From Ulota crispa (Eukaryota > Streptophyta > Bryopsida > Orthotrichales > Orthotrichaceae), in assembly GCA_963920765.1 (NCBI GenBank), contig OY987245.1, positions 12,478,727 to 12,542,726 of the forward strand: DNA of 64,000 nucleotides, read 5' to 3'. The position numbers and the translations under genes are program-made. Under the pieces are notes generated by a model. The model was not told the DNA's origin. It did not search any database and was given only the letters and a program-made list of their open reading frames with translations. This document shows, in pieces, positions 1-64,000 of the stretch (position 1 is its first letter; each line of letters starts with the position of its first letter).

Positions 1-431
1 AAACAAGTCTTCTATACTGGTTGTACCAACAGGGTGATGGGGATCAACTATTCCAAAAACTTCACAAAGAACTTTGGCTTCATTTAAAATTGTTTTGTAC
101 CTTCTTCCAATACATCACTCTAATTTAATTTACATCTTGCTTGCTAAATCCTCTATTTCATTTGTAGAATCACCATCAATTTTACTATGGCTGGATTGTA
201 ATGTCCCAAAGGTGGTCATCCCTTGACAATGCCACCCCCCAAGCATGCCATCCCCTGATTCCAGTGAAATAACCATCCCTGATCCCAATCTCGATCCTAT
301 TGAAACAAATCATCCCCTGATCCAGATCCTAATAGGGTTTTTTATTTGGCGATAGTGTGGTACGATGACCCCTCCACATTGGAGCAAATCTAGAGAGAAG
401 GAAGTACAATGGACAGAACTGATAGCTTGTC

Positions 432-466
<35 letters not shown>

Positions 467-2512
467 GCTCATCCTACTGAAAGAAATCATCCCCTGATCC
501 CAATCCCGATCTCAAATAATCCCTTGATCCCAATCTCAATCCCGGTGGTACTAAATTCAGTTACACAAATGGTTGCTCATCCAAACGATTTTCATCCAAA
601 TGACTGACCAAGACGGACACAACTCAATATTGCATTCTACTATAATATAGATGCTTTCTTCATCGAGCATTACTTGTGGTAAACTACTGCATGAAGATGT
701 GAACTTGCGGATGAAGAATATGTGATTTTTGATTGTGCAAGTTTTCTTGCACAACGCCAAAAAAAACCCTAATTCTGCAAAGGAATTTGCTCGGTATACA
801 AACACAAATCATCTGTACAGTGGTTTACATTTCTACAAACTATGAATTGGTCCATGATTGTCATCTTAATTGGCACAACACCTCTACAAAGAAAGTATGG
901 AGTTAGGGCGCCAATATTATATATTAATAGAAACATTGTCTTTGTGAAGACCTCACATTTTGAAGGGGATACTTTTTGAATTTGCAAGCTTGATCTCATT
1001 CAACCATGTACACAACGGATTCAGCTGCGCATATGACATCATTGTTATCTTTTTTTGTATAATTTTTTGATACAAATGGGTTATTTTCATGATTCATAAT
1101 AAACTTCACAAATTATCTCAAATTATGATTACTATTTTCTTGAACTAGGAAAAACATCATTTATGGCAATGTCTTCTTATACCATGTGACGTTTTCATGA
1201 ATACAACATCCAAAAATAAGTTGTAACCTTAATTGCTTTGAGTAAGCATTTCTTGGTGATGACACAAGTGACAAGTTCTGCAACTTGTCACCCTTGTCTT
1301 CTCAAATGTGACCAAATTTTGCAAAATCCTTAACAAGTTGTTATGTATACCAAAACTGTGAAAGGCATTATGTTAGATTTGAATTTTTTGTAGAATTAGC
1401 AGTACTTTCAGCAATTTTAGCTATTTATGTTGACCACATTTAGGACCGCTGCTTTACGTTATGGACACAAGCAGTGCGGATCTTCATCCCATCCTGGGTT
1501 ATTTGCTAACCAAGTCTTTGTGTTCCTTGTATTCAATTTGTTCCAAAACAACTCCTGAGAGGATATTGCTTTCGTATGATGACTCATGTACTACGTGACA
1601 AATAAAATGCCTTGTTAATACTAAACCATAATAACTTTTTGACTCATAAATGGTCACATACTCGGTAGGTAAATAAAAAGAATTTGACTTTTATTAAACC
1701 GAATTTTACAAAAAAAAAAACTGAAATTCTTATTTTGAGGAAAATGAAGTCCATCTTTTGTAAATAGTTCATTGCAACTTCCTTATCATAGTCTCAAAGT
1801 CGCAAGAAAGCACAACATTTGCAAAACATAGACTCTATCTTCTTTTTCTTTTGATTTTTTTTTTTGACTTGGTTCAACATTATCAAAAAAAATCAAATTT
1901 CACACTCAAAAACTAAATCAACTACAGGTCTTTTTTGCTTTTTTTTTGGCTGTAGATGGAGATGAAAGTGGCAAAAAAACTTAATACCATGAGAGGTGGT
2001 GCTTTTAGCTTCACTTGCTTACGTATTATCCTTCCCCTCTTCTAACTCCCAACACTTTTAAATTTCCAAATTCAAGAAATAAGGATATGTAGATTAGTTG
2101 AAGCTTAAGTGCATCAAATTGCAATATGTTGCAAGACACGCGCACAATTTGGACATCTTTTGTCTTCATTAGTACAACATTCATGAGCACTCGTTTTGTA
2201 AAAACTGTGAAGGTAGTTGTTTAAGACGACTTGTCTTTTCCCAAATAGAATTGGCCAGCATTATCATTGTTTATGTTATTGAACATATTTAGTAGAAGTA
2301 AATTGTTGCTAATCTTCTTAAATGTATGTTAGCTAAAGAAAATTAACAACTCTTTTCTTTGTAAGGATTTGTCACTATGTTATGCAATTTCTTGTGTATG
2401 TCAATGATTGAAGATTTGGCCTTAATTCTACATCAAATTTAGGAAAGTCTCACTATTAAAAAACAGTAATATTTTTTTAAATGTGTTTGATGATTTTTAG
2501 ACATACTAGTGT
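1..2512. other. Gene-free AT-rich region with low-complexity tracts
   Basis: No open reading frame with recognisable protein features was found on either strand. Positions about 200-560 hold a degenerate repeated phrase built on ATCCCCTGATCCC. It is interrupted by a 29-base adenine run at 434-462. The rest is AT-rich with scattered poly-A and poly-T tracts. I see no RNA gene or complete transposon end here. Confidence 0.6.
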
Positions 2513-3276
2513 TTAACCCATGAGCACCTTAAAACCCCATATATTGCCTCGGCCACAATTTCAAAGCCTTGTTTTGAGGGATTGGATCTAACTTTTTGAT
2601 CTTGCTATAAATTATAGTTATGAAGGCATTCAAGTTGTCCATGCCAATGGAATAATGGCAAGGAAAGTCAAATGTTGTACAAGTGTTGCAAGAGATTTGA
2701 TTGGGTGAAACACCATATGAGGCATGATAACAAGCAGCGTTTTACAAGCTGCAACCGGTCAATATCCCTTTCAACCTTACTTGTGTAAGCTTTGTGGTAG
2801 CGGAAAAGTTGTTGGCAAGGGTTCAAGCATGTTCTAAACCCTTATTATGGCAACACTCACTAGTTGTGCTGGTCATTGTTTTCCATGCAATAGCAATTTG
2901 AAGCCCTAAAGCTTGACATTAAAAAAAGTGCAATCTTCAATCTTTTACAAGTGTGTGCATTCACATCTAATCTTGCTACTCACAAGATTTGAGATGAATC
3001 CGGGGCTTATAGAATTTTGTAAAAATCATCAAATAGCAACTACCTACCAAAGAATGAGATTTTGTCATCACATGTTGTTTAATTAAATGTTATAATCTCC
3101 CATCTCCCACGGTGAATTGTTCCATAACTTTGCAAGCCATTTTCTAAATAGATGTTCCACGATTTTCAATGGTCACTTTTTGTGAATCATCAGATGACTG
3201 AGATACAATGCATCAAAGTTGTTAGTCTCCAAAAACCCTAATCTTGGTGAAAACAGCGTGGGCGCTCAGGGGTTAA
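2513..3276. mobile_element. TTAA-flanked non-autonomous DNA transposon (E1)
   Basis: The element starts TTAACCCATGAGCACC and ends GCGCTCAGGGGTTAA, so imperfect terminal inverted repeats begin CCC and are flanked by TTAA on both sides. A reversed, diverged copy lies at 47787-48671. The two align through the interior, for example in the stretch around AATCATCAGATGACTGAG and in the CACATGTTGTTTAATT segment. TTAA target duplication with CCC-starting ends is the hallmark of the piggyBac superfamily. No transposase is encoded. Confidence 0.75.
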
Positions 3277-4795
3277 ACAAAATTCAAAAGTATCAGGAAA
3301 TGTATCTCAGAATCAAATCAAGCATTATTTTGCTAAAGTATTTCCTTAATGATACCAAACAAACAATTGATGTAGAAAAACAAGCAAGAATACTCCTCAT
3401 AAAATCATAACATACAACGTAAAGGGTTCCTTCCAGTGTGAGGGCCTTTTCAAGTTTACATTCCAGCTTTTAATCCCCCAAGCCTTGCACTTTCTCAAGT
3501 GTAACAAACAAACAAAAGTTAAATCTTCAAAGTTCCTTCTATAAAAAATTTGGTTGCCCATTTGAAGTCAGAATCAATCCATCAGTCAGAGTTCATTAGT
3601 ATCTAATTAGAATTGTGCAAAATTTAATATTCCTTGAAGGAATTTGAAATCTCCATTCACACAAACTAATTTTAAAAACTAAAAAAATACAATGTTGCTA
3701 GAATGTCAACAAGCTCAGGGCAGCAATAATAGTCATTAATTCAATAAAAATGGGTTGTTCATACAACACGGTAAACCACCTTTTGAGCTTGGATTTTCTC
3801 GTCTCTAATGCTAAGCAGTGAACCAAGTTAACTCAACCCTCTCTAATTGCACATTCCAAATAAATCTTATATACAATTACATAATTTACTCACGTCAAAT
3901 TGTGAACATGTGTAACAAGAACCCATTAGGGGTTCAAACATAAAATCTGGCCCACGAGTTTCTCACCTCACAGCCATAGGATTCCCACTCACTAGTGAAT
4001 TATTTTTCTTCACTTGCACATCCAAAGTCTGAACACACCCGTGAGTTTGCGATTAGGGTTTTGTGCAAAAGTAGGGGGTCTGAGTGTCTCAAACATGAGA
4101 GAGGATGAGCCTCGCGAAAATGAGTTTCAAAAATTCATGACTCCTCACGTGCAGCACGTTAGGAGTGAATTCTAGAAGTGGGTCACCTCACTGTTCACTA
4201 GTGAATTCACAGGAGTGAATTGCCACATGAGTCACCTGAAAACGTTGAAGTTTGAAGCCCCCTATTGATCACCAAAACTTGTTCAACCCCTATCACAAAA
4301 CCCTTACATCCGCGAGTGTAAAAAGAAAGGGTCTAGTGAGTCACAGTAGTTTCAGAAGTACTACCTTTCCATGGTCATAGAATCAGGAGTATCACTTTCT
4401 CCATCACAGTAGTTTGGAAGGCAAGTAAAATGCTGTGTACGGCCAGTAGTCAGCTAGTTGCCTTTTGACTCACTATCACCTCACATTATAGTTTCTTTTC
4501 TGGCAGCTGAGAAAAGACGCTTACTACAATCCAAGCAACTTGAGTTTGAAAAGCACGAGGTATAGCACAAGGTTGCAATCATTTTGAAACAAACTGCACA
4601 GGCTATGGAAGAGACTGCACACACCACAGTACCTCAATCTTACTATGAGCTAGACTATAAGACGCTAGACAACAGGCGCACCTAATCTAATTCAAAGCAA
4701 GAATGCACTCACCCTCTCTAATGACTCTGCCTAAGAATTCTCCAGTCCAATATAAACAACATTGTAGGTCATGAAAACATCTAAAGGATGTGTTT
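3277..4795. other. Gene-free region
   Basis: No supported gene. Around 3960-4240 there are several scattered, partly palindromic TCACTAGTGAAT-like words, with no clear element ends. Short ORFs in this stretch have no protein-like features. Confidence 0.5.
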
Positions 4796-4798
4796 TTA

Positions 4799-5451
4799 GA
4801 GCATCACCACCCGGCCCCAAAACCGGCCCCAAAAACAGATGATCTCTTTGATTTAACTTCCAAAATCGTTTCATCAGGTTTGTATTTTGGATGATCTCTC
4901 TGTCAAGTTGGCTTGCAAACAAGAGCTGGCTTGCAAAATGGGGTGTGTTTGCAGGTTTGGAAATGGCTTGCAAAACAGAATAAGACAAGATCTAAACCAC
5001 TATGAGCAACTTTGAGGACTAAGTTATGACCTGCTCACCCACCCCGTTTTGTGATAAGTCTATGTATCAACCCCTTAACCCCTAAATGTCCCGAACGGCC
5101 GCAATGTCCCGAACGCCCTTTGCGGCCGTGTGTATGGCCATATGTACAAATGTATTTGAGTTACTCTAGGGGCTTTTCAAAATTTATTATGCACCCACCA
5201 TCATACAACCCTTCAATATGTATGGTTGTAACACTTAATTTCCAACTGATTCAAACTTTTGAATATTGGTTGCGACTGTATTTGGTACCGTAGCTCCAAA
5301 ACCCAAGAGCCCTTCAGGGGTTAACAAGAAGCTACGGTCGTTTCTCTCAACTTTGCAAACCGGATAGCACCCACCTAGCCTCTACTATTTGCAAGTTGCA
5401 AGTCGAAATTGGCCTGCTTTGTTGGGACCGGGTGGTGAATTAGTGATGCTC
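4799..5451. mobile_element. Tourist-like (PIF/Harbinger) MITE with a nested TTAA element
   Basis: The left end GAGCATCACCACCC and the right end, whose complement reads GAGCATCACTAATTC, form an imperfect inverted repeat. The flanks are TTA on both sides (4796-4798 and 5452-5454), the 3-bp TWA-type duplication typical of PIF/Harbinger MITEs. The interior is interrupted by the TTAA element at 5075-5324. It has no coding capacity. Confidence 0.7.
5075..5324. mobile_element. TTAA-flanked element (E2), nested in the MITE at 4799-5451
   Basis: The 250-bp element starts TTAACCCCTAAATGTCCCG and ends CCTTCAGGGGTTAA. CCC-starting inverted ends with TTAA on both sides match the other members of this group. 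A short internal tandem phrase (ATGTCCCGAACG, about 2 units) sits at the left end. It splits the older Tourist-like MITE and so inserted after it. Confidence 0.7.
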
Positions 5452-5454
5452 TTA

Positions 5455-6734
5455 CAGGGTTCTGAGAGAGAGAGATGCGAATGTAGTAACCTAATTCTGT
5501 CAAGGACGAAACACGTTTAGTGAGCTCTTCTTTTTCATTTCCTTAGCGCACTAACTGAAATAATGACATACACTCCTAGTCTCGACGTACTCCATGTCTT
5601 GGTAGCTCATCACCAATTGCTCAGGATATTTCAGCAATTTCAGCACCGTAAATTATCGCTGGTGTGAACATGTGTGCCTGGTACATTCCATAAATTCAAT
5701 ATGATCACGTAGCATGGGCACTCATGAATGACAAGAGGATTCTTATGATATTATTAACATACATTGTTCCAGGTGTATCCTCGACCTCACTCCTGAAAAG
5801 TGCTCATTGGCACCCCTCTTGGTCGTACACATGCGAGACTCTTACTTCACTGTACCAGCAACCAGGGTTTCTACAACCTCGGTTTGAAAATCAAAGAATT
5901 CAGCCTTCACATTTTAATCCTCGATTCAAAAAGAGTGAACAGTAATAAAGTACATGCAACCAAATACAAAATTAAATCTAAAAGCAGCACTCTGGTACCA
6001 GAGTCATAGATTTAACAACCTCAAATGGAAGGAAATGGTTCATTTCAGCGTTGGTTTCGGGAATAAGTACGTTGCGAGAAACAAGCTCTGAAAAGCCACG
6101 TTTCTAAATAAAGAAAAAACTACAGCGCTGCCATGCCTGTCTAGTCAAATGCACACTTATTACTCAGAAGAACACAGATATATACAACAAAAATAGAATC
6201 ATCTACAACGTTCCATTCATTTTTAATATTAAACCCTCTCTACAAGGAAGAATAAGAAAAGGTTTCCCTCGAAATCTGTTGCTTATAAAAATAGAGATAC
6301 TCTGTTTTCTCCTCAATGAGAACAGCTGCCATTTCTTTTACATAAGACAATACATAAGCTTAGAGATGAAGAGTATCACAAAAATGTTGGATACACTTTG
6401 CACATCAGCATGTCACAGAATCGAGTATACACCACCGTGCTCTCGACCAGCTCAATTATTCAATGCATAGTTATTCAGCGGCCAATACAAAACAGAGGCC
6501 GTCAAAGCTTCGCAAAAAAGAAAAACTGAGCAAAAATGTGGAAGAGAGCCAGTCAGTAGTAGTAGATCAAACTAACGAAGGTCATGTACAAGATCGAGCG
6601 CATAGTACACAGCTTGCGGTCGGCTGCAGAAGGGATATATCAATGAGAGAGCAGTCGCAAGCCTCGGTCTCCAACAATAACGCTAAAAGAATGTTCAAGA
6701 AAAAAGGGGAAGATCGAAAAAGAAATGAGACTTC
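5455..6734. other. Gene-free region downstream of the TOM9-like gene
   Basis: No coding region is supported. The right part, next to 6735, probably contains the 3' untranslated region of the minus-strand TOM9-like gene. The short ORFs here show no family signature. Confidence 0.45.
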
Positions 6735-7013
6735 TTAAGAGAACGATTTCGGTGTCGAAGGAGGACCGCCTTCGAGGTCCACCGTGTGCGCATCTCGGTC
6801 CGCCTTGCTGCTTCTGACATAAACGAGTAGTGTAGTCCCCGCACTCCATGCTACTTGTCCCGTGCTTCGTAACAGACTCTGGCTGAACTGCACCGTGCTC
6901 GCAGCGGCCTTGCACGCTTTCTCCACGTATCCTGACCCCGAGGGAAGGCTGAAGCTCACCAAACGACTCCAGCTCCTGTCATTGTCCGCTGCAATGGCCG
7001 CCATTGACTCCAA
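6735..7013 (-). CDS. TOM9/TOM22-like mitochondrial import receptor subunit, atypical membrane segment
   Basis: The ORF encodes 92 residues. The segment from about residue 35 to 65, with KAAASTVQFSQSLLRST, then AWSAGTTLLVYV and shortly after DRDAH, matches the conserved C-terminal half of plant TOM9 (the small plant TOM22 homologue), where LLRSTGKAAWIAGTT leads into the tail anchor. Length is close to the family's usual 90-100 residues. In the family this is a tail-anchored subunit of the outer-membrane TOM complex that organises the pore and binds precursor proteins. Oddly, the hydrophobic helix seems short: after VYV the protein runs into RSSK, where the family has more aliphatic residues. 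The start at 7013 gives MESMAAIAAD; an alternative ATG lies three codons later. The gene is GC-rich against an AT-rich background and lacks introns. A decayed or diverged paralogue is possible. Confidence 0.55.
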   Translation of the reverse strand: MESMAAIAADNDRSWSRLVSFSLPSGSGYVEKACKAAASTVQFSQSLLRSTGQVAWSAGTTLLVYVRSSKADRDAHTVDLEGGPPSTPKSFS

Positions 7014-7887
7014 ATGTCGAGATCTTGAGCAAGAAGCAGGTCGATCTCCGTCGATTCTCGATCTCCTCGCGCTCGCCGCACCTCGATGTGATCACGACGA
7101 CATGGGCGAGGCCGTCGTCGCGCGTCTGAATGCCGAGCGATGCAGTCCGGCGTGCACGCGAGACGAGACACCTGCAGCGCGCTCTCGGAGCTCAATAAGA
7201 GAGGCAGGCGTGCAGAAGGCGAAGGCCGACGGAGAAGGGCTATGGAGAAGACTGCGTTCCTCTGGCGTTCCCTGGCGTTTCTTGTTCAGTTCACTTTCCG
7301 TTCCCATACTAGTTCCCCATGGTTGTTCCCATTCCGATGGAGAAGAATCCGTTCCCCTGGCGTTCTCTGGCGTTCTCTAGCGTTCTCAGATGAGTTCCCA
7401 ATGGTTTGTTCCCATTCACGCGCAGGAAACGCGCTATTTAATTGCAGATTTTTCTATTATTTTGATGTTAATTTTCGTTATTCCCCGCCAACCTGGCTGC
7501 CAGCCTTTCCTTGATGGACTTGGGGCCACTAGATTTTGTCTTTACCGCGCCTTTTCTGCATGGTCGTTACTTGAGTTGCTATGGCTAATTACCGATATTT
7601 GGGCCCAGACTTTCGGAAAAAAATGACTTGAACTTGTGTTATCAGTGTTGGGAATAGAAAACACAACAAACAAAGATACAAAGAGATGTATAATCGAAGA
7701 AAGTATATGAGAAGAAAGAAGTTAGAAGTTAGAAGTTAGAAGTATGTATCAAGTATCAAGTATATGAATATATCTTATTTCAAGTAGGTTTCCAACTATA
7801 TACTAAAGAGAGGATATATAGTAAAAGTCTTTCTTTATTATTGGTCCATGAGGTTCATTTACTAAAACAAACTCTAGTGAACTCTAA
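7014..7887. other. Upstream region of the TOM9-like gene, with short tandem repeats
   Basis: Positions 7014-7430 are GC-rich and probably hold the minus-strand promoter and 5' untranslated region. A word close to CTGGCGTTCYCTGGCGTT is imperfectly duplicated at about 7255-7285 and 7355-7385. Around 7720-7745 there is a short tandem of AGTTAGA units. No additional gene is supported. Confidence 0.45.
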
Positions 7888-8261
7888 TTAACCATTAAAT
7901 GCCAGGTTGATCACCGTGACCAGTCCGGCTACAGTTCTCTCTATAGCAACAGCGATTGCCCACCCTATAGGACTGTTTCCTGAAGTTGCAATTGTCAATA
8001 GTGCATGATGCCCTCATGAAAATTGCAAGAAGGGTAGCTTGGAACTTAAAATTGTGTCTCTGAATCTTCTCACAATTTGAGTTACCTAAAAATATGAGTG
8101 CATCTAATGAAATAATTTTTTGCATTCAATGATGGATCATCTGTTTACAATCACTTCTGCAAAAAAAATGAAAAATAATTTATTCTTATAATACATAATT
8201 TTTTTCAGAGCTCAAAGACAAAAAAATGTCCTTCTCGACATTTAAGACATTTAAGGGTTAA
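7888..8261. mobile_element. TTAA-flanked element (E7)
   Basis: The element begins TTAACCATTAAATGCC and ends GACATTTAAGGGTTAA, giving an inverted pair TTAACCMTTAAATG with TTAA on both sides. It is 374 bp long with no coding capacity. The ends match the shared terminal pattern of the group. Confidence 0.6.
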
Positions 8262-10679
8262 CTATAATGAAGAGCGTATTAATATAATATTTATCTTAAC
8301 AATCAAACTCATGATTTGTGTATTTGTTTTTGTATTTGGTGTTCATGCTATTGACCTTTCTTTCATCTGTCGACAAGGCCCAACCAAATATTTAGGTAAA
8401 CGTAGGGTAGCCTAACAAAAATAAACACCGATTTAATTGCTTGAGTTTGAATTATATAAAAGGGTTTGGGGGTGCGCCTTTTGAATAATATTCTGAAATT
8501 GAAATTACGTGACCTTTAAGACGTTACGATCCACATACTAATACCAAATGTCATCATAATCTAGACGAATTAGCATTTGAGATGGCATATGGAAGAGTAG
8601 AAAATGGATTGAAGTTCTATTTTTTTTTCGTCTATTAAAGGTTAAATGTCACAATTATTTTAATATGAACTATTCATGTAATTATGAATTTTCTGTTTTC
8701 CAAAGCATTGAATATTTCTTGAAACTATATGTATATATTCTAATGTGTGTATTTTCTAATTTATATGTATATGGCAATGTGTTGTAAGTATCTTTCAATA
8801 TTTTGCAACCAAATCACATTTTGGATTATTACTTATGGAATTTGGATAGTAATACTTAATTATTTAATGCAACAAATAAGTTTGTTGATGCTACACTATA
8901 GTTTTTGTGTATAAATTAGAGTGGGTATTAGAGTTAGAATGACATGATTTTCTTAGAAACAAAAAAAGTAGTTTTAGTAATTTGAATACGACCATCAATT
9001 ACACCCTACAATGAGCTATTGTCCTAAAGCAAATGCTTGGGGAGATCACTAGCCCATGTTTTAGAAACCACATGGATTAAAAGATAAGGTTCATGTAATC
9101 CAAAAAAAAAAAAAAAAAAAAAAAAAAACTTATATAATATGTAGAGTTACTATAAGGTTCATAAAATACTACATAACTTAGTACATATAAATTAGGGTAT
9201 GTAAAAACATTATGTAGCCCAATTTTTTATTAATAAATTAGCCTTAACATATAGGGGTTGTGAAAATTATAGTGTTGCTTGTTGCTCTTCATGTTAAATT
9301 GTTTAAAATACATGCTATGGAATTGAGAAATACTTAAAACTTGTTAATAAAAATTGCCACTTGGACAATGGCCCTTTAATTTATATGTTTGTTATTGGTT
9401 TCATGGTGTATACCATGTTCATATATGTAATAGAAAGAAGGCATTTTTTTTATGAATATTGGAGATAGGATAAAATTGAACAAATCCAATTTTTACATAA
9501 AATAACCACATTCAAAAATCAAATGAATGAATTTACAAAAAAACATAGGGTACCAAAAATGTCTTGCATAGCTTTTAATATAAGAATATGGCCATCTTAA
9601 ATATCGTGTTGATATAAATAAGCCTAAATCATAAACCCTCTTAATTTAGGTATATATCATAAAATTACAAGGAGTGATCTCCCCACAAAAAAATGCCTTT
9701 GTTTCAAGAAGGGAAAACACGTTTATAATGGACAAGATACATTCTAGACATGAATTTATGTCCGTTTTATTGTAGACTATTTTATGCCAACTCTTACTAA
9801 CACAGTCATTAGCTCACTATCAAGGGGCAGAATTTGAACTTCAATTGTTATAATATCTTGCAAGAAACATGGGTAAGAAATACTATCAGTAATGGTCACA
9901 TATGTGGTTGAGTCCTGTTACAATAACAAAACCGAACTCTGGGATCTCGAGCGAAGTGTTGGATAAGGCTTCCATTGAGGGCAGAGATTTGATGCAAATA
10001 CAACATCATATAAGAATACTGATGTGTCCCAACGCAACTTAAATATATGTAGTGTTCTTATTCCAACATAATTGGACAATTCTTACAGGCTCTTTAAATG
10101 TTTTGTTTGAGTTTGCTCTTTTTGTGTAACAGAATTTTCTATTGCAAATGAACAATAATGTCACAATTATCTAAATTTGGAGTATTCATGTAATTTCGGA
10201 TTTTTTTTTTTTTTTTTTAATCTAGGCTATGCAACACATCAAGGAGATCTATACGTGTCTTGGCAAAACATCATAATATTTCTCAATACACAAGCAATGT
10301 ATATAAAGATCTCCCAACGTTTTGGTAAAACACCACAATACATCCCAATATATAAGCAAACATAGATCTCTCATGATGTTTTTAATGTATTTCTAAAAAA
10401 TAAGTCAGATTCTTATTTGTAGATTTTGAAATGTTTAGATTTAATTAAATGTGGTTAACACCATGTTTCTCTTAAATTAGATGAAGCAATTTGTTTGAGG
10501 TGCAAGAGTGTCATTCCTTAAACTTTGGCAACAACATGTTATTGAGATATATCCCACAGGGGTTATTCCCTCTTTCAGGATTTCACACATGATTTTTTTT
10601 TTTTTTTTAACCAAACAATAGCAATGTGATTGAAGTGATACTGCTCGAACACAAGATACCTTAAAGATTATCCAATCGA
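8262..10679. other. Gene-free AT-rich region
   Basis: No gene is supported. A 27-base adenine run lies at 9102-9128 and a thymine run near 10201-10218. No clear inverted-repeat ends were found. The stretch looks like decayed intergenic or transposon-derived DNA. Confidence 0.5.
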
Positions 10680-11606
10680 TTAACCCCTAAATGCCAAGGG
10701 TGTTTTTCTCGTTTTCGAAAGGTAGTTTTGAAGTTTTTGAATTGTCCTTGTAAGATCATTTTTAAACATTAAAATAAAATTATAATTGTTGAATCTTGAA
10801 CTTCAAGGTTTCTAGATGGCACTACCCAAAAAATTCAAAAAGGCTGTGCGGATTTTAAGATATTTGTGATTGAATGATGATGAGTATGGAATTTTTTGCT
10901 TTTTTTTTAGCTGCCCGAAACTTCTAGTGCAAATTGGCAACTTTTGGATACAAAATTGGGAGACAACCACTTAGGATGCTTTAGTCTTTATTGTTGTTAC
11001 TTCAAAACCAGTGGCCCCTCTTCCAAATCCATGACCACAATTTCACAAATGAGCCTACAATGCAACTGTCAGAACATAACCGTCTAATACAAAGAAATTT
11101 TCAGCTTCAATTATTGACCAAAAATCATTATGAATGAAAGAAAATTCAATAATGAAAGGATTCTAATTTCTATAACAAAGACATTCCAAGTGAAACTAGT
11201 CCAAAAGCACTTTTAGATTTTGTTAGATGTTGAAATTTTAGTAAAGAGGTCCTTATTGCCCAAGGGAGTGCCCAAGGGAAATCTTCACCTTTTGCTCAAC
11301 TTGATGCTGGTCTTTTCAATGTGGCAACTTCTCATAGGCTCTGTGACACTATTCATGACACTATTCATGACACTATTCATGACACTATTCACAACAGAAA
11401 ATGTATACTTGTAGTTAACTTTCCACCAAAAACAAATGGAATATGATATGGAGGAAGTCAAATTTGACCGCTGAAGCTAACTTTGACGTGCAACTTTCTT
11501 ATAAAAAAAGCCTTAAAACAATAAAATCTATAACTTCCACAAAGTTTCAAAATTTCTTGAAATTTTTGGACACCAGAATTTGGTGCCTTGGGCATTTAGG
11601 GGTTAA
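10680..11606. mobile_element. TTAA-flanked element (E3), family member with E4, E5 and E6
   Basis: Begins TTAACCCCTAAATGCCAAGG and ends CCTTGGGCATTTAGGGGTTAA minus its last base, an almost perfect inverted terminus with TTAA flanks. It aligns along its whole 927 bp with the copy at 50997-51906. A 12-bp unit GACACTATTCAT is tandemly repeated about four times at 11344-11391, against fewer units in the sister copy. The interior holds only a broken ORF relative to the sister copies. Confidence 0.85.
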
Positions 11607-12020
11607 TGAAGATGACCAAGATGGTGTGTCTCTCATCAACATTAGGCTTCTCATGTCAAAATTTGTAAAGGATGTTAGTTTTGGGGTCTTGAAATTTTGC
11701 AGTTTTTTGGAAAGATTTGTACAAATTTGAGGATTTCACACGATGTTCTTCATTATTGTTCATTTTGGATTTTGAGTGAAGCTGCCTGAATGGAGGCTGG
11801 TGCATGCAGTTTGCATGAAATCATACCCAGAGGAAGAGGTGAAACACGCGAGAAGCATTTCTGCAAATGGCTCAGTTTACTGCACTTACGTATTTGTAGG
11901 GCCAGGGTGTAAAAGCTCTGGTTTTTCATCCACCAGAAACTGCAAGAGTTTAGATATTTATTATTAGGAAATTGATTTAGGAAATTTTGAGTTCATATTT
12001 GGAATCAGAGACCCAATTGA
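11607..12020. other. Gene-free spacer
   Basis: No gene or complete repeat is recognised between the TTAA element and the MITE cluster. Short ORFs have no protein signature. Confidence 0.4.
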
Positions 12021-12345
12021 GAGCATCATCAACTCAGCACTCTAAATGACTCACTGTATATATTCTTATCTTTTGTGTGACGGAAAATGAGAACTTGTGA
12101 TTGCTATCATTGGAGTTATATACAAGAACTCTTCAAATTAAAAAAATGATATATGGTATTAGAAATTGGACAATCAAAGTAAAGCATACTGAAAGCAAGT
12201 TAAAGGATAAACAAGACAACAAGTCATGCTTTAGATGGAGTATCCACAATAACGGCCCATTAAAATCTCAAAATTCTAATTTTACATCAAGCAAAAATAG
12301 TAATATACTTGGTTAGTCATTTAGAGTGCTATATTGGTGCTACCC
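12021..12345. mobile_element. Tourist-like MITE
   Basis: The left arm GAGCATCATCAACTC followed by AGCACTCTAAATGACT is matched in inverted form by the right arm ending near 12345. Flanking trinucleotides are TGA on the left and TTA on the right, consistent with a decayed TTA duplication. It has no coding capacity. Confidence 0.6.
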
Positions 12346-12348
12346 TTA

Positions 12349-12607
12349 GAGCAACGTTTAATTTGTTGACAAATTTTTGCCTAAATCTTACCTTGAATCT
12401 TAGGTGGCAATTGGTACATTAAGATTTTTGTGTGAAAAGTTGGATGAAATAGCCAAATTCTTCCCGCAGCAAAATCCAATTCACCAAATTTTAAATGAAA
12501 GTAGCTTATATTAGCAAGTTTTTGGTTGAACCTATGTAGATCATTCATTTGTTCCAATGTTAGCTAAATTTTCCTTACTTGCCTGAATTATGGGGTGCGG
12601 ATTGCTC
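12349..12607. mobile_element. Short GAGCAA-type MITE
   Basis: A 259-bp element with ends GAGCAACGTTTAA and, in complement, GAGCAATCCGCACC. It follows the previous MITE directly. Flanks are TTA and TAA. It is AT-rich and non-coding. Confidence 0.5.
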
Positions 12608-12642
12608 TAACCAGCCAAAAACAAAAATTAAACCCTGCCTTA

Positions 12643-13477
12643 GAGCATCCTCAATTCACCTAGCAAATAAGCATAGTATACCAACTTTGATTTTTGAATA
12701 GTCAATAGATCAAAATATAAAAAGTAGGGAAGTTTTTATGGATACCCTTGAAGATTGTCATAATTGTATAGATACCTTTGGTTTTTCAAAAATAGTACAA
12801 ACACCCTTGGACAATAATTTTCAAACATTTGTTTTGTTATGCACGGTACTTCCTTCATGATCAATGTTAAAGCAAGGAGTACAATAGAACATAAAAGAAG
12901 CATCTTGTGCACAAGGGAGAAAGAAGTGGCATGCATATAAAACAAAGGCTTGAAAATTATGCTCCAAAGATATTTGTGCAGTTTTTGAAAAAACTAGGGA
13001 TATATATACAAATATGGCAAACTTTAGGGGTATCCATAAAATCTCTCCAAAAATCACATGATTTGAAGGGCATGAAATAATTTATTGTGACATTGCCATA
13101 ATATTTTGATTTGGACATTGGTTGGTTTAGATACTTCACATCAAATGTTAGCTAACTTCCAAAAAGCTTAAAGGCCTCTCCAAATCAAGCCTAAATAAGG
13201 AAAATATAGTAAAAGAGTCCATACAATTGCCATCCCTTGTACTAAATTTTCCTTATTCAGGCTTGATTTGAAGAGGCCTCTAAGCTTTTGGAAGTTAGCT
13301 AACATTTGATTTGATGTATCTAAATCTACCAATGTCCAAACCAAAATATGATTGCATTTTCACAATAAAAAATTTCATGCTCTTCAAATCATGTGATTTT
13401 TATATCATGATCTATTCACTATTAAAACGTTGAGCTTGATATACCTGGCATGTTTGCATGGTGGACTAGGGATGCTC
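12643..13477. mobile_element. Tourist-like foldback MITE with long inverted arms
   Basis: The ends GAGCATCCTCAATTC and, in complement, GAGCATCCCTAGTCC are flanked by TTA on both sides. Long inner arms, for example AAATGTTAGCTAACTTCC near 13145 and its complement near 13300, make most of the element self-complementary. The left arm is interrupted by a different element at 12727-13048. The inner arms are also found in elements with other ends at 15388-16131 and 61352-61753. Confidence 0.75.
12727..13048. mobile_element. Nested MITE with TTTTATGGATACC ends
   Basis: The left end GGGAAGTTTTTATGGATACC and the right end GGTATCCATAAAATCTCTCC are inverted copies. The element splits the left arm of the surrounding foldback MITE: the interrupted arm can be read across in the intact right arm. 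A relative lies at 24573-24897 in a kinase intron. Superfamily is not certain; the flanks share AAAAA plus mismatched bases. Confidence 0.6.
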
Positions 13478-14413
13478 TTAACCCGTAAAGGACAAAGCCC
13501 TTTTTTTTAGTGAAAGTTATTGATAACTGCCACTTTTGGGGGAATGAGTAGAAAGGTAGAAAAAAAAATTATTTTTGGAAATCCAACTATAAGATCTTGC
13601 CCTAGACTACTGGAGGTACTTGTGGAAAAAAAATTAGCTCATTCTACATGTAGAGGAGTGATATGTTGACATTTGAAATGAAAATAAAAGTTTTTTCTTT
13701 GTTGCCCAAAATTTTTAGAAGCCAACCCCTAAATCAAATAAATTGCTCTACACAAAGTTGATGTTTATTTTTTCCATGTAGAAGACCAAGTGAGAAGTAA
13801 GTGTGGGAGAATTTTCAAATGAATTGGAGGTGTCAATCATACTTTGTAAAATCTTGCAATGCCATAAGGCCATCAAATTTGCATACACACTAGGCAAAAT
13901 TGGAGGATTTATGTAAAACTCAGAAATCTGAATTACTTTTATCCAAATGATAAAAACTAAGGAATCTTAGTCTAATACAACTTGGAGAAAAAAGAAGTCA
14001 AAAACCAAATTCACAAAGAGCTCAAAAAAGTAAAGCACCAAAGGTAAAAGGATTGGAGGTCTGGGAGTCCCATACCTACCAGCAAACTAAAACTTCTCAC
14101 TCATAAATCAAATTGAATGATTTAAAGCTTCCCACATATGTATAAATCTAAAGAACCAATTTTAGATTTTTATTTTGAAAAAATGTTGTTTGTAAAAAAA
14201 AATTTGGTTGCTTGCTCTCCTGCATTTTTCAAAAATTCATGCATAACTTCTTCAATAATTGTCCGCATGAAGAAAAAATAGATGCGCATGCAGATCTTTG
14301 AATTCCCCATCTTCCATAAAAGTTTCAAAAAATCACACAAAGTAGTTTAACCATAGGTACATGCCCAAAATCTCATTTGTCTCCCGGAGGGACAATAATC
14401 CTTTAGGGATTAA
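13478..14413. mobile_element. TTAA-flanked element (E8), same family as E9
   Basis: Starts TTAACCCGTAAAGGACAA and ends ATAATCCTTTAGGGATTAA. The inverted ends contain CCCTAAAGGA with TTAA flanks. Interior blocks such as ATCCAACTATAAGATCTTG are shared with the element at 16132-17444. It abuts the preceding Tourist-like MITE, whose TTA duplication forms part of its TTAA target. Confidence 0.75.
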
Positions 14414-15387
14414 TGTGAAATTTTGAAAGTGAATAAAAGTTACCAACTCCAAAATAGGGGCAGATTGTTACTTTTACCATTGCATGTAAAATTAACTGAG
14501 ATTTTCCACCCTGGCTCCCACAAACACATATGTGCGGTACACCCAAGTGACCGAACCTCTGCAAATAATGAGGGAAAGTTCTATTACGGTTGTGGTTTTG
14601 TGGTCCCACTGTGATCAGCTTTACGCCCTTGAAATCATAACCCTTTTGTTGTCATGCACACAAAGCTTCTTGCATGCAATGCTTTTAAAATTCCTCTCTC
14701 AATAATAACCATGGACTACTCAAACTCCCGAAAAGCCTTGGGGTTTTATATGGGTTTTCAACATGGCTATCCTTGGCTTATTGGGAACTCTTTTCTAGTT
14801 GGTCTCTTTTGGACTTTGGGAGTCATGGATGCATAAATCAGTATAGTAAAGGACTTGGAGAGAACATGGGTTCCACCAGCTCAATCCCCTTTCATAGGTC
14901 CAACCGGCCGTGACTCTTGGGCTACTTGCAGCTAGCTAGTCTACGGTGGTCTCTTCTATTAGGATCGGATTAAATGACATGCCGTTTTGTGGGGCGAGTG
15001 CGGAAAATCTTAGCATTTTTAGGTGAAAGGAAGGCCTGGTTCAGATTAGTGGCCGGACAAAGTACAAAAAGTGGCACTCCGTCTGGTGTTTAATCTTCTA
15101 AAACCATTTTCACAACATCTATTAGTTATGTGTGTCGTTCAAGAGTGTTCCTCAACCAAACAAGTTTGGTACCACCCTTTGAGCAAGCCCCAAAATTTCA
15201 CTATCTTTTCTGCTAACATGGACATATTGGTTGGTGACATGGCAAGTTGAAGTACTGGACAAAATCCTAAATGCAAACCCCTCAATGGACAAAACTAATA
15301 TTTCAACCAATGACAATTGAGATGATTTTGTGCGGTCACTAGTCTAAACCGGGCCTAATAATCTACTCCTCATTTTGGAGTTGGTTA
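14414..15387. other. Gene-free region
   Basis: No gene is supported. Two short ORFs near 14423-14836 lack any family signature, and no complete transposon ends were recognised. Confidence 0.4.
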
Positions 15388-16131
15388 GGGCATCTACAAT
15401 GCACCTTGCTACAAGCCCCATACATTATGCCTAGTCTTTCAATAGATAATAAATTTTAACATATTTTTTTATGACTTGAAGGGCATTGAAACTTTTATTG
15501 AAAAAATAAATAAAATTTGGGTTTGGACATTGACTAATTTAGATACATCCCATCAAACGTTAGCTACACTAAATATTGCGTTTAGGTTGCCCTACACTAG
15601 TTTCCCAACATGCTAAATTATATAAATGTTTATTGATGCTACAATAATTTTCATTAGTAATTTTTAAAAGGTGTGGCAACAACAAACAAGTTGCTTGAAA
15701 AACTAACTAGCAATGATCAAGTCATGAACTACGTGAAATCCTAATATTTAGAGAGTTACATGTGCCTCAAAGTGGCCAAGTGATGAGTCATGAGGTACCT
15801 TTCCAAGGTACGGCAACCTAATTGTCACGGCAACCTAAATGCAATATATAAGGTAGCTTTCAAAAAAAATTAAAGGTTTCTCCAAATCAAGCCTAAAAAA
15901 GGAAATTTCAGCCAAGGGGATGGTATTGGGATGTCATTGTAGTGTCAACTTAGCTGAAATTTCCTTTTCTATGCTTGATTTGGAGAAGCCTCTAAATTTT
16001 TTAGAAGCTAGCTAACATTTGAAGGAATGTATCTAAATTAGTCAATGTCCAAACCCAAATTTTACTATTTTTTGCAATAATACTTTAATTCTTTTCAAAT
16101 CATAAAAAAAAATGTCAAAATTTATTATTTG
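15388..16131. mobile_element. Foldback MITE sharing inner arms with other elements, twice interrupted
   Basis: The inner arms (around 15513-15566 and 15852-16060) are inverted copies and closely match the arms of the MITE at 12643-13477, including the TTGGACATTG and AAATCAAGCCT words. The left arm is split by an unrelated element at 15567-15851. The right arm seems to continue into the TTAA element that begins at 16132. The left outer end reads GGGCATCTACAATG; the matching right end was not found with confidence. Confidence 0.55.
15567..15851. mobile_element. Nested MITE with GTTTAGGTTGCC ends (N1)
   Basis: Ends are ATATTGCGTTTAGGTTGCC and its near-complement GGCAACCTAAATGCAATAT. The insertion site in the surrounding arm is recoverable: GTTAGCTA on the left and GGTAGCTT on the right correspond to a single site in the intact arm. 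Relatives lie at 48708-48920 and 60301-60600. Confidence 0.6.
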
Positions 16132-17444
16132 TTAACCCCTAAAGGACCACCCCCATTATTTTGTCAAAAGACACTCAAAACTGCCATTTCTATGACAAAG
16201 AGTAAGAAAGTTTGAAAATTGATATTTTTGCATATCCAACCACAAGATCTTATACAAGACTAGTATGAGAATGTGTGAAAACAAATTCAAAAACTTTGAC
16301 CGCAAAGATTGCAAGATACTATAGTTTAAAGTTTAAAAAAATAAAAAAATTGCACCTTGCATGACTAGACTATTTGACTTTGAACTTTCACCACAAATTT
16401 TGGAAGTTTAAATCTTTATGGTGGAAAATTAAGTTTAGAATCTTTGGAAAAAAAACAAAACAAAAAATACTTAATTTTCATTCTTTAAAAAACATTAGGT
16501 AGAAGAAGGTATGGGATTGAACAAAATCTTAAATTGTTAATAATCTTGCAATGGAATTGAAACACAATGATCCCAATGATGAGGTGTTCTAGCAAGCAAA
16601 CTTCACCCTTTCCAACAATTTTTATTGAAAAAATGTTAAATTTGCATTCAAAAATGAAGTTTATAAGTTATTTTTTCAAAAAGACTAGTGTGGCCCTGTG
16701 CAGTTGGCACATTTTTCACCCCCATGCCATCTCCTCTAACCACTTGTGGTTAAACTTGTACTTTACTTTAGTTAAACTTGTCCTCTACCTTTTTTTTAAG
16801 TGAACATCCAAATTTTATTTTAGTTAAACTTGTACTCTACCCTATTTTTACACAAAATTTGTCTTTGGCCAATTAATAATTTTTGAGTTTTTGAATTCAT
16901 TAAAAACTTTGAAATTTAATAAATTTCTCACCCTAGGTCCAAATGCCACCAAACCAAGCCCATGCACCCCTCCTTGCCGAGAGCTTTCCAATGATACCAA
17001 GTAAGCAACGGGGGGACACAAGGTACGGGAATCTCAATGTGACAAACATCCAAACATTGAATCATCCAAATAGCCTAATTTAAGGTATAGATGCTTAAAT
17101 TGCTCAAAAAACAAGATTGTCCATAACTTTCTCATATCTAATCCAAATGGAATGAATCAAAGCTTCAAATGTAGACAAACTATTAACTACAAGAAGAAAA
17201 AATAAAATAAAAATCAGGTTTTTGTAATAAAAAATTGGCTGCCCAATCTCCATAAGTTTTTGCTTATCTGGGCATAACTTTTGCTTATGGGCATAGATTG
17301 GAAAAAAATTATATTCCTCAAAAGCTCATGTGTTTTTCTATCTTCAAAAAAAGTTTCAAAAAATCAAGACAATAAATGAGGCTATAGATACTTGCTTGAA
17401 ATCCCATTTATCCTCCAAAGGGACAACAATCCTTTAGGGGTTAA
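16132..17444. mobile_element. TTAA-flanked element (E9), 1.3 kb
   Basis: Starts TTAACCCCTAAAGGACC and ends AATCCTTTAGGGGTTAA, a near-perfect inverted terminus with TTAA flanks. It is a relative of the element at 13478-14413 but longer. The extra length lies mainly around 16700-16870, where a TTAAACTTGTACTYTAC phrase is repeated. No transposase ORF is present. Confidence 0.75.
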
Positions 17445-17824
17445 GCATTCTAGTTTTTTGGTTTATTCAACAATGGGCATTTTTAGAGGATAATTATAAA
17501 ATAATTGGGCTAAATTTTGGGAAATTATTTTATGCCAAATCAGCTCTCAACCTACACTATGGAATTGCGTCCAAAACAATTATAATGTGTATTCAAGCAT
17601 GATCACCATTACCAACCTATCTTGAGTTTTGTTAAATCTTCTTTGCAATTAAAAATAAAATAAAAATACTCTAAAGACCTATTTTCATTTATATCCACAA
17701 TAAGTGAATAACTAAGAATTTTAAAGTGGTGACTCAAAATTGCCTCTTTGTTTGTCACGTTCAAAATGTATACAATTTAGATAAGAATTTGTATGCATTG
17801 ATTAAGTAGCATTGGAACAACTAT

Positions 17825-17980
17825 CACTACAAAAAAATCATGGTCAAATCTACAGAAAAGTTGACAAAAATTTGTGACCTAATTTACAATATATTGTAGA
17901 TTAGGTCACAAATTATTGTAGATTAGGTCACAAATTTTTGTCAACTTTTCTATAGATTTGACCACGGTTTCCTTATAGTG
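17825..17980. mobile_element. CACTA-type mini-element, 156 bp
   Basis: The element starts CACTACAAAAAAATC and its other end reads CACTATAAGGAAACC in complement. A 3-bp TAT duplication flanks it (17822-17824 and 17981-17983). The arms are largely self-complementary and there is a small internal tandem (TTGTAGATTAGGTCACAAA, two units). CACTA ends with a 3-bp duplication are standard for CACTA-derived MITEs. Confidence 0.75.
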
Positions 17981-17994
17981 TATGTATAGTTACT

Positions 17995-18541
17995 TTAACC
18001 CCGAAACACCCAATCAACCATTTTTTGGTTGATGCCCTTTTTTGCAAGCTGCTTGAAATTAGAAAAAAAGAATTGAAAAAAAAATTTATATAGGAGAGCA
18101 AGTTTACTTTCCAACCTAGTATGAATCATGTCAATCCAAGTTAAACTCCACCAAGGAGAATTATTCAAAGACAAACACTTCAATATTTGCTAGTATTACA
18201 AAATTCACTATTTCAAGAAACTAATGATATTCTCTCCATCAAAAATATTTTATTTTTGAACTTTCAAATAGAATGTCTATTTTTGACCAATTGTACCAAG
18301 TATTAAATTTTGTGAATAAAATTTGTAATTTTGATGAATATCAAATGATAAAGGCTTCTAAATTCATTAAATAAGTGTACAATTTTTTTTGAATGTTTGA
18401 ATATACGGATAATTACTAAACATCATGATTCTTGTTCTCTGTTTCTAAAAAAACTTCATTGAAGTTACAAAAGTATCATTTTAGAACACATTTTTGTTTT
18501 GCCCTTACCCCCTTGGGTGTTGTGGGATTAAGAGACATGAT
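17995..18541. mobile_element. TTAA-flanked element (E10)
   Basis: Starts TTAACCCCGAAACACCCAAT and ends TTGGGTGTTGTGGGATTAA. The inverted ends share ACACCCAA with TTAA on both sides. It is a 547-bp, non-coding element. Its ends differ from E3 and E8 beyond the first bases, so it is a separate family within the group. Confidence 0.65.
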
Positions 18542-18869
18542 GAAAGAAGAATTGTTGAGCTAACTCTTGACATTTGTCATAGGGCTTTGAAATTGAGTTG
18601 TACATTTATTTTATTTTTATCAAAACAATAAGGATGTCAAACCTTATTTTTTCTAAGAAAGCCAAACTTGTCAAAGATAGTTCAAGTTGTCTTTTTTGAA
18701 TTTATTTTTTGTGATAAAAAATTACCAAGACAGAAGACAATGCAATTGTAGCTCCTATCCCGCACCACATGTTATTGTCTCACAAGTATGTTTGATTGAA
18801 AACTGTGCATCACCAATTCTTGAAGTTATCATACAAGCAGTTTTCCAAAAGACACTTTCCCACATTTTC

Positions 18870-19784
18870 TTAACCCTTTAAGGACCACGCGACCATATTT
18901 TGGTCGCTGGGAGTGGTTTTTGGCCTATAGGTTGAAACTGCTCAATAATTTGGAATTTGGTCTTGAAATATGCATGTGATCACAAGAATTTTGCATCCAT
19001 CTAAAAAAAGAACAATGCAACCGGGTATGTGAGTTGACAAATAATGGTGTTTATACGGCATGGCTTCAAAATACGTATCCATTTTTTGTCAAAAGATGGA
19101 TCAAAGCAACAACACAATATATCAAACATCCAAGAAGAATGTCAAATTTCAATTGTGCGGTCCTAAAAAATTTCATATTCCTCAAGAAATATGCTTGTAT
19201 TGTTTTCCTATACGGTAGTAATATAATTGTAGTATTTGAAGATCTACTAAAATGGTGTTGTCATTTTGGCTTCAAAATATGTCATCCTACATTTAAGGCC
19301 AATTCTTGATTGCATTCACCAATCAAATTTCCCATAACAATTATCAAATTTCTTGTAGAATTGTTTTAGGGTAGCAAAGAAAATGGGATTTTTGACCCTT
19401 TTTGTCCACTTAGCTACACCTTGTGATTGCTATTTTTGTCTATTTTGTGTGGAATTAGTCTTGTTGAAAAGGTGGAAAACCTTGCTTTCTAGAAATATAA
19501 GGCTCTTTTCAATCAAAGCCTACATGAAGCAGTAACATTCAAAACCACACAAGCATGAAAACTAGAGATTTTCCATATACAGCTCACTTAATCATTATAA
19601 TGTTTCACCTCCAACAGTAAATCTAGCTAAAATTTTGATGCTTTAAAGTGGACAAGGTGTACTTCCCATTTGTACGGTTAGATTATTGAAAATGGGTCCA
19701 TATTTGAGTTAATTGCACATTTAAGCTTACAATCCTTGTTTTTAGTGGATTTTGTGAAAATGGGTGTGGTCCTTAAAGGGTCAA
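18870..19784. mobile_element. TTAA-flanked element (E11)
   Basis: Starts TTAACCCTTTAAGGACCAC and ends GTGGTCCTTAAAGGGTCAA. The inverted ends match over CCCTTTAAGGACCAC, while the right target copy has changed to TCAA. The element is 915 bp and non-coding. Confidence 0.75.
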
Positions 19785-20448
19785 CTTCTTGACAAAATCA
19801 ATTAAATGTATGACCAATAATCCTACATTCAATATCCTCAATTTGGTAAGGATGAATATGAAGCGTTTTACTAATCCTAGCATTACAAAATCCAAAATTA
19901 AAAACCACAATGTATGGTGAATACAACTTGGAAATTTTGCTACTCCATGGCTCTTCTAAATTGCTTCAAAAGATCAGTCAAATAGGCAAAGTGATCTGTG
20001 CTTGGAGATTTTAGTTTTAGAGGGTGTGTATGACATCAAAAACTCTCAATTACTATGACCATGTGCAATCCAAGTTTGCATGCATACTCTAAATTAATTA
20101 AATGTGGTATGAATATAATTCTAAGTAACCAAAACACAATACAAGGAGTGGAAGTATCAAGAGAAGGATGGTTGAGGATCTTGAAGTCGTGTCCTCCTTG
20201 CATTGTCTAGATTTGACAATTGTCTTGGTGACATAGCCATAATTGGAGATGAAGCATTCTGTACAAAAACCACATGAAGATTACTTCAATTGAAACAACT
20301 CTAAAAGTTGCTTTACACTAAGAATTGAGGAATGTTTTTACCTTTTTATACTCCCAATGTTGGCACTTCATTAATTAGTTTTTCCAAAAACAACCTCAAG
20401 GCCTTTACACTAGGAGTCAAAGCTAGAAATTTAGGATGTGTTCTAGTA
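19785..20448. other. Gene-free spacer between TTAA elements
   Basis: No gene or complete repeat is recognised in this AT-rich stretch. Confidence 0.4.
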
Positions 20449-20859
20449 TTAACCCTTTAACGATTGCGGTCGATTCTGGGGTGGGCAATCCTTTGTATTT
20501 CTATTTGGGGATATTTTAGGGTTATTGAATACAAATGTCTATCATAGATCTGACCGTATAGATGGAAGTAACTTGCAGCGTTTAGTGTTATGCATCATGC
20601 ATTATGCTCACTCTTTAGTTGTTATAGTCATCTTTTTGCATTTATTGGTGTATTTTCAGCCCGTACTCTTTTAGTTTTTTCAACTCTCTAGTCGCATGCC
20701 ACCTCAAATTGGCATGGTTACTATCCTAAACTCTTCACTTTCCAATTCCCCATACCCGTCTCCTTTGCCACGTCATCAAATTCCTTGACATGCTCTCTCT
20801 ACAATCTGAAAAGAGTCAAAATCGACCAGGAATTGGTCGACCAGTCCTTAATGGGTTAA
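20449..20859. mobile_element. TTAA-flanked element (E12)
   Basis: A 411-bp element with ends TTAACCCTTTAACGATTG and, in complement, TTAACCCATTAAGGACTG. Subterminal GGTCGA words occur near both ends. TTAA is present on both sides. Confidence 0.7.
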
Positions 20860-21313
20860 AAAAAACAATATCAGGCATAGCCCCAACTCCAAAAGTTGGG
20901 TTCTCCAAAACTGGAAAACCACTTCTTGACTCCAAGGCCAATTTTGTATCTCATTAAAACATATTTATTTGAATAAAAAGCATTCTTTTGAGATAATCAA
21001 CACTGTAGGATGGTATAAAAATGTCAACAGTTTTACTTGATCAATTCTTTTCTAAATTCTTTTTCTCTTGAATTTGTCAAATTTTGCATCAGCAGCCTTA
21101 TTATTTTGGCCTTAAGGCCGTTCCACTCTAAATGATTTGGTCCATGCTATACTCATATTATGATGACTACTTGAGACTGTTCTTTGAGTTCATTTAAGCC
21201 AAAATCTTGATTAAAACAATCCCAAATTTTCATGGCATTGACTCCTATTGTAAAGCAACCCTTAATGTTCCATTGATTTGAAAGATGCATCTAACACAAT
21301 ATTTATTGATCCA

Positions 21314-21425
21314 GAAAAAATACACAATTTTGGGACTTTTGGGTTTTACATTCTCAAATGATTATTTTACTAAACATTCTTTCAAGGACGTAAAACCCAA
21401 AAGTTTCAAAATTGTGTTTTTTCTC
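21314..21425. repeat. Long hairpin
   Basis: Two arms of about 36 bases are inverted copies: CACAATTTTGGGACTTTTG at the left and its near-complement CAAAAGTTTCAAAATTGTG at the right, separated by about 40 bases. It lies downstream of the kinase gene and is probably a small MITE remnant. Confidence 0.55.
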
Positions 21426-21452
21426 AAATTAATGAATACATATTATCTATAA

Positions 21453-21864
21453 GGGGATTGATATGTCTACCACACCCTTTCAGCTATTCTACCACACCTT
21501 GGGGTAAATTTTAGATTTCTACCATCAAATAGTTGAATTTGAGAATTTGGAATTCAAATTTGGACTTAGAGACCTTCATTTTGTCTAGAACCATAAAAAA
21601 AGGTTGTAATTGAACAACACCCAATGAAAAAGCTTAGCTCGGGGCAAAAGTAGTACTTTTACTTTTGTTTATATATCAAAAAAGCTTTTTCATTGGGTGT
21701 TGTTCAATTACAATTTTATTTTATGATTCTAAACAAAATCATGGTCTTTGAGTCCAAATCTGAATTTCAAATTCTCAAATTCAGCTCTCTGATGGTAGAA
21801 ATCTAAAATTTACCCCGGAGTATGGTAGAATAGCTGAAAGGGTGTGGTAGACATATCAATCCCC
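21453..21864. mobile_element. Mutator-like MITE with perfect 9-bp target duplication
   Basis: The ends GGGGATTGATATGTCTACC are perfectly inverted. A 9-bp direct repeat TATCTATAA flanks both sides (21444-21452 and 21865-21873). Nearly the whole 412 bp is two inverted arms. A 9-bp duplication is typical of Mutator-like elements. It lies just downstream of the last recognised kinase exon. Confidence 0.85.
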
Positions 21865-21918
21865 TATCTATAAATGTAAGCTTTTGCTTTAGTATTTGAA
21901 ATATTTGAAAGAGCTCAC

Positions 21919-24900
21919 CGCCACCATCCAAGGATGTTGCATGAGTTCCTCTGGTGTCAGGCGCTTATTCTTGTCCCAACGCAAACAAGACTCTATAAAT
22001 GAGACAAACAAGCCGTCGTTTGACCCAACAGCAAATCCCAGATCCTTAGAGCCTGGAAACCGTTTCTTTCCTCTAGAATTCTGGACAAACTTTGGATGGT
22101 TTTCAGCATCTGCACACAAAAAATAACAAAACATGGTTCCACTCAACATGTCCTTTGATTTGGAAATGATCAGAACTCTTGTGCAAATTGTTTAACAAAA
22201 TTTTGGGAACAAATAACATGAAGCAAAACATATGAGTGAAGAATTTAGTTCGGTACCAAAAAATAGGCTTTTGCGCAAAGAATCTTCTAGAATGGAAGGA
22301 GGCGGAATATCCAGCACTTCCATGATGCAACTTAGTTGCTCAACCTCGTCCTCTCCTGGAAACAATGGATGTCCTGAGCAAACATGCAATGCCAGTTCGT
22401 TATTGTGCTACAATTTTCATGTAATAGGAATTGTATAAACAAAGGATGCAAAATCACAAAAAATAAAAAAAATTGGGGCACAATTTGACAAGAGCACAAT
22501 CACAATACTAGTGTTGTCCAATTCTTAGGAAGATTGATGTCTAAAAGAAGGTTTGCTTTCTAAAATGGGCAACGTTATTTGTGAGCTTAAAAGGGTGAGT
22601 CAGGAGTGGTGAGTCAAGATTTTGTGTGTGGGAACTAATTCTAAGCTCAAAATCAATGGACAAACCAAAAAAACAACAAGTTTTTCAAAAAATAAAACTT
22701 TAAAATACACAATTCTAGGGCCTATGTATATGATTATAGGTGAGATTTAATATTTTGACAAAAAAAAAAAGGCTCATGACTCACAACTCAAGAATCCCTG
22801 CTCACGGTTTAGCATTCTCCATTTCTCCCACATGTAAGCAACACAATATTTGGAAGTACTAAAGGTTATATGACAAGCAAACAAATACTTGGCATCCAAT
22901 AAATTGGGTTAGGTTAGAATAAATAATGTTGACTAGCCCCATTTTGTAATTACTATGTGATTTTATGCCCTTGTTTGTAAACTATTAATTCATAATTATT
23001 CTAAGGGTACACAATTGTAAATGGGTATACAATATTACAATTTTAAAATTTTGAGAATGTCAACCTGAGAAGAGCTCAGCAATAACGCATCCAAAACTCC
23101 ATATGTCAATCATGGTATCATACGGCACTCCTGCGCCCCCACTAGCCTTTAATTTTATTAATTAAAATAAAAAACTTTAATCACACGTTAAGATGCACCC
23201 TCAAGTTAAAATTGAGAATGTATTTAAATGCAACTTGTTGTATTGTAATTGACAACATGAATAGTACCTAAAATAACTTCAGGTGATCGATAAAACCGAC
23301 TTTGTATGTAGGTATAAACTGTACAATCAGCACGTTTGTGAGATAAACTTGATAAGTAAGCCAAAGTAATCGCGTAGTATTTCAACAATAGACATGACCA
23401 TAAATCATGTAAAGTCATTTTAAAAGTATATTTTTATATACTACACAAACAGTCAAGTCATGGAGCGCCTAGATTACAATATTTGTTAATTTGGGAAAAC
23501 TCTTTCCATCATTTTTGGGATATTGAATTTTACATTTGTGAGAATTTTTGGGTGATCAAAGTAATTTTTTTGATAATTCCTTCAAAGTATATCATTATTG
23601 ATATAAGGTTTTGAAGAAATCACCCTGAAACCCATTCTAAATCACTAAAAAACTCTCAAAAATAAATAATCCAGGAGGCCCCAAAATTGATTTTTTTCCC
23701 CAAATTAACAAAGACCAAATTCTAGTTAATTTTGAGACACAATACTCTCCAATGAAATTGATTGAGACCATCCAATGTTAGAGATTTATAACTCTTAAAA
23801 AGTAAATGAAAAGAAGGACTATAACTCTCTACCACTATTTTTTTTGCAATTGTCATGTGCCATGTGACAAATGAAAGTGACAAGAGAGGATTATGTTTGA
23901 TTAGAACGCACTTTTTTCGTGGGCAAAGCAACTCGATCCAAAATCAATAATTACTATCTTTTTTGATTTTGGTTGTTGCAATAAGATATTCTCCGGTTTT
24001 AAATCAGAGTGTATCACTTGCAACTTGCGCAAAAATCGTAAGGATTCCAGCATTTGGATAGCAAAGCTTCTTATCAAAGACATATTCATGCCCTGCAATT
24101 CAATAGCAACGTGGTCATGAGACCTAGTACTTAGTCAGGTTCTAACATTTGGTCAAGTTCTAATATTGAATAGACAAAAATAAGTAAATATCTTCTTATG
24201 GATATGTAGTTCTTCTTAATTTTTAAGATTCAAATTTAAATTAAATTCAAATTAAATTCAAAAGCGTGATAGACCTGGAAGTTATTGCGTTTGATGAATT
24301 CGTAGAGAGAAATGTCATGCAAAGAAAAAGTAATGCAAAGATGGCCACGGAATTGAAATGATTCATATATGTTGATGGTGTTGGTGTTAATGGGTTCAGC
24401 CAACGCCTGCCAAGTTGCGCCTTCCCTTTCCCCCATCATTCCCATGCTTTAGAGTCCCTATGCACTCCCTCTTGCTTTCTAATTCTAGCATTCATCAATT
24501 ATGCGTATAATATTTAAAAGGTGCAATTAGTTTCAAATTGCTAGTATTGAATATCTTATAGAATTTTTTTAAGTGGTATTTTATGGGTACCCTTAAAACT
24601 TGCAATATTTGTATGGATGCTCCTAGTTTTTTAGAAATTGCACAAATATCTTTGACATACTTTCATAATTGTAGAAACCCTTCTTGAGTTATTAAAGTTG
24701 CATGTTACCTACTTTTGGGCAATGATTGGCTTTTCATCACTGCCTAAAAGTAAGTGGCATGCATTTTTGATAATTGTGGGGAAGGGTTTTTTTGCACTTA
24801 TCAAAACATATGTCAAGTGCATTTATGGAATTTCTATAAAACTAGGAACATTTATACAAATATTTCAAATTTCAAGGATATCTATCAAAATTTTCCATCC

Positions 24901-27900
24901 TTTTAACAGTATTATGACAAGTAATGATCATGTATATACAAATAGGCATATTGATTTTTTTAAATTTTTCTCATATTTATCATATTTGTAATGTTTTGAA
25001 ATTTTTGTATTATGCCTTATAATTCAAATTTCTATAGAATTCTACCTATGTTACTTTGATTTGGTTTCAAACTATACCTTGTCACGCAAGTGTTGAAGAA
25101 TCTTAACTTCCACCATAGCTTGTTTGTGAAAACGTCTCTTATTGCAAATTATCTTCACAGCTCGCAATGCTTTGTGTTTGTGATCATTGCATTTGAGCAC
25201 TTGTCCAAAGCTACCTTTTCCAAGAGTTCCTAACACCTCGTATCTATAAGCCACTTGATCATGTTCTTTTGCAATATAATCTCCTCTTTCATCATCATAG
25301 CCTATCACAATCAAATAGAGAAACATCATAATTTTTATGTTATTTTAATGCTTTTCAGCAATGTAGATGGTTATAAATGACAAGAAATGCATTTACCATA
25401 GTTGTTTTCACCAAGAAGATTGGAAGCTTGGATCTTTTGACTTTCAAGGCCAAGAAAGTAGATGTTTGCATATTGAAGAATTTCTTGTTGTTCAAACTTA
25501 GTTAGATGTTGTCCATATTTTTTAAGCATACCTGCACCATTATTTATGTCTAATTTTTGGTTAGTAGAAATTAAATGACACCTATGACAACAACCATCCA
25601 AAACATGCTCATGTTATGAACTACATAATTGTTATTGATTTTGATATAAGAAATACAAATAATAGTCAATCTTCAAGTTTGTTAGCGTCTAATATACATA
25701 ACTTTATAGCACATTTTCAAATTGATTTTTTTTACATAGTTGCAACATTACAATATTATTGATAAAGATAATAAATATTGAAAAGGACAATACTCTCAGG
25801 TGCATTGCATATTTCAAGGTTTGTAGCAGTTGATTTAAGTATTCCATGATTCTGAACATATTATCAAATTTTAATGTTACAATCACTGCAATTATTAGAT
25901 GATGGAAATTAAAAAGCTATATCATTCATTAAGTATAGATTTGCAACTTTTTGCATATTAAAATATTTTGGTCAATAAGATTTAACACAAATACACAAAA
26001 AAGAAGAACTTGATGTACTCACCATTTCACATGTATTAGAAGGAAAAGTCATAGCAGGCCTTTTTGGAGATTTTCTACTTCTTTTTGTATGCACAACTTT
26101 TGGACATGCCTCAATTGGTGCTTGGCCTTTCTAGTATAACAATCCCAAACGCTAATTGGTATATATAATTTTAAAAACTAACATGGTGCATTTTTATTTA
26201 TATACAAAGCAATGCAAAGCCTTGAAACAAGGTGGCTTAGAAACTACAAAATCTTGTAAAGTTTGCAAGAAAACATGATGTCAGTAATGATTAAACAATG
26301 CTTAATATGCAATTCACAAGATTTTTTATTGCAATTACTTCTTGATTGAATATTTAATATTTAATTAAAAGGTACAAAGAGTTTTGTTGCAAGTGAAGAT
26401 ACAAAGTGCATGAGAATTTAGTCTTTTAAATTACTATGAAAAAATATATATTTTTGGATTGCAAACAAATGTCAAATTCCTTGACAAATTCAATAGAAAT
26501 TGAAAAGAAAGCACCAAGAAAATATTTTGAAGTGATTCAAGAAGATGATTCCACAAGCAACACAAAAAAAAGATTTATTTTAGTTAAAATTAGAATAGGC
26601 ATATGCATAATATATTTGAACTAAAATAGATAAAAATAATCTCTAACTTTAAAGCAAGAGAGATGTACTTACAATACAAGGCGTTCTTGAGGTCATTGCA
26701 TAATCAACAAGATTTCCACAAAGCCCTGCAACTCCTATTCTTTAGCTCTAATATGTATCCTTATCCATAGAATTTTCTATACTTTTTTGTCTAAAATATA
26801 TATAAACTACAAAAAAAAGTTTACTAATAGTCAATTGTACAAGAAAACAAAGAACTTAGCTAGTGCAAAAGCAATACCTTTGCTTATAAGTTTTGAAATG
26901 CAATCTCTAACTTTCCAAATATTCTCAAGAAAACTCCGCACAAAAACATCAACTTCATTGCTATACACACCCCAAAACACATTCCCAACAAGGGCACTAG
27001 CCTTTGCTGCAGATTTGAGCATGCTAAATTCTTCAAACAAGTTTGAAGGTACAAGTTTTGCAATTTTTTGAAACAATATGTCTCGAGCCGATTGATAGCC
27101 TACACATTTGATTAAAAAATGGACTATATCTTCAATAACATGACCACAAATGGGACAAGCAACAATTGCCTTTTCTTTAGCTTGAGAATTTAGAGATAAC
27201 AATCCATCTGCCAACTTTTGTTTCAAAGCTCTACCAAGAGAAACTTGCACTCCGTTTTCCTCAAAGAGCAACATTTGACCATGAGGCTTTTTATTAGAGA
27301 ATACAAAAGGTTGTAACTTGTTTGTAGGTGTTTTTGCATCCTCCAACATTGTAGCTGGTTTTTCTTCCAAAAGCTCTACAAACACCCCTCAACACCATAT
27401 ATATTTAATTCCAAAATCAACAACCATGTCATTATAAACTTTTGAAAACACTTATAATCTATAAAAAATTGAATTGCGTTTATGTTGTTATTAAGCATGT
27501 TGAAGTAATTCACATAAGTTAGAGTAAATAAAAACTCATATGATTTAATGATATACTAAACTTGCAATTAATGAGAAATACCTAACGTAATTGGAACCTT
27601 GCATATATCAAGCTTAAGTTCCAATGGACTTGATTTGTTGGTTTTCCTTTTGGAGTTTATTTCTATAGGAGGTGATTGATGTTCATTAATGCTTTGAGGC
27701 TGCCTTTCAACACCATTTATCCATTCTTGGTGCTCGTAAAGTCTATTTGAATTAATAACATCATTAATTGAAGTTTGCCAAGAGTGGCCATTTTCAATAT
27801 CAATAGAATTTTCTCTATATTTGTTTTTGTGCAAATCTATTATACTTGTACATGTTTGTTGCTCATGGACTTTTCTTGAGCTTATATTTGGATCTGCAAA

Positions 27901-29408
27901 GTTTTGACATGCTCTAAGATTCAACTTTGGCGGTCTTATTTGTTGACTTTTTTGTTGCAAATCCTTAGTAATAGGTGTTGCAAGATGCTCTTGAATTTCT
28001 ATGTTTGTACTGAATGGAACTTCATGAACATCGCATGCTTTAAGGTTCACTTTAAGGACTTTTGGTTTATATTGCTTTTGGTTCATATATGCTTTGCTTG
28101 TTGCTAATTGTTGTTCAGGGGCTTCAATTAAACTTTCAATCTTGTCATAAGATTCAACTTCACCTCTAATTAAACAATAAAATTTCAGACATTTCTTTAG
28201 GTATATACAAATTTTTTTTTGTCAAAATGAAATAATAAAAAACTTAGAGGAAATTAAAATTGAAGTAAAAAACTAACATGAAGATGAAATAAATAATTTT
28301 TTAAATTTGTACAACATGCTGAATAAAATTGAGACGTGGAAAGTTGCCTGTTGCATGCTTGGGGCTCGGCTTTCAAAGTTTCTGGACACAACCTTGCTAT
28401 AATGTTCTTCAACTTGAGCTTCAAGTTTGATTCATGCCCGGGTTGGATTAGATCAAAGACGGAAGGAACTTCTCTTGCAGTTTGACAACCTCTAGTACTA
28501 GTCTTGGTTTTCTTCTCAATTTGTTTGTGAGCATGCTTACTATAGAGACCATCTTTGATGTTGCTCTCATGAAGAGAAGAAGATCTTGTAGATTGAAATA
28601 CTGGTTGTTTAGTTCCTTCAATAATATGAGCTCTATTTGTTATATTTTTTACATTATTGTTAGTTGAAACATTTACATCAATTCCTGTAGATGCATCTTT
28701 TTTGTTTGTGGATAGTACTTTCAATTCCTGATTGGCAAGTCCCAAAAGGTTAGGCGCTGTTGTTGCTTTAGCTGTTAGACGTTGGTCATTGTTATCCACC
28801 CTTTGATGGGAGAAATGTAAATCCTTTGGCAAAATCTTCATATTTGCTCGACGGCTTGTAGCTGGTGATTGAATAGGAAGCACAATTTGTTGTGAAGTAG
28901 GTAGAGATGCCATCTTGTTTACCAATGTAACTCCATCATGTTTCCACTTGTTCAAAGTAAATTTTCTCTTACTTTCTGCCAACAATTCAATAGATTTTCT
29001 TTTCAAAGCTTCTTCAGAATTTGTAATAAACCTACTTTTTGGAGACCATCTTGGAGATTTTGAAATCCTTTGCTCATCAATAAGTGCTTTTGAAGTACTT
29101 TCCACAAATGATGAGCTAAAGGTCTTTGTTGATAAGTTCATTGGGACAAATCCACCTTTTGGCAACAAATTGGTTGAATTTTGCGCACCTATTGCAAGCA
29201 AAGCTTTTTCTTCCAAATGACGTTGTACTTTTGCCAAATTAAATATAGATATTGCTTCATGTTTGAGTGTGCTACTACTCCTTGCCCTATCTGTAACTTG
29301 TGAAGCCGTGACACTTCTAATTGGAGATACCACTGATGGTTTGGATGTTTTGGAATGCCATGTTTTTTTGGACCACATTGCCTTCTTACAAGAAACATTG
29401 TTGTTCAT
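21919..29408 (-). CDS. DYRK-family dual-specificity protein kinase with long N-terminal extension
   Basis: Read from the minus strand, exons are about 29408-28313, 28163-27582, 27375-26878, 26725-26673, 26130-26023, 25885-25794 (doubtful), 25531-25397, 25301-25078, 24406-24275, 24092-23912, 23318-23268, 23130-23065, 22373-22257 and 22109-21919. The catalytic half is clear: an accessory segment [14 protein letters not shown], the DYRK-homology box GYDDERGDY, the glycine loop LGKGSFGQV, the lysine in RAVKII, the catalytic loop [14 protein letters not shown], and the activation loop [17 protein letters not shown], whose second tyrosine is autophosphorylated in cis in this family. It then phosphorylates Ser/Thr of substrates. 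Most junctions keep frame; the 28313/28163 and 26023-25531 joins are ambiguous. The last exon reads on to a stop at 21889 ([15 protein letters not shown]), or it may splice onward at 21919. About 1,170 residues. Several introns contain MITEs. Confidence 0.85.
24573..24897. mobile_element. Intronic MITE related to 12727-13048
   Basis: Diverged copy of the element nested at 12727-13048. The left arm contains TTTTATGGGTACCC and the right arm GGATATCTATCAAAA. Both share the middle word AAGTGGCATGCAT. It lies within the kinase intron between the exons at 24406-24275 and 25301-25078. Confidence 0.5.
26878..27375 (-). CDS. Kinase-gene exon resembling the C-terminal end of a LINE reverse transcriptase
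   Basis: This 498-base exon is open throughout and has consensus splice sites: an acceptor TTTGTAG and a donor AAAG followed by GTATTG. Both phases fit the neighbouring exons. Its product contains [18 protein letters not shown], a C-x2-C-x8-H-x4-C knuckle. It is followed by Y..AR, then a helical stretch and [10 protein letters not shown]. That order is what I know from the region after the reverse transcriptase domain of many LINE-type ORF2 proteins. No reverse transcriptase catalytic motif (such as FADD) is present. It may be an exonised fragment within the kinase gene. It may instead be an unrelated zinc-binding segment. Confidence 0.5.
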
Positions 29409-29459
29409 TAAGATGCAACAAAGGCTCTCACTAGCTAAAACCACATTTTTGTAAATCAT

Positions 29460-30480
29460 AGAAGGTTTTTCATGTACATTTTTGGAATTTTTTAAATTTC
29501 AAAAGACTAAAAAAACTCCATATTAGTAGTGCAAATGGATGCATATTTTGATGCAAGAATTCTAATTGTATCCTTTAGCTCAAAGATAATGGATTTTTTT
29601 AATGTTGATAGAAATTAGCTAACAATGATAAGTTACATAAATTTTCTTAGTGAATTTTTTCTACAAAAACTCCTTAACTTTGTGTCTGCATTGAAATTTT
29701 GTATAAACCCTAGATGACATTAAAAAAAACAAACAAACTCAATGTACTTATCATAATTCAATCATTCAAAAACATCTTGTTTATTAAAAAAAGTTCAAAT
29801 TTGTGCACCTCAAACAAACATCATCATTTCAATCAACAAGCTTTTTAGACAACATTGTCAATTGTTCAAAAACCTTGAAGTAGAAGATAGCACAAAAGAA
29901 GCTAAAAGAGTAGAGCTTAAATAATTAGTGAAGGTGAAGAGTTCACAAGAAAGGGTGTGAGGCAAAAAAGAAGCTATTATGACAATGTAAATAGGAAAGA
30001 AAAATAGAGAATTAAAGAGTCAAATGGTTAGTTAAGAGAAATCTATAAACCTTAATAATATTGCTCTCTCTCTATATACCACCACTAATTGCACACCATA
30101 ATTTGTGACAATAACACTTTTATCCTTTCAAGTATCCTTTATTAAGAACACCTTGATTGATTGAAATCTTATAGATTACAAAATCTCCTTTCATAAAATA
30201 TAATAAAAAATTTGCAAAAAATTGTCAAGAAACTAATAAAATTTTCACAACCATGTGAAAATTTCCAAATACATAGTTTAACAACCTCAAACATAGTCTC
30301 AATACTACCTTTTTTATTTTTATTTTTATGGAAACCGTTAAAATTGTAGTCTTGCTTTACCATTATCAAAAATAATGTTCTAATTATACATTCTAAAATT
30401 TAAACTCCTTCTAAATGCCAAATTGTTTTAGAAACTTAACAACAAACTTATTAAGAAATAGTTGTTATTTAAACATATTA
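29460..30480. other. Intergenic region between the kinase and eIF1A genes
   Basis: An AT-rich stretch with no supported ORF. It should hold the minus-strand promoter of the kinase gene on its left side. A CT-rich tract lies near 30061-30072. Confidence 0.4.
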
Positions 30481-30876
30481 CAAATCAACAATAAAAATTA
30501 AATTCTCTAGACTCATAACCTAATTGTCTCACAACAAGGTTTGCAAACCGTGAGAGATCATGCTCTTCCTCTTCAAAAAAAACCATGAAACATTAAGCCT
30601 TGCACCTGAAGTTTGTTACACTCTTTGTGTAGTCAGAATGGTGAAGAGGAGGATGGGTGACCAAGCATCGTACAAATCAACGATGAATATTAAATTCTCT
30701 AAACTTATAACCTAATGGCCTCAAAACAAGGTTTGCAAACCATGAAAGATCATGCTCTACCTCTTCACTAAAAACCATGAAACATCAAACCTTGCACCTC
30801 AAGTTTGTTACACTGTTTGTGTAGAATCTGTTAGTACGATAGTAGAATGGTGAAGAGGAGGATGGGTGACCAAGCC
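30481..30876. repeat. 192-bp tandem duplication upstream of eIF1A
   Basis: Copy 1 starts at 30481 with CAAATCAACAATAAAAATTA and copy 2 at 30673 with CAAATCAACGATGAATATTA. They align end to end through ACAAGGTTTGCAAACC, ATCATGCTCT and GGTGAAGAGGAGGATGGGTG. Copy 2 has an extra stretch of about 17 bases near 30825. The second copy ends about 260 bases before the eIF1A start codon, so the duplication includes probable promoter sequence. Confidence 0.8.
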
Positions 30877-31137
30877 ATAGAATCGGTCACCGGTGCCCGT
30901 GGTACCTATTGGCGAGGAAAGGGCGCGGTAACGGGGCACACATTGCGCGGACACCGGTATCTGCGTGGTGGCGTCTTTCTTGCTGCGAACCCTTGTGGTT
31001 CCTCTGCTCCGCCATAGCCACGAGCATCGTCTCGTTTGGAGCTGCGCTTTGTTGTTTTCGACTTTTGTCCACCAGAGGCACCATCGAGACCTTCTCTTTT
31101 CATTTACCGACGTTTTGTGTGATCGCAATTTGCGAAG

Positions 31138-31575
31138 ATGCCGAAGAATAAGGGAAAGGGAGGGAAGAACCGGAAGAGAGGAAAGAACGAGGCGGAGGAC
31201 GAGAAGCGGGAGCTCGTGTTCAAGGAAGACGGACAGGAGTACGCGCAGGTGTTGAGGATGCTCGGAAACGGGCGGTGCGAAGCGCTCTGCATCGATGGCA
31301 CCAAGCGGCTCTGCCACATCCGAGGGAAGATGCACAAGAAGGTATGGATTGCGTCGGGCGATATCATTCTGGTCGGTCTCCGCGATTACCAAGACGACAA
31401 GGCGGACGTGATTCTTAAGTACCAGCCTGATGAGGCCAGGCTCCTGAAGGCGTACGGTGAGCTTCCCGAGAACGTGCGTCTCAACGAAGGTATTGCCGGC
31501 GGCATGGACGACGAGGAAGACGGTGGCGGTGACGACTATGTGGAATTCGAGGACGAAGACATCGACAGGATATGA
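31138..31575 (+). CDS. eIF1A: Eukaryotic translation initiation factor 1A (eIF1A)
   Basis: The single-exon ORF encodes 145 residues, the usual length for plant eIF1A. It has the basic N-terminal tail [16 protein letters not shown], then the S1-like OB fold with [30 protein letters not shown] and [18 protein letters not shown], then a helical segment with [10 protein letters not shown], and the acidic C-terminal tail ending FEDEDIDRI. In the cytosol it binds the A site of the 40S subunit, promotes scanning with eIF1 and recruits eIF5B through its last residues (the DIDRI end fits this). The start codon context GAAGATGCC, the invariant [10 protein letters not shown] start and the lack of an earlier in-frame ATG support this start. 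The coding region is GC-rich compared with its flanks. No intron interrupts the CDS. Confidence 0.97.
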
Positions 31576-32428
31576 TGGACACCGTCCGCGCTCGTCTACT
31601 CGTACTACCTGAGGTGCAAACCCTAAATATCTTGTGATTACGATGAACCTTTTGTACGCAAATCGCCAAGATGTCTTGGTTTTTTTGTGATAGGCACTTT
31701 ATTTTGTGCATTATGTTCTCCCACTAAGCAAAGGTGTGGAGAGAGATGGAGTGGAAGTGCAAGCTTGTCATTCTTATGAAACTTGGCAGGTGTAGCTTAC
31801 CATATGAAGTCTATATCACCATTTGGTTGAGTGTTTTGTTTTTGTAGAAGAAGTTATATGCCTGAATCATGTTGTAAGACATTCCCCGGACTTTCCTTTA
31901 CCTGGAAAATTGAATTTCAGTGTGCATATTTCATGTTTTGCGTCAAGTCGGACACTTTTTTCTGACGTGTTGGTATCGTTCACTCTGCTTAGGGTTTCTT
32001 TCCATATTTGTTCGCATTTCAGACCCTCTGAACAGCTGTTGCTATCGTTTGAGACAGTCACATAGTGTGTTTCGTATCATGCATACTTCGTTTGGATTCA
32101 GCAGGTTTCTTCTTATTCCAAGTTTTGTCATGTTCTAGCAGCCAGCGGTTTGGAATCATCTTGCATTTGTAGTAAAGAATAAGTTTGAGTTAAACTAAGC
32201 TCATCATTGTATTGCATGTCTGCTTTTTTGCTTATCGTTCGTTAGCAGACATCTGAACTTATTGTCTCATTAATGTAAACCTGGAGTGTTTTCTTGTGAC
32301 TAGCTGATGGCTTAGCTTAGAAGTGTGGAATGTGGATGTGACTTCTGATGAAATTTCTGTGGAGATTTAGTGACATCTCGTGGCTTGCGTACATGATACT
32401 GTATATTGCTTGTGGAGATACATGAGTA
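31576..32428. other. 3' region of eIF1A, no further gene
   Basis: The sequence after the stop codon is TG-rich and probably holds the 3' untranslated region and polyadenylation site. No other coding region is supported. Confidence 0.4.
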
Positions 32429-32694
32429 AGGTATGTGCTCTAATTTAATTCGGTGCACTTCTAGGAATGGTGACACACTGTTCCTTCAAATATCTATTAC
32501 TGTCATTGATGAGTTAAGTGGGCTTAGCAAGGTTAACCTGCTAAGCCCACCTAACTCGTAATAGATATTTGAAGGAACAATGTTAGCCATTCCTAGAAGT
32601 GCACCATTTTAGAGCACCGCACCTAGTAATAGATATTTGAAGGAACAATGTTAGCCATGCATAGAAGTGCACCATTTTAGAGCACCGCACCTAG
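32429..32694. mobile_element. Foldback MITE whose right arm is tandemly duplicated
   Basis: The left arm (GGTGCACTTCTAGGAATGG, then TTCCTTCAAATATCTATTAC) pairs with an inverted right arm. The centre is a hairpin of AAGTGGGCTTAGCA and TGCTAAGCCCACCT. The right arm occurs twice in direct orientation with a 68-bp period (32559-32626 and 32627-32694), differing by few bases. Confidence 0.7.
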
Positions 32695-33140
32695 TAGCAG
32701 GTCTTGCTCAATTGCGACTAATTTTTTGCAGGCTGCCACTGAGGTCCTTGTTGACAAACATGAGTCAAACCTGGATACTTGCTATTCAACATCTTTACTC
32801 AGTATATTTTCATGGAATCTAGCAGAGATTAGAAGTAGGACTCATTCTGCGAAACAATACTGATTAAGTGCAAATCAAGTTTGAAAATAGATTTGTGGAG
32901 CGGGCAATAAATTGGTGGTACAGATTGGCGAAATCTGAAGAGTTGGATTAGGACTTTGTAGCACCCTCACAAGGTGATTCTTACATGACAATACCTCCAT
33001 GAGGAAGACGGGTAATTCAAAGTATAGTGTCCCTAGCAAGTGCTTACAGTAAACAACCCCTTACGCCGTCTCTTGAATGTACTATGCATGCAAGATGTAA
33101 GATAGCTTCAAGGGTTTGAATCAGCATCTAAACATGGTTC

Positions 33141-33573
33141 ACCCCCTTTTTGATATTGCCACCCCCTTTTTGATATTGCCACCCCCTTTTTGATATTGCC
33201 ACCCCCCTTTTTGATATTGCCACCCCCTCTTTTAGCATTGTTCAATTCTTAATTGTTTTTGGAGACAATTTTTTTTTAAACTTCAAATTAAATATGTATC
33301 AAACCAAGTGATTTTTTGTTGATGTTTTTTAAAATGATAAACTACAATAAAAAAAATTGATAAGAAAAAATAGTAGAGTGTTGTCTTTTCTTATCAAAAA
33401 ATTTGATTACAGTTTATCATTTTGAAAAACACCAACAAAAAATCACTTTGTTTGACACATACTTAACTCTACTTTTTTCCCCAAAAATGACTAAACATTG
33501 AACAATATTGAAAAAGAAGAGTGTGGCACAGTGGCAGTATCAAAAAGGGGGGTGGCAGTATCAAGGCCCTTTA
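33141..33573. mobile_element. Inverted-repeat element with tandemly repeated 20-bp ends
   Basis: The left end has about five tandem units of ACCCCCTTTTTGATATTGCC (33141-33231, one unit with an extra C). The right end carries about two inverted units (TGGCAGTATCAAAAAGGGG, 33533-33573). The inner arms also pair, for example GTGATTTTTTGTTGATG with its complement near 33435. It is non-coding. The target duplication was not resolved. Confidence 0.65.
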
Positions 33574-34023
33574 AATGAGGTTAGGTTTTTAAATACTCAC
33601 ACTGCGTGATTAATATCTTGAGATATGAAGCTTTGTAAAGATGAATTGTAAACAGATTTTGAGGATTAAGTTGGAATTGCATAACACTATTTTAGCATGT
33701 CAAGCTTTTTCTTCACAGTAAATGACGTGAGGTGAAATATCTTGTTAAATTTAGAAGTTCAATACTTCTACAAATAGGTGAAGAGGGAAAGAAAAACTGC
33801 CATCATGCATCCGAGGCAATTTTTTCCAAAGAAGGAGCCTAGATGCAATGAAGTAGTGTAGGAAAACAGACATCAGTGCAAAGGGTATTCTTCACAACTC
33901 TCCTTCGTGGTGTTGTTTTTTATGTTTTTTCCAATACTGAAACTAAAGTCACCTATTGACAATTCCAGAGTAAAATATGTTGCAAAGTGATTTGTAGTTG
34001 CATCTAGTGAGCCATATGAATAA

Positions 34024-35303
34024 TAGGGGGTTCAAATATGGCATTCCGCACCAAAATTGTTCAATTGAATAAGATTCGTGAAAAACTTGGCCAAGTCACT
34101 CTGTGAACAAGCCATGATGGCCTCTTGGGGGTTGTGACTGCATATTAGGGGGTTTCAAATATGTCGTTTACTAGTAATTTTGTTCAGGTGAATGAAATTG
34201 GTGAACAAGTTAGTCAAGCCATCGTACATGTCCTCGCAATCACCCATTCAAATATCCAAATTGTAGTGAACTACTTACCACCCTTTCAACTTTGCCCACA
34301 ATCACCAATCTTGTACGGATCCCTTGAACTCCACCATCGTTGCTTCTAATCTGGAACCCTTTGTCTCCACAATTGTCCGCTTCTAATCAAGATCTCTTCA
34401 GCTTCACCATTGTTGCTTCTCGTGCATTGCGATTCCTTGAATGATCTTGACTTGGCAATCAACTCTGCATCCAAACTATCTAAAGGCGTAGAGCGAGAGC
34501 CAGAGGTGTGAAGTGAGAGCCCAGAGGCAAGCAACAACACAAACAGGCACTCGAGCAACACGAACATGAGTAGAGCTAGCGAGAGAGGCAAGGAGGGAGA
34601 GGCTTCACGTCGTTCACGCGTGAACGAGCCATGAGGACCTCCTGGGTGGTTCACTTTTGTGACTTCATGTTCACCAATGAACGAAAACTCGTCATGACCA
34701 TTCGTTCACCTTTTTTTTGAGATATCTGAAACCCCCTAGGGGGTTTCAAATATGCAGTTCATCACCAATTTTGTTCACATGAATGAAATTGGTGAACAAC
34801 TTAGTGAAGCCACTGTTCATGTCATCTTGTTCACACATTCAAATATCCACATTTTAGTGAACTACAGACCACCCCTTCAACTTTGCCTAGAATCACCAAT
34901 CTTGTAAGCTAATCTAGATCCCTTGAGCTCCACCATTGCCGCTTCTAATCCAAGTCCCCTTAGCTTGAACCTTTGAGTAATTGTAACCTGGCAGTGTGGA
35001 GCGAGAGCGAGAGGTTGGAAGCAAGAGCAAGAGCTAGAGGCGGGGAGCCATAGGTGTGGGAGCGGCAAAACAAGAGCGAGAGGGAAAGGCGGGGGGAGCG
35101 ACAAGGATGGGTGCAGGAGCAGCAACATGAACGAGAGGGAGAGGCTTCACGCCTTCACGTCATTCACCAAAGTGAACCATGCATGAGGACTTGCTGGAGG
35201 TCCTCATGGGTGGTTCACTTTGGTGACTTCATGTTCACCTATGAACAAAAACTAGTTCCCAACCACTTGTTCATCGTTTTTTTGAGAGATCTAAAACCTC
35301 CTA
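34024..35303. mobile_element. Head-to-tail array of TA-flanked MITEs
   Basis: Two full copies lie side by side: about 34149-34736 and 34739-35301. Each begins GGGGGTTTCAAATATG and ends with its complement near GAAACCCCC, and they share one TA at the junction (CCCCCTAGGGGG). A third, partial left end (GGGGGTTCAAATATGG) lies just before at about 34026. The interiors carry repeated GGTGAAC/GTTCACC words and a purine-rich GAGCGAGAGC tract. TA flanks suggest a Tc1/mariner-type (Stowaway-like) family. Confidence 0.65.
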
Positions 35304-37011
35304 TTCACTGGTGAATGACCACTTGTTCACTACTTATTTGAGACTAGTATACAAGCACATGCTTTTTGCAAATTGGACATGTATGGGTAATGCAATGTTC
35401 AACTTTACAAAATCAAATCAACTGGTCTACAATGTAATCTTTATGTACTTTACAAAAATTAATTATTTCACAACTGATTTAAAATCTAATCTCAATGCAC
35501 CATCATTTGTTCTTTTTATACAACCAAAAATAATAATTGCCTTTGTTACAGCAAGTAGTTTGATAAGGCAGTCCATGGTTTAAAGTCAAGAGCATCAACA
35601 AGAAAGGATGAGAGCATCATCAAGGTATATTAACCAGGACCACATTAAATCCTTGCAAACCAGGTGAGGATGAGGAAATTCTACCTCGCAGATTATGTTT
35701 TCAGACTTTGTTCTTAAGCTGTAAGTATACATACATTGATTGAAAAAAGTTTAAAATGCTTTCAAACTGTTAGCTGAATTAGAAACTAGAGAACGTGCGT
35801 ATTTTGATTTTTCAGTAACAAAGCTCTCGACATTGTCACAACCTCTTCTTCATAACCTATATATGCCTTCCTCCAAAAAGGAGAGTCCTTCCAGTTGTTC
35901 TCATTCTAGTTGTTACCTCGTAAATTATTGACTTTAGAGTGCACTGCATGAGAGGATGCTTTGCATCAACAGAAAGATACCATGAATTGCATCAATAGAA
36001 AGATACCATGAAGAAGTTTTGCACCGCTATAGAAACAAAGCCATTGAAAGCAATATTTGTGGCATCAAAAACGTGGTGCTTTTATAGTTGAAGTGGATTT
36101 TCTTAGTTTTGATGCATTTGGTGTTTCTTCTTTTGCCAATAATAAGACTACTTGAGAAAAAGATCAACCACTTCGTATGAAGGAAGCCCAAGGATTTGTA
36201 TAAAGGAAGCTCAACAACTTTGATGCTAGGTTTCCTAGGGATTGTTGACTTTCCATAATCCAAAAGTTCTAAAAGGTTCTAGAAAAGGACACAGAGTGAG
36301 TGCCTCCCACTTAGTAGTATAGATATTTGAACCCCTATTATGAACACAACAAAACAAGTAGCTATGAGGTTTTCTCCTTGTAGCTTTGGCTTGGTTTTTG
36401 GATGAAATAATTGCCAAGGCAGTTTCTCTCATTGCAAAGCATTCTTCCTTACAATCTAGAGCTAATAAACAAAATCTAGATGGCAAACATATATTCAATT
36501 GAAGTATGGTCAATACTTATTGTAAAATGTTCAACATTAAATAATTGAAATTAGTGCATGAATTTAAAACAAAACTAAATCTCAATGATTGATTCTTACC
36601 TCTTATAACTTTTGCATGTAATATGTAAATAGTATTCTTGGATTGCACCTTAGCTGAAAAAGACTATGTTAGTATCAATAAAAAGATAAACCTTAATGAC
36701 AGATAATCATGACTATAACTTTTCTCAAATTCATCCAAACTTCTTAAACATCATCTTTGTGCAAAGTAACATGATAAAGAGTTAAAAAGTGATGACAAAG
36801 GTATATTGAGATCCCGTCTTGTGCATCATCCAATATTAGCAAGTTGCCTAGAGCATTCCATGCAAATATACCCAAACCCAAAAATGGAGCTTATTTGTGG
36901 TGGCAAGATTATACTCAACAAGAATCTGAATTCCATTTTGAGTTTTAAAACAAGGGTAATTTATCAAAGATGTTATGCTTAGGTAGTCCAAATGATTGAG
37001 CCATTACATAC
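35304..37011. other. Gene-free region
   Basis: No gene is supported. A short direct repeat of GAAAGATACCATGAA lies at about 35970-36012. Several short ORFs show no family features. Confidence 0.4.
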
Positions 37012-37248
37012 TACTCCCTCTGTCCCAATATAAAACTCCAAATCAGGCATAGTTCTTGTCCCACTAAAAAGCTCCTTTTTGTTAATTTCAATTGTTGAGA
37101 AAGTGTTTGTCATGTCCAATGATCTCATGGGGGCAAGTTAAGCAATTAGAGAGCACTCCTCTCTTGACAAGCTTGGCCTTGCCCATATGAGGTACCATTG
37201 TTGCTACTAATCTTTAAATCATCAATAATGAGGAGCTAGCAACATGTA

Positions 37249-38111
37249 CAGTGGGGTAGAATAAGTTTTAGTCCATCCTATTCTACCATTCAAAGGACTT
37301 AGCATTTTATAGAATGCAATTGGATTTTTTTGTATCTTGTATCACTAATATTTAATTCTTACACAATCCTAATTAAGCATACCAAACTTGAGTGTCAAAA
37401 AACCAAAGCCCTGTTTTTGGTGAATTATTTTAGATGAAATTCATGGTTTTATATGATAATTGATTAAAAAAAATTGGTGATGAATTTTTGAGATTTGATT
37501 GCATGGGTATGTAGAAAGCATCTGTGCGTACATCTTTCCTTCAAACAAAAATCTCCAAAAAGTCTCAAAATTCCCCTTATAGAGATTTCAATGTTGAAGT
37601 CATCATAATCGAATTTAGTAAAATAGATATTTCTTTATGGTAATTAGATTTTGCTAATTGACTCATACGCTATGATTAAGTTCTTAGCTCTGAGCATGAT
37701 GATATGATTATTTTGCCAAAAGCTAATTAAAAAACAAATAAATCTATTTTATTGAATTTGGTCATGATCACCCCAACATTAAAAGAAAAAAATTTGAAAC
37801 TTTTTAAGATGTTTGTTAAAAGGAGAGATGTGCATATGAATGTTTCCTACATACCCATGCAATCAAATCTCAAAAATTCATCACCAATGTTTTTTAATCA
37901 ATTATCATATAAAACCATGAATTTCATCTAAAATAATTCACCAAAAATAGGGTTTTGATTTTTTGGAACTCAAGTTTGGTATGCTTGACTAAGATTGTGT
38001 AGGAATTCAAGCTTAGTGATACAAGATACAAAAAATCCAATTGCTTTCCTTAAAATGCTAAGTCCTTTGAATGGTAGAATAGGATGGACAAAAACTTATT
38101 CTACCCCACTA
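37249..38111. mobile_element. Nested TA-flanked foldback element
   Basis: The ends CAGTGGGGTAGAATAAG and, in complement, TAGTGGGGTAGAATAAG are flanked by TA on both sides. The inverted arms extend over some 300 bases, for instance GGACTTAGCATTTTA near 37307 and CTCAAGTTTGGTATGC near 37970. No transposase is encoded. Confidence 0.75.
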
Positions 38112-38120
38112 TACAAATAT

Positions 38121-38405
38121 GGTACTTTTTGCATGGAATTGGGGTGCCCAAACAGCAACATCAAAGTTGGAGATTTTGCACACATTTGGTAAATGGTATA
38201 TTGATTCCAGAACGCATATATCATTAGTACAAAGACTAAAATAATGAGGAGCCGGCAGCCTTCACAAATAATGCACAGAAATGATACTTTTTGCATGAAG
38301 TTTGGGTGTCTAAATAGCAACATGAAAACTTGAGATTTTGCAGATATTTGGTAGGTGGTATATTGATTCTAGAATGCATTTGTCACTAGCATAATGACTA
38401 AAAAT
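38121..38405. repeat. Direct duplication, period about 162 bp
   Basis: The stretch GGTACTTTTTGCATGGAAT onward recurs from about 38283 (TGATACTTTTTGCATGAAG) through GGTATATTGATTC and GACTAAA. It lies within the Stowaway-like element, to the right of the nested insertion. Confidence 0.6.
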
Positions 38406-38462
38406 ACAGTTAATCCCTCATGGAGAAATTTTTTGGAGCTTTATAATGGGACGGAGGGAGTA

Positions 38463-39477
38463 TGTAGTTAGCAATACTTGGTGATAATTTCTAATTTGCA
38501 CTTGCCTTCTTACATATTTCTATTTTGGCACTTTCTTAGTTTTATAATTGTAGTTTGGCAATTTTCCTCATTAAATCAACCAAGATCAAGTTGTCCTCAT
38601 CAAAATCATAATGATCAATTTGGAATCAGTTCACATTTGGATTTCAATGTCACAAAAGGGGTTGCAAACGTGCTAGGACAGACTTCCATGTGCATGCAAA
38701 GTTTGCAAATTTCTAAGATTTAAGGACACAAAAAGGTAAGACTAAATCTCAAATGTATCAAAGCTCCATCCCATGAATGGATTTTTTCTACTAAATGCAT
38801 GATACATTGATGAAAAGCCCTTATGAGTATACCTTCCTAAGTTCCTAGCGGTATGTGACGGAACTAATGCATAAATTTCTACACAATTTTCAGTAACTGT
38901 TATTGCAACTTTGCTAGTTGTATGATACGAATGATCAAGTATTCAATCAACAATACTCTTAAAAAAAAATACAACGTTTATCCCTAAATCATGCCAGCCA
39001 AATTTGAAAGATTCTCCTTTTACCAATTAATCATACTTTCATACCCAAGCATCAGTCAACACTTTGTCCTCTTTGCCCTTTGCTAAACTCAACCACATAT
39101 AGAAGTCCGCTCTTAGACCCAACAAATAAGATACTGGACAATCAAAGTATCTAAGATGCTACAATTCTGTATCCTCTTGCTCTTGTACAAACCTTCATAC
39201 AAGGTTGAAAACACGGATACTCAGCCAACAATATTATCATAGGCAAGATAAGTTACTGCTAAAAACAGAGCAGCATCATTGAAAAAAGGAGGACGATCGA
39301 ACAGTCCTTTACAAAGATACGACTGACCGTCTCATCTCTTCTGGCTTGCAAGTAGCCATCTGAGTCACTGAAAATTCATCTAGAAAACCACAATAAATTA
39401 GCGTCCAAACTTCAAAAAAGCGACTCTTTCAAAATTTTACACAAACACGCACAAACCTTGTCGAAGACCATCAAGTT
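38463..39477. other. Gene-free region downstream of the polygalacturonase-like gene
   Basis: The right part should contain the 3' untranslated region of the minus-strand gene that ends at 39478. No other coding region or complete repeat is supported. Confidence 0.4.
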
Positions 39478-42400
39478 CTAGGCAATGGAACCCTCCCATG
39501 TCAGCTGCTGACAAGGAGAAGGTGTCACAAACAGATATGATCCAGTCACATAGTCGCAATCCCACGGATCTTTTGCAGAGGGCACGTCAAGGACGATGTT
39601 GGCCAGACGAATGCCATGAAACGTGCACTCCTGCAGCCCCAAGAGAAGGCCTGCTTGTGTAATGTTTTTGCCCAAAACATTCTTAATACGTATGTTGTCT
39701 ATGACTGGAAATGCTGTTTGGTTCCAATTCTCATCGGGATGCTCTCCGTAGTTGCCATACACTGCAATTGCCGTCTTGACCGAGTCCAGGAGGATGTTGC
39801 TCGCGATCACATTTTTCACATACGCTCCGCGTCCAGCCGAAGTCTTGATGCGTACTCCCCATCTGCCTCCAGTAATGACCATGTCCTCAACCTGCAATTG
39901 TAGTAAGAATGTAAGAGCAACAAAATAGTTGCAAATCGAATATACCTGAGAGCACTTTCCTTCTCAAAGATCTACATTTTTGCTCACTTTGTCTGGCAAG
40001 AAATGCAGTTTTTTATCCATCCAATATATCCTTGGTTCTAGTTGAATCAACAACTGAACGATACAAAATTATTTTATACGAATAAACTTTAAATAACACA
40101 TTGTAATTGTATGTAAGTCAAGTTGGAATGTGTCTCTCTTTTAAACATTAATAGTGGCTCTTGATACTGAGCTCCATGTGTTAGTTCTTTGTACTTATTT
40201 TAGTAAGAATTCGTCGAGGGCAACAGTTTTATTTTAAGCTAAATCTCACCAAATTTCAACCAGTTTTCAGATCGGATCTAGCTACAAACCTGTACATGTA
40301 TGGACGAAATTGTAATTATTTAGGTGAAGTATTTCGAAAATTTTATTGAGAAAATGTTAGAAGGCCAGAATCTATATTTTGGCTACTTTACCAAAAATCA
40401 TGCAAAATTTGCTAAATTTGACAGGCTCGACCAAGTTTTTAGAGCTACCCAAATTCTTAATAGAATCTGAATTTCCTTAGGATATTGCAAATAACTTCAA
40501 GAAAAAATTGTCAATACTTATGGTGCAGCTGATTGTGAAATTAATCTTGAACTTACAGTATTAAATGTTACTTATAAGTACTGTACATGTACAAACCTAT
40601 TTGATCAATCTCATTATGTAGTTGAGATGTACGACTTCCAAATCCCGTTCCAAATTCAAAATCTAATGTTGTTTTCCCATACCAACTTCAAATTATCGCT
40701 CCAAGCTGTTGTTTATTGTACATCCTTCCCAAAAATGATGAATCAGGACCTTCAAGGGTTAGCCAACGAATTTAGAACAGCAAGCATGAAATTAATCTGA
40801 CCTTGACGTTGGAAATTCCACCAGACATTTCGCTGCCGAATGAAATTCCATGCGTCCCGTCGGCAATTACGCGTCGAATCTGAATGTGTTTGCTGGGCAT
40901 TCCAAAAGTTATTCCATATTCATCCCATCCACTTTTGATAGACACTGCGTCGTCACCCACCCTGATGTAGCAGTCCTCTATACAGACGTGTTGGCTAGAG
41001 TCTGCAAAACGAAACCACATAGCATCACATATCGTTGAAAAAAACAAATTAGCATGACATGATTTTAAATTAACTAGTCTTTATTCTTAAGTGGATAAGA
41101 CATAGATGGTATTTCAAGGTGTCAATAGAAAAAACGTATGGCCCCGGATTTCAGAGGAAGGGTCAAACATGGTTAAATGGCTGAATATCTTCAGCATGCT
41201 TTTGGATCAACTCACTGACAGAACCACGAGATTGAAATCATTTCTGAAATCCTATGTTTGTTCACATCTTGCCTGTCTGCCTTATAAATTCCTCTTGTTT
41301 TCAACAGTTGACATACCTGGGTCAATACCATCCGTGTTTGGAGAATCGGATGGAGCCAAGATAGTCATAAGCTTCACCACCACATGCCTGAAAAGACAGC
41401 CGAGAAGATCATCAGGCTCATCAGCAATATTCCGGTAGTAAGTTCATTGTACATGGTTTAGTTCTAATGAGGTTTTCTTCATGTTGTGCGCAAAATTCCA
41501 AATAAAGAATTATACGAGTATGGGAGTTTCATAACAAACTGCAAATCCAGTGACCTGCAACTGACCCTAACAATCTGACATCGTCCCCGGAATAACACAG
41601 TTGATACACTGCGGATGATATAAGTTACACTAGTGTGAACTTCACAAGAGGTTAAGGAATGCAAGCAGCCTTTCCTTTTTTGTTTTCGTTTTTCTCTTGG
41701 ATGACTTCAAATATAGGGCTAAAGCTCCCAATTTTTGGCAAATGTTTCATTATGATTCTGTTAACTTTAAAACCACAGCACAAATGTGGCGGCTTAAAAC
41801 AAAAACTTAAAGATTTTGCAAGAAATCTGCTTAGTATTTGCATTTTCTCAGTTAAGTTTGCTGCTACACGCTAAAACTTTCGTTAGATCAAAAAATTAGT
41901 TGATTCTAGCGGTGTTTAGACCAAAAAGAATGCCTGAATAAAAGCATATGTGAGTTAAGAGTGATACTTGCAGTAGACTGGATGGATGGTCCAGAATGGT
42001 GAGTTCTGAAAAGTTAGATTTGATATCCAGATGTTCCGTGACCCTATGAGCTCCACCAAATGGCCTCGAGTGTAGTTCAATGTTTTGTTGTCGAATGCAC
42101 TCCACCATACCGCTCCTTGCCCATCAATTGTTCCATTGTTACCTGCGGTCAAGGAAACAGAGCAATTTCACCTAGCCCCGTCATTCGAAATCTCCACTCC
42201 AAGTCGAGTTGAAATATACGGGACATAAAACAAGACAAATGTGTCTTTATCAAGTACGAGCATATTCCATAGAAAATGATCACATAACAGCAAACAGTTC
42301 CTCACCTAAGCATAAGGCAACCATCATCTAAATAGGTTGGTATTACAAATGCATTACCTGTAATGGTAACATCTTCAAGTCCTTCGCCATTGATAAGGCT

Positions 42401-43898
42401 ACTGAATCTAGGACCTGGTAGCTCACGACCTCGACCATAGGAGGGCAACGCTGAAACGATTGGATAGTCGTTCATGTCCTGAATACAAATTAATACAATA
42501 CTAAGGAGCACCTTTCTTTGTCTCGAGCATGTCTTCACACATATAACCTCTAAGTTAAAATAAAAGGTCCTCTTTGGAAGCTACATGCTGATTAGTGTAG
42601 CTTTCAATACAAACTTAAGGGTGTAATTTCTTCTTTCTACTGAGTGTTTTGTTATATTCATAGATGCTCCCTAATTGATGATCTATGTCAACTCTTAAGT
42701 TAGGGACACAAGTACTTTTGATCGTTTGGGCACGTAAAAGTAAAAACATATGCATCTTAAACTAGATCCATACCTCGGATCCAAGAATAACGGCCCCACT
42801 CTCCAAAAACAAGGTGAAGTAACTAATCAGCTTTATGCTCCCAGTAAGCCAGCGCCCTGCAGGAATGTACAGTTCCGCTCCGCCTTTGTGAGCGCAGCTC
42901 TCAAGGTAGAGCAGTGCCTTCTCGAATGCGTGAGTGTTGATTGTCTTGCCATCCCCCACTGCACCGAAATCGGCAATGGAGACACTAAATGGACGCCGGA
43001 GCATGGCGTGAGCACAGCTATAGTGGGACTGCAGCATTACAGCGATGATCCTTCGATTCAGTCACAATTCGGAATGTCCAACCACTTAGGTTAAATCAGA
43101 AGGCGAACGTACAGTGAGACAGGAATACGCAAAAACCGCAATGTAATTTCCCTTTGAACGTGTACATGTTTCTATTGTACTGCATCTGCCAATGAAACAT
43201 TGACTGTTCATGGCTTTTGCAAACGACATCTATTTAACACATTCTTTGGTGCATAGGAACACTTGTTCATTTTCCACCACGAGCATAAAAAAATTTGACC
43301 AATCCAAGAATAATATCCATATTCAACAGTGTAATTCAAAGTGTCACTATCTTAATTCTTTTCCTTCCCAAAGACATAGCCGGTTGCAAGGGGTTTTTGC
43401 TTCAAGGCTAAGTACCTTCAAGCAATATAGAGTCCGGACTGGAGTCTATATTGCGGATGCTTACCCCTAATCAGTGTGAGCACTATGCACCTTTTGTAGA
43501 CGAAGCAAGTCTAAAACTTATACCAAGAAACAGTACAGTCAGTATCCAAAAATTGCACACATTAGTGCTTTGGACGCCTCTCTCAATTGCCAACAAGATC
43601 ATCTAATAAAATCTGACTGTTAAATAAAGAGAACTTTGCTCATCAGCAGAAATGCTTTCACTACCTTGCTATGTCTGAAGATCCTCTTTTGAAAATACTG
43701 GTGACTCCAAGTGTGCGCGACTTCATCTAAGCCATGCTCGGCATAACAAAGCTTCTCAATGCCAATACAGCTTAACATGAGAAGCAGTAGCCGTATTGCA
43801 CTCTGGTACTTCCGCCTGCTTGTCATTGGAGCTTCTTCCCAAACTGAATGATCGAGCTTCCGGTACCTAACACCTACGCCAAAAACTGATCCATCCAT
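39478..43898 (-). CDS. GH28 polygalacturonase-like protein, membrane-anchored or secreted
   Basis: Seven coding exons on the minus strand (43898-43665, 43028-42774, 42478-42358, 42142-41968, 41387-41317, 41001-40802, 39891-39478) all have GT-AG junctions and join in frame to 489 residues. Residues 34-48 (AIRLLLLMLSCIGI region) form a hydrophobic signal or anchor. The GH28 beta-helix starts near VSIADFGAVGDGKT. Active-site motifs are NTDG at 279-282, GDD at 301-303, the equivalent of motif III at 334-343 (GTHGISFGSE) and RIK at 366-368. The family hydrolyses alpha-1,4-galacturonan in pectin of the cell wall. The SEMSGG and GRGRELPGPR motifs place it in the plant polygalacturonase-like clade with an N-terminal anchor; its substrate is not certain from sequence. 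A leader with spliced, repeated exons lies upstream (44121-45115). Confidence 0.93.
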
Positions 43899-44201
43899 CC
43901 AATAATCAATACACGCCAGAATCTACCGGCTCACACAAATTGCACTCACGTAATCAATTGGAAAAGTGACAAAAGTCCAACCAATGAAGTACTTCCTCTC
44001 TCTTTCCAGCTAAAAACAGATAGCCAAAAGCCTAGCTAACTTAACTCCTCAAGAGACGTGAGCTACACTCAGAATTTTGAGATTCAGCAGATGAAATGCA
44101 AACGCAACTTAATTACTCACCTTCTTAGAGCCTCGCTGTAACACAGATCGCTAATTCGCGATGCATATACAAATCACTTCTTGTAACATACAGGATGTCA
44201 T

Positions 44202-44282
44202 TCAACAACATTGCACGATGTCAACCTCATCGATCGTTTCTCCGGCATCAACATCTACTGTTGTAGATGCAGCTCCTCTCAT
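44202..44282 (-). CDS. Small ORF (26 codons) in leader exon, copy A
   Basis: Within the putative exon 44285-44121, an ATG three bases after the acceptor opens a 26-residue ORF that starts MRGAASTTVD and ends EVDIVQCC. The second copy at 44705-44788 encodes the same peptide apart from one inserted codon, and all base differences are synonymous. I do not recognise the peptide. It could be an upstream ORF of the polygalacturonase-like mRNA or a separate micropeptide gene. Whether it is transcribed and translated cannot be told from sequence alone. Confidence 0.4.
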   Translation of the reverse strand: MRGAASTTVDVDAGETIDEVDIVQCC

Positions 44283-44704
44283 TTACTGCAAGCATGTTAT
44301 CTCCAATGTGAATAATAAATTAACACATCATCCAGCATGACATAAACATCAATCAAACCCTAAGGCTGGCTTCTCTCTCTCAAGAAATCAAATCTGTGGA
44401 CGATATTAAGCTTACCTCCGGTAGAGTCAAGAACCTAGTTGCATTGCAAGATCCAAGAAGAGGAGGTTAAGGATTTTAAAGTTACTGGATATGTATTGCA
44501 ACAAACTTAATGGAAGAATTAAGAAACAAGGGCGATCAGTACAAAGAGCTAGTGAGAGTTAAGAGACAGTGAGAAATTACAATAACTTAATGTACAAAAC
44601 CAGAACTCACCTTCTTAGAGCCTCGTTGTAACACAGATATCTTCAGATGATCGCTAATCGCGAAGCATATACAAATCACTTCTTGTAACATACAGGATTG
44701 TCAT

Positions 44705-44788
44705 TCAGCAACATTGCACAATGTCAACCTCATCGATTGTTTCTCCGGCATCAACTATATCTACTGTTGTAGAAGCAGCTCCTCTCAT
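44705..44788 (-). CDS. Small ORF (27 codons) in leader exon, copy B
   Basis: Second copy of the small ORF, within the putative exon 44791-44611. It encodes MRGAASTTVDIVDAGET and then the same IDEVDIVQCC end. Against copy A it has one extra in-frame codon and four third-position changes (GCA/GCT, ACG/ACA, ATC/ATT, TGT/TGC), none altering the peptide. A third start (ATG near 44929) belongs to a partial unit and diverges after MRGAASTTVD. Confidence 0.4.
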   Translation of the reverse strand: MRGAASTTVDIVDAGETIDEVDIVQCC

Positions 44789-45115
44789 CTACTGCAAGAA
44801 TATTATCTCCAATGTGAATAACATATTAACACATCATCCAGCATGACATAAGCGTTAATCAAACCCTAAGGCTGGCTTCTCTCTCCCCGGCATGAGCTAT
44901 CTACTGTTGTAGATGCAGCTCCTCTCATTTACTGCAAGAATGCTATCTCCAATATGAATAACAAATTAACACGTCATCCAGCATGACATAAACATCAATC
45001 AAACCCTAAGGCTGGCTCCTCTCTCTCAAGAAATCAAATCTTTGGACGGCATTAAGCTTACCTCCGATAGAGTCAAGATCCAAGAACCGAGTTGCATTGC
45101 AAGATTCAAGAGGAG

Positions 45116-45493
45116 GTGAGGAATTAATGTTGCTGGATTATATTGCAATAACTTACTGGAAGAATTGAGAAACAAGGGCGATCAATATATACAAAGGGCT
45201 AGTGAGAGTTAAGCTTAAGAGACTTTGAGAAATTGCAATAACTTTAAAGCTGTGTGTGTCTGCGCCATTGTGCTTCATGGCAGAACTGACGCAGCAATCT
45301 GACCCTTGGATGTGGACTGGCACAAAGAGCGCGGTGCTTGTTGATGTGTCCCTGTCAGTATATTCGACCTTCGATGTGATACAGGTGATAGATGAAAGTA
45401 GCAATGGAGTGAAGCGTTTGTGGATGAATTGTTTGAATTGCATTTAACTGGTTTACGTACCTGTTGTTAATGGATTCAACAAAAATATCCTTG
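45116..45493. other. Upstream region of the repeated leader
   Basis: No gene is supported with confidence. A GGAAGAATTGAGAAACAAGGG block at 45160 recurs from about 44512, so the repeat extends partly into this stretch. The minus-strand promoter of the polygalacturonase-like transcript may lie here. Confidence 0.35.
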
Positions 45494-45502
45494 TAAATAA
45501 AT

Positions 45503-45907
45503 AAAGGGAGTGACTAGGTGGACACCCCCTAGTTGCTACGCAGACATCCCATATCTAAACCTATTAAATTTCAGATTGTTATTATGCTAAAATTGAAATA
45601 AAATCAAAGTAATCTTTTAACATACATCTGCGTTTACAAGTGTTGCAAACATACAACAAATTTGCCTCATTTGTTACACGATCAGGAGTCAAACTAGTAA
45701 ATGAAGGGAGCAACTAGTTTAACTCCTAACCGTATCACAAACGAGACAAATTTGTTGTGTGTTTGCAACGCTTGAAGATGCAAATGTACACTAAAGCATT
45801 GCTTTGATTTTATTTCATATTTTAGCTTAATAATATTCTCAAATTTAATAGATTTGGCTGTGGGTGTGTCCATGTAGCAATTGGGGGATGTCCACCTAGT
45901 CGCTCCC
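45503..45907. mobile_element. Mutator-like MITE, 9-bp target duplication
   Basis: The ends GGGAGTGACTAGGTGGACA and, in complement, GGGAGCGACTAGGTGGACA are flanked by TAAATAAAT on both sides (45494-45502 and 45908-45916). Inverted arms make up almost the whole element. A diverged relative lies at 46060-46622. Confidence 0.75.
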
Positions 45908-46059
45908 TAAATAAATTGTGCAATGATAATCTTATCCCCGTGCTTCTCTATCCCTATGCTTCTTATCCTTGTGCCCCTATCCCCGTGCACCCCAAATTTT
46001 ACTTTAATCCATTTATAAATTTAGTTACACTTGTATTCTACTCTACTCAATTTTACTTT

Positions 46060-46622
46060 GGGATAGACTAGGGAGACACCCCCCAATTGCTACAGGGACA
46101 CCCCTATAGCCCAACATATTAAATTTGAGATTATTATTAGGTTGAAATATGAAATAAAATCAAAACAATATTTCAGCGCACAATTGCATGAACAAGCATT
46201 GCAAACATACAACAAATGCGTTTCATTTGTGACATGGTCAAGAGCTAAACTAGTGGCTCCCTTCATTTATAAGTTTAAATCTTGACCATGTCACAAATGA
46301 GACAAATTTGTTGTATGTTTACAACTCTTATAGATGCAAATGTGCGCTAAAATGTTTTTTTTTAATTTTATTTCATATTTGAACGTAATAATAATCTCAA
46401 ATTTAATAAGTTGGGCTATATATAGCCCAAAAACAGGTCTTAAACGACTAAGTGACAGCAACTAAGCCACAATTGTACAAGTGAAATTGAGTCATTTTGC
46501 AGTTGTTGTATAGTCAATGCAATTGTGGTTTAATTGTTGTCACTTAATCGTTTTTTGCCATTTTCTACTAATGATAGGGGGTGTCCACATAGCAATTGGG
46601 GGGTGTCTCCCTAGTCATTCCC
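46060..46622. mobile_element. Second copy of the GACTAGG Mutator-like MITE, with nested element
   Basis: The ends GGGATAGACTAGGGAGACA and, in complement, GGGAATGACTAGGGAGACA are clear. The flanks TTTTACTTT and TTTATTTTT are an imperfect 9-bp duplication. It shares the inner word CAAACATACAACAAATKYG with the copy at 45503-45907. The right arm is interrupted by a smaller inverted-repeat element at about 46430-46562. Confidence 0.7.
46430..46562. mobile_element. Small nested inverted-repeat element
   Basis: The arms AAACGACTAAGTGACAGCAA and, in complement, AAACGATTAAGTGACAACAA pair, followed by CACAATTG on both sides. It lies inside the right arm of the MITE at 46060-46622. Exact ends are uncertain by about 10 bases. 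Confidence 0.5.
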
Positions 46623-46768
46623 TTTATTTTTCATCCAACAAGGAATTCTTTTGTATAGATTGGATTAGATTAGATCAGATTAGATTCTTGTATGAATTGT
46701 AGAACTTATTTTAACACAAATTTAAGTACCCATTGTACCAATGGAGGCAACAATTTGATTCAAAGTAA

Positions 46769-46985
46769 AGTCTTAGTGTAAACCATTTTACGCATGTATC
46801 CCTCTCTCTCCTATTGGTCCTTTGCTAGGACTTAGTGTAAACCACTTTATGCATGTATCCTTCTCTCTCCTATTGGTACTTTGCCAAAAGGCTCACTATA
46901 AACCACTTTACACATGTACCTCTTTCCTCTATTGATTTTTTGCTAAAAAGACTTGATGTAAACCACTTTATGCATGTAGCACTAT
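46769..46985. repeat. Tandem repeat, period about 60 bp, 3.6 units
   Basis: The unit, best seen as GTGTAAACCACTTTATGCATG plus CTCTCTCCTATTGG, recurs starting near 46769, 46829, 46890 and 46950 with increasing divergence to the right. Confidence 0.7.
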
Positions 46986-47179
46986 CTCATGTAGTGATTA
47001 ACAACAAAGTAAGACAGATTACTTGAAAAAACTCCACAATACTCTCTTTTAATCAATGAGATTGAGCTACTTCACCAGACATGAACAACATATCATTGAC
47101 AATTGCACAATACTCTCTCAACCAATCAGAATGTAGATGTGTTCTTTTATCTATGTAAGAAGATAAGATAAAATTTGTG

Positions 47180-47351
47180 GATAAATTGTGAATGAACTGT
47201 GAATAAATTGTGAATGAACTGTGAATAAATTGTGAATGAACTGTGAATAAATTGTGAATGAACTGTGAATAAATTGTGAATGAACTCTGAATAAATTGTG
47301 AATGAACTCTGAATAAATTGTGAATGAACTCTGAATAAATTGTGAATGAAC
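47180..47351. repeat. 22-bp minisatellite, about 8 units
   Basis: The unit AATTGTGAATGAACTGTGAATA (with CTGTG and CTCTG variants) is repeated about 7.8 times. Variants are blocked: the left five are mostly CTGTG and the right three CTCTG. On the minus strand it is free of stop codons in more than one frame, which makes spurious ORFs. Confidence 0.85.
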
Positions 47352-47786
47352 TGAGGACTTTTGCCACGTCGGATGCCTTGTTAGGAACGTGTTTGTGAGA
47401 TCGTGGTCGCTAGGGCATGAACGGTTTGTATTTGGGTTCACTTACTTGCCAGATGGACGCGGTGACTGTTACACGGATAATTCTCTGCGACGCTGAATTG
47501 GATGGACGATATTCTCCAAGCAACGCTGTTGCGGATGGATGATATTTCTTGCAAAGCTGTTGTGAATGGATACTCGGGTGAAAGACCCTTTGTGTCCAAT
47601 ACAATATAAGTTATTTTTCTTACTTGGAAGAATCCATATCTTTACTACATTTTAGGTCAATAGAGAAGGTTGAATATAGATTAATGTGGTTCTAAGTTAG
47701 TGAATTGTCTGAGATTCCAAATTGAAACTTCTTGTTGGTAGTAAGTGTCAATTATACGCAATGTATCTATTATTCCTGTGGGACGT

Positions 47787-48671
47787 TTAATCCCTAAGTG
47801 CCCAGGCCATTCTCACCAAAATTCAAGTTTCAAGAGACATAAAAGTTTAACCCTAAATGCCCATGGTACCAAATTCTAAAGTCAAAAACACCACATTTTG
47901 GTGTTGTGGGCATTTAGGGGTTAATGCATCTTATCTCAATCAATCAGATGATTCACAAAAAGTGACAATTGAAAATAGTGGAACACGTACCTACTTAGAA
48001 AACAGCTAGCAATTTTTGGGTACAATTGACCGTGGGAAATGGGAGATTATGACATTTGATCAAATAACATGTAATGGCAAAATCTCATTTTCTAGCAAGC
48101 ACTTAGTTGTTGTTTATTGACTTTTTCAATATCTACAAGCCCCTTATTCATCTTAAATTTAGTGAGTAGAAAAATTAGATGTAAATGCACACACTTTCAA
48201 ATTATTGAAGCTTTACTTCTTTGAATGTTAAGTTTTAGGGCTTCAAATTTATATTGCGTTGAAAACAATGACTTGCACAATTGGTGAGGGTGGCCTCAAC
48301 AAGGGTTTAGAACATGATTGTACCCTTGCTCATGAATTTTCCAATACCACAAAGCACATGCAAGGAAGCTTGCAATGAATATTAACCAGTTGTACAAGCA
48401 CATGCAAGGAAGCTTGCAATGAATATTGACCAGTTGTAGCTTGTAAGACATTGCTTGCCACCATACCCCGGATGTTGTTTCACCCAATGAAGGCTCTTGA
48501 GGCACTTGTATAACATGTAGCTTGTCTTGCCATTATTCTACTTGCATGGATCATTTGAATACCTTGATAATTTTAGTTTATAGCAAGGTCAAAAAATTAA
48601 TCCAACACCTCAAACAAGCATGTGAAATCATGTGAGGACCATTTTGGTCTTGTGGAGCATCCAAGGGTTAA
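47787..48671. mobile_element. TTAA-flanked element (E13), reversed relative of E1, with nested E14
   Basis: It begins TTAATCCCTAAGTGCCC and ends ATCCAAGGGTTAA. Read in reverse it aligns with the element at 2513-3276, for example ATCAGATGATTCACAAAAAG. An additional GGGTTAA follows at 48672-48678. A direct repeat of CACATGCAAGGAAGCTTGC lies at about 48354 and 48400. The element at 47847-47924 is inserted in it. Confidence 0.7.
47847..47924. mobile_element. 78-bp TTAA-flanked micro-element (E14) nested in E13
   Basis: It starts TTAACCCTAAATGCCCATGG and ends GTGGGCATTTAGGGGTTAA. The ends are inverted and the whole unit, TTAAs included, is only 78 bp. It lies at a position where the related element E1 reads TTTGATGCATTG and this copy reads TTTAA followed by TGCATC, so one TTAA fits the pre-insertion site. 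Confidence 0.75.
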
Positions 48672-48707
48672 GGGTTAATATTTAAGAGTAATAATGTCCA
48701 TTATCTA

Positions 48708-48920
48708 CACTAAATAGTACATTTAGATTGCCCCACTCTAATTTCTTGACGTTTTACACTATAAAATTACTTACTAATATTACAATATTTTTCATCAATA
48801 ATTAGTGCAATTAAAAACAATATATTTTCAATTATGAGAACTTGGCAACAACAACAATGTTGTTGATAAACAAACAAACACCAACTAGATCACAAATCAT
48901 TTGAAATCCTTGAGCTTCCT
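48708..48920. mobile_element. Partial copy of the GTTTAGGTTGCC MITE (N2)
   Basis: The left end CACTAAATAGTACATTTAG plus ATTGCCCCACTC matches the left end of the element at 15567-15851. Homology fades near 48920 and no right end was found. Confidence 0.5.
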
Positions 48921-50996
48921 TCATACAAAATTGATTGATCTTTTTCTCAAGAGGAGGAGAAATACCAAAAACTATCTATCTATACTACTAAGTGGGAGAA
49001 TTTCCTTGAGTGCGCCCTTTTCTAGAACCTTCTAGATTTTTTTCTGTAAGTTGCAGCAACAAAGGACGCGCAAGATATAGAACACCAAGTGTCCTCCAAT
49101 CATATCATTTTCCAAAATGTTTTAGAATTTTTTGGTGGAAGTTGAAACAATAAGCCATGCTCCAAATATAAAACATCAAAGGCCTTCCAACCATGTGCTA
49201 GAAATTTAATCAAATGCCAAATGCCTCCTAGCAAAGTATTAAAGAGTAGCATTGTGATGAAGCCATACCATTGGTATTTTTGGTCTCACCAAAATGATGG
49301 TGCATGATGGTTAGATTCTAGAGGGTGATTGCAAGAATGACATGTCCTGCTTTTGGTCCCCTTCACCTCTTGCAGGTGGTTTTTGGGTCCTATCTTTTAT
49401 TGTTTTAGTCATTTTGACCTGAAATTTCAGAGTAAGGTGAACATGAAAGTTATTGACATTCTCTAATTTTTTTTGGTTTTTTTAAAATTATTTTACTATT
49501 TAAAAGTGAACCCCAATTGCATGTCTACCTTCTTGGTTTTGGTCGTTTTTAGTACTATTTTGGGTCCAAAAAAGCAAATCCAAATCCACAAATCAGGGAA
49601 GTAGTTTAGGAGGCATCATTACACATATTTGTTGACCAATTTTACTAAACTCAATTTTTTTTTGCCTTGCACATTGTCTCAAAGTGGACATCCTTTCTCC
49701 CTCCATTGGTGAAAGACAAAAACCTTCCTCCAAAAAGTACTAGGGTAGCCTGGTGTGTTAGCACAACAACAAAATGCGAACTCATCGGATGACCTATCTA
49801 ACACTAGGCATCAATTCAAGCTAATAAGAGAGATGAGAAATGGCCTTTTTTTTCTTTTCTTTTTTGAATTATTTTACTATTTTCTAAAAAGAAAAAAGGA
49901 AATTGTCTTTTTGTTGATAATTTTCGTCCCTCTACTTTTGTGCACAACTTTTAGGATTACAAATTTCTAGGTCTGAATTTTCACAAGTATTCTATTTTAT
50001 ATGCTTTACAAGATTTCCATATTTTATTTTATTTATTTAAAAACAAACTTGAAAGCTCATAGTATTACCTAGTACTACCAGTTTGAAGGGTGTTTGAGAC
50101 AAAATTGGCAGGTCATTCTTGCAACTACCCTAGAACAATTATGAGATTGATTTTTGTACAATACATCTAGATTAGATTCTAGACCCATTACAAGGGATTT
50201 GGACCCAAGAATGGGCCCTTTCCCCCAAAACTATGGGAACTTTGGGAACACTTCCACAACACTTCCACATAGACAATCTGCAGCAATATGACATGGCAAT
50301 AGGGCGACCATGTCAAACACTATTATTTAATTATTATTTTTGGAAAATCAAAAGAATCTTTTTTTTGATTTTTTTAATTTTTTTAATTTTATTTATTTAT
50401 TACTATTTTTCTGACGACCAGCAGTGGCATTGGGAACATCCAAACTCACAACCCTTTCTTGGGTCCAAATCCCTTGTAATGAATTGAAATGAGATATTGG
50501 TTTTTTGTAAAGTTGAATGTTGCATTATCCATACATGCCCAACTCACGCAAAGCATCTCTTGTATACCAGTACTTGAGAAGCTTATTGTCATTTTTGTGG
50601 TGACCAAATTTCATTCATCTTGGTGTTGTATGAAATATTTTTTTATCTGTTGTTTAGCAGAATAACTTACCAAAAGTTTAAAACACTAAAAGCATAAGGT
50701 AGGATGCTTGTAAACCGACCACCTAAGGAAAAGATGTTGTTTGTACAAAAATCAAGCAAGTTTAGCAGCTTGGAAATATTTTTGGTAGAAAGTCAAAGAA
50801 GAAACAGTTCTATGGCCATTCAATTTGAAATTTTTGATTTGGTATGAAATAACTACAATTTATCAAAGCAAAAGGTGCATAGGTAGCTATTCTTGATCAT
50901 AGGTGGTAGCATTCATGATGCAAAGGCTACTTGTAAATGGAGCACATGAGTCCTAAAAGCAACCACTACAAAACCAAGAATGCTCCAATAAGGCTC
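48921..50996. other. Gene-free AT-rich region
   Basis: No gene is supported. A fragment near 49000-49035 (ACTAAGTGGGAGAATTTCC) resembles, in reverse, a phrase near 36290. Two similar phrases, GGACCCAAGAATGGGCCC near 50200 and TTGGGTCCAAATCCC near 50458, suggest an inverted repeat of about 270 bp (50187-50480) whose ends are not clean. Confidence 0.4.
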
Positions 50997-51906
50997 TTAA
51001 CCCCTAAATTCCCAACAGTGTTTTTCTTGTTTTTGGAAGGTAGTTTTGAAGTTTTTGAATTGTCCTTGTAAGATCATTTTTAAACATCAAAACAAAATTG
51101 TAACCGTTGAATCTTGAACTTCAAGGCTTCTAGATGGCGCTACCCAGAAAGAATCCAAAATGGCCACGCGGATTTTCAGATATTTGTGATTGAATGATGA
51201 TGAGTATGGAATTTTTTGCTTTTTGTGAAGCTGCCCGAAACTTCTAATGCAAATTGGCAACTTTTGGATACAAAATTGGGAAACTAAACCACTTCGGATG
51301 CTTTAGTCTTTATTGTTGTTACTTCCAAACCAATGGACCCTCTTCCAAATCCATGATCTTAATTCCACAAATGAGCTTGCAATGCAACTATCAAAGTGCA
51401 AACACCTAATACAAAGATTTTTTTTTAACTTTGATTATTGACCAAAATTCAATTTGAATGAAAGGAAATTCAACAATGAATGGATTCTGATCTTTATAAC
51501 AAAGATATTCCAATTGAAACTAGTCCAAAAGTGCTTTTAGATTTTGTTAGATGTCAAAATTTCAATAAAAGGGCCCTTATTGCCCAAGGGAGTGCCCAAG
51601 GGAAATCTTCACCTTTTGCTCAACTTGATGCCAATCTTTTCAATGTGGCAACTTCTCATAGGCTATGTGACACTATTCACAACACTATTCATGACAGAAA
51701 ATATATGCTTGTAGTTAACCTTCCACCAAAAACAAATGGAGTAAGATATGGAGGAAGTTGAATTTGAACGGTGAAGCTAACTTTAGTGTGCAATTTTTCC
51801 AAAAAAAAACCTCAAAACAATAAATTATGTGCTTTGAATAGGATTTCAAAGTTTCTTAAAAAAATTTGGACACCAGAATCTCGTGCCTTGGGCATTTAGG
51901 GGTTAA
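50997..51906. mobile_element. TTAA-flanked element (E4), sister of E3
   Basis: Starts TTAACCCCTAAATTCCCAAC and ends CTTGGGCATTTAGGGGTTAA, with TTAA flanks. It aligns end to end with 10680-11606. An ORF of 93 codons at 51480-51761 is also open in the copy at 60861-62291, but base differences between the two are mainly amino-acid changing, so it does not look like a maintained gene. The site GATCATTTTTAAACATC in this copy is the empty equivalent of the E5 insertion. Confidence 0.85.
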
Positions 51907-54038
51907 AGCATGCAAGCACCCATTCCATATTCCAATGCTCAAATCATGATTGAGAACATGTTCACTTATTTTAGTATGACATGTATTTATATTTTATTGA
52001 AAAACAAAACTCAACACAATTATGGCCAATAAGCACACTTAATGGTAGCTCATGTCACTCTCTTGAGGCTCTAAAACTATGCATGCACAAGTACAATTTT
52101 TGAACATAAAAAATGTGACCCATTTTAAGAAATTGAGTGCATGGTATTTGAAACTCCTACAAGGCGGTTCAAAATGACTGCACAATTTATGAGCCTCTTA
52201 CCTTAATGTGTTTTTGTGCAAGCTTGTGTGAATCAGTTCATTTTGCAACTTGAGAATTTGAAAAGTTACAAGAAATGAAATTTGTTTTGCTTAAATTATT
52301 TTCAAAACAATTGCCTCGAAAACTCCAAATCTACATTCTCCCTCCTAACAAACATTTTTTTAAAGTTAACCTTGAAGAGCCATACGGGGTAAATAAACAA
52401 GCGGAAACAGCCTTGGATCCCACATAAGCTTAGCGGTTTGTTGCAAAGTTGGAAAAGTACATGAGGGATGGAAGTACCAAATGGGACTATCTGTATTCTA
52501 CCTACAAAAAAACAAAATACCGTTCATTGACAAAATCAAATTCAAGTTTCATCAAGGCTTATGGAGCTTCCAAAAACGCATGGATGGCACCCCATAACTT
52601 ATGACAAGATCAAAGTGGATGGTCGTTGTCCAAGTTTTTTTTTGATAGGCCCTCCTTAGACTGCAATTCCATTAAAAGGTCTTCCTGCACCAATCAAGCC
52701 ACAAAAATCAAGTCACCTAACTCTTGAATGTGCCGCAATTGCGCTTCATATGTTTTGCGGCGTTCTCACCATTGATTTCAAGTCAACATTGCCCAACATT
52801 TTTTGCAACTCTTAAGAATCAGCCCTTTGTCAGCATCAGCAACTTGACGCATTTTTTTCCAAGTTTCTTTCCCAAACTTACAAAATCCAAACATATGCAC
52901 CATATATTCTTCTTCTGCAAGATTGCATGCAGTATGCAGGAAAGGCGCCCTCATGCCAATTTCTTGGAGCTTATTTATGAAACTTTAGTAGGACTTGGAT
53001 TTTGTTTATTTGCAATGATAGACACTTTTGACTATGTCATTATTTTCGTTGTTTTTTGAAACTTTTGTTGATAATGAAATTGCAATCTTCAAGTAAGTGA
53101 GATAATATCCACTAGGACGTGACAAGCATTCAAGGAGATTTTTGGGTTTCACCAACTCAAATTCAGCCTTCAACAATTTCAACCACTATTTCTTGGCCAT
53201 ATATTAGACAATTTTTTAAATTAAATTTTAACAAGTTATGATTACATTTGTGGCTAGATTTTTCCCGATCAAGGTGAGTTGACCCCTCATTGCTCTTTTC
53301 CTGAATGAATGGGGCTATGAGCTCAATCAATTGATTTATGAGGTTGTCGGGCTAAGATAAAAAAGTGGAGTCTTTCCACATTCCAAAAATTCTAAGAGCT
53401 CAAATTTTTTCTATTAGGAGATTGAATTTGGAAATTTTGACTTCAAAGACTTTGATTTAATATAGAACCTAGAAGGAATACATAGCTGAACACTCAAAAA
53501 ATAGGTGACAAATTATTATTTTTATGATTGCTTGAGGATTACAACGTTTTCCACTCTGTTCCAAAAACATGGATGTGCAATGGACAAAGCCACAAGGTCC
53601 CATTTGTCCAAATAAGGGGCAATGAGGGAGTCAATTCACCCTAGGTATTTTTTCTAAATAAGGTTGTGTGCTCTAATTGCGACCCTCTCACAAAAACTGT
53701 CCCTATAATTAGCTAAGGAATGGATATGTAGTGGTCCTTAAATGGACCCTCTTTAGCCATTGAGTGGACAAAAATAAGGTAAATCCTATTGCAAGAGCCA
53801 ATTAGACTCATTTGTTTCACCTATCTTTTTACAAGTGCAAGGGGACGAATTTTGGGAGACCTACAAGTCACAAATAGGTGTTTACAACATAAAACTTTGA
53901 AAATTCATCAATAGTTCAATAATGCTTGAAAAAACATGAAAAGAATTGTGTTACACTTGACATCTATTTCTCTTTGTCTGAAAATTAGACAAAAATATTT
54001 CTTGTCAATGACACCCACAAAAAGACCAACCAGCCAGC
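51907..54038. other. Gene-free AT-rich region
   Basis: The longest ORF (52724-53059) has no recognisable family feature and is low in complexity. No complete repeat ends were identified. Confidence 0.4.
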
Positions 54039-54668
54039 TTAACCCCTTTTTGAGCTTCTAGGAATTTGTCCTAGATTGAATAAAAATTCAATATTTTGGT
54101 TAGTTTTATCAATTAAAAAAAATGTAACCATACAAATTCAAACTAGATATGTTTGAGATCACACAAGAAAAGTAAACACAACAATATCACTTTGTATTGA
54201 GAAATTATAATGTTTGATCATGAGGGTGTTAAAATTGAAAAATGACTTGAGTCTTTCAATCCTATTTTCACATAAAATCTAAAAAACTGATTGCCAAAAA
54301 ATATGAGGTTAGAGGACATAACATACATAACTCTAACCAATTTACATCTTTTCAAAATCTCTTTTACAATTTCTTAAAATGGATTTCTAGCGTAGATTTT
54401 TCTCCAAGATCTAGTGTATTTGAGGCTCATTTCCAAGAGCTCTCAACACTACAAAAGCCAAAATTGCAATGGAAGCCCTTGCACAAAATCTTGAATAGAA
54501 AACTCATAATCAATCATTTTCAAAATCAGACTATTGATGCTAAAACTAGATTTCCAAAAGAGTATTTAAAAAATACAAACTACTACAAAAAGAAACTTGG
54601 TTAGGTTTTAATGAACTTCAAAATATTTTTGACACCAAAATGTGCTACCTTAAACATTTATGGGTTAA
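54039..54668. mobile_element. TTAA-flanked element (E15)
   Basis: Left end TTAACCCCTTTTTGAGC; right end AACATTTATGGGTTAA. The right end plus its neighbouring GACACCAAAATGTGCTACC corresponds to the right end of E3 and E4. TTAA is present on both sides, and the two termini are less alike than in other members. Confidence 0.55.
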
Positions 54669-54675
54669 AGCACCT

Positions 54676-55138
54676 TAAGGTAGGAGGCTTTGAAATCGTC
54701 TGTGCATTAAAATTGTCCACTTTTTCAAATGTACGCCCTTTGTACATGCTGTTTTTTATATGCTTCAAAAATGTACAAGTGGAGTACATTTGAGGAGGTG
54801 GACAATTTTAGAGCCCCATGCACTTCAACTTCAAAATTTTATAACTATGTCCACAAAGCAGTGTTTTTTTTCACCTACCACATGCCACATGTCCTCATAG
54901 GAATAAAAAATTTTGAGAGGGAGAGAGAAACATTGGTCCAATTCCAAGAGGGTGGCCTCATGAGGCCCAAAAAAAAAACACTGCCACAAAGCTCCGAAAA
55001 AATATGAAACAGCTTCTGTTAGATACCCATTCCTCTCGCCTTTCAAGGAAAATTTACTGAAAATTGTTTCAAAAAGTTTCACCTCCCCAAAATTCAATTC
55101 CACCTCATAGTCGGTCGGTTTATGAGCCTCCTACCTTA
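54676..55138. mobile_element. MITE with TAAGGTAGGAGGCT ends
   Basis: The inverted termini TAAGGTAGGAGGCT are perfect. CCT flanks both sides (54673-54675 and 55139-55141), a 3-bp duplication. The inner part pairs further, e.g. AATTGTCCACTTTTTCAAATG with a complement near 54790-54815. It is immediately left of the upstream region of the VP1/ABI3-like gene. Confidence 0.7.
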
Positions 55139-55446
55139 CCTTAGTTTCAAATTTCAATCAATTTTTTCTTTTGCCAATATCGACCTTGTACTGAAAGCCG
55201 ATTCTTCTCGATCATTGGACCTGGCCGTCAATTTCTTCTCCTTTACGTAGCGCTGAAGTACACTCTCACACAAAAATGTACACGTCCCATACATGTAAGA
55301 AACACTGGTAGATGGACGGAAATAGGTAACGCCAAACAAGAGTAGTTGGTTGAAAAATGACAGAGGGGTCCCTCCAGAAATGTAGCCGGGACCCGGGGGC
55401 GTGCTGGCCACCCAGCCAGGGCGCCAGGGGCCAGGGCCACTGCAAT

Positions 55447-55454
55447 TGCATGCA
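55447..55454 (+). promoter_or_regulatory. RY-type motif
   Basis: TGCATGCA contains the CATGCA core bound by the LEC2/FUS3/ABI3 class of B3 domains. It lies about 400 bases before the probable leader exon of a gene that encodes such a factor. Confidence 0.45.
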
Positions 55455-55691
55455 AAGGGCCGATTCCCATTCTGTGGTTCGCCAACCACGAGAACATTCC
55501 CACATGGAGCCGAGTCAGTTCTGCGTGCGCCACCTGGCACACCCTCCCAGTGCCCGTTCCAGGTCCTATACCCGCGCCCCCAGCATCCCCACCACACGTA
55601 CTTACCACGGTGCGGTCACAGGACCCCTGTCCGTCTCTCACAGTTGCGAGCGCTGCGCGGGCGACACCTCGGCGCCGTAGTCCCGCATGGG

Positions 55692-55699
55692 CATGCATG
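55692..55699 (+). promoter_or_regulatory. Perfect RY repeat CATGCATG
   Basis: A complete 8-base RY repeat lies about 150 bases before the first leader ATG of the VP1/ABI3-like gene. It suits binding by the gene's own B3 domain or related factors, which is inference. Confidence 0.55.
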
Positions 55700-55850
55700 T
55701 GAGAGAGGCCGACACCACCACGCCCCCGGGGATTTTCTTGCCAATTTCTGCTCGAGTCGATACTCTCTCGAGTGTCCCATCGCCGCCGGAAAAGCAAAAC
55801 ATCGGACCCCGAGGCGGTTTGGCCTTTGCCGCTTTTTCTCAAGAGCTTTC

Positions 55851-56524
55851 ATGACGAGGCACGACTTGCTTGCATCGCAACATGCTGGTGAGTAGTTCCA
55901 TTCCGATGGTTAATGGTGTAGTGTGTTTTTTGTCTCCCATTCGATCGCCGTCGAAGGTTTTGTGTCGAGAGTTGATGAGCTTGGTGAGATTACCGCAAAT
56001 TGCTTGAGACAGAGTTGATGCGGATAAAACCCTAGGTTGGCGGGGGGTTTGCGGGACACGGCACACGACTCTTAAGTTGGATTTTGAGAGAGTTTAAGTT
56101 AGTAATGGCTGGAGTTTGTGCGGAGGTGCACACGACGCGTCTGGAGTTGTAAGCGGTGGTGAGAAGCTGTTCTTTGCTGTTTTTCTTGAGATCGTCAAGA
56201 AAGACAGAGGTTTGTTGTTGTTGGAGTGAGGCGCGGTGCAATGTTGAGCTTCGGCTGTGTCCGAATTGCTCGAATCGTGCATTGCTTGTGTGTGTGTGTG
56301 TGTGTGTTTTCTTTTTTGGACTGAATATTCATGCTTGTGGTGTTGTTAGGAATACGGTTCTAGCAATCATGCTTTAAAAAGGTCTTATGGATGTGGTTAG
56401 GAAGAGTTTAGTGAGGAGGGAGCAATGCTTCTTAGGTCAGGTACTTTTTGACATGATTTTATTTTGATGTTTGTCGTGTTGATAAATGTTTGTTTGTGTA
56501 GGTGGTATTAAACAGTATTATTAG
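55851..56524 (+). promoter_or_regulatory. Spliced leader of the VP1/ABI3-like gene with a possible upstream ORF
   Basis: A donor CTG/GTGAGT after 55887 and an acceptor TTGTGTAG before 56502 define a plausible leader intron of 614 bases, which contains a GT microsatellite at about 56286-56308. When spliced, the ATG at 55851 opens a 19-residue ORF (MTRHDLLASQHAGGIKQYY) that stops at 56522-56524, directly against the main ATG at 56525 (TAGATG). Transcript start and intron use are inferred from sequence. Confidence 0.45.
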
Positions 56525-59069
56525 ATGATTAGAGTTGAGAACCTTTGCGGCTGGGATCTACGTCGAGAGGACATCGCATGTAGTTCAAAAATTTCAGTGA
56601 GAGAGACGGACACATGCAGTGACGGCGCCAACGTTCTGTGTTCGGAGGTCACTCCCTCGCGCATACAAGGAGGGATGAGGGACATCGGATTACACCTCGG
56701 CGGGTGGGGGATCGGTGTGCATGATGACCCGTCGGACGAAGTGGTGCATGAGGATTCGAGCGCAGAGAGCGAGAGCACGGACAGACCAAACCTGCTCACC
56801 GATCGGGTCCCTTCTTCCGAGGACGGCGCTATAAACATTGTCGAAGACGGCGTGGTCTCCATTTCAGTAGGCTTACCAAGGCGGTTTGGAAACCCCGTTT
56901 GCGAGGAGGATTCCGAAGAAGTAACTCCTGATCCGGGCGAGTACAGCTTCCGGGAGATTCTGCGCAAGGTGACAGTAAACGAGGCAACGCTGCGTTCGGC
57001 AGTTGAAAACCTCGGCGGGGGAGCCCAGGGATTGAAAGCGGTGGTTGATTATGTGAAGCATTTCCAAGAGACGAGAGATCCAAATGCCGGTGATGTGAAC
57101 CCGGATGATTTCACAAGAGGCTTGGCGCAGTTCTGTATGCTGAACAGTCCGGAAACGGAGGTTGGCAGTAACCCGAGCACGAGTGATTTGGAACCGTCTG
57201 CGGCAGGAATGGACCAGAGGTTGCCGAATCTCATGATTCGAGGTCCCACCAGCAACGATCCTTTTGCTGCCATGGGTGGTTACATGGAGAATATGAGCGG
57301 GTTTTTCCCGAACTTTTGTTACCCGTATCCTCCACCCTTTCACGCGGGTTATAACCCGTGCAACATGGGCGTGCGACCGATGTATGTGCCCATGATGGGG
57401 CTTCCTTATTACCCTCATCCATCGCAGGAGTTTGTGCCCAGAACTACTGATGCTATTACACGAGCATCACGCAAAAGCCGAATTGCAAGACGTCGAGGTC
57501 AGGGAACTGAGCCTCATCACATTCGTACTGTGCCAAAATCTGCTCATGTTGGCGGTGGTTCTGTGCAAACTGGACATCTGGGGAGCATGCCCCTCCAAAG
57601 TCATGCTGTGCAGTCATCTGGACAGGTTTTTATGTGCTCTTTCTAATAATACGATGTGTCAGTTTCTCACTTTTCTCGTTTTGTTTGCTTCAGTTACTTC
57701 ACTTGAGCATTTTGAATGAGGTCATGGAGTATTTGCTTTGTGCCTACGATAATACTGGCAGTTGATCTCATTTGAAGTGTGTTAGCGGCATGCTCTCAGC
57801 ATGTCTAGCTCATGACACTGAGGAATTTTTAAATCTTGTAAGGGTAAAATTTGAACCATAAAACACAAAGTTGTGAGGGTTTTGTATTTGGTGATATTAA
57901 AGTTCTCAATTGTGCACTCTCTTATGCTCTTTTTCCCGTTATGCAGGCGGTGCAGGGGCTTAGCTCACGTGATTTGATGTTGGTTCTGCAAAAACAGCTG
58001 AGTCCTAGTGGTGTGAGCAGCCTAGGACGCATAGTGCTTCCTAAGGTAATTGCATACAGCTCTCGTCCTATTGTGCGTACGTTTTTTAAAATTTAAGGTC
58101 AATTTCTCATTAAGCAAGTATTTATTGTGTGAGTTTGTAACGATCTCTTTTCTGAAAAATGCAGAAAGAAGCAGAAACCCATTTGCCGCAGTTGGTTGCC
58201 AGTGAAGGAGTGTTGTTGACCATGTCTGATTATGATATGGCCCGCAGCTGGACCTTTCGCTACAGGTAGTGTGACTAATGAGTTAAGACTGTCGTTTTAG
58301 CAGCTTTTCCATTGCATGTACGCAATGAGTAATTATGAAACTTCTGTTCTGACTGAGATAATGTCAGTTATTAGACGTGGGCTGATGACTGACACTTTTC
58401 GTGCCAGGTTTTGGTCAAATAACAAGAGCCGGATGTATCTGCTAGAAAATACTCGTATGTTTTCTTTTCAACTTAAATTTTCCCTAGTTTCCTCCTTACT
58501 TCATCGAAACGGGTTAAAGTTTCGTCAGAGTACAGCAAAATAAGTTGTTGTAAACTCGTCGTCAAGTTTTTCAGTCCATTTGTAGATGTCGCCGTATTTT
58601 AATTGATTTAGCCTCCAAAGTTTCTTTAGACGTTAAGGCTTTCAATTTCCACTTTTTTGGTATGTGGTGATGAGACGACAAATTGTTTCGTTTTATTTTT
58701 GCTACTCCAGGTGATTTCGTGAAGGCGCATAATCTGCAAGAACGGGATATGCTCTCTTTGTACCGAGATGCTCACGGCAGCTACGTAAGGGACATTGGAA
58801 ACCTTGTTTAATAGCTGTTGATTTTACATCCTTGAATTCTTTTTCATCGAGTAGGCCGCTGCAGACATTCCCAATTCCAGTTATACTTTCTGGATGTTGA
58901 GTTTTTAAGGATTAGGTTGTTTCTAATTTAGTACGGATGGGGTGTGACTCCGCAGGTAGTTCGAGGCGAGAAAAATAGCTCGAACCAGACAGGGGACGCT
59001 GCAAATGATGCTGCAGCAGAAGAGATACCAATGGAGGAGGATTTGCCACAGAAGAAACAGAAGTCTTAG
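56525..59069 (+). CDS. ABI3-like: VP1/ABI3-like transcription factor with B1, B2 and B3 domains
   Basis: Six coding exons (56525-57625, 57947-58045, 58165-58265, 58408-58454, 58711-58784, 58956-59069) join in frame to 511 residues. A B1-like segment at about 139-184 (ILRKVTVNEATLRSAV, then ENLGGGAQGLK) matches ABI3 B1. The basic B2 motif is at 309-327 (ASRKSRIARRR). The B3 domain spans about 378-480, with SSLGRIVLPKKEAETHLP, RFWSNNKSRMYLLENT and DFVKAHNLQ. A C-terminal KKQKS may add nuclear targeting. In the family B3 binds RY elements and B1/B2 mediate partner binding (for example with bZIP ABI5-type proteins) and abscisic-acid responses, as in desiccation tolerance and seed maturation. Oddities: the near-invariant glycine of LENTGDF is arginine (LENTRDF, codon split by intron 4), and the N-terminus lacks a clear A1 activation domain, though it is acidic. 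The start at 56525 is the first in-frame ATG after a stop. Confidence 0.93.
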
Positions 59070-60300
59070 TTCTACCATGAGCAAGAGATGCCTATATACA
59101 CAGAGAAGGAGTTGTGACTGCTTCGCAGTCCTCCGTGCACAGGTTTGAGTAAGAATCTACATCTGCATACCACACCTGTAGCAACTCATTTGCCAACGCT
59201 GGTACTTTCAAGCCATTCTATTGTCAGCCAGCATTGCTGTTGTGGTAGAGCTTTTTTATCAAGTTCTTATACAACTTCTAACCTCCCTGCAGTAAATTTG
59301 TACATATTATTAATCTCTATTGTCTAGGACTAAGATGCCAACATTGAAGAAACCGACGTTACTATTTTTTTGGCTTTATGGAACTAGTTATGTCGCTTCA
59401 ATCGATGGGCACGAGCGACTTAGTATTCCTCTCTGTAATAGTATGTGTCTCCTGAGGAGTAATATGTCATTTTGCAAATTCCTTGGCAATTGTTTTGGAC
59501 CTTGTATATGGTGGGTGAGGACAGTCTCTTCATACTAGTGTCATACATTTGGTATTAGTTTTGCTGTCGATGCTTGTTTTTGTCTGCTTTTCTTACACAT
59601 TTTTTGTCAGACACATGTGCTCCACGAGGGCGATTTAGGCATCACAAGTTCATCACAACCAATAAGCTTTTAAGCTTTACCAGGGACCTAAGTCTTGAGG
59701 CTGGACGTGTTCTTTTGGACCAACTGTCTGCCTTCCATGAGATTTTGGTTAGCAGCTTTGTGAGATTCCGAAGGGTCCATCTGAGTAAGGGTTGCTTGAA
59801 GAGCTCACTAAAGAGTTTAGATGTGGGGTATTAGAGTTTTAACCTGTAAAGTCTTGTTTAGTTTTTTTGTCCAAAACTGCCAAGGTCCATAACCTTTTGA
59901 AAACAACTTTTGCAGTGAATTTTAGGAGTAAGTTTGACCATGTGTTTTCAAAGAACTTGGTTTTGTGTTTTTATATAGAACACTGTTGTTAATAAGTTGG
60001 TAATATTCAAAGATGGAACATTTGAGTATAGGGGTGCTTCTCGAAGAAGGAAACCTAGATTTTGGGGGCTTATAAGCCCGAGTCATGTGCTTACGTGACT
60101 CGCAACTATTGTGCAAATGTTGGAATTTTGTTGCATAAGTGTGTTGGAGTATGTGAAATATCTGAGTTCGTTGGGACTATCATGGTAAAAAGACGATATA
60201 TGGTGTAAAAGTTTTGTAGCCAGATGAGTAGATTTTGAAGGGAGCATAGTAGTCACTCATTATATTACAATTGTTTCTTGACTTTGCTCATAATTCCGCA
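59070..60300. other. 3' region of the VP1/ABI3-like gene, no further gene
   Basis: Likely 3' untranslated region at the left, followed by non-coding sequence. The short ORFs at 59145-59834 show no family features. Confidence 0.4.
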
Positions 60301-60600
60301 CACGTGAATGTTACGTTTAGGTCGTCCACACTATTTTCTCGACATTTTACACTATCTAAATACTTCCGGAGGCGATAGTTACGACAGAAAACAATTTTTA
60401 GAGGGCTTGGTATCAACAGCAAAGTTGCTGAAAAACAAATTAACAGTGTGCAAGTTGTAAACCATGTGAAATTTAAGTATTTAGAAAGTTGCATGTGTCT
60501 CCATGTGCCTCCAAGTGGTCAAGTCATGAGGCAATTTTCCAATATAAAACAACCTAATTACTAAGGGAATTTAAATGCACTACTCAATATATTGAGATAG
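60301..60600. mobile_element. Copy of the GTTTAGGTTGCC MITE (N3)
   Basis: The left part TACGTTTAGGTCGTCCACAC and CGACATTTTACACTAT, and the right part AAGTGGTCAAGTCATGAGG to AATTTAAATGCACTAC, parallel the element at 15567-15851. The ends are diverged. Confidence 0.5.
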
Positions 60601-60860
60601 TGGGGTAGTTGCCTGTTGTTGTTTTTGGGTAGTCATATTAAAATCTGTTGTTAGAGGTGTTAAAAAGACACTATTGAGATAGTTATAAAAAAAAACATAC
60701 TCCCTTGTCTTGATAGAAAGTCAAGAATTCTTGGGGTATGACTATCAAACCATAAATCTGAATTACTATAAAAAAAGTGAATCCCTCAATGTTTGAGGGA
60801 AATTTCCTTGGTTCAAGATGGCATTTTTGAGGTTTTGGTTTTGTCTTTGTAAGATCATCA

Positions 60861-62291
60861 TTAACCCCTAAATGCCTAAGGCATTAAATTTTGGTGTTCA
60901 AAAAACTTTGGGAAATTTTTGAAACCCTATTGAAGGCATAGATTTTTTTGTTTTGAGGTTTTTTTTTTTGGACAAGCTGTGTGTTATAATTAGTTTAATT
61001 GTTCAAATTTAGTTTCCTCCATATCTTATTCCAATCGTTTTTAGTGGAAGGTTATTGCAAGCATACATTTTGTGCCATGAATAGTGTCATGAATATTATT
61101 GTGAATAGTGTCACAAAGCCTATGAGAAGTTGCCACATTGAAAAGACTGGCATCAAGTTGAGAAAAATGTGAAGATTTCCCTTGGGCACTCCCTTGGGCA
61201 GTAAGGGCCCTTTTATTGATATTTTGACATCTAACAAAATCTAAAAGTGCTCTTGGACTAATTTCACTTGGAATGTCTTTGTTATGAAAATTAGAATTCA
61301 TTCACCATTAAACTTTCTTTCATTCATAATGGTTTTTGGTCAATAATTGAAGGGGAAATTACAAATAAGGGCATGAAAACAAAAAATATTACAAATAGGG
61401 TACAATTTGAAAATAATTACAAATAAGGGCACATTTCAAAAACAAAAAAAAAACTTATAATTTCTTTTGGTTTGGACATTAGTTGATTGAGATACATCAC
61501 ATTAAATGCTAGTTAACTTCCAAAAAATTTAAAAGCCTTCAAAAATTACCATCCCCTTTACTAAAGTTTCTTTATTTAGGCTTGATTTGGAGAGACCTAT
61601 ATGTTTTTTGGAAACTAGCTAACATTTAATGTGATGTGTTTAGGTCAACCAATGTTCAAATAAATAAAAAACAACAAAAAATCACAATTTTTTTTGAAAT
61701 CGTGCCCCTATTTGTAATTGTTTTATAATTGCGCCCATATTTATAATTTCCCCATAATTGAAGCTAAAAAAGTTCTTAATTAATATTAGACGGTTGCGCT
61801 TTGACAATTGTGTTACTATGTCATTTGTGAAATTGTGGTCTTGGATTTGGAAGGGGGCCATCAGTTTGCAAGTAACAACAACAAACACTAAAGCATCTTA
61901 AGTAGTTGTTTCCCAATTATGTATTCAAAAATTGCCAATTTGTATAAGAAGTTTTGGATAGTTCCAAAGAAGCAAAATATTCTATACAAATCATCATTCA
62001 ATCACAAATATTTTAAAATCCGTGTGGCCATTTTGGATTATTTTTGGGTAGCGCCATTTAGAAGCTTTAACACGTTATTCATTAAATTGGAAAAAAATGA
62101 CATTTTGGGACTTTTGGATTTTATATTATGTCACTTTTCTTCAATTTAATGAACAATGTGTTCCTTGAAGTTCAAGATTCAACGATTACAATTTGTTTTG
62201 ATGTTTAATAGTGATCTTATAAGAACAATTCAAAAACTTCAAAATTGCCTTCCAAAAATGAGAAAAACACCCTTGGGCATTTAGGGGTTAA
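60861..62291. mobile_element. TTAA-flanked element (E5), inserted into E6 in reverse orientation
   Basis: Starts TTAACCCCTAAATGCCTAAG and ends CTTGGGCATTTAGGGGTTAA. Its body is the reverse of E3 and E4. The host site in E6 (GATCATCA, TTAA, ACATTGAG) corresponds to the uninterrupted GATCATTT, TTAA, ACATCAAA in E4, which shows the TTAA was duplicated on insertion. It holds a Mutator-like MITE at 61352-61753. An ORF on the minus strand (61301-61041) parallels that of E4 but is not under visible constraint. Confidence 0.85.
61352..61753. mobile_element. Mutator-like MITE inserted in E5
   Basis: The ends GGGGAAATTACAAATAAGGGC and, in complement, GGGGAAATTATAAATATGGGC are flanked by ATAATTGAA on both sides. 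E3 has the uninterrupted AATAATTGAAGC at the same point, confirming a 9-bp duplication. The inner arms (TTGGACATTAGTTGATT, AAATGCTAGTTAACTTCC) are the ones also found in the MITEs at 12643-13477 and 15388-16131. Confidence 0.85.
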
Positions 62292-63124
62292 ACATTGAGA
62301 CAAAATGGTAATTGTAGAATCATGAACTTCAAGGCTTCTAATTGGTGTTGCTAAAAAAAATTCCAAAAAAGTCATGTGAATCTTAAGATATTTGTGATTG
62401 AATGTGAATGAGTATGAATTCTTTTTATTTTTCTTGAGTTGCCCAAAACTTCTAAGGCAAGAATGAAAACTTTTGAGTAAAAAATTGGAAAACCACTATT
62501 TATGATGATTTAGTACTTGTTGAGTTGTTGTTACTTCAAAATTAATTACTCCCTTCTAGATCCATGCTCACAATTTCACAAATGAGCTAGCAATCCATCT
62601 GTCAAAGAGCTACCACCTAATATACAAACAATGTTTAGCTTCAATTATTGACCAAAAATCATTTTGAATGATCCAATTTTCAATGGTGAAAGAATTTTTC
62701 TTTTTATGACAAATATACTCCAAGTGAAATTAGAGCAAAAATACATTTAGATTTTGTTAGATGATGAAATTTTAGTAGAAGGGCCCACATTGCAAAAAGA
62801 AGTGCGCAAGAGAACTTTTCACTTTATTCTCAACTTGCTGCCCATATTTCCAAATTCCAATATGACAACTTGTCATAGGCTCCTTAGTGACAATATTCAT
62901 CTCACTTTTTGATACGTGAGAGATATGCTTGTAATTTAACTTCCACCAAAAACAATTGGAATGTGCTGCTATATGGATGAAACTCAAACTAGACACTGAA
63001 GCTAACTTCAGACCGCAACTTCTCCTAACAAAAATTAAATATATAAAATCAAAATCTCTACCGTCAACAAGGTCTCAAAGTCCCCAAAGACAAAAGTTGG
63101 GTGCTTCAAGCATGTAGGGGTCAA

Positions 63125-64000
63125 GGTTTTCTTCATCATGAACTGAGATGTCTCTTTGTGATTATGAAACTAGTACATGTAGGCCATATTCAATTGAGTC
63201 TTAAAAGCATTGTTATATTTGCAAATCAACATTTTCCTAATTCATGAAATTCATTACGTATTGTACATTCAATATTTACCAAGATCTGAAGTTTGTAATT
63301 GTATTGCCTTTTGTTAAATTAATAATTTTTACTTGTTTGATACACTTCTTATTCAAAAGGACGCTGCTTTAGCTGAGGTGGATGAAAAGCCACTCCAAGT
63401 ACGCGGTGTCTTCATGGAGATATCTTCATCATGTAAATATTTGTTATTTATTTATATTTGTGTTAATTTCAATAAATCAACAGTTGAGGCAAAAAAAGGT
63501 TGTGATGAAGATCACAGTTTTATGACAGCGCAGCGGCTATAGATTCCAATGCGCTGTGCCGTCTTGTCACATGCACAGCTCAGGGGGAGTAGGTAGCGGG
63601 TTGGCTGGACTAATTTCCTGCCTCACTAGCTGCCAAGTTGTGAACCGCTATCACCGCTCAACGAGTCCGATGGGATTCAAATCCGGACCGACAAGCGGCC
63701 AAAGACGACCGCTTTTTTAGCCAACCAAGTCCACGACTTGGCAACTAAAAACAAGCGTCTTACGCTATTACATGCTCGCAAGGGCACGTGGTCAATTTAC
63801 GATGGTATTTATTTTGTAATTTAATCATTTTTATATGTTTATCTAGATGTTTTGGAAGACTCAAATATTTTGCCTTTATTTAAATAAAAATACTAAGGGT
63901 TTAGAAGTCAATGGAAAAAGTGTGAAAGGAAAAAAAATTTGGCATTTATGGTGGGGTTAGAATAGAAAGGGGCATGGGCTGATGTGCCCCGCCTCCTTAT
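63125..64000. other. Window end, no supported gene
   Basis: A moderately GC-rich block at about 63530-63790 contains GGGATTCAAATCCGG, which looks like a polymerase III B box, but no matching A box at normal spacing or tRNA fold was found. The rest is AT-rich without recognised features. Confidence 0.4.

What the first reader, a model, noticed from the sequence alone, without database searches (positions are those of the whole stretch)
2513..63124. Fifteen TTAA-flanked, CCC-starting elements: a diversified piggyBac-type MITE population in a plant
Seen: elements at 2513, 5075, 7888, 10680, 13478, 16132, 17995, 18870, 20449, 47787, 47847, 50997, 54039, 60778 and 60861 share ends of the form TTAACCCYTWAA with inverted copies and TTAA on both sides, in at least five families that differ beyond the first 10 bases. 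Known: TTAA duplication with CCC-type ends is the piggyBac hallmark; such elements are well described in animals and little described in land plants. Inference: an active or recently active piggyBac-type source exists in this genome. Roughly one sixth of the window is made of them.
Basis: partly seen in the sequence, partly recalled or inferred. Interest (0 to 1): 0.8.

Follow-up and report, generated by a model that had tools for sequence, protein, structure and literature searches.

The report
piggyBac transposons abundant in a land plant
A plant genome, most like a moss, holds thousands of small jumping elements together with larger relatives that encode the matching piggyBac enzyme, a transposon class well known in animals and seldom described in plants.

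Summary
Eleven of the thirteen have at least partial homologous copies. Genome-wide, the exact end TTAACCCYTWAAKGNC occurs 23,005 times, its reversed control 3 times. TTAA precedes 2,953 of 3,508 ends of one family.

The piggyBac origin holds. 116 scored loci, spread over C1-C11, encode DDE_Tnp_1_7 transposase. Elements of 5.0-5.7 kb carry it between matching ends; one, L012, has the 16 terminal bases of window elements 10680-11606 and 60861-62291, and MITEs 10680 and 50997 are its internal-deletion relatives.

"Active source" is not supported: 8 of 116 loci lack stops in the matched stretch, and the best matches to queried MITEs are 87-95%.

Two plant TE reviews and a 207-genome MITE survey do not mention piggyBac; other reviews name it in passing. 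Repbase was not available.

The parts
2513..3276 (.). TTAA-bounded element, 764 bp, ends TTAACCCATGAGCACC / TTAACCCCTGAGCGCC
   Evidence: (positions 1-704 74% to 47921-48671)
5075..5324 (.). TTAA-bounded element, 250 bp; weaker
   Evidence: positions 34-252 85% to a copy on C1
7888..8261 (.). TTAA-bounded element, 374 bp; paralogous empty site reads TGAA at the junction
10680..11606 (+). 927-bp MITE of the ATGCC family; internal-deletion relative of the 5,746-bp transposase-bearing element L012
   Evidence: (2,283 first-look candidates, 40 scored: itself and 39 others at 88-91%)
13478..14413 (+). 936-bp MITE of the AGGAC family
   Evidence: 8,381 first-look candidates, 40 scored; best other copy 87%
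16132..17444 (.). 1,313-bp element, AGGA-type ends (15 of 16 match)
   Evidence: partial copies at 60-71%
17995..18531 (.). 537-bp candidate element, ends only (16 of 20 match); no copy in the sample at hand
   Evidence: the one junction-spanning match lacks TTAA
18870..19784 (+). 915-bp element, CCCTTTAAGGAC ends; right TTAA now TTGA
   Evidence: (83% over the whole length in L024; 86% partial in L014)
20449..20859 (.). 411-bp element; right end related to ends of transposase-bearing elements L013 and L027 (76% and 65%, partial)
47787..48671 (.). 885-bp element, relative of 2513-3276, interrupted by 47847-47924
47847..47924 (.). 78-bp element nested in a TTAA; an 84% copy of about 79 bp lies in L009 (221-299)
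50997..51906 (+). 910-bp MITE of the ATGCC family; paralogous empty site on C1 with a single TTAA
54039..54668 (+). 630-bp member of the ~650-bp ATGCC MITE family; left inner end degenerate
   Evidence: 72-81% to other copies; family also searched
60778..63124 (+). ATGCC-family element, ends TGAATCC / TTGACCC, interrupted by 60861-62291
60861..62291 (-). 1,431-bp element with 16 of 16 matching ends, inserted in a TTAA of the preceding element

Best explanation
[quoted passage not shown] In each family a 5-6 kb element encoded a piggyBac transposase (DDE_Tnp_1_7 with DDD motifs). The transposase recognised CCC-type inverted ends, cut the element out and inserted it at TTAA, which was duplicated. 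Internally deleted copies that kept the ends were moved in trans and multiplied. Shown: ends, TTAA at the ends, TTAA in several empty sites, transposases inside matching ends, the deletion relationship for one family, several diverged transposase clades. [quoted passage not shown] The sampled families look past their peak.
For: (1) 120 PF13843 matches in the 116 candidates scored of 528, best E 1.3e-73, on C1-C11. The only PDB matches of the L012 transposase stretch up to E 10 are piggyBat (1.7e-16) and 6x67 'Transposase' (3e-13), recalled as Trichoplusia ni piggyBac. (2) L012 567-6312: 16 of 16 matching ends around a transposase. L009, L013, L014, L016 and L027 show paired TTAACC ends matching at 13-15 of 16 around one. 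By the strict rule 8 of 20 loci pass against 7 of 400 shuffled; two of the eight, L011 and L028, I read as ends of neighbouring MITEs. (3) TTAA precedes 2,953 of 3,508 exact ends, and 35 of 39 in the DNA at hand. (4) Of 35 elements tested for empty sites, four gave clear paralogous ones: 50997-51906, 60861-62291 and one on C1 with TTAA, 7888-8261 with TGAA; 47847-47924 gave a fifth, with TTGA. (5) MITEs 10680 and 50997 match L012 over about 580-590 bp at its left end (84-85%) and about 200-270 bp at its right end (66-67%). (6) 23,005 and 2,387 exact ends of two end groups, controls 3 and 0. (7) Where ends were found, transposase clades broadly agree with end families.
Against: 12 of 20 transposase loci show no strict pair of ends within about 3 kb. 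Junction-spanning matches for the transposase-bearing elements L009 and L027, and for 17995-18531, do not carry TTAA; they are diverged repeats. 31 of 35 elements gave no clear empty site in the 296 kb at hand. Some ends are not preceded by TTAA (4 of 39; 555 of 3,508), which later mutation can explain. No copy is shown to move.
Confidence: 0.95

Rival explanations
1. The elements belong to another superfamily with TTAA duplication (Kolobok), and the piggyBac genes are coincidental.
For: TTAA duplication alone is shared with Kolobok (recalled).
Against: The gene between the same ends in L012 is DDE_Tnp_1_7; MITEs share about 580-590 bp of subterminal DNA with it. No Kolobok search was run.
Confidence: 0.02
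2. One recent horizontal transfer from an animal or fungus produced the whole population.
For: piggyBac is best known in animals, and horizontal transfers of DNA transposons are reported (titles and abstract starts in the listing).
Against: The 23 transposases compared form several clades separated by long branches; MITE copies differ by 5-18% or more. Several old entries or ancient residence fit better. No animal, fungal or other plant transposase was in the tree.
Confidence: 0.12
3. A currently active source exists in this genome.
For: 8 of 116 transposase loci lack stops in the matched stretch (my count); one ~650-bp subfamily reaches 95% identity.
Against: No match above 95% to a queried MITE among the 40 candidates scored per search (a 36-bp piece at 97% aside); L012 has no full-length second copy among those scored and its transposase part is at most 80% identical to others; one stop-free domain has an N at an acidic catalytic position.
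Confidence: 0.15
4. The shared ends are chance, or single units of the plant telomere repeat (CCCTAAA, recalled).
For: CCCTAAA lies inside the commonest end.
Against: Homology extends over whole elements and stops at the ends; exact 16-mers outnumber the reversed control 23,005 to 3; other end groups (CCCTTCAT, CCCTTGAC, CCCTCTAA) lack the unit.
Confidence: 0.01

Closest known systems
piggyBac elements of animals (Trichoplusia ni piggyBac, piggyBat, the beetle set of PMC12732532)
   Same: TTAA at the ends, CCC-type ends, DDE_Tnp_1_7 transposase with DDD motifs; Cys/His-rich tails read by eye in L012 and L011
   Different: Six elements of 5,027-5,746 bp against 2,074-3,465 bp in beetles (passages); an extra conserved upstream coding domain; in L065 an interrupted coding region, apparently an intron; the host is a land plant
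piggyBac-like MITEs of insects
   Same: Short non-autonomous elements with TTAA and CCC-type ends (recalled; papers seen only in the listing)
   Different: Here in a plant, with transposase-bearing relatives in the same genome
PiggyBac repeats reported in Ceratopteris richardii (PMC6890710) and MITEs filed as PiggyBac in angiosperms (PMC10004981)
   Same: Plant hosts, same superfamily label
   Different: Passages only: a repeat-table line (1,230 copies, 122,417 bp) and one sentence; neither passage describes an element with its transposase
TIR elements of the moss Ptychostomum knowltonii (PMC11704416)
   Same: TIR transposons are the dominant TE type there, 29.13% of the genome
   Different: CACTA is given as the largest share, with EDTA and RepeatModeler2 as tools (passages). 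Whether some are piggyBac is my untested suggestion

Membership tests
piggyBac superfamily | TTAA target site duplication | tested here: met
   2,953 of 3,508 exact ends preceded by TTAA; TTAA, or a one-base variant, at the junction of five empty sites
piggyBac superfamily | Inverted ends beginning CCC | tested here: met
   beetle motifs CCCT and CCCTTT in passages of PMC12732532
piggyBac superfamily | DDE_Tnp_1_7 transposase between the same ends | tested here: met
   L012 with 16 of 16 matching ends
piggyBac superfamily | DDD catalytic triad | tested here: met
   A motif search found all three motifs with D in 8 of 23 aligned transposases (L011, L012, L013, L014, L019, L025, L027, L065); in L014 the first hit is a neighbouring word, the likely true motif reading CDEIM. 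L067 has N in the third. The other 14 miss one or more, or have N, broken or diverged. That these are the catalytic residues is recalled.
piggyBac superfamily | C-terminal cysteine-rich domain | tested here: inconclusive
   Cys/His-rich tails read by eye in L012 and L011; no Pfam hit to such a domain in the L012 tail; L011 not scanned
piggyBac superfamily | Seamless excision restoring TTAA | not testable with these tools
   Needs an excision assay; the empty sites here are paralogous
MITE | Short, high-copy elements sharing ends with a transposase-bearing one, without its gene | tested here: met
   no PF13843 match lies in the window
Kolobok | Kolobok transposase between TTAA-flanked ends | tested here: not met
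   The transposase found between the ends of L012 is DDE_Tnp_1_7; no separate Kolobok search was run
CACTA | Ends beginning CACTA with a 3-bp duplication (recalled) | tested here: not met
   The ends read start CCC behind TTAA or a variant of it

The most novel reading that the evidence does not exclude
Land plants of the moss lineage carry their own old branch of piggyBac, split into several deeply separated families. Its 5-6 kb elements encode a transposase with an undescribed upstream domain, perhaps for DNA binding or regulation. They gave rise to more than ten thousand, perhaps tens of thousands of MITEs, several per cent of this genome, that plant annotation has filed under other names because its class lists hold no piggyBac.
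Probability: 0.5. Interest if true: 0.75.

Novelty: new variant of a known kind. Interest (0 to 1): 0.62.

Why it matters
piggyBac is a main tool of animal transgenesis; in plants it is used as an animal-derived tool (a passage; a reference title). Two plant TE reviews list six or seven TIR superfamilies without it, and a MITE survey of 207 plant genomes, four of them bryophytes, uses five main ones. A plant genome with 116 scored piggyBac transposase loci and over 25,000 exact ends shows that the superfamily can be a major source of MITEs in a land plant. It offers a plant-resident branch to study and raises the question whether TIR elements of related genomes are misfiled. The extra upstream domain is a testable novelty in transposase architecture.

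Tried and rejected
Papers: the 'piggyBac' hit in the moss Niphotrichum paper was only the word 'piggybacking'. Eight searches on piggyBac, plants and mosses, most with capped lists, showed no paper that, from title and abstract start, describes native piggyBac elements in a moss. Only open-licence PMC papers are held; Repbase and subscription papers were not seen.

Domestication: three transposase stretches without stops in the match were fetched. L067 has an N at an acidic catalytic position, L066 has a disrupted second motif, L065 is split by an apparent intron. None could be called domesticated; their flanks were not read.

Upstream domain: no convincing PDB match (best E 0.077, a checkpoint-protein segment) and one weak Pfam hit, LPD16 at E 0.052, in 1 of 8 members. 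For upstream coding in general, dN/dS in L023/L024 is 0.32-0.51 in the transposase's frame and 0.57-0.89 in the two others (three 450-bp bins from 1350); in L014/L021 one bin gives 0.28 against 0.92 and 1.26; L009/L018 are uninformative.

Genome share: half of 25,392 exact ends times 650-930 bp gives about 8-12 Mb (3-4%) as a rough floor by hand; no unbiased sample was at hand.

Empty-site matches for L009, L027 and 17995-18531 were diverged and without TTAA, and are not counted as support.

No structure prediction or fold search was made.
Full report
What was claimed.

The window. Twelve of the fifteen starts read exactly TTAACCC, and seven match the full form TTAACCCYTWAA. The window has 25 TTAACCC/GGGTTAA words against a shuffle mean of 9.1 (maximum 16 in 100 shuffles), and 8 facing pairs with at least 12 of 16 matching terminal bases against a mean of 0.07 (maximum 2). 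Comparison within 296 kb of DNA from the same genome, the window included, corrected several boundaries. The result is thirteen elements, two of which hold a second element nested in a TTAA, covering 11,199 bp, or 17.5%. Two are weak: 17995-18531 has ends only, and 5075-5324 has one partial copy. 16132-17444 and 20449-20859 have partial, diverged copies only.

The target site. In one end family, TTAA precedes 2,953 of 3,508 exact occurrences of CCCCTAAATGCCYAAG genome-wide; the reversed control is 0 in both searches. In the DNA at hand it is 35 of 39 after removing duplicates. Joined flanks of 35 elements were compared with the 296 kb. Four gave clear paralogous empty sites: 50997-51906 (88% over 244 bp), 60861-62291 (several copies of the host element) and an element on C1 (90%), each with TTAA at the junction, and 7888-8261, where it reads TGAA. 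A fifth, 47847-47924, reads TTGA. Spanning matches for L009, L027 and 17995-18531 lack TTAA and are diverged repeats; one for a second C1 element has TTAA at 72% identity and is unclear.

The source enzyme. A search of the genome with PF13843 gave 120 matches in the 116 candidates scored, out of 528 first-look candidates, on each of C1 to C11, best E 1.3e-73. Twenty of these loci were fetched with about 3 kb on each side. L012 holds a 5,746-bp element with 16 of 16 matching terminal bases, TTAACCCCTAAATGCC, around a transposase whose reading frame is broken. These are the ends of window elements 10680-11606 and 60861-62291. L009, L013, L014, L016 and L027 hold elements of 5,027-5,586 bp with ends matching at 13-15 of 16. 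By a strict rule 8 of 20 loci have a matching pair of ends, against 7 of 400 shuffled loci; two of the eight, L011 and L028, I take to be ends of neighbouring MITEs. L018, L021 and L022 have pairs with one variant end. In the PDB the L012 transposase stretch matches only piggyBat and 6x67 'Transposase', recalled as the moth piggyBac enzyme.

How MITEs relate to it. MITEs 10680-11606 and 50997-51906 match L012 over about 580-590 bp at its left end (85 and 84%) and about 200-270 bp at its right end (66-67%), with the middle missing. L022 is a second transposase-bearing relative (77% and 76% over the same left end). This is the usual picture of internal deletion. DNA searches gave 2,283, 8,381 and 4,774 first-look candidates for the 927-, 936- and 652-bp families, of which 40 were scored each; first-look candidates are not confirmed copies. 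The best matches other than the query itself were 91, 87 and 95%.

Families. A tree of 23 transposases (20 fetched loci and three small stretches, without outgroup) groups L012 with L022 (ATGCC ends), L025 and L026 with L011 (AGGAC/AGGCC-type single ends nearby), L013 and L027 together with L066 and L067 (CCCTTTA/CCCTCTA ends in the first two), L009 with L018 (CCCTTCAT-type ends), L014 with L021, and L023 with L024. Branches between the groups are long, so one recent entry is unlikely. The pattern TTAACCCYTWAAKGNC occurs 23,005 times (control 3), and TTAACCCYTSAHYGCC 2,387 times (control 0).

Activity. Six copies of the 927-bp family differ by 8.6-17.7% and eight of the 650-bp family by 9.5-36.5% (K2P). 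L009 and L018, two transposase-bearing copies, are 90% identical over 5.0 kb. L012 has no second full-length copy among the 40 candidates scored, and its transposase stretch is at most 80% identical to others. Eight of 116 transposase loci lack stops in the matched stretch (counted by me); of three fetched, L067 has an N at an acidic catalytic position and L066 a disrupted motif. A past wave is supported, a present source is not, and a small young subfamily remains possible.

An unexpected feature. The six elements with both ends are longer (5,027-5,746 bp) than the 2,074-3,465 bp reported for beetles (passages of PMC12732532). Protein comparison among the 20 loci showed a conserved coding stretch of about 80-120 residues, roughly 1.5-2 kb upstream of the catalytic domain on the same strand, in nine of them (L009, L010, L014, L015, L017, L018, L019, L021, L028), with weak matches in L013 and L027. 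Searching the genome with the L014 version gave 91 matches. Thirty-six lie 1.4-4.5 kb upstream of a listed transposase on its strand, against 1 downstream and 0 on the opposite strand within 6 kb. Since 116 of 528 transposase candidates were scored and listed, 36 is likely a lower bound; the other 54 have no listed transposase nearby and were not examined. Pfam and PDB gave no convincing relative. In L013 one open frame of 539 codons runs from a related region up to the start of the catalytic part, which suggests an N-terminal extension. Elsewhere the coding is interrupted, so a separate protein is not excluded.

Host. PF00504 gives 56 matches. One Lhcb protein was compared with the PDB. The top row, 9vfj_2, sums two stretches of a long chain (best stretch 292 bits). 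The best single-stretch chains are 8htu_U and 7xqp_a (444 bits), recalled as Physcomitrium patens; pea- and spinach-type chains reach about 425-430 and chains recalled as green-algal 392 or less. The genome has 274.8 Mb; C1-C10 are 15.8-41.4 Mb, and C11 is at least 6.1 Mb.

What is in print. A 2022 review of land-plant TEs lists six TIR superfamilies and its held text does not contain the word piggyBac (passages). A 2023 guide lists seven with TIRs and does not contain it (passages). A 2025 MITE survey of 207 plant genomes, four of them bryophytes, uses five main superfamilies and contains neither piggyBac nor TTAA (passages). A 2025 piggyBac paper calls plants occasional hosts, naming red algae (passages). 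Against this, a 2024 review names PiggyBac among plant class II superfamilies (passage), a 2023 review lists PiggyBac among angiosperm MITE superfamilies (one sentence), a 2023 paper's abstract says piggyBac was isolated from insects, fungi and plants, a 2022 paper places the superfamily in most eukaryotic lineages (abstract), and Ceratopteris has 1,230 annotated copies (table line). TIR transposons are 29% of the moss Ptychostomum knowltonii genome, CACTA being the largest share (passages); whether some are piggyBac is a suggestion only.

Verdict. The finding is real and correctly identified as piggyBac-derived.

Noticed in passing
Genome, e.g. C7:18203169-/18223004+, C2:36765124+/36779670-, C4:13992182+/13989814-, C10:676128+/785346-: Equal- or near-equal-scoring matches recur as inverted pairs about 2-110 kb apart: large inverted duplications (palindromes) or assembly artefacts.
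   Followed up: no
C4:21391382-21771811: Cluster of eight stop-free PF00504 (Lhcb-type) matches.
   Followed up: no
window 37326-38035, 45606-46361, 21452-21865: Long hairpin repeats (89, 80 and 90% complementary arms) without paired TTAACCC ends in my scan; relatives of the first and third occur in other fetched loci.
   Followed up: no
window 31138-31575 and 39478-39897: eIF1A reading frame and a GH28 (polygalacturonase-type) exon between the elements.
   Followed up: partly
C1:571414-571417; window 47847-47924 and 60861-62291: Elements share, or insert into, a TTAA at the edge of or inside an older element, giving chains and nests.
   Followed up: partly
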